A stretch of DNA of 64,000 nt, taken from contig NW_024882727.1 in the NCBI RefSeq assembly GCF_019059575.1, forward strand, positions 124,001-188,000. The letters run 5' to 3'. The translations under genes were made by a program, and so were the position numbers. Source of the DNA: Amphibalanus amphitrite (taxonomy: Eukaryota; Arthropoda; Thecostraca; Balanomorpha; Balanidae). Positions 1-64,000 of the stretch are shown here, piece by piece. How positions within the stretch are numbered: position 1 is the stretch's first letter; each line of letters begins with the position of its first letter. The notes beneath the pieces were generated by a model. It was not told the DNA's origin and ran no database searches. It saw only the letters and a program-made list of their open reading frames with translations.

Positions 1-1382
1 CCCTCGGCTGGCGGCTGGCACGGACCCCGCAGTGACGGCGGCGGTGGGGGAGGGGTGGCGGCGGCCGCACCGGCCGATGACGGCATGGCTAGCGATGGCG
101 GCTGGCGGCGGGGAAATGGCTCGCTGCCGGCGGCGGTGGGGTGGGATCGCTTTGGCGATGGCGGCGGCGGGTATAGCGAGTGGGAACTGGGAATGGCGGG
201 ACTGAGTATGGAGGGTGGCAATGACGGTGGCGACTGCATGGCTCGCTGGCGGCGAGAATGGCGGCAGCGGTGATGGCAGTGGGGATGATAGGGCTAGTTG
301 TGCTGGCCATTGGAGCCATTGTTTGTTGAGGTTTTAGCACGCGTTGACAGCAGGGTCATTATGCGACCATGGATCTATGAGAGCTATGGCTGGGTGCTAC
401 CTGTCCATTGGGGCTATGGCTAGTTTTGGTAGAATGAATGTGGTTTTGGTGGAATGTGGTTGGGGTATGAGCGGTGGCGGTGGCTGTGTTCGTGTCAGCT
501 GTGACCTGAGACACCATACCTTTGATCGGACATGTGGCCTTGCGACCATGAACCTGTGATCTATGAGCTCTGGCTATCACGTGTTCGTGTGATCTGTCTG
601 GGAACATATTGTTGATAGATAGTAGGGATATGGCGCTTATAGTGCTCACTGGATATGGGATTTAGATAATTGGATATTGGACCGAGGAAATGACAGAATG
701 CACTTTGCTTTGCATTAAAAGGAATGACAGAATACACTTTGCTTTGTATTAAAAGGACGCTAAAAAGCTGCTTGCTTCTTGCGATTGCACTTACGTCAAC
801 GACGCTCTTGAAGATGGTTTTGCAGGACGACCTTCGACAATCTAAGGCATTGTTTTAATCGTTTGACAAAGGAACATCTAAGGGTTTTGCTAGTAATTGT
901 ATTGTAGCCCATCATTGTTGAGTAGTTTAGCAAGTAAGTTGCTAGAGTAAGTAAGACATCTAAGTAAGTTGTGGTTTCCTCTCTGTTTGTCGCCGTTTCG
1001 CTACTACTTTCTGGATCGCTTTGGCCCCTTATCTATTCAGTGTTCAGATCAATTTGCAAGTTATCGTGAGTGGCCGTCATCGCTACTCCCCCAGCCGGGG
1101 GGAGGGGAGGGGGGGATAGCCACACCCCGGTGGGGGTGTGGACGGCCGTGACTGCTCCGGGGAGGGGGGGGGGGGAGGGGGGCCGGACCTGGTCTGATAG
1201 GAATGCGGATATGTGCTGCTAATGGGTGCTCTTGAGGGGCGCAGTGACGACGAGGGGGGCGATTGGACAGTGGATTGGGAATAGTGGATAGTGGATGGAC
1301 AATTAACATTGGGCAGTTGTGGACAGAGTACTGTCAGACCAACACATGTGAAAAGACACTTGTGGGCGGAGGTTTCTTATTT

Positions 1383-1532
<150 letters not shown>

Positions 1533-3224
1533 CTCTTGCTCGAACCTCCTGCTCCAGCGTTCGCTCTCCACCTCTGTCGCCTGTTCGTTCTTCCCCTCTC
1601 CATCTTTCTCATCCTTCCCATGTGCTCCGAAATTTCTTCCTCACACACCCTATCCCTCCCATCCCTTTTATCTCTCCCACCCCCACTCACGCGTCCCTCT
1701 ACCTCTGCCCCACCCCCACTCTCTCTCCCAGCTGTCTGAGGCCGCCCGGCCGCCTGTGGTAGGTTCTGGCAGGCCCAGCGCAGCTGGCCGCCGCCGGCCG
1801 CGGTTCGTGACGTGGCAGTAGAGTGGCAGGTTTTGTCGGCCGGACGGTCACGCTAGCCCGACGGGACGCGATAGAATGAGCTGGGAACTGGGAGGGATGG
1901 AAATTGGAAAATGTTACCTGTTGAAATTTGGGAGCTGTGCTATTGAGTTGTGGTTAAAGGTAATGACAGGATAAGGTGGGTGACATTTCGACCTTAGAGG
2001 GTTGATGAGCCGTTTTGGTTTGTTTGTCAAATTTAGCAGCGTAGAAATATGAAGAAAATCAAGCACAACCAAATTTCCTCCCTGTTTCGTCCCCCACGCC
2101 TTTTTCATTTCCTTTCGTAAACCCCCAAGCTCTTTTCGCTATCCATGCCCAACAATATCACGAAACCGGCGGCTCTAAAGTCCATCGACCACGTCGTTGC
2201 CAGCGCTGCCGCTGGTGGACTGGGGGTTCTGTTGGACCAAACAGTACGCAGTCGCTGGCGGCAGGCGACACCCGGGGCGCGGCTATTCAGTTTGGACAGC
2301 CGTGGGAACGGGGGGTTGTGGGGGGGGGGGGAGGAAAGGGAAGAGAGGGCGGGGTGGATATACAGAGTACAATATACAACTGTACAGTGTACAGTAAACA
2401 CTGCAGGCAGAGTAGACTGTGGGTGGAGGAGGGGGAGGTTAGGCAATAGGCACTAGGCAGGATAGGCAGTACGGTCATACGGGAAGGCAAGCGGGTGGCG
2501 CGGTGGAATAACCACACGGTGTACGAAACAGGCGTGAAGATCTTGTAGAGAATCGTGCAAATAGGAAGGGTCGAATATTTGCCTTTTTTTTTGTTCAGCG
2601 GAATGTTTGATAGCGGTGAATGGTTCAGGATATGTGGTAACTGGTAACCATTACTGTATATGTGGTAATTGCACAATGCACGGTAACCGTGAAAAGCGAT
2701 CGCATATGAAGAACCCTGCACTCTAGTCTCTGCCCCTGCTCCGTTCCTTCACAATTCTTTCATGAGTCTCATACTCTAGGTGAGGTGCCCTCCCATGCTC
2801 AGTTCTTGGGTCGCTTCCCTCACTCCTACACCCTTCCCCGGACCCCGATTCATCCATATCTCTCCACTGCTGTTTCAACTTTCCTCACAGCAGAAAGCCA
2901 TCTCATCACGGCAACATTGTACGCCGTTTGGGCGTTTAGAGACCGTCCTAATGTCAGACACATTTCACGCATTGTTTGTTGTTGCATTCGTTGCCGGATA
3001 AAGCGACGCTTTCACTGACGCTTTATGTTCCGGTTGTGCTTTGTTGGCTGGATGTTTGACGGTGTTTCGGGTTTGATGACCCTGTTCTCTGATGACGATG
3101 TGTTCTGGCGCTGATGTGTGCTGATGGCTGTACTCTGACCTATTTGGAACCCTTTGTGCTCTCTATGCTTCTTTATGACCCACGTCGATATGATCCACTG
3201 TGATTTTTTTCGATATGATCCACG

Positions 3225-3690
3225 TTGACCCGTTGCGCTCCCCGCTTAAACTTGTGGTCTCTGTATTCCGCTATAACTTATAACGCATTGTGTTCCTCGT
3301 GCTTCTTCATGTCACCCTGTGTTCCTTGCTCTTTTCCCCAATGCATTGGCAAGAGTCACAGTGCTCTCACTGTACTCTCTGCTATAACCTACTGTGCTCC
3401 CTATATTATGCAATAACCTCTGTATTCTCTGTGCTTCATCAGGACTTGTGTTTACCCTCCACTGACAGTGTGTTCCCTGTGCTCTGTTCTAACCCGCTGT
3501 GTTCCCTGTGCTCGGCTCTAACCCGCTGTGTTCCCTGTGCTCTTCGCCAGGTATCGGTAAGAACCCCGACAGCAGTCGAGTGCTCCTCGCTGTACTCCTT
3601 GTAACACACTGTTCTCTGGTGCTCTGTTCTAACCCGTTGTGTTCCCTGTACTCTGTTTTAACTCGGTGTGTTCCCTGTGCTCTCCGCCAG
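3225..3690 (+). repeat. pyrimidine-rich minisatellite leading into exon 1
   Basis: Tandem units of about 31 bases built on GTGTTCCCTGTGCTC and TAACCCGCTGT, becoming more regular towards the exon 1 acceptor. A copy of the exon 1 start is embedded at 3551. Confidence 0.8.
3551..3590 (+). repeat. decayed copy of mask exon 1 start
   Basis: Repeats the acceptor TTCGCCAG and GTATCGGTAAGAACCCCGAC, 140 bases before the real exon, then diverges. The frame runs to a stop soon after. Confidence 0.85.
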
Positions 3691-3838
3691 GTATCGGTAA
3701 GAGCCCCGACAGCAGTCGCGTGCTCGCTGACCCGGAAGTGCTCCGCAAGCTCACGAGCTCAGTGAGCTCGGCGCTGGACGAGGCCGCCGCAGCTCTCACG
3801 CGCATGCGCAGCGATAGCACCGGCGACTCCCACAACCA
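3691..3838 (+). CDS. mask: mask exon 1 of window, N-terminal conserved segment
   Basis: Acceptor TCCGCCAG, donor GTGAGT. Encodes IGKSPDSSRVLADPEVLRKL then SSALDEAAAALTRM, the conserved segment just before the ankyrin repeats in ANKHD1. The first codon is split (one base comes from an upstream exon), so this is not the first coding exon. A decayed copy of the exon start lies 140 bases upstream at 3551. Confidence 0.93.
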
Positions 3839-6800
3839 GTGAGTCACGGGCTCGAATCTCGACGTGGCAGCATTTTTTTTTAGGATGGGATGGGTTATGT
3901 AGTTGAAGTTGGTTATTTTGTGCCTGTTGCTTTCAAAGGTTGCATAGAAGGTTAGGTTTTCATACGTCGTGGTCGTGTCAAATGCTTCATGAAATTCGAA
4001 CCGTTCTGTTTCCTTGAAATCCTTTTCCAGCTGCAAGACCGACTTATCATTTGTCTCGTATGATAGCAACTTAATCCTTTGTACCGTTTGGGCTTCCAGT
4101 TTGCGATAGATCCAACTAGTGAAACGACAGGAAAGGAACGGGCTTGGCGCGACCGGAAACAGGCATTAAAGCCGGATGTCCATAGCTAATTCACGGAAAT
4201 ATCGACCTTAGTGTCGGGCCTGCAATCACAGCTGGTGGATATCTTGTTTGGTCAGCCGCGATTGAAAATATTGTTTTTACCTCGTCATTCAATTTCTTGC
4301 GGTGCTGCTCCCTGTTACTTTAATTCATTCGATATTCGAAAGCTTCTACATCATTGGTTCTTTCTTTGGAAGTAATTAAAGTTAGCTCGTGAGACTCCCA
4401 GCTTATAAGCAAACTTTTCTAGTTAACAGTTGGGGTAATCTTTTGGTGAGGTGAGCTTATGTGGGCCTTGGCTGGAACGATACTCTGCTGGAGGTCTGGG
4501 CTACGTGGCTCGACACATAACACAGGCTGGGTATGATGTAGGCAGTATTTCTTTTGATTTCTGAAGTATGCGCTGGTATTTTTTTATTATTTTTTTTAGA
4601 GGGTGGCATTCGACCTCTGATTTTACTTTATTTTGTCTTCCCGGACGATTTCATGAAGTACAGCTCTAAGCTAGAGTTAAATCTTGAAACACGATGCATA
4701 CTTGTTGACTCATTAACAAGACGAATACCCTCATGTCGCGAATATTGGATCATCTCCATTGGAAATGCCACCCAACAAGTCGTGATTTATCATCTTAGTG
4801 ATGTATTCCTGAGACCCACGGCTTGAATTATATTCGAGTTGGGAGCTGTTGAATAGGATCCATTCCGTATTTGGCCGAGAGCCAAGTTGTCTGCTCCTTT
4901 ACCCGAGAGACATCCGATAGTCTGTCGCTAGATTCGTGGGTCGTGTCCAAAGGACAGGGTCATTCGGTTTGGGATGGAGTAAATGTACACATGTTTTCTG
5001 ATGATAAGGATGAATGACTAACGACACCAAGGTGTTACTTGGAAAACATTTTGAACAATAAGCAGCTAACTTTTAGGTGGAACGAAAGACAGAACGTCCT
5101 AAGGCCATAAGACAGACGGAATGAAAGTGAGAGAAACAGTAACAGAAACTGACGAACGAAATACTAGATAAGACAGACAGGCGAACGGAATCGAACCGGA
5201 CCGAACGTGCGCCGTCATACAGACAGACATACTAGAGAGAGACAGCCACTAGACAGACGGAAAGACAGACAGACAGGCAGACATACAGACAGCTAGACAT
5301 ATAGGCAAACTGACGAACATACCAGGGAATGAACAAAACGCTAGACCAGACATAAGACAGACCAGACAGAGACACAAACCGAACCAAACCGGACACCGGT
5401 GCCGCCGCGCTAGTGGCGACCTTGAGTTGGCCGTGGGTGCGGTCAGTGCCACCGCCACCGCTGTGACGTCATATAGCGTGACGTCACAGTGTGTGACTGA
5501 CGCGGCGTGACGGGCGGTGGTGGTGTGGGTCCCGTGATGCTACCAGATACTCGTGATTGGTGGTGTGGTACGGCTGAGCTTTGTTGATGTTTTGGAATGC
5601 GTGATGGTATTACCCTTGTGGGCTTTGAAAATTGAAGTGGATTTCCTAGCATTTGGAGACAAATAAAACTAAATTAGTTTTGGGGTTGATACATTTGCGA
5701 ATGTCATCACACCGAATCACCATGGTTCATATCCACTCAGTTGCTGTATAGCACCGCCCCGTCCGTCGGTCGTCCATTCCATTCAGCCACTACCTCTGTT
5801 ACGTGGGTCGTTTCCATGTGTATGTGTTGTATCAGTATCGAGTAGCCCCCCACCCTCCCTTGGACCCACCGCGGCACCGCCCGCCCGTCTGCTTCAATAC
5901 GTCAATACGGACACTGAATTACCGAAACGGGCGGTGACCCTACCCGAGTCGATTGGCGTTTTCGGTGGAATCGTGGGACCCTGCCATGTGTGAGTTTCAC
6001 CTCTAAAGCTGAGAAAATGATATCAGAACTTTTTTCTTTTCTTTGAGAAATGCTGGGCTTCCCAAGCTTGTTAACAAGGTGCTCTGTGATACCTATATAA
6101 GTTTCTGCTGGCGATGCAGAGCTTTTTCTCCCTGGTCGCGTAGTCAGATGATTGGGTGACCAGATAACCAGATATCGTTCGAACTTATTCCAAAATGTCA
6201 GCTTAGTTAGCAGTGGTGTGGGCAGAGTTGACGAACGACGCTGGAAGGGCGATAGAGGCTGAGGAATGGGAACTCGGCGGGTTTGTGAATATTGGGACAG
6301 AATGCGGCGAGTTGGTGTCATGGTGTATGTGTGTGTGGGGTGGGGGGGGGGAGTGGGGTGGGGGTGGGGGGGGGGGTCTATGCCCGGCAGTGTTCGATTG
6401 CGATGCAGCGTCTGCTTCCCCGCGTTGACCCGTGTTGACCGGCGCCGTCCGCCGCCCCCGTCCCCTCCAACATCGACCGATGCATCTGCGACGGTGGTGA
6501 CTGCCGACTGAACGACGTCGAGTTGTGGCTGTCGAATCAGCCAGCTTGTTCCTAAGGGGAGCTTTGTGACATAAAATGCTACATTTTGGAGAGTTGGCTT
6601 CCCGTAGACGTCGATCATTTTCGATAAGTTATGAGCAGAAAAAGCTCATTACAGTTGTTGGTGAGTGATCATGAATGTATCTAATTTCCCCATTTATGTT
6701 AATTATTTGAATTGGACAAATTAATTCGTTTATGATGTAAGATAAAAACACCAAAAGCACCCAACGTTTCGTGTTATTCACTTTTCAAGGATGAAGGATC

Positions 6801-9800
6801 TTACATCATATACGAATATTCCCCGTTCATATTTAGCGTAATAATCCACAATAACGTTTGTTTTCAAAAGCCCATTCACACGAACTCGCGCTGATAACCT
6901 TGAATTTGGCCACTATCGATTTGTGAACAGTCGTTCGTCGGACGTTGGACTCGCGTTGGTAGGTTACGTTAGCCCGTGAACCCGGGGAGAGGGGGGGGGG
7001 GGGGTATTGGTGACCGAGGGGACCTGGGGGGGGGGGAGTCCATGAGTGACGCCTGTGTGACGTAAATCGAATGGGTGTCGCCGTGAGGGAAGGGGAGGGG
7101 GGGGGGGCACCCCGGGGAGGGGAGAGGGCTGTGTTCGAGCGTCAATAGTGTTGCCTGGGGTGCCTATCGATTTTATTTGGGCAAACCAGCTGTCGCTACT
7201 CGTTAAAACGCTGTGGGGACGCATATGGCTGGTGTTGTGTGGGCGTTATTGGGGTTCTTGTGAAGAGTCAATTGTCCTTTTTAAAGGGGTGGGTGGGTTA
7301 GGGTGCGCTTGAGTCACGACCCGCGGTCTCGTCTACAGATATTCCAAAGAAGTTTTGATGAGCTTGGTGCTTTGCAGAGTCGACTTCCCTTCTTTGGGAC
7401 TTATGAGTAAGCTGGGGGTGCGTTTGGGTAGTGGTCCCAGAATCAGACATTCTGCTTGAGTTGAGGTATTTTGATCGGCATTTTACCAAATGTGAGGCAA
7501 GCTTGGTCAGGACGAACGTCGAACGGGAAGCGAAAGGAGATGGTTTGTGATGTTTTTTCCACAATTCCCAGGCCATATGTCGGAACTTTGTTCAAGAATA
7601 AAGCCGTCAGGATTGGTTCGGGCATGGTAGGAGGAGGGGAGCTGGGATGTTGTTTCCATAGGTCACCGGATGCGAGGCGGGGTCACAGGCATCACCGAAA
7701 GGTCACTGAAAGGTCACGAGGTCATTGACCACAGAGCTCAGCTCGGTGGTTCGGTCATGCAATATTGGGAGCTGGAGTTGGTAGCCAGGGGTTCACTGTG
7801 TGGCATTTCGGACATGGATGAGCTAAAACGAATAGAGTGGCGGTCAGAGTTTGGATGTGGCTTTACAAAAGTGAAAGTCATGCGGTGATGCGTGGGGGCT
7901 ACGTGTTCGGCCTATGCTATTTAATTCTACAATTTTATTTATAAAAGACAGAGTCCAATGACCTAAAGAAGGGAGCTGTTTTTCTCGCACACAACGTTTC
8001 TTGTTACCTTAGCAGACGACGCGCCCTAACGCCCCAATAAACAAATAAAAGTATCTTTTTAGCGGCAGAACTCTCGGCTAAGCGCTGCGGATTTGTATTT
8101 GTAAGTTGTTAAAAACTAGAATCGTGACTCAGCAACATACGTGGCCTTGGTTTGTCTAGCTAGAATCTGTGATGGCATTTCTCGCGAACTTGTAAAGGGT
8201 GGAAATCTTCTTGATAGATCGCTTAAAAGAACATAAGAAAAGGTTGGCTGGTTTGGCAAGTTCTTCAGTGTAGTTCTTAGAACGTTGAGTTAAATTTAGA
8301 GTTGATCTAATGTTTAATTTTGTGGTCGGTATGCATTTAAATAATTTCCAAATTATATGGGACGCTCACCAAGTCATAAGGAGACGCCCTAAAAGATGTC
8401 TGCCGATCATGTGACTTTCTACCGTGACGACGAACGGAGATGGTAGTGATATCACGTGATTGGCGATCGGAAAAACAGCGAGATGCTGGCATGATTGGGT
8501 CAGGAGAGAAGGCAAGCCTTCTGGGGGTAGTAGGAGAAAAGACAGAGCTTGAACAAGACCAGAGACAAAATGCAAACGATGTGGAGCCAGACTCGAGGGG
8601 CAAGTTACAACTGAAGGCAAAACCAGACTCGAGGAAAAACCAGATAGGCAAAAGCAAGCCCGAGGCAAAACCTAAGCAGTAAACAAAAAACGAGCGCACA
8701 TCTGAGGCGACCAAACACCTGTGGTCAGTCCCTAGCCCTCACCGCACCTTACTCATCAAAGCCATTACCAAAGCCAAAGTCGTTAGAACCAAAGCCATGT
8801 ATCTCCCTCCCCACTCACGCAAAGCCACGAACGGAAGATAGCGATGGGCGTGGAAGGGAGAGAGTGAGGGAGGCGGCGAGGAGAGAGTAGGGGAGTGTTT
8901 TTGCGTCGCGGCTTGATAAGACGCGCACGCAGTGGGTCACGCGAATGGTCGGTGGTGAGGGGGGGGGGGGGACGGGCGCATGAGTCCATGACTAGTGACA
9001 TGCCCTATACCTGCACCTTATGTGGAGTAGGGCTGGGTGAAGGATACCTTGGGGCAGGTCGTGCTGTGATCTTTGGATGAAGCGTGAATGTCAGCTTAAT
9101 CATGCAGGCTCAAGGTAACGTTGCGGTTCGCCTGACCTTTTACATAACTTGTGCTGATTTGTACCGCAGTCTGTGATCGCTGAGTTATTAGTGATCCTAT
9201 AATTGAATTTGGTTCTCACCAATTATCCCTGGATTCTCATACTTTATCTGAATGCATTTTTTTGCAATTATCTTTTCCGCAAAACTCTATACTTTAAAAT
9301 AATACAAATAAGTTGTCACTGATCGAGAAACTGCAATCAAATGCTTAGCCCATTGAAAACCTAATCAAGGATGAACATTTAGTCCCGTTCCATTTCTTTA
9401 TTTCAATGTTTACCAGCTTCGTGTTTTAGGCGTAGCTCATTGGATCACCGTTCCCCCCCCCCCCCAAATGCGTGTTGTCCTTGAAGTGGCCGTTACACTC
9501 TAAGCCATGTCACGGACCCGGCATAGACAGGTTTGGGGGTGGACAGAACGCGCTGGGGGGGGGGGGGGGGTGAGGAATGCGACATGTTTTGTCGTCTGAC
9601 GTATAGGTTCTGACGACGGCGGGTGGCGATGTTGGGTCATTTTTTTGTGGTGGTTGTCCGTTTTTGCTGATGTAAGGCTTCTTTGTGTTGTAGCAAGGTT
9701 CGCAGTTGAAAATTATCTCATTTAACCCTCGGTTTCATTTACTTTGAAATACTTAATGCCATCTCATCATGTTATATAACATATTTCACCATTTTTTCCT

Positions 9801-12800
9801 GTTATTGCCGACGTGAATTTTGACTTAATATTGACTAATTTTAGACTCTTGCAGCTGGTCACTGAGATACATCCACTCTCTCCCTATGCACTTCTCTTAC
9901 CACGCACGACTCCTGGAACTCGCCGTCACTCTCTCTTCCCTCCCCCCACTCTACACAGCCTGTTCCCCTGTCTATTTATAATGCGTCCACGACGTCTGCG
10001 ACCTTGAAAGTGGAGGCGCCCGCCCGCCGCCACGGCCGTTGCTAGGCGACGGGGTCGCCGTTTTTTTACGGCGTGTTTCGTGGAGACTTTGACCGGGAGG
10101 ATTCTAGTTGGGTCAGAGTTCCTGTAGGCTGACCGGTGACCCCTCATGTGATACTTGGCTAATTACGTAACCCTTTGATGATGATGTCCGTCCCTTTGTC
10201 CCTTTAACCCTCTATGATGACCTGCTACCTCGTTGACCTTGACGGTTGACCTAAGGTCCAAGTAACCTCTGAAAAACTGTGTCCTTCAGGTCATCTCTTC
10301 TGAACCTCACGTACCTTTCTAGCATTGCTTCGTGCTCCTAGAACTCTTATTGCGCCATTCTAGGTCTGAACCCTCTGAGTCCCTCAGACCATCTCAAGCA
10401 ATACTCTGATTCCTCACTCGCCCCCTCAGCTGACCCGTGACCCCTGACTTCTGACTGTGACCCCTGACCTTCCGTCCTCTCTTCTGATTCCTAACCCCCT
10501 CTTAACCCCACGTGCATTGGCCCCTGACGCCCTGTGTCCCTCAGAATTTCTCCCTTGATCTTTGACCCTTCACATGACCCATGACCCTCCAACACTGACC
10601 TCTGACCCCCTCCCTCCACAGACCGTCTCTTGTCGACGCGTGTCAGCACGGTAACGTCCCTGCCGTCCGTCGACTGCTGGACGAGGGCTCCTCCGTCAAC
10701 GAAACCACCGACAAGGGAGAGTCGCTCCTCTCGCTCGCCTGCCACTCGGGCTACTACGAACTCGCTCAGGTGAGATAAGAGTGAAGGTGGGAGGGTACTG
10801 TGTAAAAATATATGTGTTGAGGTGAGCTCGAGGAGAAGGAACGCGAGCATGTGACATGGGAAAGAGACATGATGACAAAGAGACATGTGACATGGTGACA
10901 TGGAGACATATGACATGGTGACAAAGAGACATGTGACATGGTGACAAAGAGACATATGACACGGTGACAAAGAGACATGTGACATGGTGACAAAGAGACA
11001 TGGTGACAAAGAGACATGTGACATGGTGACAAAAAGACATGTGACATGGTGAGAGAGAGACATGTGACGTGGTGACAAAGAGACATGTGACATGGTGACA
11101 AAAAGACATGTGACATGGTGACAAAAAGACATGTGACATGGTGACATGCCAGTAATGGTCAGTGGAGGAAGAGTTTAGCTAGCATAGTCTAGAAAAGAGT
11201 CAAGTTGGGGTTAGGCATTGGAAAAGGTAAAGGAATAAGTGGACGAAGGAATAAGGGGTTGCCAGCGAAGTCCAGTAGCCTTACCGGAGGGAAAATGTAA
11301 ACGCTGGGACTTCATGTCAGTGGTTATCAAGGAAGCTAGTCTGACAAAGATGGCATTGAAATCAGCTCGCGTCCCCTCTGACCGTACAATATTAAGTACA
11401 TGTACTGACTCTCCCCCTTTCTGTCAGGTACTGCTCGCCATGCGCGCCAACGTGGAGGACCGCGGTATGAAGGGCGACTGTACGCCGCTGATGGAGGCGG
11501 CCACGGCCGGCCACGTGGATGTCGTGCGGCTGCTCATCAAACACAAGGCCGACGTCAACGCCCAGAGCAGCTCAGGTGGGTCGGGGAAAGGCTGGGGTAT
11601 TGTTGTGGAACTGATCAAACACAAGGCCGACGTCAACGCCCAGAGCAGCTCAGGTAGGCTGGGGAAAGGCTGGGGAAATGTTGGGGAACTGATCAAACAC
11701 AAGGCCGACGTCAACGCCCAGAGCAGCTCAGGTGACTCATTGGGGAAAGGCTGGGGAAATGTTGGGGTGAAGTTGGGAAAAAGTTGGTGTGTGTGTGGAG
11801 CGGAGACTGATCGAACACCAAGTCCATGTCAACGCCCAGAGCAGCTCAGGTGTGTTTTTTTTTTAAGTAATGTGGTAAGGATACTGTAAAATAACTTTCA
11901 AAGCTTAACCTGCAAATACGGGGAAAGGTGAACGCAGGGAAAGTAGTTGGTGTAAATCAACATTGATTGAGCGTGTATCACATTTATAGGTATTTCATAT
12001 ACACACAGTAAACATCAAGACAGGGCTCGTAGGCTCAGGAACTAACTGTAGTAGTGTCATGGCCGTGTCATGTCATGGCCAAATGTAGTCATGGCCGTGG
12101 ATCGATTAAACGTAAAACATAGTCAAAGTATATTCTGAACACCAAGACCAGTTCAAAGCCAAGTTACACATACACACATACGTCCACAAATAGATCCCGC
12201 ACATAGATCAATAAACGCATGAATGTTAATGCCTGAGGCAATCGACTTTATCCGTCCATGATCTTTCTTTCGCCATCAGCGCACACGTGACCAGCGTCTC
12301 ATGTAGTACGCGGGTTGCCATGACAACGCGCGGATGACGCTTGTGCGTTGTTGCGCTCCCACTCCGGAGAATCAATGAGCAAAAGTACTTTCTGTCCAAT
12401 AATGGAGTTATCTTCGCCGCCATGAGAGATACAACTTGGTTGTCATGGCAATGATCGCCAAAGCGAACCCTGGACGAAGATAGTTCCGAAGGAGTAATGT
12501 GTCAATGTGTTAGCACGAAATACGTTATGCATTGGCTGACATGGGCTGTGTTTAAGAAAGGATGAAAATCAGTCGAGCTTGATTGCTGTTAGTTGTTCGT
12601 TTACGCTTGGATCTGTCATTCATGTATTAAAACTGAGTGCCAGTAGTGTGGGCTTACCTCTTTTGGTCCATCTATCAGTCATGTGCCTGTCTCGCAGATT
12701 TGAGTTCGTAACTGCCCCATTTGCGCGCTATCTTCCCTTTCTCCCTGGCGACACTTGCCATCACCCCTCCACCCCCGGCGCCGATGACCACTGTAGTCCG

Positions 12801-15800
12801 GGCGCCCAAAAACACCAATTCATCATCATCATCATTCCCTCCACCCCAACGTTTAACCCCATCCCTCCCTCTCCCGCGCAGGCAGCTGAACCCCCTGATG
12901 TACGCCTGTCCGCTCCCTCCAACTAACCCCCCTCCCCCTCTCCCCGCGCGCAGGCAACACCCCCCTGATGTACGCCTGCTCGGGCGGCCACGTGGAGGTG
13001 GTTCGCGCGCTTCTCGAGGCGGGCGCCAACATCGAGGACGCCAATGAGAACGGCCACACGCCCCTCATGGAGGCCGCCTCGGCCGGACACGTGGACGTGG
13101 CGCAGGTACGTGGCGGGTGGGAAACACGTGGTGGCGCGGGAGGGGATACGTGTGACACGTGGTGGGAATACATGGCGTGGCGAGACACGTGTGACACGTG
13201 GTGGGAACACGTGGCGTGATGAGACACGTGTGACATGCATAGCGTGACAGGAACACGTGGCAGGGACTGGGCATGTGTAGCACGTGGTGAGAGAGAAGAC
13301 GTGGCAGGGCGGCACGTGAAACATACGTAGGGAGATTATGATGACTGACAGGGTCGGGGTCACCGGACACGTGTGCCACGTGGTAAGAACACACGTGGTA
13401 GGGCGACACGTGAAACATGCGTAGCGAAATTATGATGTGACGTTCTGTGATGTTATGCGTTTACACATGTATGTCTAACACCTAACATGTGGGTTGTCAT
13501 AACTTAAATCGTTTGAGGCACATGATCAATTTGATGCGTTTTGATTTGCGTCAGTGTTTCACGTGGTTGATGCGTGATGCTTGTGTAAGGTGTATTGTGT
13601 AACTAGGTATATTATACACGCATATTAAACACGTGGCACACACGTGGCCTCTGGCATGTCTCAAAACAGTAACACGTGTGCTATGTTGGGTTGGGCCACG
13701 TGTGAAATAACACGTGACGGGCTCGTGAGAACCCCACAGCTGGTAGCTATAGAATGCCATGTAAAGAGTTCGACATTTGCTATCACTAATGTCATCATAC
13801 GTTTTATACCGTTTACTACTGCGAACTTGGAATGGTTTTGACGTTTCGTCGCTGCCTAGCAATGGCAGCTATGCTGTTTATGTCTGCCTTCTCACAATAC
13901 TGGTGGGGTGAACGACACGAAATGGTCCAGCGATGCCTCAGATGCTAATGCTGCTAAAATGCTAATAGTAATGCCAGGCTTGCGCATGCACATAATAAGT
14001 GCGTATTACAAACGGGTTTTTGGTCGATACTCATTGTCCAAATCCGCTTATAAAGCGAAGTCATTTGCTTATGTATTTATGACAATTGTCAAACATTATG
14101 ACAAATTTATGCTGGTATCAGTAATGTGACGTAAATATATTCAACACGTTAAGGATTCTGCATAGCCATAACATACCGAAGATGTTTAACATGCTACTAC
14201 GATGGTGTTTAATTGTATAACACTACACGCATATTTCGTTGTGTATGACGATACACAATGCCTATGACTGTTCTTCGTTCACCTGGCTGTTCTTTATATC
14301 TCTGTGTGTAACAATACACGATCTCTATGACTGTGCTGTCCACACCCATGCTTTCTGCGACGATGCCCTCCATGAGAACGTTGTCTATGGCGGTGCTGCT
14401 CCTGACGTTGCCGTTTCGTGTGTTACAGATCCTGCTGGAGCACGGCGCCGGCATCAACACCCACTCCAACGAGTTCAAGGTACCGAGAAAAACGGGAACT
14501 GGAATCCAAATACAAAGCTAGCACCACAATTGACGAAGGAAGCGATGCCAACGATGAGAGCATACCGAGTGTGATGGTGAAAGGGGATATATGGGCGATT
14601 AATTGGATGTCACACTCAAAGGTAGAGAGCCTTAGTTTTGCGGGAAAGGAAGAAGAGGCAGCTTTTTGAGTCCATCTTGTTGCAAACCTGGCCTTAATGC
14701 CACTGCTCTAACCGCCACCCCTCCCCTTTCACCAGATGTCAGCTTTGCACTCTCTTGCTAAAAAAAAACTCGACCGTGGCTCGATTCCCATCCTGATTTC
14801 GCCCTGACCCGCTGCCTCAAACATAAACCACTGTTCTAACAACCACGCCTCCCCCTTCCCCAGGAGTCAGCGCTGACGCTGGCCTGCTACAAGGGCCACC
14901 TGGCCGATAGTTTAAATCTCATTTTATCCTTCCCGCCCCCTGCTCCTGTCTCACCACCGCCTCAGTCATGTGCCATATATAGTTGTCACTTGTCAATCAT
15001 TACCGACTGCTTTGACCGACACCATTCTCTCCCCCTCCCCCAGGAGTCAGCGTTGACGCTGGCCTGCTACAAGGGCCACCTGGCGATGACTATGCTCCCA
15101 TTCTGTCCTTCCCGCCCCTGCCCTGGTTTTAGCTGCCTCAGTCATCACAAATGGCAACCTTCAAATTCTCTGCTCTGACTGTTTTGACAACATTCTCTCC
15201 CCCTTCTCCAGGAGTCGGCGCTGACGCTGGCCTGCTACAAGGGCCACCTGGCCATGGTGCGGTTCCTGCTGGGAGCCGGCGCCGACCAGGAACATAAGAC
15301 CGAGGAGATGCACACGGCTCTGATGGAAGCCAGCATGGATGGTCATGTGGAGGTGGCCAGGCTGCTGCTCGACTCCGGCGCGCAGGTGAGGAGAGGGAGG
15401 GGGAGGGGGAGGGAGAGGAGAGGGAGGGGGAGGGGGAGGGGAGGGGGAGGGGAGGGGAGGGGAGGGGAGGGGAGGGAGAGCGAGATAGAGGGGGAGAGGG
15501 AGAGAAACGGATGGAAGAAGAAAACTCATATACTGCTAGTTTGAAGGTGTTATTGGGAAATAATATGTGAAATTAGTGAGGCGAGGCCAGATTGAAAGAG
15601 GGATGAGGGCGCTGTATGATATGGGAAGAAGAGGATAGAGGATAAAACCTGATCTTCCCTGACCTGAGCTGTCGCCTCAGACCTAACCTCTGCACTCTTC
15701 CCTCTTTCTGCTGAAGTCAACATGTCGGCGGACAGTTTCGAGTCACCTCTGCCGCTGAGCTGACCTCTGACGCTGACCTGACCCGACCTCTCCTCCCCTC

Positions 15801-18800
15801 AGGTCAACATGCCGGCGGACAGTTTCGAGTCACCTCTGACGCTGGCTGCCTGCGGCGGCCACGTGGAGCTGGCGTTGCTGCTGCTCGACAGGGGAGCCAA
15901 CATCGAGGAGGTTAACGACGAGGGATACACGCCCCTCATGGAGGCCGCCAGGTCAGTCAGAGGGGTTATAAATGGGGTAATAGGGGGTATGAAGGGTTTA
16001 AGAGGGATGTGCTCCCCTCATGGAGGCTGCCAGGTCAGTCAAAGGGGTATAAAGGGGGTAATAGGGGGTATGAAGGGGGTAAGAGGGATACACGCCCCTC
16101 ATGGAGGCCGGCAGGTCAGTCAGAGGGGGTATAAAGGGGGTAAGAGGGCCACACTTCTCTCATGGAGGCCTCCAGGTCAGTCTCAGAAGGGGATGGACCG
16201 ATTGTTAGGTCGAGAGGGTGTCAGTGGGTGTATAAGGGGACAAGAGCTTGGAAGAGCAGAAGTACCTGAATATGTCATCTTTTTTCTTCAATCACTTTGG
16301 ATATTTACTCCACTGCTTTTAAGAATCTTATCAAAAATATCTAAATTCACATTCGTGAACATTTCCGCCCGTCCTGGGAATCGAACCCACGTTTTCCGCT
16401 CTGTGTGCCACCAGGGAGGGCATGAGGAGATGGTGGCGATGCTACTGTCCCAGGAGGCCAACATTAACGCCGTCATAAATGATAAAACACATGGTTTACA
16501 CTTTACTCTCCTGCAGGCTGTAAAAATTCCGTCCGTTCCGAGATTTGAACCCACCATTTCCGCCGCCAGGGAGGGGCATGAGGAGATGGTGGCGCTGCTA
16601 CTGTCCCAGGAGGCCAACATTAACGCCGTGACCGAGGAGACCCAGGAGACGGCGCTGACGCTGGCCTGCTGTGGCGGCTTCGTCGAGGTGGCAGACTTCC
16701 TCATCCAGGTATGGACGGAGTAGAATGGGGGTAATATGGGAGTATGGTGGTTAGAATGGGATACTATGAGGGTAGAAGCAGGGTAGATGTGAGGGAGACG
16801 GCGCTGACGCTGGCCTGCTGTGGCGGCTTCGTCGAGGTGGCAGACTTCCTTATACAGGTATGGATGGGGTAAAATGGGGGTAATATAGGGGTAGTATGGA
16901 GGGTAGAATGGGGTAGTATGAGGGTAGAAGCAGGATAGAAGTGAGGGAGACGGCGCTGACGCTGGCCTGCTGTGGCGGGCTCGTCGAGGTGACAGACTTC
17001 CCTATCTAGGTATGGACGGGATAGTATGGGGTAGTATGGGGGTAGAAGGAGGGTAGAAGTGAGGAGACTCGGGAGACGGCCTGCTTTGGCGGTTTGGGCT
17101 AGGTGGCAGACTTCCTTATACAGGTATGGAAGGAAAGGCTGTATGATAGGTAGTGGTAGACTTAAATGCTGGCACGGAAGAATGATGAAGGATCATAGTA
17201 TACGGGGTATTGGGACGAGGAGAGACAGCGGACTAATGTCTCATGCAAAATTATATCGAATAGAGCGATTTGTCACGAATTGGCGTGTCTCGTCAGGCCT
17301 TGGTAACCGCCACCCCGCCCCTCGTGGGACTCAAAGACCTCATGGAGGCAACATCAACTCCCATACGCAGCCGCACGCAGACTAAGCTCCGCCCTCCCTC
17401 CCGCATGATGACTGTGAAAGCTGCTTCTCTGTTCTGTCTCTGACTCTTTTCCACGCTTTGCAGGCGGGCGCGGACATCGAGCTCGGAGCCTCAACTCCTC
17501 TGATGGAGGCCTCCCAGGAGGGGCACCTCGAGCTGGTCAGGTGAGAGCTTATAGGGGAAGAACTGGGATAATGAGGGGGTAACGCCGGTATAGCGAGTGT
17601 CAACGAGAGGCCTCCCAGGAGGGGCACCTCGAGCTGGTCAGGTGAGAGAAAAACTAGGGTAACAACTGGGGATAGCGTGGGACACCCCAGGAGGGGCACC
17701 TCGAGCTGGTCAGGTGAGAGAAAACTAGGGGAACAACTGGGGATAGCGTGGGACACCCCAGGAGGGGCACCTCGAGCTGGTCAGGTGAGAGAAAAACTAG
17801 GGTAACAACTGGGGATAGCGTGGGACACCCCAGGAGGGGCACCTCGAGCTGGTCAGGTGAGAGAAAACTAGGGGAACAACTGGGGATAGCGTGGGACACC
17901 CCAGGAGGGGCACCTCGAGCTGGTCAGGTGAGAGAAAACTAGGGTAACAACTGGGGATAGCGTGGGACATCCCAGGAGGGGCACCTCGAGCTGGTCAGGT
18001 GAGAGAAAACGGGGACTACCTAGGGGATAATAGCGGAAATAGCAGGGGAACGGGAGTAACGAGGGTCCCGGCTAGGAGGGGCACCTTTTGATGGTCAGTT
18101 GGAATAGCGGGAACGACTGGGGGATAATAGGGGAACTGGGAAATCACAGAGCCCTGAGAAGTGTCTTGTGAAGTACAAACTAGGACTATCACGGGACCCA
18201 TGACCCGTAGAGAGTACCCAGATGCTGGTCACGATAAGAAAACGGGAAGTTTGGGTATGATTGTACCTGCAGTCGGCGTCCACAGAAATGTCGTGTTAGA
18301 CCAGTCTTTTGTTCCGTCCACTACGCCCCACCCACAACAATTGCCTTAACATACTTCCCTTCCTAGATCCGCATAGCTGCCCTTTTCATCTCATTCTAAC
18401 GTGTTTCTACCACTTCAGGTACCTCCTCGATCGCGGAGCCAACGTGAACGCGGTCACCCAGACGGGCGGCGACACGGCCCTGACCTACGCCTGTGAGAAC
18501 GGTCATACTAACGTGGCAGAGGTGCTGCTAGACCGTGGCGCCGCTCTGGTGAGTGATGTAGGGGAATCTACTACAGATTTGCACTACAGTGTCACAGCTG
18601 ATTTAACTATATTGTTATATAATACACTGCTGGGTATTAGGATATAATTGTGAGTAGGGAGTTATTAGGGTACTTTCATGCGTAGGGTATTATGTGGATA
18701 CTACTTGACTACAAAATACACTACTGACGTAGTCGAAGGTTTTGCTCTATCATGGAGCGCCGCTGGCGAGTCGTGTCTGTTGGGAAACTTTTACAAAATA

Positions 18801-21800
18801 TACCTACCTAGGTGTAGGGAAAATCTACTAAAAAGTATACTACACCGACTGGTTGGTGGCGTATGGTAGTGCACTCCGTACTACAAAAATGCAGTGCAAG
18901 TTATGCAGCTAAGGTATCAGCGTTTTGTATTTATTTGTCACTGTGACTGCTTCCGGTTATGTCCAACCTCCCACTGATGGATCACAATCTTCAACATCCT
19001 CGACCTCAGGAACCCTCTGTAACACTGTCTCCCCCCTCGTCCTTCCACAGGAGCACGCGGCCGAGGGCGGCCGCACCGCCCTGATGAAGGCAGCGCGCGC
19101 CGGCCACCTCTGTACCGTCAACTTCCTCCTGAGTCGATTCGCTGACGTCAACCGAGCGACGGCCAATAATGACCACACGGCGCTGAGTTTGGCCTGCCAC
19201 GGGGGGCACCTTCATGTGGTAAAGGTCCTGCTGCAGCATGGAGCCAACCCGCACCACATACTCAAGGTGAGTTCGATTTCAGGGATTTGATGGAAGGTTT
19301 GATGGGACGGGGGTAAGGGATGGGGTAGGAGGTACCGGGTTAGCGATGTGAAGTTATGGGTTGGTGTTTAAAAGCCGACACCTCGGGAATAATCTGATTC
19401 GATCTGAGAGCGGGATTAACCGTAATGTGGAAGAGAGGCTGTGAATGGTATGAACGAGATATTTGAGAAAGTAGAGGGGATTTTTTTCTGTTTTTGCCTT
19501 TTTAGTTGCATGATGAAGACGTATAAAAAGTCGTAATAAGTCTTAGATGGGCTTGCAATTAATCAAAGCCTATCCAAGTATATAGAAAGTAAATGTAAAC
19601 ATCAATATAAAAACCAGGCATTATCCAGCAACGCAACAGCTGCACTCAGCAAACTAATTTGATGATGCTATTCAGTCTGGGATTATCTTCATTGTGTGCC
19701 TACTGACTCGTGATTCGTATTTTCTATCAACCATGACATGTTGACCCCTCTGACCTCTTACCTCCTCTCCCTCCTCAGGACAACTCTACCATGCTGATGG
19801 AGGCCGCCAAGAACGGCCATACGCCCGTGGTGGAGCTACTCATGGACTACCCCGACATCCAGCCGCTCACCGAGGCGCAGGTGGGCGCGTGGGCTCGATT
19901 CCCAGCGCGGGCGGAACATTTATCGTGATGGTTTTTGTTCGATTATTAGTGTGGACAGAAAATTTGTCGAAATTTTGTTCGTTCGAATCGCGCATCTGAC
20001 AAAATCAATTGTAACGGCTTGTGCTGGAATACTTCCGCTGACAAAGTTTTTGCATGACGAGTATGCATTCGAATCTTAGAACGGGGAAAATGATTATGAT
20101 GATTAGGGCTCGAATTACAAGATAGGCATTAGTTTATCCTTGCTGTGTCATGGTTTTGAACCCAACAACTATTAAAGTACCTGACTATTTATGTCCAAAT
20201 TTCAGCGCGAGAAGGAATTTATCGCGCTGATATACATAGTTATAATCTCAGCGAACCAAACATTTTATCACGGATTAGATGATGTAGGTTCGAATCCCAT
20301 TGCTGACAAATGTTCATTTCCCTTCACCGCCACTTGCAGATGCCGGGCGCCTTCGAGACGACCGAGGGCGGTGACGCGGCGGCGGCGGCGGCTGCGCGCG
20401 TGGCCGCCTCTCAGGCGCAGACCGATCTGTCCCTCCAGGTCAACTCGACCGCGCACTACCACACCGGTACGTATCTGGGGAAAACGGTGGTGGTGGCATT
20501 TTATGTCTGATAACGTGACGATGAGTGATGTACACTTGATTTTATGTCTGATAACGTACTATGATGGGTGATAACACTTGTACCGATTTTAGCGGATGAC
20601 TTTACTCAGCTACATGAGTAATTCGTAGTCACTCTGATTGCTAGTCTTGGACTCTTTGAATTTCCATTGGTATAAGTTTTTGGTTAACTAACCTTAGCAA
20701 ACACAAAACAATAAACTTCTCCAACTTATTTGCCATATTTTGAGGCTGATGCAGAATCTTGTGACTGTTGTGACTGGCTTCTGTACTTGATTGCGTTAGA
20801 CCCCAGTCAGCACAGCACGGAATAGAAGACACTCTCCCCTTATACTCCAGAACTTTTACTCCACTTGTACTCTCCAGAGGTTCCTTCGCTACCTCTCACA
20901 CTCCCTTCTCAAACTCCCTCTCTCTCCCCGCAGCGGATGGCGCCGCGGCGGCCGGCTCGGCCTCGTTCGAGCTGCTGCCCGCCCAGCCCAGTGGAGGTGG
21001 AGGAGGTGGCAGCGGGGAGACGGCGGCCGGGAAACAGACCTGCCAGAGGCGTCGCTCGCGGTCCGTCGGACAGGGAGAGGCCGACAACATCTACACGGTG
21101 AGTAGGGGATTTTTCTAAATAAATTTTGTTCGAATGGATGAATGGGTGGCTGTGGGCCCGGGTGCCCCGCTAAGCAGTGCTTGTTGCGAATGACACCACG
21201 GACCCACTACTCGACATTTCCCGCGTTCGGTTCGCCGCGATAATTTGAATCGAAACTGGTGATATTTTGAATCGAAAACGATAATTTTAATCGAGTTAGG
21301 GGTTAAAGGTGAGGGTATTAGAGATAATTCTGTGAGTAGATGGGATACCGGTATGTGTGTGTGTGTGTGGGTGTGCATTGTGATAAATAATATTTTGGGA
21401 GAGCGGAGAAAGAATATGTATTTTCTGGACATCAGAAAGGCTTAACGTTCGTTAACATAACGTGTGAAGCCAACTTTGCCAAGGCTTATGGCACGTATAC
21501 TAGTTGAAAGATAGCGTTTTTGAAGGAAGAAGAAAGGCGAAAAAAGTAGAGAAGAATCAACGATCAGCTGGTGTATGTATAGTGTGTACGCATTTAAGAT
21601 TACAATGCGGCTTTTTCAGGTGTATTTCAGGTGTGTTTCAAGACACCACCATGCTCACACTACCCCTTTCTCTGCCCCACAGATGAAGACACCGCCGTAC
21701 ACGCCGTCCTCCCCGGTGACCCAGCCGTGCTGCGTCACCTCCCCAACGGACCTCCTTGACCCCGGTCTGCTGGCTCTGGATGTGGGTGACGAGGCGGCCC

Positions 21801-24800
21801 TGAGCCGGGCGACCTCCGATCGACTGGAGCAGTACATCAGCGAGATGTTAAGGAGGCCCGATGTAGGAGATCAGGTGGGTTTGGAGCGGAAGAAAGAACG
21901 AGGGAACGAGGGAAATTGTAGACTTACTTTTACTTTAGACTTATAATTTCGTCGACTCCATCTAGTAGATGCAGGATCATTTCTGATCGTCGTAGGAAGA
22001 TGGTGGGTGGATGTAGGAAGATGGTGTGTGGATGGGATACATATTAGGAAGACTGTGTGGTCAGAGTCCAGAGTTGGGAAGGAACTGAAGTCGGGGTGAG
22101 CCCGGGACAATGGTAGGAAGACAGTGGATAGGAAATATTTTAGGAAGACTGTGGGAGTCAACTCCTCCCTCCAGGGGTAAGGCGAGTATTTAGGATATAA
22201 GTATGAAGATATCCCATTTAGAAAATAAGTGGTTTTATGGCAAGTGGCGAATAATTGACATTGAATTGACTTGGCATATGGTGTGTGGCGGGGAAGAACT
22301 TGTTGGAATTGTGATGTAACGTAATGTCCTGACCGTCAATATTAAGAAGCAACTATTTTAGATCATAGAAACCTATAATGTAATGAGGATGGATGGGCAG
22401 TTATAGGCTACTTGTGGAGCCGCGTTATTGGTTCTGCTTATGCAACATATGCGCTTGCAACTATCTACCAACATACATGCATGACGAGCCTCACTTAATC
22501 ATTTCCATCCACTTCACCCACTCTCTCACCCCGCCTTTCCTCAGGAGGGCGAGGAGATTGAGAAGCTGACCCAGCTAACCCGCACGCTGGCGTCTCGCAT
22601 GCCGGAGGAACTGAGACGCGGCCTGCCAGGCCTGGCTGAAGCAGCGGCGGCGGCCGCTGCGGCGCCCCAGCAGCCGCCACCGGCGGCCGCAGAGGGCACT
22701 GGACAACAGCCCGTGAGTGGGAGAGAGGGAGGATGGGAGGGATGGGAATCGTGTACCATCGAGGGAGGGATAAGAGGGAGAAGGCCGGAGGGAGGGAGGA
22801 GGGACAGGAATGTAGGGGAAAGGGAAGGATGCAGAACACGCTAGGAGGTGGAGACAGAACCGGATGAGGAGGTGAGAATGAGAGGAGTAAGTGAAGTTTT
22901 AGATAAGGAGGCAAGAATGATTAATGAATGAATGAGTGAATGAGTGAAGAAATGGCTAATGAATAGAATATGGATGAATAAGCGATGTGATGTGATTGAA
23001 TTGATGCGGGAAAAGAAAAGGGGAACGAAAATTAGTTGCAACAAACACCAAACCGTCATAAGTCACTAAGAAATCGACATGATACGGCCTAATGGTTAAC
23101 AACAGTGTTACGGGTTACATAACAATTAAAGTGTGTTCCCGTCTGAAACCATAGCCTATTCATGCTCCCATCAGTCTTACCACCTTGTATGTATGTTCTA
23201 AGCAGCCTTTTGGTACATATAGAAGTCTATGACATGTGTTTTGGTGGACACGCCTGTCATCTGAGTTTTATCCATATTCATTGTATGTATAATGTTTTTA
23301 TCAAGTGTCAATAAACTAACTAACCAACTATGTTTGTTCTCTTCAGAGCCGCGAATCAGTGATCGTGACCAACCCGAGCTCTGCGGCTGCGGCGGGGCAG
23401 CCCCCGGCCGACCAGAGACCCAAGGCTAAGGCGGTCAGCAAGAAGGAACAGAAGAAGGTACCCAGACAGGTGAGAATAAAGGAGGAGAGGGAGAAGGGGA
23501 GAAGGACAGGGAAGAATACATGTGGGGAGAAGGGGAGAAGGATAGGAGACGAAAGAAAAGATGTGGGAGAAGTCGAGGAGGGGACAGAGACCGAAGGTCA
23601 AGGTGGTCAGCAAGAAAGACTAGAAGAAAAGTACCGAGAGGTGAGAATAAAGGAGGGGAGAATGAGGGGAGAATAGATTGTGGGGAGAAGGGGGAGGGGC
23701 AGAAACCGAAGGTCAAGGCCGTCAGAAAGAAAGACCAAAAGAAAAGTACCCAGACAGGTGAGAATAAGGGAGGGGGAGGAGAGAAAAGGAGGGACAGGAG
23801 GGGAGACAGAGAAGAATTATAGATATGGGTAGAAGGGGAGACAGACCGAGGGTCAAGCCCGTCAGCAAGAAAGACTAGAGGAAGGTACCCAGACAGGTGA
23901 GAATAAAGGAGAGGCGAGCTGATATAGGGAAGATAACGTGGGAGAAGGAGGGGAGATACGGTAGAAGCAGGCGGCAGAAAGGAAAATATCTGGGTAAGGG
24001 CTGACGATGAAAATTGAGTACGAGGAGGAATATGTAAGGAAGGCATCCGTCTAGAAGCCTGAGGAGGAAAGGAATGTGAATGTAATTGAGCGAGCGGTAC
24101 GAATTGATAACGGGGTGGGCGGGATGAAGACGGCGGGGACCGAGATGATTGGGAAGTAGCGGAAACTAGAGTAAGCGAGAGACTATGGAGAGGATGTTTC
24201 GAGGATGCAAGGAAAAAGCAGATGAAGATCAAGATACGTGGAAGTGGACCAGCTATGAATGAGGGAGACGGGAGGTTTCATTCCACTTTATCTAGAGCTG
24301 CTAACAGCTCCTGTCCCATTTTCAGACACCTGCAATGTCTCATCTTTCTTATCTTGCGCTCCAACTAACTCTCGTCTCGCCATTTTTCAGACGACCACCG
24401 CAGCGCCGGCCACCACCACCACCAAGACTCCGGCGCCTGCCGCAGCCACACCAGCTACATCTACCACCACCTCTACAGCAGCTGCAGCAGCCGGTCCCAC
24501 CACCGCCGAGCGCCAGCTGACGTCAGCTGCCCAGCTGGCAGCTAACCAGCAGCAGCTGGCAGCGCTGCAGCAGAATGTGGCGGCACTGCAGCAGCTGGAG
24601 CAGACCGTGATGGCACAGAGACAGGTGGGTTTGGAAAGAGTGAGGAAAGTGAGGTGTGTAAAGGTGTGTAAAGAAAGAGTGAAGGAGGCGAGGAGGGAGA
24701 GGGGCTGTGGCTTATAGCGAAGGACTGAGAGAGAGACCAGACTAGTCTATGTGAGTCTGCCGCCTTGCTAACTCAATACGTGAGTTAGCAAGGGAGATAT

Positions 24801-27800
24801 TGATAATGGTTGCGTGATGGGAGTGAGGATCGAGGTAATATGAATGGGACAGCCGCTGGACAGAGACAGGTGTGTGTAGTGGCGAGCGGTGGTGAGATGG
24901 ACCCCTCTCGGTCGGGCTAGTCTGAGTGGAATATGTGTTGGTCACCCATATCGATCAAAAATAGTTGGGTTTATGATTTGAAGGATTTACCTGATGCTGA
25001 AGACCGCTTGTCGATCGGTTGAGGGTTACAGAGGTATTTGTAGAGATAATTGTGAATAGCGGTAACGGGGCCGGGCGGGACTGGGTCGGGTCGCTCATGG
25101 AAAACATTTTCTGTTAAACCACCGATAAACCCGCTCGCTCGCTCGTTTACAATACGACAGAAATATTCCTAGCTCGGAAAGTTATACTCACGACAATGCA
25201 ACAGAATGTAATATGAGAAAAACATAACTTGACACCCGGGAAGACAAAAACGATAACATTATCGATACCTGCGTCTTCATCTTGTTTTACGAACCACACG
25301 GCTCCTTCGGCGACGTGGCGGTGTGGAACCGCTATTTCCATCTCGTGACCTCCCCTCCCCTCCCCCGCAGATGGAGAAGTCGGGCGGCGGCTCGGCAGCA
25401 GGTCAGCAGATCCACCAGCGACAGCAGGTACAGCTGCTTCAGCAGCGCAAACAGCTGCAGCAGCAGATAAAGCAGTTTCAGCAGCAGGTGGAGCACCAGC
25501 TGCTGCACACGCCCCACCTGCCGCCGCCGCCGAGCAGGGACGAGCCGCCGCCGCCGCCGCCGCCGCTGCCGCCCGCCGCAGCCGCCGGAGCGGCCGCCGG
25601 AGAGGGCGATGAGACCACCGGTGAGGGAGTGGGGAGGGGGTGCTGAAGGAAGGGGGCAGGGAGGGAAAGAGACTTAAAAGGAAGAGGAGGGAAAGACTGG
25701 AGACGATGAAGGGTTAGGAAAAAGGGCGCTTTTTGCCATCTTTTAGGTTATTGGCTGCCTGGATTGTACGCTGGCATGAAAGCACTTGAGGTGGGGATTG
25801 ACGAACTAGGTTTGCCTAGTTGGCTCTCTTCTCTCAGGCTAGGTTGGAGATTTGTCAGCTAGACCAGGCTGGTAGGGAAGGGGGCGTTTGCTAAACAAGG
25901 CGTTATAATTTGTAACCGCATCCACTGGCGCTATATCTTCGCTCGTGCTAGGTTGAGGTCTTCCTACTGCTTGGTTAGACTTCAATTTAGGCTTGACAGT
26001 CCAATAACCGTCTTCGTGTTACTGCGCTGGCGAATGTAGCCAATGCGGCGTCAAACAAGACGTACACAAACTGACGCTACGTCACATTCAGTACCGGCTC
26101 TGGAATATTTTTCTACATGCCGGTACAAAGTGGCATGCGTCGACACTAAGCGATAGAAGCTATAGACTTGGGTTTGGAGATAGATAAGAGGTATGCAATG
26201 ACTGCTTCGTTGGTAGATTTTCATATTTTTTTTTGTATTTAGTTGTGCGATTAATTAGTGTGTGTTGTAAAACTGTGTGCAACTTTGGTATCATATTGTA
26301 AATTTACATATCCTAGGAAAAAACATCATGGGTCATAATAGTGGTGATGCTCGACAATAAAATGCTTAGCGTTTGATGGACAATATTCAATTATTTAGGA
26401 CTGTCATGCGACCAACCATATATAACTTGAATCATGTTATCATAGATTCATGGCATGGACCAACGTATGCTTTGCTTGTTCTAACTCCGTCTAACTACAT
26501 TCCCGCCATTTCTCTCTCCCTCAGCCGGCGGCAAGCGTTCGCGCCACGGCGGCGAGCGTTACCCGTCCGAGCCGACCACCACCACCCCCACCACCCGTCC
26601 GCCGGCCGCGCCGTCGTCCGGCCCCGCCCAGGGCGTGAAGCGACGCGAGGGCAGCGCCTCACCGAGTCGCGGCCGACCGCCGGCCGCGTGGGAAGGCGAC
26701 GGCGCGACGTCTGCGAGCCAGGCGGCGGCGGCGGCGGCCAGCCAGGCGGCCTGTACTGCCGCGGGACTGCAGTTTACCGGACTGAACACGCAGGGTGAGG
26801 AGAGAGCGGGAGAGAGAGGAGAGGGAGGGAGAGAAAGGGGAGGAGGGTATTGACTTGATTTATTGCAGGATAAGGAGGGTCAGTTGACTATTGAGAGAGA
26901 GTGGGTCGGAAGGATAGAGTAGTATGAGGCTGATCTAAAGGAGGGGAGCAAATGATTGATGGCTGGCCGTCTGGGCTGTATGATACAGATAGATAAACTC
27001 TTCTCATCCTCATCAAACTCTGGCATGTCAAGGAAAATTCATAGCCGAGCGGAACGAGAACAGTAACAGCGACAGGTAAAATAGTGATCAGACGTTAAAC
27101 CAGTGAAAGGGAATTAGTAATGGGGTGAAGTGCAACGCCTTGTGAAGGATAATTATGGAATGATAGTAAATTCGCTGGAACCTCGGAAGTAATTGTAGTT
27201 AGCACTATCAACACATCACTCGAGTGTTTTGTATTGTATTGTATTGTACATTTTGTATGTTGTATTTACGATCGTGGGTGATGCGATTACTGCCCCTATA
27301 CCTCCCTCACTGAAATTCGCCCTCAGCCGATTGATGCTCATCGGATCCCTCCGCGCCTTAGGCCCTGAATGTTCTCGCTGACCACCTGTACACCATGTGA
27401 CCTCAGATACGTGCTCGGCCGACTACCGCTCGCGCGTCCCGACGGACGAGCTGTTAGTGACTCCCGATGGCGTACCGTTCTCAGGACTTCAAGTGGCGCC
27501 GCCGAGCGGCATACAGAGGCAGTACCAGCAGCTGCAGGCCGCCGCCGCCTTCCAGACGCACATCGGACTGCAGCCGCAGCAGCTGCAGCTGCTGCAGAGC
27601 CAGCTGGGTGAGTTACGAGAGGAGGGGGAGAGAGGGAGGGAGAGAGAGAGCAACAGCTGCAGCTGCTGCAGAGCCAGCTGGGTGAGTTAGAGGGGGAGAG
27701 AGGGAAGGGGGAGGAAGGGGAGAGGTTTAAGTCGAGGTTTCCCTAGCCGAAGGTTTGTGTTCACTGCTCGTTAGACTTGTGCTTTTCTTTTCAAACACAA

Positions 27801-30800
27801 GCCTGGGTTTTCTGACAATTTTGCAAAAATCGGCCTGCCGCGGTCTTAAACCATCAGGAGCCTTTTTAGGCAATGTTTCTATGAAAAAGACGTGCCCTAA
27901 CCCCCCCCCCCTCCCGCAGCCATGCAGGGTCAGTATGTGGCCGGTTTGCCGCTGGAGCTCTCCGCCGGCCAGCTGGCCGCCGGAGCTCTGGAGCTCACCC
28001 AGTCCCAACTGGCGGCCAACGCGGCCGGACTCCCACTGGAGCTCACGGCCGCCCAGCTGGCAGCTGGAGCCCTGCCGCTGGAGCTGCCCCCTGGGGCGGG
28101 AATACCGCTGGAGATGGCTGGACAGGAGGGGAGCGAGAAGAAGGGAAAGAAGAAGGGCAACAACCGCGCGCCTCAACAGCAGGGGGTGGCCGTGCAGGCG
28201 GCCGTGGCGGCGCAGGTGCGTGGGGGCGTGGGTTCGAATCTTGGGGCGGGTAGGTGCTATTTTTCTTTTGTTAGTGGGTTTGGGTGATGTGTTGAGGCTT
28301 GGGTATTATTCGATTCCTTGGTCCTATGACGGTTTCACGGTTTTTACATTTCATTTTTTTTTCTATTTACCTGTGTCCCCTTGATATCCGTAAACTTCTT
28401 GTTGTCAGCCTTTCAAAGTGTATCCTCTGTCGGCGTTTTTGAATGTCACCAAAACTTGAACGATATCCAGTGTTACGGCCTCGCCCAGCAGCTGCCTAGG
28501 CACAGCGAACCTCACCGAAACCAGCGCGGCACTCGACTTTAGCCGCCCCCCCCCACTTTTCCCTCACCACCGGCACCCGCCCCCTCCCTTTTTCACCTTG
28601 CTCTTTTTCCTATCCGCCTCTCGCCATCTCTCACTTTCCCTCTTACTCTTATCCTCGCTCTTGCTGTTTCCTTTTTTCGCTCCTGTTTTTATTTCTTCTC
28701 TCCCTCCCCTCTCCCTTCCCTCCCTCCTCTCTCTCCCTCCCCCCTACAGATATCTCGCTGTCTGGCCGCGGGCGGTGACGCGCCTCCTCAGCGGCTCCGA
28801 GTTCCCGTATCCGCCCCTATCCCGGCCACCAGCGGAGAGACGGGTATGGAGCTGGTTCCCGTGCCTGTGGCGGCCGGCGGATGCAGGTCCGGGGCCGGGC
28901 TGATGGTGAGAAAAGGCGTTATCCTGAAAGTGTTTGATTAATCTGAAGCCATGTAAATCCAATGCCTTTGTGTGTTTGTGTTTCTCTGCTTCCGATATGC
29001 CGTCCAGAATATTGCCCTTTGTGGAGAAGCTCCCCACTTTTGTGTACTTCCCCGCAGGGTTGGCAGGGGGTGGCAAAAACTGGTTTTTGCCAGTGGTTTT
29101 AACCGGTTTAAACCGGCTGGCAGAAACCCTGGTGGCAAAAACTGGCAAAAACTGGCAAAAAATCAGATGGCCAAACCTACAACTTTTCTAGTTAGGAATG
29201 GATTTGAAATGTACAGAAATGCATTTAATGCGTTTCTGGTAGTTATATAGATGCACTTAACATTCTGAAGTTGCCTCATTACTTATCCCTGCTTAAAATG
29301 TCTATGCAATTATGCATGTCGGTAGACATCCACAACGGAATGTATTTCCATGTAAGGGGAGAGTGGGACAGGGCGGCCTCGGTAAGTAGGGTGTCGTGCG
29401 GTGCCGTGCGCATATCAATGGCAGATGCCTCTTCGCACTTCTGATTGTGCAGGACTCACCCAGTCACCCTTGCATTGGCTCATTTAGGTATTACCCCCAA
29501 AAGACATCTTACTAGCTCCTTATGGATAGCCCATGAAAATGTTTCTGAGTTAGGTATGAAACATTTCAATGGTCAATGTCACTTCTGTTTGAAAGCATAG
29601 GTAAAGCTTTCACCGAATTCTCCTTAAAATGTTTCCTGTTCAAAATCATGTCTAGGCATAGCATTGTGATATTCTGAGTTTTTGCCAGTTTTTGCCACTT
29701 TTTGCCGGTTAAAACCGGTTTAAACCGGCAAATGGCATAAACTAGTTTTTGCCGGCAAAAATGCCAACCCTGCTTCCCCGGCCCTCAACAGTGTGTCTTA
29801 TATAATCATTCCCTCGTCCACTACGTCTAAAGTACCTGACCGTATTATTCCCCTATCTAATTTCCCTAGTCTGGCATTCATACTTTAATCTCATTCCCTT
29901 GGAAATGCCTGCCCCTGTCTCATGTCTGACCGCCTGGTCAGGCAAATGAGATGAAAAATGAAGTCTTCATAGCCCCAGCTTGTGACCACCCCTAACTAAC
30001 ATATTCTCCCCATTTTCTATCTCCCCGTTGCAGGTGGCTGCGCCGGCTCGTGCCCTGACAGACATGTACCGGCCGTCCGGCGGCGCCGGGGAACCTCCCG
30101 AGCTTACCGGGGACCAGGCGGCGGCCGACTGGTCCCGAGGTTACCTCCAGGGAACCCTCCACGGGATGAACCTGGGCCTCTGTCAGCCTCAGCCGCTCAG
30201 CCCGGCGGCCGGGTATGCTGGCGCGCCGCCGCCGCCGCCGCCCGCGCCGGCCTACCCCGGAGCGGTGGTGTCGTCAGCGGCGCCCGTGTCGGCGGCCGGA
30301 GCGGCCGTCTATCCGCCCCAGGTGAGTCAGGGTTCCAAGAACGTGGTTCCAGGTCATTGTCGCGGTTTTGTGTTTTGGGCTGGGTGTCTGAGGGGGAAAA
30401 TTCCTCAGACCATGCTTGTGTGTTTTGTTTTTGTTTTTGCTTCGGTGTTAGAGGGAAAATTTTCACCGAAAAGGGGATGACTGTAAAACATTTGCGGTCG
30501 GATAACCCCGCCCCCCCAAAAAAGTGGAAAAAAGTGTATAAGGGCAAAAAAAAAAGTGGAAAAGGGAACGAAAACATTGACCAATGTGCAAGCCGGTGGT
30601 ATAATGTAGGGAGTTAAAACGACCATCGACCAAACAAATGTTTTTCTTGGTACAATTTAAAGTGGAAAATTACCTAGGACCTTGTAGAATCGGGCTGCTT
30701 GAGGTGCTCGACACCAGCTGCTGTATTGTTCTTTAATTGGAATGGCTCTTGATCAAGAGCCTTGGTAAGACGTGTCTCTTGATCAAGCTCTAGATTATGA

Positions 30801-33800
30801 GAGGTGAGAGTGAAAAATGGCTTTCATTTGAATGTCGTTTCTCGCTCAAACCAGCAGCCTGCACGTTTTGGGACACTTCTGGGACTCTTGACACCCATTT
30901 TGGGACACTGCTGGGACTCTGACATCCATTTAACCACTGCTTCCTCAGGTTCCGTCCGACCAGCTCAACACAGTCGTAGAGTAGCCAGCAGTGTCTTGTT
31001 GTCTCCAACACTGCTTCCCTAGGCTCCCTCTGACACTTCTAAACACCTCCTTAGGTTCCCTGATTTTTAACCACTGCTTCCCCAGGTTCCGTCCGACCAG
31101 CTGAATACGGAGACGGAGAGTAACCACGACACGGCCCTGACTCTGGCCTGTGCTGGAGGACACGAGGAACTCGTACAGCTACTCATCAAACGAGGAGCCC
31201 AGATCGGTGAGTGGCGCCGGGGGGGGGGGGAGGGAGGGAGTGAGTGAGTGAGTGAGTGAGTGAGTGAGGGAGTGAGGGAGGGAGGGAGGAGAGGAAATCG
31301 AGCGCCGGTGGGACTGGGCTTGAGGAAGGGGTTCGACAAATTAGCTATAGGAAGAAGAGTTAATGACGAGGAGGGAAAGAGATGGAAGGAGAACTAGGGC
31401 GAGGAAGAAGGGAGACAGGAGGGAAGGGAACTGTAATTGTACATTCGATCGGCTTTTATGTGCGCTGCTTTCGGCATATTATTTTTTTTTTATATATAGC
31501 AACTTGGCCTGTAAATACTCGGCCTACGACTCAGTGGCGCTATCGGTTTAGTAAGCGTACTTTTCTCATCCGCTAGACAAATAAGGAGAACGGCATTTAT
31601 GCAAATGCTTGCACACAAATGGCTCCCATAATGGTCCCAATGTTTCACTCATTTCACCCCTTTACAACCCTCACTAACCCAAGCTAACCCCATTAACTCT
31701 CCTTACAACCCCTTACACCCCTTACAACCCCCCTTAATTCTCCCACAGAGCACCGGGACAAGAAGGGCTTCACGCCTCTGATTCTGGCGGCCACGGCCGG
31801 CCACGCGGGAGTGGTGGAAATCCTGCTGGCCAGTAAGGCCGACATTGAGGCCCAGTCCGAGAGGACCAAGGACACGCCACTGTCACTGGCCTGCTCCGGC
31901 GGCAGATATGAGGTCGTGGAGATCCTGCTCAAGCAGTGAGTCATGATGAGGGAGAGGGGGAGGGGAGGGATGGGTTAAAGGGAGTTGGGAAAATATGAGT
32001 AAGGGGAAGAGAGAGGAAGGGGAGAGGGGGAGACGGAAAGGGAAAAGGGGCGAAGGGTCAGTTAGAAAGGAGGGCGAAGGGAGTTGGGTGATGTGAGTGG
32101 TTTTACTCAGTGAACTCGGGTGAAGAAGCATCTTTGAGAGAAAAGAGGCGATGATAATTGTCGAGATTGTATGTAAACCTTTGAATAGACAGCTGGCAAG
32201 AGTTTGAACCCTCATAGTTATTTTGGACTTTCAGTTATTATACCCATATTTCACGATCATTTACTCATGTAAATTATGTTGCATGCAAAGCAAATCCGGT
32301 GCCAATATCTGCCTTTCAGATTTGATCTTCTGAGGTAATGAGAGCATATCGACTTCACGTTCAGCCCCCCCCCCCCCCTCACCAAAGATTCTTAGTCTGA
32401 ACAATATCAATTTTAGCAAGGGTCTTTCATGATATTCATTCGTCCCCCACCCTCTGTAATCCCGCTACTCTCCCTAACCCCCTCCCTCTCTCTCGAACAG
32501 GGGAGAAGGGGAGAGAGAGGTATTCAGTCGTATTTAGTCAACAGGGAGGTATTCAGTCGCGTGTCCCCACCGTCCCCGCTACTCTCCCTAACCCCCTCTC
32601 TCTTCATACTCATACTCATACTTGTATTGAGACAATCCATGGCTAATGATGGCTATTGCAATATCTTGTCAAGTCTTAAAAACTGTCTTCCCCACCCACA
32701 GGGGAGCCAACAAGGAGCACCGTAACGTCTCGGACTACACGCCCCTATCGCTGGCTGCCTCCGGTGGCTACGTCAACATCATCAAACTGCTGTTACACCA
32801 CGGAGCAGAGATCAACAGCAGGACGGGCAGCAAGCTCGGCATATCGCCACTCATGCTGGCGGCTATGAATGGGCATACGGCCGCTGTCAGGTGGGTCGAT
32901 TGGGGAGAGAGGAGGGGAGGCGGATAGTGTTATTTGACGGAAGCGTCATTTGACATGTGCCATTTGACGGAAGCGTCATTTGACATTTGACGGAAGACGG
33001 AAGTGTCATTTGAGACTGGAATAGTGTATAGAGGGGATGATAAAGTAATGCCGGAGAATGAGAGCAAGGAAGCAGGAAGAGATGGAGAAAGACAGAGAGA
33101 AACAGGGACCTGGGACAGGGATAGAGACAGGGATAGAGACAGACAGAGGGAGATGCGGTAAGGCTTGAAAGAGGGATGGAGAAAAGAAGCGGCCATGCAG
33201 TTAAAAAGCAGCTGTCACGGCCAGTCGATTTTGCCATCAATTTGTATCGTTGACTGACGTTAAATGGCTGTAAAGCACCTAATTAACCGACGCACCAGCT
33301 TAAACCCCTTCCGCCATGTGGCTGTACTCAATCTCAGTCTCGTTAAACCGCCCCACGCTACCCCCGCTGACTCCCCGCACACTGACTTCAACACCGTCTT
33401 CCACACGTCCACAGACTGCTGCTGGAGATGGGTAGCGACATCAACGCCCAGATCGAGACGAACCGTAACACGGCCCTGACGCTGGCCTGCTTCCAAGGCC
33501 GCCACGAGGTGGTGCAGCTACTGGTCGACCGCAGGGCCTACGTCGAGCACCGCGCCAAGGTAGGAGGGAGGAAGAGATAGACAAGTCTAAATCTACAAGG
33601 ACCGAATAATATTATTTGGAGACATGGATGCATCCTGAGTCCTGACAAACCAATGTTAATATAGGGCGCAATACGATGTTTTTAAGTTTCCACACCACAG
33701 TACAGCCTGTATAGCCTCTATATTTTCATATACTTGCCTACTCTGATGAGAAATATAAAATAGTTGATGGTATCCTCTTTCTTTATCCGGTAATAAGGCA

Positions 33801-36800
33801 ATGTTAAATTTTCCATTCGACAAGTCTATTGCACTTAACTGTAAACCGTTACAAAATGCAACACATCTTTATCTCACTTCACCCCTGACGCTCACCACTA
33901 CGCCTCTCCACACTAGACAGGTCTATCTAGCCCTAATTCCCTCTCCCTCGCCCATAGACGGACCTCACTCTAACTCCAACTCTTACTTTCCTCCTCTCCA
34001 CAGACTAGTCTCAATCTAACTCTAACTCTACCCCCCTCCCTCCTCCCTCAACAGACGGGCCTGACTCCGCTCATGGAGGCGGCCTCTGGCGGCTACGTCG
34101 AGGTCGGCCGCGTCCTGCTCGACAAATACGCTGACGTGAACGCCGCACCCGTACCTAGCAGCAGGGATACGGCGCTGACCATAGCGGCGGATAAGGGACA
34201 CTACAAGTTTGTGGAACTGCTTGTGCAGAGGTGAGAGGGGGAGGAGGGGTGGGGAAAGGGATTGGGAAGAAGCTGGAAAGACTGGCATCAGTTTGAGACG
34301 TAATATTTTACATGCCCTTTGTGCAGCCTTAGGTCCGTACATTTTGTAACATCGGCCCCTGTCATATTATTACATTGACGTGGTTTTACTTGCCCGACTC
34401 AGTCCGTACTTTTCTAACGCAACCATCTTCTATGTACGAGAGTCGCCCTATTATTCTTTATTTCTGATCCGTAATTTTCTGACGTATCTATCTTTTATGT
34501 ATGAGAGGCTCGCTCTACTGTACACTACTGTACGCTCCGTACATTTTCTGACGTACCTTTTCCGTATATCACAGGGGCGCCCAGGCGGATTGTTATACAC
34601 TCTCGCCCGCTCCGTACATTTCCTGACGTACCTTTTTCCGTGTATCACAGGGGCGCCCAGGCCGAGGTCCGGAACAAGAAGGGCAACACGCCTCTCTGGC
34701 TGGCCGCTAACGGAGGTCACCTGGATGTGGTTCAGCTACTCTACACGGCTGGAGCCAACATCGACGCGCAGGATAACCGAAAGGTATGACGGAAGAGGCG
34801 TGAATGAGAAAAAGGACGATATTGGAGCGAGAGATTGATGGATTTTTTTTTTGTCTGAAAAAGGATTGCAATATCACAGTTTCTGCTTTGGTGAATATGT
34901 ATATTGTGTCTAAGAGGAACATTTTTTTTTCGTGCGAAGTTTGAACGCTCATGAGTGTGGCGTTTGCAGTAACCGATGTTTTCCCTTTATTGTGTTTAGC
35001 TGGCCCTCGCGTTTTTCACTTGAATTTTGAATCCGATGGATGTAGCCCATCTTTCAGATATCCGACCACGCGCTAGTCGCGTGGCTGTCGTGTGATCTAC
35101 CTGTTGACCTGTGGCATCTTTCTAAACTTATTCCCCGCGTTGTCTCCGTCAGGTATCCTGTCTGATGGCGGCCTAGGTTACCGCCATTTATAACACATTA
35201 TACATCACCTTCCCCGTGTTTCACGTCGCCAGGTGTCTTGCCTGATGGCGGCCTAGGTTACCGCCGTTATAACACATTATACACCAGTATAGCGCCTTTT
35301 GGGGCGACTAACGGAGCGAGCGGGAGGGTGAGCCTTGCACGTGCGAAATTTCGAGGGGGTACCTCCAGCTGACTTGTGCACGGCACCCTACTAACCGGTC
35401 TCTAGCGATGTGCCAAATTTGAGCACAATCGGCCCAGCCGTTCTCGAGATCTGGAAGCGGCACCCTGCACGTGCGCACGTGCAAAATGGGTCCCAACTGA
35501 CTTTTGCACGGCAGCCTACTAACCGGTCCCTAACCATGTACCAAATTTGAGCGCCATCGGTCCAGCCGTTCTCGAGATCTGGAAACGACCCCTGCACGTG
35601 CGCACGTGCAGCAGCACCCCAACTCTGGCACATGGATATGCAGTGCCTAGTGGGTGCCTACCTACATGCCAACTTTCAGCGCAATCGGCCAAGTAGTTAC
35701 CGAGATATTGCAACAATTACAAAAGTGACACCTCTTCGTTTTGCACGTGGCACGTGCATAAGGGGTCACCCACATGCATCGGGAATAGTCCAATACTTGG
35801 TAGAAGGAATGAAGCTACCCCACAAAAATTACCGCATGTAAATCGGTCAAGTGGTTGCTGAGATATAAGCCTCGCAAAAGCGTGACCACGGCCGGCCGGC
35901 CGGCCGGCCGCTCATACTCAGAAATTTCCGTTATTCTACGTACCAGTAAAACGCCTTTTGGGCGACCAACGGAGCGAGCGAGAGGATGGGCCTTGCACGT
36001 GCGAAATTGCGAGGGGGTACCTCCAACTAACTTGTGCACTGCACCCTACTAACCGGTCTTTAGCGATGTGCCAAATTTCAGCGCAATCGGCCTAGCCGTT
36101 CTCGAGATCTGGAAGCGGCACACTGCACGTGCGCACGTGCAAGCGGGGTCCAAACTGACTTTTGCACGGCACCCTACTAACTGGTCCCCAACCGTGTACC
36201 AAATTTGAGCGCAATCGGCCCAGCCGTTCTCGAGATCTGGGAGCGCCCCCTGCACGTGCGCACGTGCTGTAGCACCCCAACCTTAACACATGCAGATGAA
36301 TTATCTGATGGAGACCTAACTGTGTACCGAGTTTCAATTCAATCGGCCCAACCGTTGTGCCGTTATTGAGGTTGCAATTTTGGGGGTTCTTAAAAAATGT
36401 CCAACTTTACCACGCGCCACGTGCGGTGGTTGGCAAGAACGCATGGTGGCCATCACACCACAGAACTTTTACGTCCAAGTGACATTCAGTAAAGAAGACC
36501 GCTTGTCAATCGGATGTCCCGTTCCTAAGATATTAGCTTTTAAAGAGCGTCCCCACGGCCGGCCGGCCGGCCGCTCATACTCAGGATTTTCCCTTAATTC
36601 AGTACCAGTATAGCGCCTTTTGGGGCGACTAACGGAGCGAGCGAGGGGGTGAGTCTTGCACGTGCGAAATTTCGAGGGGGTACCTCCAACTGACTTGTGC
36701 ACGGCACCCTACTGACTGGTCTCTAGCGATGTGCCAAATTTGGGCACAATCGGCCCAGCCGTTCTCGAGATCTGGAAGCGGCACCCTGCACGTGCGCACG

Positions 36801-39800
36801 TGCAAAATGGGTCCCAACTGACTTGTGCACGGCACCCTAGTAACCGGTCCCTAACTGTGTACCAAATTTGAGCGCAATCGGTCGAGCCGTTCTCGAGATC
36901 TGGAAACGACCCCTGCACGTGCGCACGTGCAGCGGCACCCCAACTCTGGCACATGGACATGCAGTGCCTAGTGGGTGCCTACCTACATGCCAACTTTCAG
37001 CGCAATCGGCCAAGTAGTTACCGAGATATTGCAACAATTACAAAACTGACACCTCTTCGTTTTGCACGTGGCACGTGCATAAGGGGTCACCCACATGCAT
37101 CGGGAATAGTCCAATACTTGGTAGAAGGAATGAAGCTACCCTACAAAAATTACCGCATGTAAATCGGTCAAGTGGTTGCTGAGATATAAGCCTCGCAAAA
37201 GCGTCCGCACGGCCGGCCGGCCGGCCGGCCGGCCGGCCGGCCGGCCGCTCATACTCAGAAATTTCCGTTATTCTACGTAAGACTCCGCTCGCTTCGCTCG
37301 CTCCGTAATTATCCACACCGTGTCTCTCCGCCAGGTTTCCTGTCTGATGGCGACCTAGGTTACCGCCATTATAACACATTATACATTATCCACACGTCCG
37401 TGTTTCACGTCGCCAGGTATCCTGTCTAATGACCGCCTAGGTTACCGCCGTTACAATACATTATACATTATCCACACCGTGTTCCTTTGCCAAGTGTTCT
37501 GCCTGATGGCGGCCTAGGTTACCGCCGTTACTTATAACACATTATACATTATCCGTTCCCCGTGTCTCACGTCGCCAGGTGTCCTGTCTGATGGCGGCCT
37601 ACCGTCGCGGCCACGTCAAAGTAGTGAAGTGGATGGTCAAACATGTCACCCAGTTCCCCTCTGATACGGAGCTCATGAGGTACCTCCAGATGGTGAACGA
37701 TAAGGTGAGGATGCGAGGGAGAGAGAGGGAAGGGAAGGGAAAAGAAGGGAAGGAGAGAGAAAAGAGGGATCTTAAGGGGAGGACCGGTTGATGTAATTAG
37801 GGTGAGGAAGGGACAAAGAGCGATCAGTGAAGAAGATGGATGTTTCTTAGAGTAGTGACTTTGGAAAAAGTAGATATTCAGAGTAGAACACGGGAAAAAG
37901 AAAAGAAAAAAAGAGTGAGGAATAGGGGAAGGGCGAGGGTAAGACAGAGAAGAGCACCAAATATGTATGTAACCGCTGAAAGGCTATTGATGCATTTAAG
38001 TGCTTGAACCATTGAATTTATTTATTCTTGTTGATAATAATTGGGAAGGGCGCTTGCTTGTGACAAACCTAAAACCTGAGCTCCGTTGGAGGCCATAATG
38101 CTATTTGCTGAATCCACAACTGACCTTTCCATCCTCCGTCCCCAGGAGCTGGTGAAGAAGTGCCAGGCCTGCGTCGAGATCATCCGCGTGGCCAAGGAGC
38201 GTCAGGCGGCCGAGGCCAACCGAAACGCCACCTCGCTGCTGGAGGAACTCGCACAGGAGGACGCTATTCAGAAACAGCGGCAGTGCCAGGCGGCCAAGAA
38301 GAGGAACAACAAGAAGAAGAAGAGACAGACCAGGCAGCAGAGGGACGAAGAGGAGAGCGGTGATGAAGGTGGGTGGAGCGAGAGGGGAAGAGAGGATAGA
38401 GAATTAGTTAACATAGAGGAGGAGAAGATAAGATAGAAAAGAAAAGATAGAAGAGAGAATTAAGAGAAGGAGAAGGAAGTATTGACGAACACATGAGATG
38501 GGGCATGCGTGTTAAGTGAGAGGGGCGGAAGAGAAATGGGAACAATTTAAGGTGAAAGGACAGGAGTGGACAGGACGTCACGGGAGAGAAGTTAGAGCTG
38601 GCAAAGGCAGGCCGTTTGGAAAATATGACCGCCTCTTTTATCTTGCATTCGAAAGACGCCGCCCAAAGTTCCACTAATATGTGATAATTTCTTGGTTATC
38701 CATTATTCTATCAATGTCTGTGCAATGTCTACATCTAACATCTAACCTCCCATCCCCCCTTCCACAGACGAGGTGGCCGGGCTGCCGGGCGCCGCTAACG
38801 GCTCGGCCTCGGGCGCCGCCGAGACGGAGGAGCGTGAAGCCACGCCTCCCCCGCCGGCCGCCGCCGCCGGCCCGGCTGCCAGGGTTGGCAGAGCGAGTCC
38901 GGAGAGGGACAGTGGGTTCGATGCCACCAGCCAGTCGTCAACTTCGTCAGGTGAGGGGAGGGGAATATAGGGGATGGAGGGATGGATAGAGGGGCATGTT
39001 TAAAACGGATAATGGAAAGAAGCATGTATTCTGAGATGATCGAGTCAGCAGTACATGTCATGACGATATTTCAAACATTAATGTTGAAGATTCCCTTGTG
39101 CGGGTCGTGAAGGTAACCAAAGAGATCGATAACAGATCAACGACTGAGCCCTCGTTTGATTTGCTTTATATTCATCAATTTCCCCCAAACGTGTTCTTAA
39201 CGGTACCCACCATGAAACAGTATTGTTTTGGTCACGATTGTGCTCTAGTCAACAAAACGCTTATTCGTGCCCCTACTGGCGTTTGACCCGTGTTTGTGTG
39301 CGTGTCTGGCAGCGGGCGACGGTCTGGCGCGAACGGCCGAATGTCCGGCCGCCGCCGCCGCCGCCCCCGCCCCCGCTGCCGCCAACGGGCCCACCACCGG
39401 AAAGCGCGCCAAGCGGGAAGAGAAACGTCGACAGAAGCAGCTTCTTGAGGCTCAGCGCGAAAATGGGGAGACCAATAGACGGTAAGGCACGTGGGTGCGG
39501 AAGGAAAGCTTATCGGGAAGATTGAAAGTGGCGATGAAAGTCTGGGTTTCAGGTGTTGTGTTCGGGCTCGTTTTGGTGACTGTGTAATTGGGGTTTGTAT
39601 TTGGGGATAATATTCGATTTATGCAACCATGTGGGTGTGTGTGAGAAGAAGGTAATTGTTTATCTTGTTATGAAATCGCGCGGCTTTTATTGCAGCTGAA
39701 ACGATCAAGCTAGTCCTTTCATCTCCGTGAATTAATTACGCATAAACTGTGCTCATTTCAAGATGCTGTTGCACAATTAAAGCTTGTGGGAACATGATTT

Positions 39801-42800
39801 TTTTGTCTATAACTCTTAATATCTTTCTCTCAGCTTTATATTTTTCCTGTAACATCTCTTTGTAACTCACTTCGCATTCGCTCGCGCCCTTCTTTGCGCG
39901 TCTGCCCTCCCTGTTTCGTTTCGCCGCATCTATCTTCCTTTCTAACGACGCTATCCCCCGTGGCCCCCCGCAGGCAGCAGCAAGAGGTCACCATGAACGA
40001 CACAGACCGGACACCCCCGACTGTAGCCATTTCACCTCAGCCGGCGCCGGCCGCCGAGCCGGCCTCGGTGGCCCCCTCGGCCTCGGCCAAGAGCCGCAGG
40101 AAGGACAAGCAGAAGCGTCTTCAGGAGGAGAGGGAGAGGATGACGGCGGCCGGATCGGTCAGCTCGGCGGCGGCGGCGGCAGCGGCGCCGGCCGCCGCCC
40201 GCGCGGCCAAAAAGGATAGGACGTGAGTGGGGTGATGGGGGGGGGGGTTGTTTTTGGGATATGTTTGAATAGGTCAGGTTGCGGGGAGGGATTAGAGATC
40301 CGTTGAAGCCGGAGTTTCTTTGCTTTGAGAGGGAAATGTAAAGCCATTGCCTTTTTAGTCTTTTTCCCACTTTTGAAAAATACTTTGTTAGCCTCTCCCA
40401 CTTTTGAGTCTTTTTTTTATCTCATGTCTAGAGTTACTTATATTTCTCATAATCATTTTCTCAACGAGATTTCCTCCGTACTTGATATTCTTTCTTATCT
40501 CATTCTTCTTCCATATTTTCATGTTTTCTAAGCCCTAACAATTAACTTTCGTTTTGCTTTTCAATCCCGCATTCGTTGTAGTATCTTGATATCAAATGCA
40601 GGTGAATTATTTTTCTACAAATCTTACTATCACTTCTATCATATATTTTACCTTGTGTTTCTACCTTCCCGACTATTTATATCAGTCTCCTCGACGGCTC
40701 GACGTACTGTGACTCAAACCCTGCTCTAACCCCGACATCTACCTCCTACCCCATCCTTACCCAAACCCTGGCCCGGCTAGCCCCGACACCTACCCTATAC
40801 CCCTTTCCTACCCAAACCTTGCCTACGTCCACACTATTCTACCCCCACCCCTACCCTTTACCCCTTACCCCTGCCCAAACCCTCACCCCCGCCCGTCTCC
40901 GCCGGCAGTGAGACCTCGGACACGGCGGTGGAGGAGCGTCGTCTGATCCCGGGCCTGCCCGCTCGCGGTGTGGTGCTCCCCGTCGGTCTCCGCTCGCCCG
41001 GCTACCCGGCCACAGTGGCGGCCGCCGCCAGTCCCAAGAAGAAGGGCAGGGAGGAGGGCTGGCGAGAGGTCACCACCAGGAGGTACGGAGAGAATGGGGA
41101 AAGAAGGGAAAGGAAAGGAGAAAGGGAAAGTATGGAAAGGAGTAAACGTTACGGGAGGTAAAGGAACTTAGTAAATATTGGGTATTGTCAATGATCGACA
41201 AACGAACGCTTAATGTCAATAGGTTTTCTCATGAATTGCTAATAATTTGTTCGTCAGTAACCTGTTATAGAGCCGATTTCTTTCGTAGTACTTTGTAGGA
41301 TAAAATCTGGTGACTGTTTGCTGAATGTTTGCCATTATGGTGCGTTGGTAATGTATTTCACATAGTTTTGCTCGCTTTGCACTCTTAGTTGCTTCAGAAA
41401 CTCTCTGTGGTCGTATGTCAGTGTCTCCATCTTCTGTGAGACGATGAACCCATTTATATTGTTCTTCCCTCCCTCCCAATTATCTATCGCGCCATATCTG
41501 CTTCCACACACAATTTCCAACTCTCCCGCACTACATTTGACACTCCCCGCGCCATTTCTAACCCTCCCGCGCCACGTTTCTCGCCCCCACAGCGCCTCCT
41601 CATCATCTCGTACCAAGCGTGTCACGGTCCCGACGTGCGCCATCTCGCGTGTCATTGGCCGAGGAGGGTCCAACGTGAACGCCATCAGGGACCTGAGCGG
41701 CGCTCATGTGGAGATCGAGAAGAAGAGCAAGGGACAGGCGGACCGCGTGATCACCATCAAGTGAGTGGCCGGGGAGGGGGGGAGGGGGAGGGTACGAGCG
41801 CTAGAGTAAGGGGTGGATTGGAGTAGAAGGAAGAAACGAAGCAAAGGAAGGATGGATGGGAGGAAATGAGTGAAAGGGGGAGGGGATGTGGGTTAGAGAT
41901 GATGATTGGCTGAGGGAAAAACGTAATGAGATAGGGAGGAGGAAAGAATGAATGGTGAAAGGAAGGCGACGAGAGGGCAGGGACAAATTTGATCACAGCA
42001 TATTCGCTGGTTTTGGTTAACCAGATGTGATGATAGCACTGACATTTAGACAGATTTCACTGACATTGAGACATATTTTGTTATGATAATTGTTTCCTTC
42101 CGCTTTTTGTCTTTTCGTTGTCGTGTATCTTTTAGGAGTCAATGTCCATGAACCAGAGGACAACAGAGTACCTGTCTTGATGCATGCTCACTAAGTTGTA
42201 GCGCATTCTCACTGAATCTTTTTACCATTTCGACTAACCTCCCTCCCCCGCCTCCCTTACAGGGGCTCTGCCGAGGCGGTCAAGACGGCCCACGCTATGA
42301 TAACGGAGCTGGCCGACAGTCCGGACGCCGACGTAGCGCAGCTACTGGGACGTCACCGACCCCACCAGGCCGGGCAGAGTGGCGGAGCGGCCGGGCAGAG
42401 CGGAGGAGCCGGAGCGGGAGACGCCAAGACGGGCAGGCAGCAGACGGCGGCGGCCAAGGCGGCTGCCGCCCAGGCGCTGACGGGTGAGTGAGGGAGGAGC
42501 TGGGAGTGTTTTACTAACAAGCTAAGGGTTTTAAGAAATTTTAGCTATGTTTGAGCCAGCAAGCAACATATTTTAAGCACCATGCTGAGCTGCAACATTT
42601 TCCCGTAAATGCTGATGACCACACTGCCTTGTTTTGGAAAGAATGGTACACAAATTAGTTGTACTTTACAGCTCCATTGCTTTTTGCGAATGCCTACATA
42701 ACTTCGGATGCGTTCTCAATTTCAAAGCCAAAACCGGCACACTTGCAGGTTTGCATGTAACCTTCCCTTAGCTAACGTTAGTTGCGTCTAAGTGAACGTC

Positions 42801-45800
42801 ATCAATTCACGGCTTCGCAACATCGTTAACATTTGGACTCGTTGCTAGACCCAACTATGTTTATAACTCCTCTCCCCCTTTCAAAATAACACCATCGTCT
42901 ACACTGGCGTCATGAAACTCATGACTAACTCCACCCCCCACCCCCCCTCCTCCCCTCCCAGACACCACCATCGTCCACTGACTGGCGTCACCAAACTCTA
43001 ACTAACCCCCCTCCCCCCATTTCAGACACGACGTTCGTTCACACGGGTGTCACCATGTCTCCTCGCCGTGCTACTGACTCGGCCCCGGCCAAACCGGCCG
43101 TCCAGCGCCAGCTGAACCTGGGAGGGGAGCGACCGGGAGCCGGGGGCCACCGGACGGCCGCCGCGGCCGCTGCCGGGGCGCAGACGGATGCTGCTAATGG
43201 TGGGTTGAGAAAGGGAGTGGAGTGGGCTTGGTGGGACGGTTTAGTGGGTTTGATGTCACCAAAATAATACTAGGGGGGGGGGGGGTGTTAGTAGGAGATA
43301 TTTTGGGTGGTGAAAGGCTAAGGGTTTGATGGAACACTTGGATTGGCATTTGCTGCCGTGGTGGATTTATTGGGACAGTCTTGAAGGCTACGTAAAATCT
43401 GACGCATAAATCGTATTTTACGTACGTAAAATATCATGGTGTGTTTGTTGGGATATCCAGCGATGGGACTTCGGTCTACATTACTGAATGAGGTCGCTCG
43501 CTCTTTGCGTCACAGCGATGGTGAGTGCTTCTCACTGAATCGTCTCTGCGTTTGTATTTCTTGCACAAGGTGAAAGCCAGTTATGGTTTATCATGTATTG
43601 AACAAAAACAGAATCAAAAGCCGGGATGTGCCCTGCAGTGATAATAAAAAGAACGAGATAGTCAGGTCGGAGCCCTCAGCTGACGCACACATACTTTTTA
43701 TCTAACCCAACACTCCCTCCTCTTCCAGACAAGCGCGGTGCCGCCGCCAAGACGGCCTCGGCCGCCGCCGCCGGCGCGCGCGGCCCGGCCGGCGCCACGG
43801 CGCCGCGCGCTGCCACACCACTCATGCAGCGTAAGGTGGAGCCGCCCAGCAGCGCCGCGGCGGCCGCGGCCGGCCGTCGCGCGCCCGCGCCCGCCGCCGC
43901 CGCCGCGGAGGCTGCCGTCTCGGCGGCTGCGGCGGCGGCGGTGTCGGCGGCGGCGGCGGCGTCCGCGGCGTCTCAGCCGCCGGCGGCCCCGGCGCAGCCG
44001 ACACAGACCTACTCGCCGTTCAACTATAGTCCCATTCTGAAGGTAAGAGAAGTGTAGAATGCGGGTGGGGTGAGGGTCAGGGGTTGGTTTGGGGTGTAGG
44101 TAAGTTGTTTGCTGAGCGGGAGGTGAGTAAATTTGGGTGTTGGCTGTGATTTCTGGCTTCCGGTGCACTCATTGGAAACTTTCGTTGAAGTGCCGGATTC
44201 TGTCGGGTCAAGTAATTTCAATATTTTGTTCTCTGATGACAGAATGATTTCTAATGGCGGGATATTCTTAACATTGTCTGGCGGCCTGGCCTGAGGTGGG
44301 AGTATTTTCATCCGCACAATGTATTTTTAAATAGTTGCTTCCTCAATGAATCACTGCGAGAAATCTGCATCTCTGATCTAACGCTATGGCCTCCCTCCAT
44401 GATGTGCCAATGACTTCTCTCTTTAACGTTACTCTTCATCTTTATCTCTTCTTCTAACCCCTCCCCTCCCCTCCCTCCCACAGAATGTCGCCCAGAGCAA
44501 GGAGAAAAACTTTGCGGCCGTGGTCGCCAGCGGTATCACCTCTCTCGCGCCCACCACCACCTCCGCCACCGCCACCTTCGTCGATTCCTCGCCGGCCGTC
44601 GGAGTTGTCGACGCCGCCAAGGCTCCCGGCTACCGCGGGGCAGCGGTGATGACTAGCTCCGCGCCTGTCAGCTCGGCCAGTAGCCAGGCGGGCGCGGTGG
44701 CCGCTGCGGCGGCGGTGTCGGTGTCCGCCCCGCCTCCGGCTGCCGCTAGTCCGGTCAGCCCGGCGACGGGAGGGTCGCCTCAGCAGCAGCTCTCGCCGCC
44801 TGGTGAGAGGGGAGGGGTGTGAGGAGGGGGCGGGGCTGGGGTTTGAGGTGGGAGGGTGGCATCTGGTTGGGTTGGTGTGGGAAGTTCAGTTTCGCCTAGA
44901 TTTATGGAACGTACAGGTCCCGCGGGTTTTAAGCGTAGGTTTTGCCTTTCCGGCTATATCTTTTTCGTCTTCCGCTTTGTAGGCTTGAAGATGTGACCGA
45001 TTTATTCGTATGGCTCCCTCCCATGAGCATGGAAAAAGGTTCGATCGTATGCCGGCTAGTTTCGGAGAAATTAAAAGAAAACCTCAAAATCCGCCGTTTG
45101 GAGCATTCTGACCGCGGCTTCCCTGCAGTCGCCTATGACTACAGTGGTGCCACCCAACGGGTAGGACGCTGAAACACAGAGGCATGAATGAATCCAGCGC
45201 GTGGTGAACGTTGGATAGAGGCGGGACTCGGCAGCAGTGTTCTGAAATTGATTTTTCGGAGAGTGTGATTGAAGCCGCGAGGACGTCGCTATTTCAAAAG
45301 GACGTCGATATCGGTGCGGAGCCTAAGCCACTGAAGCCCTTACCTAAATCTCTTAAAATTAGCGATTTTCACTGGCAATATTGACTAATACCACCTCAAG
45401 GCACCTCAAATGATCATATATAGACACAAAGTAATGCCAGTTTACCCCTAGTAAAATACAAAATTCAAGCATTCACCACAAACACCAAAACAACACTTTG
45501 AAGATGTCTAGTTCTTGTCCATGATCGTACATAACAGTCAACAACAAATATGCTTCAACAAAAATCAGCCCAAGAGCCAGCGGCTATCACTAAATATTGA
45601 CGTCATAAGAGGGATATCATATCGAGCAAGAGGACTGATTTAAAAAACAGACGTCCAAACAAAGAGGTGGAAAACAGCTCGGAAAATTAATTTCCATAGC
45701 TTCCTGTTATGAAATTCAATTGAGAAAACTCCAAGGTGGACGCTGAATTTTTCTTGGCTGGAAAAAAATGTGAAATCATTGTGCACTTTTCAGTTTTGTA

Positions 45801-48670
45801 CCGACGTCGATTAAATGGGAATAACAAGGTCAATCGACGTCCCCAACATTGCGTGTATTTTTAAGCCAAGGACGACATACTTGAATTAATACTGTTGAAA
45901 TTCGGTGGCTTTATTTTAATTCAAACAGATAAACATTAAACTTTTTCCCCAACCACTATCAACATATGCAAAATTAACCACTTTTGAAGGGCATGTTCAA
46001 GGGGCAGCGCTAACCCGTTACTGTGACCTTCTGAGGGGAAAAAATAATTAAATATGTTTCAGTAATTTGATACAAAAGGTATGTTGCGTGCTTATAGATA
46101 AATGTCCAAGTAATATATTCGCATGATTAATTTTTATCTATACACTGCACAGTTACTAAAACTGAAAAGTGGAAAACGACGTCCTCAGATCCCTCTATTC
46201 CGACATCTTTTCTCCTTCATATGGCAGCATAACCTTCACATGGTAAAGGAAAAAACTTATCCATATCTGACGCACAGAAAACAAAAATAAAATAAAACCG
46301 CGTTGTTTACTGTTGCGGCAGTTGGCCAGGAAAGGGGAGTTGAGTGTAAGAGTGAGTTTTTGAGGGCTTAGGATATTATATTTATTGTCATTTTGCATAG
46401 CCGTGTTTTTAGGCTACAGAGGTGATATTTCTTTTTGTTAGTTTGCTTTTGGTGTTCGATATACCTATCGACTTTTATCTGTCAGGGACGTCGTTTGGCT
46501 TTCCGGGACGTCACAAAGAGAATCTGTTAGGTGTGGGTTTCCACCCAAATTCACGAAAATCAGGACACTGCTCGGCAGAGGCTATCACTGCGGCCCGCGC
46601 AGGGCGTCCTTGGACAGCGGGCGAGCCTTCGGGCGGTGAGGCCAGAGGTCACGACAGCCAGGCGCTGTTTGGCATGAAGGGAGGGGAGGCGCTCGCCTTA
46701 GCCAGCCTCGCCTCAGCCAACTCAGCCGGTTTGGTGGTAGTGGTGGTGGTGTGTGTGTGGGCGGGGGGGGGGCAGGCGAGAGGGGCTAGAACGAACGGGA
46801 TAAAATAGAATGGAAAGTTCGTGCCAATGTCAACTTACAATATTGTTTACCTAATATGCATTTATTAACCTTACGAAAGAACTCACCATATTGAATTGAG
46901 AAACATACAGATGTTATTTATCGATGTTACCGTTTACTTTTAATGGAAACCCTACTTTTTATTAGGGGTGATAAAATGAACCCCTCTCCTTGGTTTTTCC
47001 TGAATAACTCGTGTAAATAGTGGCGGATAGCAGCGAAGCTTTCTGTGCCGTAAGTTATTTTTCTCCCCATAAGTAAATAAACGCCCATGCGGTCAGGAGT
47101 CAGGATAAGTTTGGACTTCAGGCCATCTGCAATTGAAAGCTCACACCTACCCTGAAAATTTCATGAACCTGACCAAAATGACCTCTGATCTCTGACCAGT
47201 TTCTAGAGCCCATTATAGGCCAGAATTCGGCGTGTCATGTCTCATTAACCGTTCGTTTCTAGACTTAACCCGCGCACCGACGGGGGGGGGCGGATATCCG
47301 CCCCCCCCCTGAGGTTTTTCGCGAATAGCGGGAAAACCGCGGCGCGTAGCGACGCGAAATTTGGTATGACTATTCCCTTATCAATTTTACACATGGTGTG
47401 CAAGTTTGAACCTCCTACCTTTCAAGGTCAGGTCACCAGGTCACTTTGAATGACCCAACCTCAAGTCACTTTTTTGCAACTTTGTCACCGTGCCAGAGCT
47501 ACAGTAGATGTCGGAGGCCTTTGAAAGTCGCAGGATGTTATTAGGTCATTAGTAGCTACAATTTGTATATCTCGGAATTTTGATATCGGTGACCTAAGGT
47601 CAGGTCAATTTCGCGACCTCCCCATTATAAGTCAATGGGGGAAAAATCAACTCCCTGTTTTTACCACTAAAACGGGTCGGAATGGCCCCATATACCATGC
47701 ATGACTTCATATACGATCAACCTTCACTACCTTGAGGTCTGTTTTGCTGTTGGGCAGCTGTGAGGTCATGTGACGTCATCAAAGGTCACCAAAGGTTTTT
47801 GGCCAATAACTCCGTACAGGAACAAGATACAGACGCGTGGATGGTCTCATTGTGTTCAGCTCGTCAAGCCGCATCGAATGATATACATGATGACCTCGAG
47901 GTCACGTGACCTGAGGTCAACCTTTGACCTTGACCTTTCGAGGTCAACATATATATCATTCGATGCGGATTGACGAGAGGATCACGATGATGCCCTTAGT
48001 TTGTTCCTATCTTGACTAATTCGAAAGTTATTCGAGAAAAACTCTCTCCATATTTAGCGCCGCCATTTTGGCTTTTTCGGCCCCTGTGACGTCATCTTTG
48101 ACCTGACCTGAAAATGACCTTAGTAAAAATTGTAGATCTTGACCGTGCGTATCCGATGCCGTTTACCGCTTGTCGCTATCTTGCTTCGTTCTCGAGATCT
48201 CCGGGGGGGGGGGGCGGTCATCCGCCCCCCCCCCCGTCGGTACTAAGTTGGCGCAGACCCCCGTCGGTGCGCGGGTTAAGATTAGAAACGTTTCTACATG
48301 TGAGATTGTGTTTGGTCCCTTGTGTCTTATTTGGCCGGGACCAGCGGTGGAACTTGGCCGGTGCCTTCAGGGCTGCTTAACTACAAATTTGCCGATCTGC
48401 GGAGCGTATGGAGCCAATCTAGCCAGGTTTAAAAGCATCAAAACCACTAGGAATAGCATTGTAGCACAGCGAATCTTCAAGCTTTCCGCGTCCCTAGAAT
48501 ATCTGCTGTTTAGCTGCCGGTTTCCGGTCACATAGCCTAAAGGCGAGGTCACTAGCGATGGAAATGGAAACACGTGGGGCAGGCTAGCTGTGAGAAGGAT
48601 TAACTAACGTTCATTTTAAATCCGTGCATTGTCGCTTAATACCTATACCAACCGTTTTCTAAAAAGGCTA

Positions 48671-48760
<90 letters not shown>

Positions 48761-51343
48761 CTCGCTCTCGCTCTCGCTCTCTCTCGCTCTCTGCGTCTCT
48801 CTGTCTCTGTCTATGTCTCTGTGTCTGTCTCGTCGGGAGGCCAGCTCTGGTCATCCTATGGAGCACTTCGCACATAGGCGGCGTAACGGAAACGGCACTG
48901 GGGCACCGTGCCTCCCTTTGATTTTGGCATTTTAACATTAGCCCCATGGGCGTTGCATGGAAAGAATGGGACAAAAAGTCGGCAGTGCAGGGAGTGGATT
49001 TTTCCCCCATTGACTTATAATGGGGAGGTCGCGAAATTGACCTGACCTTAGGTCACCGACATAAAAATTCCGAGATATACAAATTGTAGCTACTAATGAC
49101 CTAATAACATCCTGCGACTTTCAAAGGCCTCCGACATCTACTGTAGCTCTGGCACGGTGACAAAGTTGCAAAAAAGTGACTTGAGGTTGGGTCATTCAAA
49201 GTGACCTGGTGACCTGACCTTAAAAGGTAGGAGGTTCAAACTTGCACACCATGTGTAAAATTGATGAGAGAATAGTCGTGCCAAATTTCGCGGCGCTACG
49301 CGGCGCGGTTTTCCCGCTATCCGCGAAAAACCTCAGGGGGGCGGATATCCGCCCCCCCCCGTCGGTGCGCGGGTTAACCCTCGCCCCGTTGGGGGTGGGC
49401 AATTTAGCGCAATATAGCGTGTATTTTCCTGAATAGCAAGAAAACGGCGGCGCGCAGCCCCGCCAAATTTTCAATAGCTTCCCGGGCACCAATTTGACAC
49501 CTTCACACAAAACTTCAAGTCTTAAGTTAACTTATGTCAGGAGTTATTGAGGTCAAACTGGGGTCATGTTCGAGCTAAAATGAGCAAAAACATTAAATCT
49601 TGAAACGCTCACATGACAAAAGCTACAGTTAACAAGCAATTTCGAAGCTCTATATCTGGTCGTGTAGAGAAAAAACGGCGCTACAAAACCGCTATCTGGG
49701 ATTTTAAAACTTTTGAGCTTTTGACCCCCAAATTGAAAAATTGGTCTGTTATAAAATTTAAAAAAAAATCGAGTTTAAAACACGGAATATATATGATAGT
49801 CTCTGCTCTCGGTGATCTACGTTACAAATTGTAGATCGATGCCTCCTTTTTTGGCGAAGTTACCTTTAGCGAAAAGCTGTTCAAAATTGATGACGTCAGT
49901 TTTTAACTCAATTTTTAACAATTCTAGACTACGTAGCTCAAAACAAAGACCAGCATTAGACTCCCCGTGACGAGCTGCATCGAAACGATACCCTTTTTAA
50001 GCAAAAATGTCAAATTAAAAATTTGACCTGATTTGACACCAGAACATAACCCAAACTGGCCCCCAAGGGCTGCCTGACCCACATAATCGCATTTGTCATG
50101 TAAAATGGACCAGACAACATGCATCACATAATAGTTATCTTCATATTGTGACTCTCAGTGACCTGGCATCTGTGAACTGACCTGGTATCAGTGACCCCAA
50201 ATAGCAAAATATGTGTTTGACGAAAAGTTCCCCATCGAAAATAATTGTTATTCATCGATTCCTTATCGATGAATGACACGCATTTTACTGGATTTTACAA
50301 CACATTTCTTGAAATGCCTGTAAACGGTGAAAATTCGACATTTGACCTGAACTGTGACGTCATCGGTTTGACCTAGGTCAATAAAATTGAACCAAAAGGT
50401 ATTTCCTCGTTGGGGCCATCCAACACCGTTTGCTGCTTGTCGTTATTTTGCGTGGTTCTCGAGATCTTGGGGGGGGGGGGCAAAATGCTCCCCCCCCCCA
50501 TGGGACCGATGCTCGGGAGACCATAACGGGGCGCGGGTTAAATGACAGAACTGTTCCCAAGAAATAACATTACAGTCGTCTCCCGGCTTCCGCTAAAACT
50601 TTGGACGACTACCTATGAATCGGCACGCTGCCGGCCGGCTCACCCCGCCCGCTGGCTACGGGTGGCCTTGACCGTTCAATGCCGATTGGCTAACGGCCGA
50701 GGTCGTGCGCTGGTCAGCAGGCAGAGAGGACGGGACGCGGTACTGCACATTGTGAGTGACCTCTGACCTTTCCCCGTCCCCTGACGGCATGCCGTGTCGC
50801 CGGCCCAGGCGATAGAAACCGGTTTTAGCCTCTACGCAGGCTGCCACTCTAACCCTTCCCTCCCCACTTTACTATGTGCCGTAGTACGCGCTCGCGAGTA
50901 ACTGGGCGGAGCAAATGGTCACCGATACAGAGGCGGAACTGGTTGCCCTCCCGCTCGCCGAGCGACCTACCGCTAAAACCCGCGAGACCTGTACCTAACC
51001 TATAGGGTTTAGTAATGGAAGGGCTTGTAGCTAGCAGCTGTCTCTAGTGCATCTGCGAGGTTCTGCGCTGGGAATGGAAGCAGTAAACCGGTGAAATTTT
51101 CAGGAGACCATTATCGGATTCTGTTGTTCTCAGTCTGTACTCGTCTGGTTGGTCAATTAGTAGGACTTGGTCGTATTTAACATTTTACATTTGACGTTGT
51201 TGAGTCGACTTGTTAAATTGCTTCATGGATGTTTTTTATTTGCATTTAGAATGCAATTGTTATATGAGGACACGAGTTATTAACACCCCTTGAATGTCTC
51301 CATCTCTCTTCGTCCGAAACAGCTGTCGTGTCTCCATCACTGA

Positions 51344-51404
<61 letters not shown>

Positions 51405-54400
51405 ACAGGCCGCAGCGCCCCTGGCACTCCAATCGTCTCCATGTCAGCCGGACCACCGCTGGCGCCCAGTCCTCCTCTGGCCGCTCCCAGTCGGCCGACC
51501 GTCTCCCCCGACTGGTCGCTGGCCCCGGGAGGGCCGCTGAACCGCCCCACGGCGCCGCCGCCGCCGCCGCAGCCGCCGCAGCCGCAGCCCGGAGTGGGCG
51601 TGCCGCCCGGCGCGCCGTATAGTATACCTGATCTGGGCATGCTGAGGGGACGGCTGCCGCCGGCGCCGATTGGACAGAGACTGCCCGATCCGGGCATGTT
51701 TGGAGCGCCAGGTGAGAGGCTTTGGGGGAGAGGGGGTGGGGGGAGGAACATAGCTGTTTGGGGTGCCGCGAAAGCGTTAATGTAATGCGTTTATGGGTAG
51801 TGAAAGATGAGATGAGGGGAACCGAATGGGAAGCCGGTTGGATTGTTATAATTGATGATCAGAGCCTGACAGTTGATCAACCGTCTGATTAGGGTCATTG
51901 GAAGCTCGATGGAAGTTCATGGGAAGGTCAATGGCTAGTTTATGGTCGCAAATTACCTCGCTGTCAACGCTCTTTTGTGCCCCAATTTACTAATAATGAG
52001 TTCAGGAGTGTTTCGATCAATCACATCGTAGATTCAGTCCGCTCATATGGGGTACCTGGCACGAGCGTATTCTTATCGTTACTTGAGGTCGAAATAACTT
52101 TGGCAGCGGCCGGCGTGGCCCTAAGACCCTTGCAAATAAGTGTGTCTACTCAAGATTCATTCCGTCCCTTCCGTCTGTTCACATTCTGACGTCTCCCGTC
52201 GTGTCACCAGGTCTGCCGATGGGTCTGCCGCCGGCCCGCCGGGACCACGGGATGCCTCCTCCGCTACCGAACATCATCGACCTGCTACACTCGCCGCCGC
52301 CGCCCATATCGCTGCACCACCCGCCGCCCAATATGTGAGTACGCCGCCGCCGCCGCCCAATATGTGAGTACGCCAGTCCCCGCCCCCGCCGCCCCCGCCA
52401 AACTTGGAGAGTTAGTTTAGTCCATAGGTTTACCACCCGCCGCCGAATATGTGAGTACTGCCGCCGGCCGCCCCCGCCGCTGCCGCCGCCCCGCCCCCGC
52501 CCCCGCCCCCGCCAATCGTGGAGGGTCCGTAAGACAATGCCCACTCGCCCCCGCCGCCGATATCGCTGCACCACCCGCCGCCGATATCGCTGCACCACCC
52601 GCCGCCGAATATGTGAGTACTGCGCCGCCCCCGCCCCCGCCCATATCGGAGGGTTCGTAAGACAATGCCCACTCGCCGCCGCCGATATCGCTGCAAATAT
52701 ATGGTATATGAGTTTGTAAATATGTGGGCTTGTAACTGACCCGACCGGCTTCACAGCAAACCAATATCGCTATGTATACCTGACCAGCCGCCGTCAAATT
52801 ATATGCGAGTCAGCCACTGTCCTCGTTTTAGCCCTCCCCGTCTCTAGTTTCCGCCGTCATGTTTTGACGTCCTTGCCCGAAAATGTTCTCATTTTTGCCC
52901 TCTCTTTTGGTGAAAGGTGATAACTATCGCCTTTTTGTCTTTATGCAGACTCTTCTCGATAGTTTCCGCGTTTTACTGACATTTCTCAATATTATCCGTG
53001 TTTTGCCGACATTTCTCGATATTTTCCACGCTTCTGCTGACATTTCTCGACATTTCCCTCCAGGATCAAGCACCCGCAGCTGCCGCGTCCGATTGGCATG
53101 GAGCGGAGCATCCGTGAGCGACAGTTCCAACAGCAGCAACAGCAACACCAGCAGCAGCAGCAACAGCAGCACTATGGGAACAAACTGCAGGGGTATGTGT
53201 AACCTGGGAGGCCCGGGGAATGTAGGGGAGGTTTGGTAGCGGAAGCAAGACTATTGGCTATACACTGAAAGGGTCTGTGTAACCTGACGTAAAGGAAGGG
53301 AGGTTTGGTAGCGGGGGCAGGTTCATTGGCTAGACACTGAAAGGGTCGGTGTAGTCTGACGCGCCTGAGGAAAGGGAAGAGGGTTACATATACCGCACAG
53401 AATAATATGTCGTCCTAGTTTGTCTATCAGTGTTATATTGGATTCTTTGGGCGTGTTGTGACTAGACAATTGTGTACATAATAGTCTTAAATAATTGATT
53501 GTAGTTTTTTTCTGGTGTCATGAAGTCATGTAATATGATTTAGTCCTAATTCTGCCGTATAAAGGCAAAACCGACTACGTTCGGTTGACCTCTGGCCTGA
53601 CATAATGACCTAGTTAAGAGCCGACTTAATCGTTTTTTTTTTGCCTTTGCACGGCAGAATTGTCAGTTATCTGTGTTTCGCTTTCTTGGACTGTCACTAA
53701 TTATATGCACCTTGATCTGTCCCTGTATTCTGTATCTCATTTCTGCCCCCCCCCCCCCAGCCGTCCGTGGGAGTACCAGCCGTCCCAGGAGGTAGATAAC
53801 GGGACCAGTAACTGGATGACGGCGCCGCCGCCGCCGCCACCGGCCGACGACATCATACCGACCTCCGCCTACAACATGGAGCACATGAACATGAGCTATG
53901 AGGACATGAACACGGTAAGAGAGCGGGGATATCACCCTGTGTTTACGTAGTGGTGAGTGTATTTATATGTTAACATCCCGCGGTGATGTCCCCCACTTCC
54001 CCGTTTTTTCCACGTCTGCCGTGCGGCGGCCTCGATAGCAATATGTCAACCATCTGTCTTTCTTTATTTCCCTACAACTCCATGCGCATTGCTAGAATTT
54101 CTATAACTTCGTTCTATCTGTATCTGTCCTCAAAAGGGTATTGTAGTGTGGTATCTGTATTCTGTATTCTAACATTTGTCTCTCCTTCCCACTGCTGCAC
54201 CGTTTCTTTAATTAGCTGTGTTGTACCTCTTCCCGCGTTGATTATTAATGTCTGTATTGCACTCTAACCTGTCTTTCTGTCTCCGTCAGCTGCGCCGCGC
54301 CGCCTCGATGACCTCGGAGCTGAGCGGCGGCGCCGGCCGCTATAACTGCTACGCCAACGGTGCCGGCCTACAGGGCCTGCCCACCTACGGAGGGCCGTAC

Positions 54401-55129
54401 GGACCGCTCGGGGGGCGGCCCGTGGGCGGCGCCGTGGTGGGGCACCAGCAACACAACAATAACGCCGCCCAGGGAGGCCTCCTGGCCGCGCTCGGAGCAG
54501 GGGACTCGTGGGGACAGCTGTCCGGACTTACGGCGAGCAAGCCGGCTGGAGCGAACGACTCACACCAGGTAAGAGAGAGCGGGAGGGAGGAGGGAGGGAG
54601 AGACTCAGAGAGAGAGAGAGAGAGAGAGGGAGGGAGGGAGGGAGGGTGCGCTACAGTCTGACGCACTTGGTAAACAGGCTCCAGCAAAATGATGGCCCTT
54701 GAACGCGAATATCAATCAGGCTAGGATGTGCTTGTGCCTCATAATTTCTTCAAGGCCTTGCTGTCAGCTGCAGTGTTGAGCAGGAACTGGCTGGGGAATA
54801 TGTACCGATCTACCTGACTGACCATGACTGACCGACCAGCCCTCAGAACACATAGGCTTCTGGGGATTCCCACCTTTCACATGTTGTGAGATGTTTCATC
54901 CCAATAGTTTTTTTTTTTAACCGTATAGGAGTCGACAACAGTCACGTCCTGTACTTTATTACGCTTTGGGATCCGTTCCCCGTCCCGTCTTTATGTCTAT
55001 GCCCGTCTCATTTTCCTGCTAACGTAGGTAGCTAATGTGACTTACCGATGTTATAGACAATTAACGCCCTTTCCCGTTGTGTTTTTCTCTCGTCGTCAGA
55101 TGTGGGGCGACGACAACTGGTCCGGCTAG
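3691..55129 (+). CDS. mask: Mask / ANKHD1 / ANKRD17 orthologue, 47 exons, 5' end missing
   Basis: Large scaffold protein with 25 ankyrin repeats and one KH domain. In flies and mammals the family acts as a cofactor of Yorkie/YAP in Hippo signalling and in receptor tyrosine kinase signalling (established knowledge). Exons listed below join to 8,393 coding bases with consistent phase throughout, about 2,797 residues plus stop. Order, by residue of this partial product: N-terminal segment 1-49, ankyrin repeats 1-15 (50-545), Ala/Gln/Pro linker (545-1368), ankyrin repeats 16-25 (1368-1727), Lys/Glu/Gln-rich segment (1727-1801), linker, KH domain (about 2065-2140), low-complexity tail. The 15+10 ankyrin arrangement followed by a KH domain is specific to this family. 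Vertebrate members are about 2,500-2,600 residues and the fly protein about 4,000. The reading frame enters exon 1 in mid-codon, so at least one upstream coding exon is absent or unrecognised. Many exon edges are tandemly duplicated in the introns. Confidence 0.97.
5104..5375. repeat. GACA-type microsatellite
   Basis: Imperfect GACA/GACAGACA units with CATA and GAAC variants across about 270 bases. Confidence 0.8.
5461..5489. promoter_or_regulatory. palindrome with two CRE sites
   Basis: Inverted arms CTGTGACGTCA and TGACGTCACAG around a 7-base spacer. Each arm contains a full TGACGTCA octamer, the CREB/ATF consensus. Regulatory use is inference. Confidence 0.45.
6723..6818. repeat. foldback with about 20-bp arms
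   Basis: ATTCGTTTATGATGTAAGAT at the left and its near-complement at the right, about 50 bases apart. Possibly the remnant of a small MITE. Confidence 0.6.
10622..10769 (+). CDS. mask: mask exon 2, ankyrin repeats 1-2
   Basis: Acceptor CCACAG, donor GTGAGA; enters with one base completing a codon and ends in phase 0. Encodes the first ankyrin helices (SLVDACQHGNVPAVRRLLDE) and the second (ESLLSLACHSGYYELAQ), co-linear with ANKHD1. A 20-25-bp ACATGTGACATGGTGACA minisatellite begins about 90 bases after the donor. Confidence 0.95.
10857..11145. repeat. ACATGTGACATGGTGACA minisatellite
   Basis: About a dozen 20-25-bp units of GACATGTGACATGGTGACAA in mask intron 2, slightly variable (A-runs, one GAGAGAG unit). 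Antisense frames through it give artificial Cys/His-rich ORFs. Confidence 0.95.
11428..11575 (+). CDS. mask: mask exon 3, ankyrin repeat 3
   Basis: Acceptor CTGTCAG, donor GTGGGT, ends in phase 1. Encodes VLLAMRANVEDRG then CTPLMEAATAGHVDVVRLLI and KHKADVNAQSSS. The last 43 bases with donor are repeated downstream, with extra donors at 11654 and 11732 that keep the frame, and a degenerate one at 11850. Confidence 0.95.
11576..11850 (+). repeat. tandem copies of mask exon 3 end plus donor
   Basis: The segment GATCAAACACAAGGCCGACG through AGCTCAG|GT occurs in the real exon and again ending at 11653, 11731 and 11849. The first two spacings are exactly 78 bases (26 codons). The fourth copy is diverged and 118 bases away. 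Confidence 0.95.
12880..12925 (+). repeat. decayed copy of mask exon 4 start
   Basis: CGCGCAGGCAG then CCCCCTGATGTACGCCTG, matching the exon 4 acceptor and first codons about 70 bases downstream. Confidence 0.85.
12954..13105 (+). CDS. mask: mask exon 4, ankyrin repeats 4-5
   Basis: Acceptor CGCGCAG, donor GTACGT, phase 1 in and 0 out. Encodes NTPLMYACSGGHVEVVRALL and HTPLMEAASAGHVDVAQ. A decayed copy of the exon start lies at about 12887-12920. The donor side runs into a CACGTG-rich minisatellite. Confidence 0.95.
13106..13710. repeat. CACGTG-rich minisatellite
   Basis: Irregular units of GACACGTGTGACACGTGGTG with roughly twenty CACGTG palindromes, densest to 13420. The repeat resembles the last exon 4 codons (GACACGTGGACGTGGCGCAG), from which it may have expanded. 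Confidence 0.88.
14429..14479 (+). CDS. mask: mask exon 5, 51-nt small exon
   Basis: Acceptor GTTACAG, donor GTACCG, phase 0 to 0. Encodes ILLEHGAGINTHSNEFK, the loop between ankyrin repeats 5 and 6, nearly identical to the vertebrate segment. It is an in-frame cassette-sized exon. Confidence 0.93.
14864..15086 (+). repeat. two upstream copies of mask exon 6 start
   Basis: CCCCAG|GAGTCAGCGCTGACGCTGG-type copies at 14864 and 15044, each about 40 bases of exon then intron, spaced 180 and 168 bases from the next. Reading from the second meets TGA at 15176. Confidence 0.93.
15212..15385 (+). CDS. mask: mask exon 6, ankyrin repeats 6-7
   Basis: Acceptor TTCTCCAG, donor GTGAGG, phase 0 to 0. Encodes ESALTLACYKGHLAMVRFLL and HTALMEASMDGHVEVARLLL. 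Two truncated copies of the exon start lie upstream at 14864 and 15044. A GGGGA-rich tract begins immediately after the donor. Confidence 0.95.
15386..15500 (+). repeat. GGGGA-rich tract directly after exon 6 donor
   Basis: Over 100 bases of GGGAGG/GGGGA on the transcribed RNA sense strand, starting at the donor. It has many four-G-run combinations able to form quadruplexes. Confidence 0.95.
15715..15755 (+). repeat. decayed copy of mask exon 7 start
   Basis: GTCAACATGTCGGCGGACAG and following bases match exon 7 start 88 bases downstream. The acceptor reads CTGAAG rather than CAG. Confidence 0.9.
15803..15951 (+). CDS. mask: mask exon 7, ankyrin repeat 8 and start of 9
   Basis: Acceptor CCCCTCAG, donor GTCAGT, phase 0 in and 2 out. 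Encodes VNMPADSFESPLTLAACGGH and YTPLMEAA. The exon start is copied at 15718-15755, where the acceptor is mutated to AAG. The exon end is copied three times downstream (ends 16033, 16114, 16175). Confidence 0.95.
15952..16180 (+). repeat. three copies of mask exon 7 end plus donor
   Basis: CCCCTCATGGAGGC...CAG|GTCAGTC recurs ending at 16033, 16114 and 16175, separated by a GGGGTATAAAGGGGGTAA-type intron unit. Confidence 0.93.
16340..16569 (+). repeat. duplicated start of mask exon 8 with flanking intron
   Basis: A unit of about 157 bases with TTCCG, TTGAACCCACC or TCGAACCCACG, CAGGGAGG and CATGAGGAGATGGTGGCG. In the upstream copy one G is missing from GGAGGGGCAT, shifting the frame if it were spliced in. 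Confidence 0.9.
16570..16708 (+). CDS. mask: mask exon 8, ankyrin repeats 9-10
   Basis: Acceptor CCGCCAG, donor GTATGG, phase 2 in and 0 out. Encodes EGHEEMVALLLSQEANINAV and ETALTLACCGGFVEVADFLI. A frame-shifted copy of its start lies at 16413 and three decaying copies of its end follow (ends 16857, 17009, 17123). Confidence 0.95.
16790..17130 (+). repeat. three decaying copies of mask exon 8 end plus donor
   Basis: GAGACGGCGCTGACGCTGGC through CAG|GTATGG recurs ending at 16857, 17009 (CAG mutated to TAG) and 17123 (further diverged), with a GGGGTAATATGGG-type spacer. Confidence 0.93.
17464..17540 (+). CDS. mask: mask exon 9, ankyrin repeat 11
   Basis: Acceptor CTTTGCAG, donor GTGAGA, phase 0 in and 2 out. 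Encodes AGADIELGASTPLMEASQEG and HLELVR. Its last 25 or so bases plus donor are repeated six times downstream at a 71-72-bp period (first copy 101 bp away), with a seventh decayed copy near 18073. Confidence 0.95.
17541..18100 (+). repeat. six tandem copies of mask exon 9 end plus donor
   Basis: CAGGAGGGGCACCTCGAGCT through GGTCAG|GTGAGAG at 17616, 17688, 17759, 17831, 17902 and 17973, period 71-72 bases, nearly identical, plus a worn copy near 18073. Confidence 0.97.
18419..18548 (+). CDS. mask: mask exon 10, ankyrin repeat 12
   Basis: Acceptor CACTTCAG, donor GTGAGT, phase 2 in and 0 out. Encodes YLLDRGANVNAVTQTGGDTA then LTYACENGHTNVAEVLLDRG, co-linear with ANKHD1. Confidence 0.95.
19051..19266 (+). 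CDS. mask: mask exon 11, ankyrin repeats 13-14
   Basis: Acceptor CTTCCACAG, donor GTGAGT, phase 0 to 0. Encodes RTALMKAARAGHLCTVNFLL and NNDHTALSLACHGGHLHVVK. The RATANNDHT segment is strongly conserved in the family. Confidence 0.95.
19779..19880 (+). CDS. mask: mask exon 12, ankyrin repeat 15
   Basis: Acceptor CTCCTCAG, donor GTGGGC, phase 0 to 0. Encodes DNSTMLMEAAKNGHTPVVEL and LMDYPDIQPLTEAQ, the last repeat of the first block and the conserved DYP turn that follows it. Confidence 0.93.
20340..20466 (+). CDS. mask: mask exon 13, Ala-rich linker
   Basis: Acceptor CTTGCAG, donor GTACGT, phase 0 in and 1 out. Encodes a low-complexity segment with an Ala run (GGDAAAAAAARVAASQAQTD). Support is phase continuity, GC-rich coding composition and position between certain exons. 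Confidence 0.85.
20934..21097 (+). CDS. mask: mask exon 14, Gly/Arg linker
   Basis: Acceptor CCCCGCAG, donor GTGAGT, phase 1 in and 0 out. Encodes FELLPAQPSGGGGGGSGE followed by a basic QRRRSRS patch and GQGEADNIYT. The spliced frame differs from the longer unspliced open frame here. Confidence 0.82.
21112..21240 (-). mobile_element. SINE fragment (3' part)
   Basis: On the minus strand it shares CGCAACAAGC...GCTTAGCGG and a TTCGAACAAAATTTATTTA tail with the tRNA-headed element at 58690-59039. It lies in mask intron 14. Confidence 0.65.
21683..21874 (+). CDS. mask: mask exon 15, linker
   Basis: Acceptor CCCCACAG, donor GTGGGT, phase 0 to 0. Encodes MKTPPYTPSSPVTQPCCVTS and an acidic stretch (LLDPGLLALDVGDEAALSRA) then LEQYISEMLRRPD. 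No domain recognised. Confidence 0.87.
22545..22712 (+). CDS. mask: mask exon 16, conserved helical segment then Ala/Pro run
   Basis: Acceptor TTCCTCAG, donor GTGAGT, phase 0 to 0. Encodes EGEEIEKLTQLTRTLASRMP and EELRRGLPGLAEAAAAAAAA. The helical part falls where ANKHD1 has its inter-block helical linker. Confidence 0.88.
23347..23469 (+). CDS. mask: mask exon 17, basic linker
   Basis: Acceptor CTCTTCAG, donor GTGAGA, phase 0 to 0. Encodes SRESVIVTNPSSAAAAGQPP then a Lys-rich end (AKAVSKKEQKKVPRQ). Three diverged copies of its end with donor follow, ending at 23640, 23757 and 23896. Confidence 0.86.
23586..23900 (+). repeat. three copies of mask exon 17 end plus donor
   Basis: CCGAAGGTCAAG...AAGAAAG...CAG|GTGAGAATAA recurs ending at 23640, 23757 and 23896. 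The frame is open from exon 17 through the first copy (57 extra codons). Confidence 0.9.
24391..24624 (+). CDS. mask: mask exon 18, Thr/Ala/Gln-rich linker
   Basis: Acceptor TTTTCAG, donor GTGGGT, phase 0 to 0. Encodes a Thr/Pro/Ala run then a Gln/Leu helix (QLAANQQQLAALQQNVAALQ), a probable coiled coil. The Gln-rich linker is typical of insect Mask. Confidence 0.9.
25371..25620 (+). CDS. mask: mask exon 19, polyQ coil and polyP
   Basis: Acceptor CCCCGCAG, donor GTGAGG, phase 0 in and 1 out. Encodes QRQQVQLLQQRKQLQQQIKQ and FQQQVEHQLLHTPHL, a Gln-rich coiled coil matching the position of the conserved inter-block coil, then polyPro and Ala runs. Confidence 0.92.
26525..26794 (+). CDS. mask: mask exon 20, Thr/Pro/Ala linker
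   Basis: Acceptor CCCTCAG, donor GTGAGG, phase 1 to 1. Encodes GGKRSRHGGERYPSEPTTTT, a basic KRREGSASPSRGRP patch and Ala runs. KR-rich patches could act in nuclear import (inference). Confidence 0.87.
27407..27607 (+). CDS. mask: mask exon 21, Gln/Ala linker
   Basis: Acceptor GACCTCAG, donor GTGAGT, phase 1 to 1. Encodes DTCSADYRSRVPTDELLVTP and a Gln helix (QRQYQQLQAAAAFQT, then QPQQLQLLQSQL). The end of the exon with its donor is copied once at about 27650-27683. Confidence 0.88.
27640..27700 (+). repeat. copy of mask exon 21 end plus donor
   Basis: CAACAGCTGCAGCTGCTGCA through GCTGG|GTGAGTTA, 76 bases after the real donor. Confidence 0.9.
27920..28215 (+). CDS. mask: mask exon 22, LPLEL-repeat linker
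   Basis: Acceptor CCCGCAG after a poly-C tract, donor GTGCGT, phase 1 in and 0 out. Encodes imperfect tandem repeats built on LPLEL and QLAAGALEL, then a Lys-rich stretch (GSEKKGKKKGNNRAP). I do not know this repeat from other family members. Confidence 0.88.
28750..28905 (+). CDS. mask: mask exon 23, linker
   Basis: Acceptor CCTACAG, donor GTGAGA, phase 0 to 0. Encodes ISRCLAAGGDAPPQRLRVPV and METGELV-like low-complexity sequence (GMELVPVPVAAGG). Supported by phase and splice sites only. Confidence 0.75.
29055..29772. mobile_element. hAT-type MITE, 718 bp
   Basis: Ends CAGGGTTGGCA and TGCCAACCCTG are inverted. Both flanks carry the same 8 bases CTTCCCCG (29047-29054 and 29773-29780), the target duplication length of the hAT superfamily. 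Long subterminal inverted repeats of GGCAAAAACTGG and AACCGGTTTAAACCGG units. No transposase ORF, so non-autonomous. It lies in mask intron 23. Confidence 0.93.
30034..30321 (+). CDS. mask: mask exon 24, end of inter-block linker
   Basis: Acceptor CGTTGCAG, donor GTGAGT, phase 0 to 0. Begins VAAPARALTDMYRPSGG, resembling the ANKHD1 segment just before the second ankyrin block, and continues with a polyPro/Ala stretch ending VYPPQ. Confidence 0.9.
30940..30980 (+). repeat. decayed copy of mask exon 25 start
   Basis: CTTCCTCAG|GTTCCGTCCGACCAGCT, 135 bases before the real acceptor, followed by an in-frame TAG. Confidence 0.88.
31086..31206 (+). CDS. mask: mask exon 25, ankyrin repeat 16
   Basis: Acceptor TCCCCAG, donor GTGAGT, phase 0 in and 1 out. 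Encodes TESNHDTALTLACAGGHEEL then VQLLIKRGAQI, the start of the second ankyrin block. The exon start is copied at about 30951-30976 with an in-frame stop. Confidence 0.96.
31232..31290. repeat. (GTGA)n microsatellite
   Basis: GTGA/GGGA tetranucleotides after a poly-G run in mask intron 25. Confidence 0.9.
31749..31935 (+). CDS. mask: mask exon 26, ankyrin repeats 17-18
   Basis: Acceptor TCCCACAG, donor GTGAGT, phase 1 in and 2 out. Encodes EHRDKKGFTPLILAATAGHA and DIEAQSERTKDTPLSLACSG, almost identical to ANKHD1/ANKRD17. Confidence 0.97.
32702..32890 (+). CDS. mask: mask exon 27, ankyrin repeats 19-20
   Basis: Acceptor CCCACAG, donor GTGGGT, phase 2 to 2. Encodes GANKEHRNVSDYTPLSLAAS and EINSRTGSKLGISPLMLAAM, highly conserved in the family. 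Confidence 0.97.
32931..33013. repeat. TTTGACGGAAGCGTCA repeat
   Basis: Three to four copies of CATTTGACGGAAG with an internal small hairpin (TGACGGAAGCGTCA) in mask intron 27. Confidence 0.75.
33415..33559 (+). CDS. mask: mask exon 28, ankyrin repeat 21
   Basis: Acceptor GTCCACAG, donor GTAGGA, phase 2 in and 0 out. Encodes LLLEMGSDINAQIETNRNTA then LTLACFQGRHEVVQLLVDRR, highly conserved. Confidence 0.97.
34055..34230 (+). CDS. mask: mask exon 29, ankyrin repeats 22-23
   Basis: Acceptor TCAACAG, donor GTGAGA, phase 0 in and 2 out. Encodes TGLTPLMEAASGGYVEVGRV and SSRDTALTIAADKGHYKFVE, highly conserved. Confidence 0.97.
34563..34600 (+). repeat. copy of mask exon 30 start
   Basis: CCGTATATCACAG|GGGCGCCCAGG, then the sequence diverges; 76 bases before the real exon. 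Confidence 0.88.
34651..34783 (+). CDS. mask: mask exon 30, ankyrin repeat 24
   Basis: Acceptor TATCACAG, donor GTATGA, phase 2 in and 0 out. Encodes VRNKKGNTPLWLAANGGHLD then VVQLLYTAGANIDAQDNRK. The acceptor and first 14 or so exon bases are copied 76 bp upstream at 34563-34590. Confidence 0.97.
35143..35280 (+). repeat. two copies of mask exon 31 start
   Basis: CAG|GTATCCTGTCTGATGGCGG then CCTAGGTTACCGCC and TATAACACATTATACA, at 35154 and 35234. The Tyr-Arg codons of the real exon read TAG GTT. Confidence 0.93.
35286..37290. repeat. three tandem 650-660-bp repeats rich in CACGTG
   Basis: Units begin near 35290, 35949 and 36611 with CGCCTTTTGGGGCGACTAAC and end in a (GGCC)n run and CATACTCAG. 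Each holds two 18-base palindromes TGCACGTGCGCACGTGCA and repeated CAATCGGCCCAGCCGTTCTC pieces. Units 1 and 3 are nearly identical; unit 2 differs in its second half. The right edge (CGCTCGCTCCGT) is inverted relative to the left (ACGGAGCGAGCG). Confidence 0.9.
37325..37560 (+). repeat. three further copies of mask exon 31 start
   Basis: Copies at 37336, 37418 and 37491 (the last with a broken CCAAG acceptor), each with TAG and the TATAACACATTATACATTAT spacer, leading to the real exon at 37579. Confidence 0.93.
37579..37704 (+). CDS. mask: mask exon 31, ankyrin repeat 25
   Basis: Acceptor GTCGCCAG, donor GTGAGG, phase 0 to 0. Encodes VSCLMAAYRRGHVKVVKWMV then QFPSDTELMRYLQMVNDK, the last repeat and its conserved capping segment. 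Five copies of its start lie upstream (35154, 35234, 37336, 37418, 37491), each with TAG where the real exon has TAC CGT. Confidence 0.96.
38146..38368 (+). CDS. mask: mask exon 32, charged helical segment
   Basis: Acceptor TCCCCAG, donor GTGGGT, phase 0 in and 1 out. Encodes ELVKKCQACVEIIRVAKERQ and AAEANRNATSLLEELAQED, then a Lys/Arg/Gln run. It matches the conserved helix after the second ankyrin block of ANKHD1. The basic run could bind nucleic acid or act in nuclear import (inference). Confidence 0.96.
38768..38950 (+). CDS. mask: mask exon 33, Ala/Pro linker
   Basis: Acceptor TCCACAG, donor GTGAGG, phase 1 to 1. Encodes GAANGSASGAAETEEREATP, a Pro/Ala run and ERDSGFDATSQSSTSS, a Ser-rich conserved-looking motif. 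Confidence 0.9.
39313..39481 (+). CDS. mask: mask exon 34, Ala run and basic helix
   Basis: Acceptor CTGGCAG, donor GTAAGG, phase 1 in and 2 out. Encodes a polyAla stretch then TGKRAKREEKRRQKQLLEAQ, a basic helix. Confidence 0.9.
39974..40222 (+). CDS. mask: mask exon 35, linker with basic helix
   Basis: Acceptor CCCCGCAG, donor GTGAGT, phase 2 to 2. Encodes NDTDRTPPTVAISPQPAPAA, a basic helix (SRRKDKQKRLQEERERM) and Ala runs. Confidence 0.9.
40909..41082 (+). CDS. mask: mask exon 36, pre-KH linker
   Basis: Acceptor CCGGCAG, donor GTACGG, phase 2 to 2. Ends KKKGREEGWREVTTRR, the conserved EEGW-KEV motif directly before the KH domain of ANKHD1. Confidence 0.95.
41593..41760 (+). CDS. mask: mask exon 37, KH domain N-terminal half
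   Basis: Acceptor CCCACAG, donor GTGAGT, phase 2 to 2. Encodes KRVTVPTCAISRVIGRGGSN then VNAIRDLSGAHVEIEKK and a ...RVITIK strand. The GRGG sequence is the GxxG nucleic-acid-binding loop of a type I KH fold, so RNA or ssDNA binding residues are intact. Confidence 0.97.
42263..42483 (+). CDS. mask: mask exon 38, KH domain last helix and linker
   Basis: Acceptor CTTACAG, donor GTGAGT, phase 2 in and 1 out. Encodes GSAEAVKTAHAMITELADSP, the final KH helix, then a Gly/Ala/Gln-rich linker. Confidence 0.95.
42888..43000 (+). repeat. two copies of mask exon 39 start
   Basis: ACACCACCATCGTC...CTGGCGTCA at 42888 and, after CTCCCAG, at 42961. They match ACACGACGTTCGTT...GGTGTCACC of the real exon. 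Confidence 0.8.
43026..43199 (+). CDS. mask: mask exon 39, linker
   Basis: Acceptor ATTTCAG, donor GTGGGT, phase 1 to 1. Encodes DTTFVHTGVTMSPRRATDSA then QRQLNLGGERPGAGG and an Ala run. Two copies of the exon start lie upstream, at about 42888 and 42961. Confidence 0.9.
43729..44042 (+). CDS. mask: mask exon 40, Ala-rich region
   Basis: Acceptor CTTCCAG, donor GTAAGA, phase 1 in and 0 out. More than half Ala over long runs, ending QTYSPFNYSPILK, a motif that looks constrained. Very high GC. Confidence 0.9.
44484..44802 (+). CDS. mask: mask exon 41, Ala/Ser/Pro tail
   Basis: Acceptor CCCACAG, donor GTGAGA, phase 0 in and 1 out. Starts NVAQSKEKNFAAVVASG, then Thr/Ser/Ala-rich sequence with a short Gln run (PQQQLSPP). 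Confidence 0.9.
45275..46186. mobile_element. AT-rich segment with inverted GAGGACGTCG ends
   Basis: Left GAGGACGTCGCTATTTC and right CGACGTCCTC are inverted, about 900 bases apart, in mask intron 41. The interior is AT-rich with several GACGTC hexamers. No target duplication was recognised, so the boundary and class are uncertain. Confidence 0.4.
46564..46728 (+). CDS. mask: possible mask exon 41b (weak)
   Basis: An open, GC-rich island inside the 6.6-kb intron 41. It would enter in phase 1 after TCAG (or at 46603 after CGCGCAG, also phase 1) and leave in phase 1 at GTTTGG, so inclusion keeps the frame. It would encode GRPWTAGEPSGGEARGHDSQ and ALFGMKGGEALALASLASA. The donor is poor and I cannot confirm homology. 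Confidence 0.35.
47265..48279. mobile_element. TTAA-bounded non-autonomous element A
   Basis: TTAA at both ends, inverted termini CCCGCGCACCGACGGGGG, then poly-G/C stem blocks (GGGCGGATATCCGCCC). No ORF. The interior is dense in AGGTCA/TGACCT. A TTAA target and short inverted ends fit the piggyBac superfamily (inference). Confidence 0.85.
48672..48757. repeat. (TC)n microsatellite
   Basis: Uninterrupted CT run grading into CTCG units. Confidence 0.97.
48985..49377. mobile_element. truncated inverted copy of element A
   Basis: Reverse complement of about the first 390 bases of element A (nearly identical through the ATCAATTTTACACATGGTGT region), ending in the terminus and TTAA at 49374. The other end is missing. 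Confidence 0.88.
49374..50541. mobile_element. TTAA-bounded element B
   Basis: Begins TTAACCCTCGCCCCGTT and ends AACGGGGCGCGGGTTAA. It shares its left TTAA with the truncated element A copy, and a GTTCTCGAGATCT-poly-G block near its right end with element A. Confidence 0.8.
51353..51402 (+). repeat. (TC)n acting as polypyrimidine tract
   Basis: A 50-base CT run ends six bases before the exon 42 acceptor CACAG, so it occupies the polypyrimidine-tract position. Confidence 0.95.
51409..51711 (+). CDS. mask: mask exon 42, Pro-rich tail
   Basis: Acceptor CCCACAG directly behind a (TC)n microsatellite, donor GTGAGA, phase 1 to 1. Encodes SMSAGPPLAPSPPLAAPSRP, a polyPro/Gln stretch, then SIPDLGMLRGRLPPAPIGQR. 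Confidence 0.92.
52211..52334 (+). CDS. mask: mask exon 43, Pro-rich tail
   Basis: Acceptor TCACCAG, donor GTGAGT, phase 1 in and 2 out. Encodes GLPMGLPPARRDHGMPPPLP then NIIDLLHSPPPP. Its Pro-coding end with donor is copied several times to about 52700. Confidence 0.9.
52335..52700 (+). repeat. copies of mask exon 43 end plus donor
   Basis: ATATCGCTGCACCACCCGCC and CCGAATAT|GTGAGTAC recur, with AGACAATGCCCACTCGCC spacers, at about 52365, 52450, 52555-52620 and 52680. Confidence 0.88.
53064..53192 (+). CDS. mask: mask exon 44, polyQ tail
   Basis: Acceptor CCTCCAG, donor GTATGT, phase 2 to 2. Encodes IKHPQLPRPIGMERSIRERQ, a polyGln/His run and HYGNKLQ. Diverged copies of the end and donor follow near 53265 and 53340. 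Confidence 0.92.
53193..53370 (+). repeat. diverged copies of mask exon 44 donor region
   Basis: ACTGAAAGGGTCTGTGTAAC and GGAGGTTTGGTAGCGG recur at an 80-odd-base period after the real CTGCAGGGGTATGTGTAACC. Confidence 0.75.
53761..53914 (+). CDS. mask: mask exon 45, tail
   Basis: Acceptor CAG behind a 12-C run, donor GTAAGA, phase 2 in and 0 out. Encodes RPWEYQPSQEVDNGTSNWMT, polyPro, then SAYNMEHMNMSYEDMNT. Confidence 0.92.
54290..54568 (+). CDS. mask: mask exon 46, Gly/Ala-rich tail
   Basis: Acceptor CCGTCAG, donor GTAAGA, phase 0 to 0. Encodes LRRAASMTSELSGGAGRYNC, Gly-rich sequence and LLAALGAGDSWGQLSGLTAS. Confidence 0.9.
55100..55129 (+). CDS. mask: mask terminal exon 47, last nine codons and stop
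   Basis: Acceptor TCGTCAG, phase 0. Encodes MWGDDNWSG then TAG at 55127-55129. The Trp-containing end and the polyadenylation signal about 450 bases on support this as the real terminus. Confidence 0.85.
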   Translation: MWGDDNWSG

Positions 55130-55605
55130 GTCGCCAGCTCCGGGGAGCAGGGCGGCGCGGCCGGCGGTCAGCCGCCGTCCCCGCCCGCCCCCACCCCCGC
55201 CCCCGACTCCGACCCGATGTATCATGTCAAGCGGCTCTGGGATCTCCCCGAGCCGCCCCAACAAGACAAGCTGCAGCTGCAGCAGCTGCAGCAGCTGTTC
55301 AACCAGCCCAGAGAAATGTGGAACGAACCACGTGACTCGTTTGATCGACTTTCCTTGAAGCAGCCGAACCCGCGCCATGATGCGCTGTAGTGACGTCTCC
55401 GCGCCTCCGCCGCAGTCTGGGCGGAGAGTTTTGAGCGACGGCAGCGACCTCTATTCGGAGTCGCGACCGCCGCGCCCGCCACCTGGCGGCCGCCCAGTGA
55501 GGCGGGCCCGCTCGGGCGCAGTATCTGTTTGGATTGGGACCGGATGGTTACTGTACTGAGTGGGAGCATCGATATGTATTGAATAAAATATGCATAACCA
55601 GGTGA
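55130..55605 (+). other. mask: mask 3' untranslated region
   Basis: GC-rich, with CTGCAG-rich and CCGCC-rich stretches and no splice signal needed. It runs from the stop to a cleavage region about 15-20 bases after the AATAAA, followed by a GT-rich stretch. The exact cleavage base is not visible. Confidence 0.7.
55582..55587 (+). terminator. polyadenylation signal AATAAA for mask
   Basis: Canonical hexamer within GAATAAAATATGC, followed 20-30 bases later by GTGACGTGTTTTG, a GT-rich downstream element. It is the first good signal after the mask stop. Confidence 0.75.
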
Positions 55606-55805
55606 CGTGTTTTGAGGAGGGAGAGAGGGAGAGGAAGCAAGAGAAGGAGAGAGGAGGTGGATGGAGGGGAGGAAGATGAAAGAACAGACGGGCGTTAGGA
55701 GAGAAACGCGAGGCAAGGGAGGGGCAACGACAAGAAGGAAGAGAGAAAAGAAAAGGAGGGTGGGTCGAGGTGCAAGGGAGAGAGAGAGGGAGAGGGAGTG
55801 GGAGA

Positions 55806-55858
<53 letters not shown>

Positions 55859-57087
55859 GAATCCTTTGGGAGGTGAGCTCACTGAATGGCATTGGTCGAG
55901 GAAATAAGTTACTTCATGTAGATGACGTGTGCCCTGCACTACTCGACTGTCTTCCCAGAAAAACTGATGTGTATTCAATTGCTACAATTTATTTCTCTTA
56001 TCACATTTCATGCGAAGCGCATTTTTAACGTGTTAAGTTCAGACAGTCAATATATTTTAGATGAAAAACTTCTAACGCCGTTGACAGAACAGACGAATTA
56101 CATGCCCTTGCTAATAACTAATAAGCCTCATGGATCTTGTTCGCAATATGCCCTTTAACTGGCAAACCGTCTTCAGTTATTTCCAATGCCGTATGACCTA
56201 TTGATTACTGTCAACTCGTATAGACTACCTGTATAGTATAGCTCACATGTAATGCTGCCAGTTTATAGGTCTATTTGCCTGTAACCAGATCAGACACTTC
56301 TGCAGTAAGCTGCATAAAATATGCGCTTGCAACCGCTCACATTCATTATTGCTTTGGCTCTACACCTTATTCCTCGTTCTTCATTCGTGGGTAAAGTTGT
56401 CCTTCTGAGGAACTTACAACCCATTCGGAGGATCCCGAGGATCACTGTACCAGTAGGTATTGCTGCTTCGCAGCTCTGTTCCCACCGTCCAACGCTGCAT
56501 CACAACTGACGAGCGTCGCACGTTCGATCACTGTGGCCGGGTTCTCATGTGATCAAATCTGGCAGCTCTGATATAGGTGGCGACACTGTCCCCGTTGTCT
56601 CGATGTGGTTATTCCCTCGCAGAATGCTGGTAGATTGTCCACCGTACTCGAAGATAAGAAGTATGACAGTGGTAAACTGAAAAATAAAGAAAATGAATCA
56701 GATATGAAAGCTTTTAACTGTCTAGATTTACCGTAAGAGCTGTAGCTGTCTAAAATCGCGTTAGAGCGATTGATGCATTGCGGGTCAGTATAACTTCAGG
56801 CGCATACTACTAATGCCATCTAGCGGCTGCAGCGTAAGCTTGAAGTACGGCGGCACAGTATCTACCCAGGCGTTCGGAAAACGATAAGCGCTCGACGGTT
56901 TAGCTGAGGATCACTGGCTTTATGTAAAGGAACGCAACTGTGAAGGTGCAAGACCATGTAGTCTTTGAAATTGATAGTGTTGCTAAAGCACTGGGTTTAA
57001 ATGTCACATATTGTAATCTGTTGATCCTAAATACCTATAACGAGCGATGGATCCCCCTCCCCAAAATAGAGGCTGATGGCATGATAG
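55606..57087. other. intergenic region between convergent genes
   Basis: A GA-rich stretch with (GA)n at 55802-55857, then AT-rich unique sequence. No gene supported. The 3' untranslated region of the minus-strand gene should lie in its right part, but I saw no clear AATAAA on that strand close to the stop. Confidence 0.6.
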
Positions 57088-57196
57088 TTATAATGCTCCC
57101 TCGCCAGCCACAGACAACCATCGATCAGCTCTTTCTCGTTCAACAACTTTGCTAACCAGAATCACCAAGGCGCGCATGACGTTTGCTACTGTCTCC
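57088..57196 (-). CDS. minus-strand gene exon 4, terminal
   Basis: Acceptor CAGGTCAG, phase 2. Encodes ETVANVMRALVILVSKVVER then ERADRWLSVAGEGAL and TAA at 57090-57088. Continues the helix of exon 3. Confidence 0.6.
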
Positions 57197-58014
57197 CTGA
57201 CCTGTGAAACGAACGGTCCGCCTTGTCTTTGTCAAGGCTTTGAAGTTTGGGAAACTCGCAAGTTACAAACTTGTAGTCACTTTTACAATTTTTAGCTGCT
57301 TTTTATGGTAAACCGGAACCCAGTTACTTGCAGCTACAGCTACGTCAGCTACATACAGCTACAATGTAGAACATACAATCTGCTTCCCAAATACAAAGCC
57401 ACAACCCCTTAGACCACCACCCTCCTACACACTATTTCCCCGCCATGAGCACATAACCCCTCCCACCACTACTCCCTCCACCCTAACTCACCTTGCCAGC
57501 TGCACAAACGTTGCCTGAGGCTCGCCGACCCTCTGAGCCGCCTCGTTCAGCTGACACATCCTCGCTGGAAGGCAAGAAGGCTGGTCCTCCGCCAGAAGTC
57601 GAAGAAGACGCGGTACGAACCCTGCGCCTCGCTGGAGTTCAATCAGTTGCCAGCCTGGCGGTGGGTGGGAGGTGGGCCGGTAAATTGAGTTAGAAGGACG
57701 TTAGTTAGATATAAGTAGTTAGGATTTCAAATGACCTTTTCCTCGATAATTACCTACATAATTGAATTATTACCTACATAACTGATAATTGAAAATGCAA
57801 ATATGCCAAACAATGTTATATTTGCTTTTTATTGCATTTTCAATTAATTATCGAGGAAAAGTTCAATTGAAATCCTAACTACATATATCAAGATGTTCCT
57901 CGCTAGAGCACTGCATACTATTTCTTCATGACGTTAGTTAGATGGTAAATCGAGGTGAAATGGTGCTGGTGTAAGTTACTCTCCTTCTACTTGTGTATGA
58001 CCTTCCCCCCTCTC

Positions 58015-58073
<59 letters not shown>

Positions 58074-59527
58074 CTCTCTGTCTCTCTCCCTCTCTTTCTC
58101 ACTCTACACCTCAATCTGCTCCTCTTTCTCCCCTCTCACTCTCTTTTGTTTTTCATTCTCTCTCTCCCTTTTCCCTTCTGCCTTCTCTCCCTCCTCCCTT
58201 CCTTCCTCTCTCTCTCTCTCTCTTCCTTACCTCTATCTTCCCCCTCTCTCCCCTCTCTCTCTCCCTCCCTCTCTCCCCCTCCCCTCTCTCTCCCACTCTC
58301 TCTCTTACCATCCCATCCGACAAGAGCTTCCATGCTCCACCACCAGTCTTCATCCTCCTCCTCCACTCCCTCATCCTCGGAGGACGCCCTCCTCTTCCTC
58401 CTCCTTCCTCCCGTTCCTCCCGTTCCTCCTCCTCCTCCTGTAGCAGCCGGCGCTGCCGTGGTTGTTGTATTATTCAGAGCCTGGATTATGGCGAAGGCTA
58501 GAAGAGCTCCAAGAGCGGCGAATCCAGCGAGGGCTCCGACGATCCCGGAGAGGCAGTCGCACGTCATGTAACCACCTCCGCCGCCGTATCCTGCCGAGGG
58601 GGGGGGGGGAGATGATGTTGTTAAAGGTGTTGTAGGGAAAGGTGAGGGGATGTTTGGCAATGGGGAGGATACTGAAGCGAGTGTTGGGGATTTTTAAATA
58701 TAAATTTAGTCCGAACCTTTTGATAGGAAGGATTCACAAGGACAGAACCACCGCTAAGCGAAGCTTGTTGCGGTGACCCTGCCCTCTACCCTCCGATCGC
58801 GCAATTCCGGTTCTATGGCAGAGTTTAGATTCCAAAGTTTAACGTGCGCACATAGCCGCGCACGGCCGGTCCCCTCACTGACTTCGCCTGGCTACGGCCT
58901 GCCACCAACCGCAGCCATACCTGTCAGGAGGCCCATAAATGTCGAGCGCCCGTCGCGCTTCGAACCCGGACTGTTATAACCGGGAACGCGTGCTCTCACC
59001 ACGCGGAGTCCAACGCTCTACCAACTGAGCTACGGGACCAGCTAAATAATTTAGTGAAAGGGATGTTAGAAATTATATTAAAGGTGTTGAAGATGGTATT
59101 AGATAAGATAATGAGAGGGCGATCAAGAGCGATGGAGAGGTGCTAGAATAATGTGGTGGAGAGGAAGCGGGTAATGTAACGAATGTGAGCGCATGCGAGT
59201 GGTAACGAAGGCGTTGGAGGTTGTTGTAAGAGGAAGTCTGAAAAGTTCCTGAAAATGAACAGATTTTCCTGACAAAAAATCACATGAAACAAAAGTCAGC
59301 ATGACAAAAGTACGCATGCATTTCGGCAATGGTCTTGTTTTTACTGACATGGCTAGATTATATGGCCATATCATTATGGCTGTTCCGTGTTCAGTGTTCA
59401 ATGTTCAATAATAACGGCCCCTTGTCAGTTATGATTGGCCAAGCGTTTACCAGCAGTAGACAGCAGAACAACGTTAAAATTTGAACAGCCCTCGGGCGGG
59501 TCACAGTTCGATCTCATCTCATCTTTC

Positions 59528-59582
<55 letters not shown>

Positions 59583-62500
59583 CCTTTAAGCGTCCTGCAC
59601 ATGGGCACCGGTCGCCGTTTTTTATCAGCAGGCTATGAGCCTGATTTCTTGGCTTCTCATTGGTCACAAAGTCACGTGGACTGTGCGACTGACCAATGAG
59701 AGACCAAGAAACGCCAGCGATGAACTTCCGTATACATGGGAAAAGCGACAGCGTGCTGAAAAGAAAACACAAAACGGTGACCAAACAGAACTCCGGCCCG
59801 TACTGCACTGACTGTTCCTAGAGAGACCGAGGGGACCAACTTCAGCCGTAGGGCCTTGAGATGCTGTTACTTGTTACCGTGCTGCAATATACGCTGCTGG
59901 TTACAGGCGGCTGTGACTGGTGGTAGGCCGGTCTTGATCGTGTGTGCGGTCAGTGGAGGTGAAATAGCTCAGCAACACGAACAAAACGTAGGTTTAGACT
60001 ACAGTACTGTTTAGTGCTCATGCCAGTCTTTTTGGCAGCTCTTGGCCCATTATTATAAAGTGAAGTACATGCGAGTAGTTTTGGGGTATTCACTATTCAG
60101 CCTGATGTGCCATTTTAGTAGAAGGAGAGTGAGTTGGATTCGGTCCCCTGCCTTACTTCCGAACGGATGGTGGTAGACACTAATAAAACGGCAATCGAAA
60201 GCTCTCAGCAAGATACATTATATTACATAAACTATGACTTGGGTATAGTTCATAGCGCCAGTGACAGGGGGCTTTCCAGAGGCTCTATATCTCCAAAACG
60301 TCCAGCTTCCGAAATGCTAGCGTTAGTTAACCCGCGCCGTGCTGGTGGCCTGAACTTTCCGCCGAGTGCTGGGGGGGGCGTTTTCACGCCCCCCGTCTAA
60401 CTCGGCTCCTGGGCCACTTAGCGACACGCGGTAAGCGGCAATCGAAAGAGCGTCAAAAATAAGGACGAAAACACTCCGGTCATTTTTTGGGTCAGGTCAA
60501 AGGTCAGGTCACCAGAGGTCACCAAAGGTAAAATGTTGACTATTTCAACATTTTGGAAACTGCCAACGGCTATCTCGAGAACCGATAGAGCTACAGCGCC
60601 GCGGAAAAGCGCATTCGATAGCCCTTTTACAGACCTTTCTGAGTAATGTTCTCAGATTTGACCTCAGGTCAACGGTTTAGCCTCCAGAGGGCAAAAACTC
60701 CAAAAATAGCCGTTTTTACGAAAAACGTTTTTTCGTCAATAACTTTTGACTCATAAGCGCCATGACATTACTTTTGCCAGCATCGTGTTCCTCTCGTCGA
60801 GACGCGTCGAATGAACTATTCGTTGACCTTGAAAGGTCATTTTGAAAATTTGACCTCAGGTCAAGGTCATGACCTGACCGAAAAGGGTCATGTTGCATAT
60901 CAGTCGATCCGTATCGTCGAGCTGAACACATCTGACGTGTTTTCACCGCTCTAGCACGTCTCTATCAAAAGTTATAGCCAAAAAACTGCTGGCGACCGTT
61001 CATGACCTGAGATGACCTCAGGGGCACACAGAGGGGTCACAGGTGCATTTTTCCTATTCAGTGTGTCATGTTTACCTATGAACCGATGTTTGAGAGCGTT
61101 TTGAACGATATTCGTCCAAAAGAGGCGCATTTCAATTTTCTCCCATTGACTTATAATGGAGAGGTCGCAAAATTGACCTGACCTTAGGTCACAGATATCA
61201 AAAATCCGAGATAAACATTTTATACATACTGTTACTCATATCAATCGCTGAAAGTTTCAAAGTGATCGTTCAGTCGGTGTAGCTATAGCGAGCCTTTGAA
61301 CTTTTTCTGAGGTAAGGTCACTTGACGTGACCTGGTGACCTGACCTTGAAAGGCCTAGGTCTGAAATTTTCACAACATGTGCGGAAATGATGTAGGAACA
61401 CGTGTACCAAAAACGGCGGCGCTGCGCGCCGCCGTTTTTGAGATATTCGTGAAAAACCTGAGGGGGGGGGGGGGGGCGTAAAAACGCCCCCCCCAGCACG
61501 GCGCGGGTTAACAGTTTGATAGTTCAAGGTCAACACTGACGAAGAAATGATAGTTTTGTTGACTTCAAAGTGACTTCTGTCGGCACAGGTCACGTCGACA
61601 TAAAAATTATCAACAATTAGGTACTATAGGAGTCCTCACAATTCAGGCCGAGGCGGCTGCTAATGAAGTCACTTTTCTCTAACGCCTTGTCTCAAAACAG
61701 GACTTTTGAGCTATTCAGAGCATTTAGCCTGAAATGGCATGACACGATTTCACTAAAACGTTATTAGGTATCTAAAACTGTATGGTTGAAATTATAGCGC
61801 CTACGCGTGAGTGAATCGGATAAAGCACTAAATATACATACTTGAAATTGCTAGTTTGTAGCGTACTTATCACACGGCAATACGGCATGGAGGAACAGAT
61901 GCTAAGGGGGGTCCCCTCCCAGCAGGACGCGGATTAGAATTTCGCAATATTTCCTCACCTCCAGTTTGAGTGCCGGTTAGGAAACGGTCAATGCTTCCTC
62001 CAAACTGCCGACCTTCAGGCACCAGACCAGCTGACGACGTCCTCGCTGAGGTCAGCCACGGGGTCAGCCACGGGGTCAACCCCGAGGTCAACCCAGCGGT
62101 CACCGCTGGGGTCATCCTCGGGCTCACACCGTAGGTCAACGTCGCGGCCCCCGCTGGTCTCCCAACCCGAGCGGTTAGTCTCCTCGCAGCTCTCGTAGCA
62201 TTTCTCGTCGCCAAAAGTCTTTCAGTGGCACCACAGACAGCGTCAACAGTGACGTCACCGATCATTTCTCGATTCCCCATCGTGTCAACGACAGCTGAGT
62301 AGAGGACATCCGACATCGCTCCTCGCAGTAGCATCCCTAGCGGTCCACGTGGGTCGAGAGGATTGGATAGGAATGGAGAGGACAGGCTTCGACCACCTCC
62401 GATGGTTCCGTTTTGGACTAACTGGGCTAGAAGGGCTGCTCCTAAGGCAGCCAGAGCTGCTCCTCCTGCTAGGAGCGCTAGGAGGTTGAACTGGGAGCAG

Positions 62501-63135
62501 TCACAACTGCTCCCATGTCCCCCACCATACCCTCCCCCACCTCCGTAACCGCCCCCACCCCCATAACCGCCCCCGCCTCCGTACCCTCCGCCTCCACCAT
62601 AGCTGCTTCCTCCTGATGAGGCCCCGTAACCTCCGTAGTCCCCATATCCTCCCCCATATCCCCCACTTCCCCCATAACCTCCCCCACCGCCCCCATAGCC
62701 TCCCCCACCGCCCCCATAACCTCCCCCACCGCCCCCATAACCTCCCCCACCGCCACCATATCCTCCCCCACCGCCCCCGTATCCCCCACTTCCCCCACTA
62801 TGTCCCCCTCCACTATACCCCCCTCCCCCATGCCCCCCACCCCCATGCCCGCCGCCATCTCTGCCAATATACCCATAGTCAGACCGTTTAGTTAGAACCG
62901 AGGACGCCGGGAGCAGGTCCGAGGGAGGAATTGGGGCGGTTCTTCTCAGAGCAGCCGCAGTGGGCGCACGCTCTACGCTGGATTTGAAGCTACGAATGGG
63001 GGAGGTGGGCGGAGTGGGAAAAGGGGAGGAGGAGGAGGGGGATGGAGAGGAGGAGACAAAGGATAGAGGGAGGAGGATTACGAGGATGAGGGAAAGGGAG
63101 AGAAGAGAGAGGAAAAGAGTGAGGTTGGATTGCAT
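57088..63135 (-). CDS. secreted/membrane Gly-Tyr-rich protein with two CDC-helix modules, four exons
   Basis: Proposed join on the minus strand: 63135-61959, 58590-58309, 57621-57492, 57196-57088; 1,698 bases, 565 residues. Phases agree at all junctions (1, 1, 2). Starts with a hydrophobic signal peptide (about residues 1-29), a Ser/Pro-rich stretch and a KR dibasic site near 84, then a GYGGGG repeat region (about 94-208). A CDC motif at 211-213 is followed by a hydrophobic helix and NGT. After a 150-residue segment, GYGGGGG, a second CDC (403-405), a second hydrophobic helix and NNTTTT follow. The C-terminus is an acidic/Trp patch and amphipathic helices. Gly/Tyr repeats are common in arthropod cuticle and adhesive proteins, but the function here is unknown. 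The join is inferred from sequence only. Confidence 0.68.
57492..57621 (-). CDS. minus-strand gene exon 3
   Basis: Acceptor GGCGCAG, donor GCAAG|GTGAGT, phase 1 in and 2 out. Encodes FVPRLLRLLAEDQPSCLPAR then MCQLNEAAQRVGEPQATFVQ. Two other frames are open here, but only this one joins exons 2 and 4 and reads as amphipathic helix. Confidence 0.62.
57714..57886. mobile_element. foldback MITE-like hairpin
   Basis: TAGTTAGGATTTCAA...CTTTTCCTCGATAATTA on the left is inverted on the right, so most of the 173 bases fold back. AT-rich core. GACGTTAGTTAGAT occurs on both sides as a wider direct repeat. It lies in intron 2 of the minus-strand gene. Confidence 0.75.
58012..58068. repeat. (TC)n microsatellite and long pyrimidine region
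   Basis: CT run followed by a CT-rich stretch to about 58305, the purine-rich side of which is intron 2 of the minus-strand gene. Confidence 0.95.
58309..58590 (-). CDS. minus-strand gene exon 2
   Basis: Acceptor CCCTCGGCAG behind poly-C, donor ATG|GTAAGA, phase 1 to 1. Encodes GYGGGGGYMTCDCLSGIVGA and a hydrophobic helix, a Gly/Thr run, RRRKRRASSEDEG and EDEDWWWSMEALVGWD. It resembles the CDC-helix module of exon 1. Confidence 0.75.
58690..59039 (-). mobile_element. tRNA-derived SINE
   Basis: Minus-strand head GGTCCCGTAGCTCAGTTGGT with box A (TAGCTCAGTTGGTAGAGCG) and box B-like GGGTTCGAAGC. The spacing is stretched, so it would not fold as a working tRNA. The body and AT-rich tail are shared with the fragment at 21112-21240. 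It lies in intron 1 of the minus-strand gene. Confidence 0.8.
59528..59583. repeat. (TC)n microsatellite
   Basis: CT dinucleotide run with one TTTC interruption. Confidence 0.95.
59646..59711. promoter_or_regulatory. palindrome with ATTGG/CCAAT and CACGTG
   Basis: Imperfect inverted arms of about 22 bases (TTTCTTGG..TCTCATTGGTCA and complement) flank GTCACGTGGAC. Two opposing CCAAT boxes and one E-box. It could be an alternative promoter or enhancer in intron 1 of the minus-strand gene (inference). Confidence 0.4.
60327..61511. mobile_element. TTAA-bounded element C, 1.2 kb
   Basis: Perfect inverted ends TTAACCCGCGCCGTGCTGG and CCAGCACGGCGCGGGTTAA, poly-G/C subterminal blocks, no transposase ORF, many AGGTCA/TGACCT hexamers. 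Same family as elements A and B. It lies in intron 1 of the minus-strand gene. Confidence 0.9.
61959..63135 (-). CDS. minus-strand gene exon 1
   Basis: ATG at 63135-63133 after a 180-base leader; donor ACTGGAG|GTGAGG at 61958. Encodes the signal peptide, the (GGYGGGG)n region, SSCDCSQFNLLALLAGGAAL with the helix continuing, and RPLT/TPWLT repeats (SGLTPWLTPWLTS). If the donor is not used the frame runs on to a stop at 61870, giving 421 residues. Confidence 0.85.
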
Positions 63136-63315
63136 GGTTGGTGGTCAGTTGAAGCTGACGGCTTGATACATCGCTGAAGAGATCATTGACGGCACAGTTT
63201 GGTTCGAGCGATGAAATATTTTTCTGGTAGCTTCAACAGAAATTCTTCAGTGGGTAGTCTCAGGATTTTCGTACGCCACCTCTGGAAGTTTCACCACTTT
63301 TCCAGGAGTGATTTT

Positions 63316-63347
63316 CTGACGTTCAGAGGTCAAATAGCTCTTATATT
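63316..63347 (-). promoter_or_regulatory. core promoter of minus-strand gene
   Basis: On the minus strand AATATAAG (63347-63340) is followed, 29 or so bases on, by CGTCAGAA with the arthropod-type TCAG initiator (A at 63317). This is standard TATA-Inr spacing and predicts a leader of about 180 bases. Confidence 0.6.
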
Positions 63348-64000
63348 GTGAGCATTCGACCGCCGTATTTGTTAGTTACCCAAAAGTCATCAGTCTTTGA
63401 TCGAACGTTCGGCCTGACCGTTCTCGCCAAAACACTTCAATTCCACCTGGCCGCTCTACCAAAACTCTCGCTTACAAGCTTGCGACCGACACCAAGGCAA
63501 TGATACCTTCTCGTCTAAGCAGACATTTGAGTGCTGTTTCGCTACATCCGAGAAGTCTTACGCCTTGCCGCCACGACACTTTGCTCCGTCTTTATCTTCC
63601 ACCCTCGCCGACAAGGCAATCGTTTTTCCTCAACCTTCTTGCCGTGGCAAAGACCTAACACTCTCCCTCGTTTCCGGGGTATTGTCTTTTCCGCACTACT
63701 CCTCGCTTCCAAGGAGCTTGTCTTTTTTGTCGCCAAGACACCTTTCTTCCTCTCCACCAAGACAGTAGCGTCACAAGACTCCGCACCCTCGCTGGCCCTC
63801 GCTCGCCCTCGCCCTCGAGACAGCCACACCACCTCAGCACCGCTACACCTCCTCTTCCCAGCCGCACCTGTAGTCAAATGATACGGCCTCTGACCTAACC
63901 CGGCGCACCCTGCTCGCAGCCTGAACTCATCGTTGCTGGCTTGTTACGGTTGGTGAGCCAAAATGTGCATATTCGAGGCGGCGCGGGCGACCTAGTCGGA
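63348..64000. other. upstream flank of minus-strand gene
   Basis: CT-rich, moderately GC-rich sequence. Short open frames on both strands overlap each other and have no supported splice structure. I see no gene. Confidence 0.5.

Follow-up and report, generated by a model that had tools for sequence, protein, structure and literature searches.

The mask/ANKHD1-like gene and its exon edges

We analyzed a stretch of 64,000 nucleotides from the barnacle Amphibalanus amphitrite, referred to here as the window, to which all unprefixed positions below refer. On the plus strand at 3691..54568 lies a gene model of 46 coding exons; the ends of the gene fall outside the model. After three one-base donor shifts and correction of one end, the exon chain reads as a single frame, without a stop, across all 46 GT-AG exons. 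Pfam searches with two pieces of the predicted protein returned ankyrin repeats (E 3.6e-106) and a KH_1 domain (E 6.9e-17), a pair that we take to be diagnostic of mask/ANKHD1, and the name mask given in the preliminary description fits this predicted domain content. Other features of the window include an open frame of 424 codons, counted from stop to stop, on the minus strand at 61870-63144, with tandem repeats at 62522-62850, and long TC-type microsatellites at 1385-1536 and 48674-48831. The long intron 5′ of exon 42 contains a stretch that appears repeat-like by eye (47250-50540), within which 48151-48234 matches 50418-50499.

The sequence of many exon edges recurs in the neighboring intron. 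An edge test, in which the first or last 60 exon bases were compared with up to 1.5 kb of adjacent intron and with 60 dinucleotide shuffles each, flagged an edge if its score lay above all shuffles with z>4. By this measure a significant intron copy was present at 15 of the 92 mask exon edges, affecting both 5′ and 3′ exon boundaries. The eight flagged acceptor edges are the starts of exons 1, 4, 6, 7, 8, 25, 30, and 31, and each was also recovered by dust-masked self-blastn of the window. The copy before exon 1 (3471..3725) places a decoy exon start at 3551, the real one being at 3691. Copies likewise precede exon 4 (12857..12978), exon 7 (15701..15848, where the AG of the decoy has been lost), exon 8 (16363..16629), exon 25 (several copies, 30929..31126), and exon 30 (34403..34665, with 15 exonic bases), while arrays are found at the starts of exon 6 (14830..15256, two decoys) and exon 31 (35131..37601, five decoys). 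The latter, which also appears in the tandem-repeat listing, is split by a repeat block at 35283-37279 that has internal direct repeats several hundred bases long.

The seven flagged donor edges were again found by both the edge test and blastn. Six of them also appear in the tandem-repeat listing, namely the arrays at the ends of exon 3 (11533..11855, three decoys, unit 78 bp), exon 7 (15920..16191, three decoys), exon 8 (16645..17134, three decoys), exon 9 (17506..18121, seven decoys, unit 71 bp), and exon 17 (23413..23917, three decoys), and the copy at the end of exon 21 (27576..27713, unit 74 bp). The seventh is an array at the end of exon 43 (52290..52695). All these features, like the gene, are on the plus strand. 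The preliminary description had listed 17 edges; every one of the 15 significant edges is on that list, and the remaining two are weak. At the start of exon 39 (42864..43055, plus strand) the acceptor-edge copies are decayed, with decoy scores of 52.5 and 34.5 obtained without a null, a z of 2.9 with a score that failed to exceed every shuffle, and no counterpart among the blastn families. At the end of exon 44 (53165..53361, plus strand; unit 79 bp) the donor-edge copy was not significant in the edge test (z -0.3 on exon sequence alone) and reached 74 bits by blastn, with 28 exonic bases, once its intron part was included.

Self-blastn of the window yielded 16 edge families, each containing 15-64 bases from the exon. 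Of these, 15 cross the edge; the match at the start of exon 7 begins exactly at it. The sole short intron-only local pair in the window was 32461~32575, in a count that leaves out array sub-repeats, the block at 35283-37279, and the widely spaced pair 48151~50418. The earlier statement that exon interiors are not copied stands for blastn, which gave no families with both copies inside mask exons except exon 6 vs. exon 8; these share a 29-base stretch with 97% identity (15208-15236 and 16642-16670), as ankyrin repeats would predict. It does not extend to short-unit repeats, since Tandem Repeats Finder reported units of 20-30 bp inside exons 18, 19, 38, and 40. Identity of the exon part of the decoys ranges from 100% down to about 65%, a spread that fits the graded decay of copies described initially.

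Placement of the duplications in mask and in other genes

As a null, we let a tandem duplication fall anywhere that keeps the exon intact. Local families in mask with units of 50 bp or more were at exon edges in 16 of 17 cases, compared to 3.4 expected, and the maximum in 200,000 simulations was 11. After addition of all Tandem Repeats Finder intron rows with units of at least 20 bp, 16 of 29 families were at edges, with 3.9 expected and a maximum of 14; two rows in this count overlap, and row 30866 is treated as touching an array.

The preliminary description regarded the pattern as belonging to one conserved gene, which proved too narrow, as chaperonin genes and kinesin fragments carry edge copies too. 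The window belongs to an assembly of 807,550,619 bases in 2644 contigs, from which we took chaperonin genes, identified with a Pfam model, and kinesin fragments. Their exons were modelled by a small gene finder for which mask served both as training and as test gene; in the mask stretch used, it recovered 40 of 40 exons, together with 13 extra small ones, several of which are decoys. With alleles counted apart, 7 of 190 chaperonin edges were flagged, three of them strongly (in L032 and in L046 and L047, which are alleles). The kinesin fragments had 5 of 58 edges flagged, four strongly, and no intron-only blastn repeats in 20 kb; one badly modelled locus, L064, supplies six of the 58 edges and none of those flagged. 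Density thus differs between mask (15/92) and the chaperonins (7/190), a difference for which our best explanation gives no account. In the kinesin fragment L060, the predicted exon at 868-1099 holds an in-frame repeat with a 45-base unit. This repeat may be an edge copy that the gene finder took for exon, and the real junction may sit one unit further in. In the chaperonin locus L044, an intron-only minisatellite array occupies 3465-4129; self-blastn of its allele L045 listed none.

When mask was pooled with eight kinesin fragments and with ten chaperonin loci, which represent nine genes with a single allele taken of each, 23 of 26 blastn families were at edges compared to 5.2 expected, with a maximum of 17 in 500,000 simulations. 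The three non-edge families are the mask pair, the L044 array, and a pair in L048. This pooled count omits the block 35283-37279, the pair 48151~50418, array sub-repeats, second alleles, short-unit arrays, and L044 and L048 pairs more than 800 bp apart. The family shared by alleles L042 and L043 was entered from L043, where blastn found it, L042 having been flagged by the edge test only, and a duplication in L041 is outside the 23. Loci L010, L011, L026, and L049-L058 were left out of the counts. The two comparisons (16/17 vs. 3.4 and 23/26 vs. 5.2), obtained with little detection bias, bear out the earlier proposal that some process recurs at splice junctions or in their immediate vicinity. 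The opposing prospect, that short tandem duplications might be equally common away from exon edges, does not hold in the sampled genes, which are a small part of the genome.

For six chaperonin genes both alleles are present, about 96-99% identical in exons and 82-92% identical outside them; a second mask allele was not found among the scored candidates in the assembly. One acceptor array has four copies in L046 vs. three in its allele L047, and an acceptor-edge duplication is present in L041 and absent from its allele L040. We read these allelic differences at two loci as ongoing turnover of edge arrays. A screen of seven allelic locus pairs (six genes), intended as a test free of detection bias, found three tandem-type indels of 15-400 bp, all at most 150 bp from an edge and one spanning it, along with 27 other indels (6 near an edge, 21 far); the outcome is suggestive, but three is too small a sample, and the screen missed the L046/L047 copy difference.

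Origin of the duplications and fate of the decoys

In many genes, short tandem duplications with a unit of about 40-180 bp would arise repeatedly across exon-intron junctions, later growing or shrinking as ordinary tandem arrays. They could persist because a duplication spanning a junction damages neither the exon nor the splice site that belongs to it, the extra copy landing in the intron. We consider it highly probable that the copies are junction-biased, nearly neutral duplications of the type called "mirage" in amphioxus. Less secure is the step that starts them. Mismatch between alleles is about 3% throughout exons, rises to 9% over intron bases 1-10 and to 15-18% at bases 11-30, and is 11-15%, with more gaps, deeper in the intron. 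Allelic homology thus drops abruptly at exon edges, and borders this sharp suggest a cause of edge duplication. In a genome of extreme heterozygosity, exons would form islands of allelic homology. Repair, or a switch of template, that set out from exon sequence and made use of the other allele would lose homology just past the edge, and rejoining with a short overlap would duplicate the border. As the origin of the duplications this step is tentative. More tentative still is its generalization, by which exon edges in very heterozygous animals would be mutational hot spots because they are borders of allelic homology, with decoys building up as diversity increases. For the reading as a whole, mirage-type arrays with a first step at homology borders, we estimate a probability of roughly 0.6.

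The main rival places the target in a hot zone at the strand-asymmetric ends of introns rather than at the junction itself, as may be the case. Here, fork stalls or staggered nicks would be followed by fill-in and end joining, so that the unit would equal the overhang, and Pol alpha-primase fill-in at breaks with 3′ overhangs is indeed reported to yield small tandem duplications (PMC8355091). As for the asymmetry itself, in mask introns longer than 900 bp G makes up 44% and C 11% of bases 9-58, the proportions in the corresponding 50 bases next to the acceptor being 41% for C and 11% for G, and the bias fades over about 150 bases. All 12 intron-only short-unit rows lie at most 206 bp from an edge, 10 of them within 150. 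In zone models that include the twelve short-unit arrays and exclude the intron-only families of L044 and L048, a zone made up of 100 bases of intron and 64 of exon predicts 19.3 edge families of 36 and is not firmly rejected (P 0.08 or 0.03), but the same zone without short-unit arrays fits poorly (P 0.006 or 0.001), and zones of at least 150 intron bases predict fewer edge families than observed (P at most 0.0003). Array-bearing edges are also no richer in G or C than others (P 0.78 and 0.48), and on this ground G-rich and C-rich runs were discarded as the feature that decides which edges carry arrays. The position of the short-unit rows near edges, together with the result for the 100-base zone, shifts the odds slightly toward this rival, which we regard as possible yet unlikely. 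Of these two proposals, repair at homology borders is tentatively favored over an intron-end hot zone with break fill-in. A separate candidate, an origin from lariats or branch points, was rejected; some acceptor units start, by eye, near what is presumably a branch-point-like motif, but their intronic parts reach well past it.

Three further explanations fare worse, in the order given. In a species with very high polymorphism, selection might retain spare splice sites that protect splicing from mutation. In favor of this, the scores of 32 of the 39 mask decoys still exceed the 95th percentile for GT/AG sites throughout the gene, and GT is retained in 25 of 26 donor decoys, slightly above the neutral expectation of 21.0 (P 0.02). 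At acceptors, however, AG retention is neutral (24/29 vs. 22.9 expected, P 0.41), and just 3 of 39 mask decoys could serve with the site undamaged, the frame kept, and no stop read. In all, many, but not all, of the 55 junction-covering decoys (49, with both alleles of one locus counted) keep AG or GT. Selective retention, weak at donors and absent at acceptors, was accordingly dropped as an account and is improbable, and the earlier suggestion that the copies supply alternative splice sites is doubtful on the same figures, even though most decoys still score well. Near-neutral decay and the scarcity of usable decoys point instead to a mutational process that is tolerated since extra copies fall inside introns. 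From their sequence, we read the decoys as probable by-products that are tolerated and bypassed by splicing.

Even less probable is ordinary, uniform tandem duplication whose edge cases merely stand out, one copy being held by selection on the exon while interior duplications are purged. Anchoring by the exon does prolong visibility, as the exon part of the 55 decoys is mismatched at 9.5% and the intron part at 13.5-17%. With implanted duplications (120 per cell, per-copy divergence of 0.02, 0.05, 0.08, 0.10, and 0.13), recall was 0.93, 0.96, 0.83, 0.68, and 0.54 in introns and 0.90, 0.89, 0.81, 0.83, and 0.68 at edges, so that introns lag at 10-13% divergence; up to 8%, however, recall was nearly equal, and the edge excess holds even with an eightfold undercount of intron-only families (P 8e-7). 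Least probable of all is an assembly artefact of a very heterozygous genome. The assembly does contain allelic contig pairs, and in amphioxus one such array was aberrantly assembled in a draft (PMC3087553), but the arrays here reach seven decoys with graded divergence and recur on separate allelic contigs (L042/L043 and L046/L047).

If duplications truly are concentrated at exon edges, the structure of genes directs mutation, and each junction would seed decoy splice sites as well as material from which new exons or introns could be made. Gene prediction in such genomes can take decoys for exons.

Comparison with known systems

The preliminary description knew of no account of such a pattern, but the same anatomy is found in the mirage minisatellites of amphioxus, reported for Adh3 and for the globin genes BflGb6 and BflGb9 in a paper that cites three earlier amphioxus reports of the pattern (PMC3087553). 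Mirages are tandem repeats that span 5′ and 3′ exon boundaries, with units of 10-72 and 150-160 bp, AG or GT in many units, and six vs. three units in two haplotypes; RT-PCR suggests that they leave splicing undisturbed (PMC3087553). Somatic instability is reported for the Adh3 mirage. Boundary-spanning units, involvement of both 5′ and 3′ edges, AG/GT in many units, and a copy-number difference between haplotypes (here L046/L047) are common to mirages and to the copies described here.

Homology borders as a cause would link edge duplication to genetic diversity. Amphioxus has high genetic diversity. Among barnacles, high diversity is documented for Balanus improvisus (PMC8270832). If true, the homology border would account for the pattern common to amphioxus and the present genome.

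Two other systems share part of this behavior. In the potato RdRp gene, a tandem duplication crossing an intron-exon boundary, with 3′ splice signals, is presented as a single case that produced a new intron (PMC4974935); tandem duplication also figures in PMC3443670. While tandem duplication is common to the potato case and to our copies, no new intron is evident in mask, where the frame reads single exons and the copies, often in multi-copy arrays, lie in existing introns. Fill-in by Pol alpha-primase/CST resembles the present copies in giving short head-to-tail duplications from one event; that work concerns induced breaks, and its abstract makes no mention of a preference for splice junctions (PMC8355091). 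Among the four papers matched by a search of the barnacle literature, none dealt, by its title, with tandem copies at exon edges.

The present genome goes beyond the mirages in that many edges of one gene are affected, in the excess measured relative to intron-only duplications, and in the homology border measured at the edges. What is new here is accordingly the quantified junction bias, which we did not find in the literature examined, and the recognition of exon edges as sharp borders of allelic homology.
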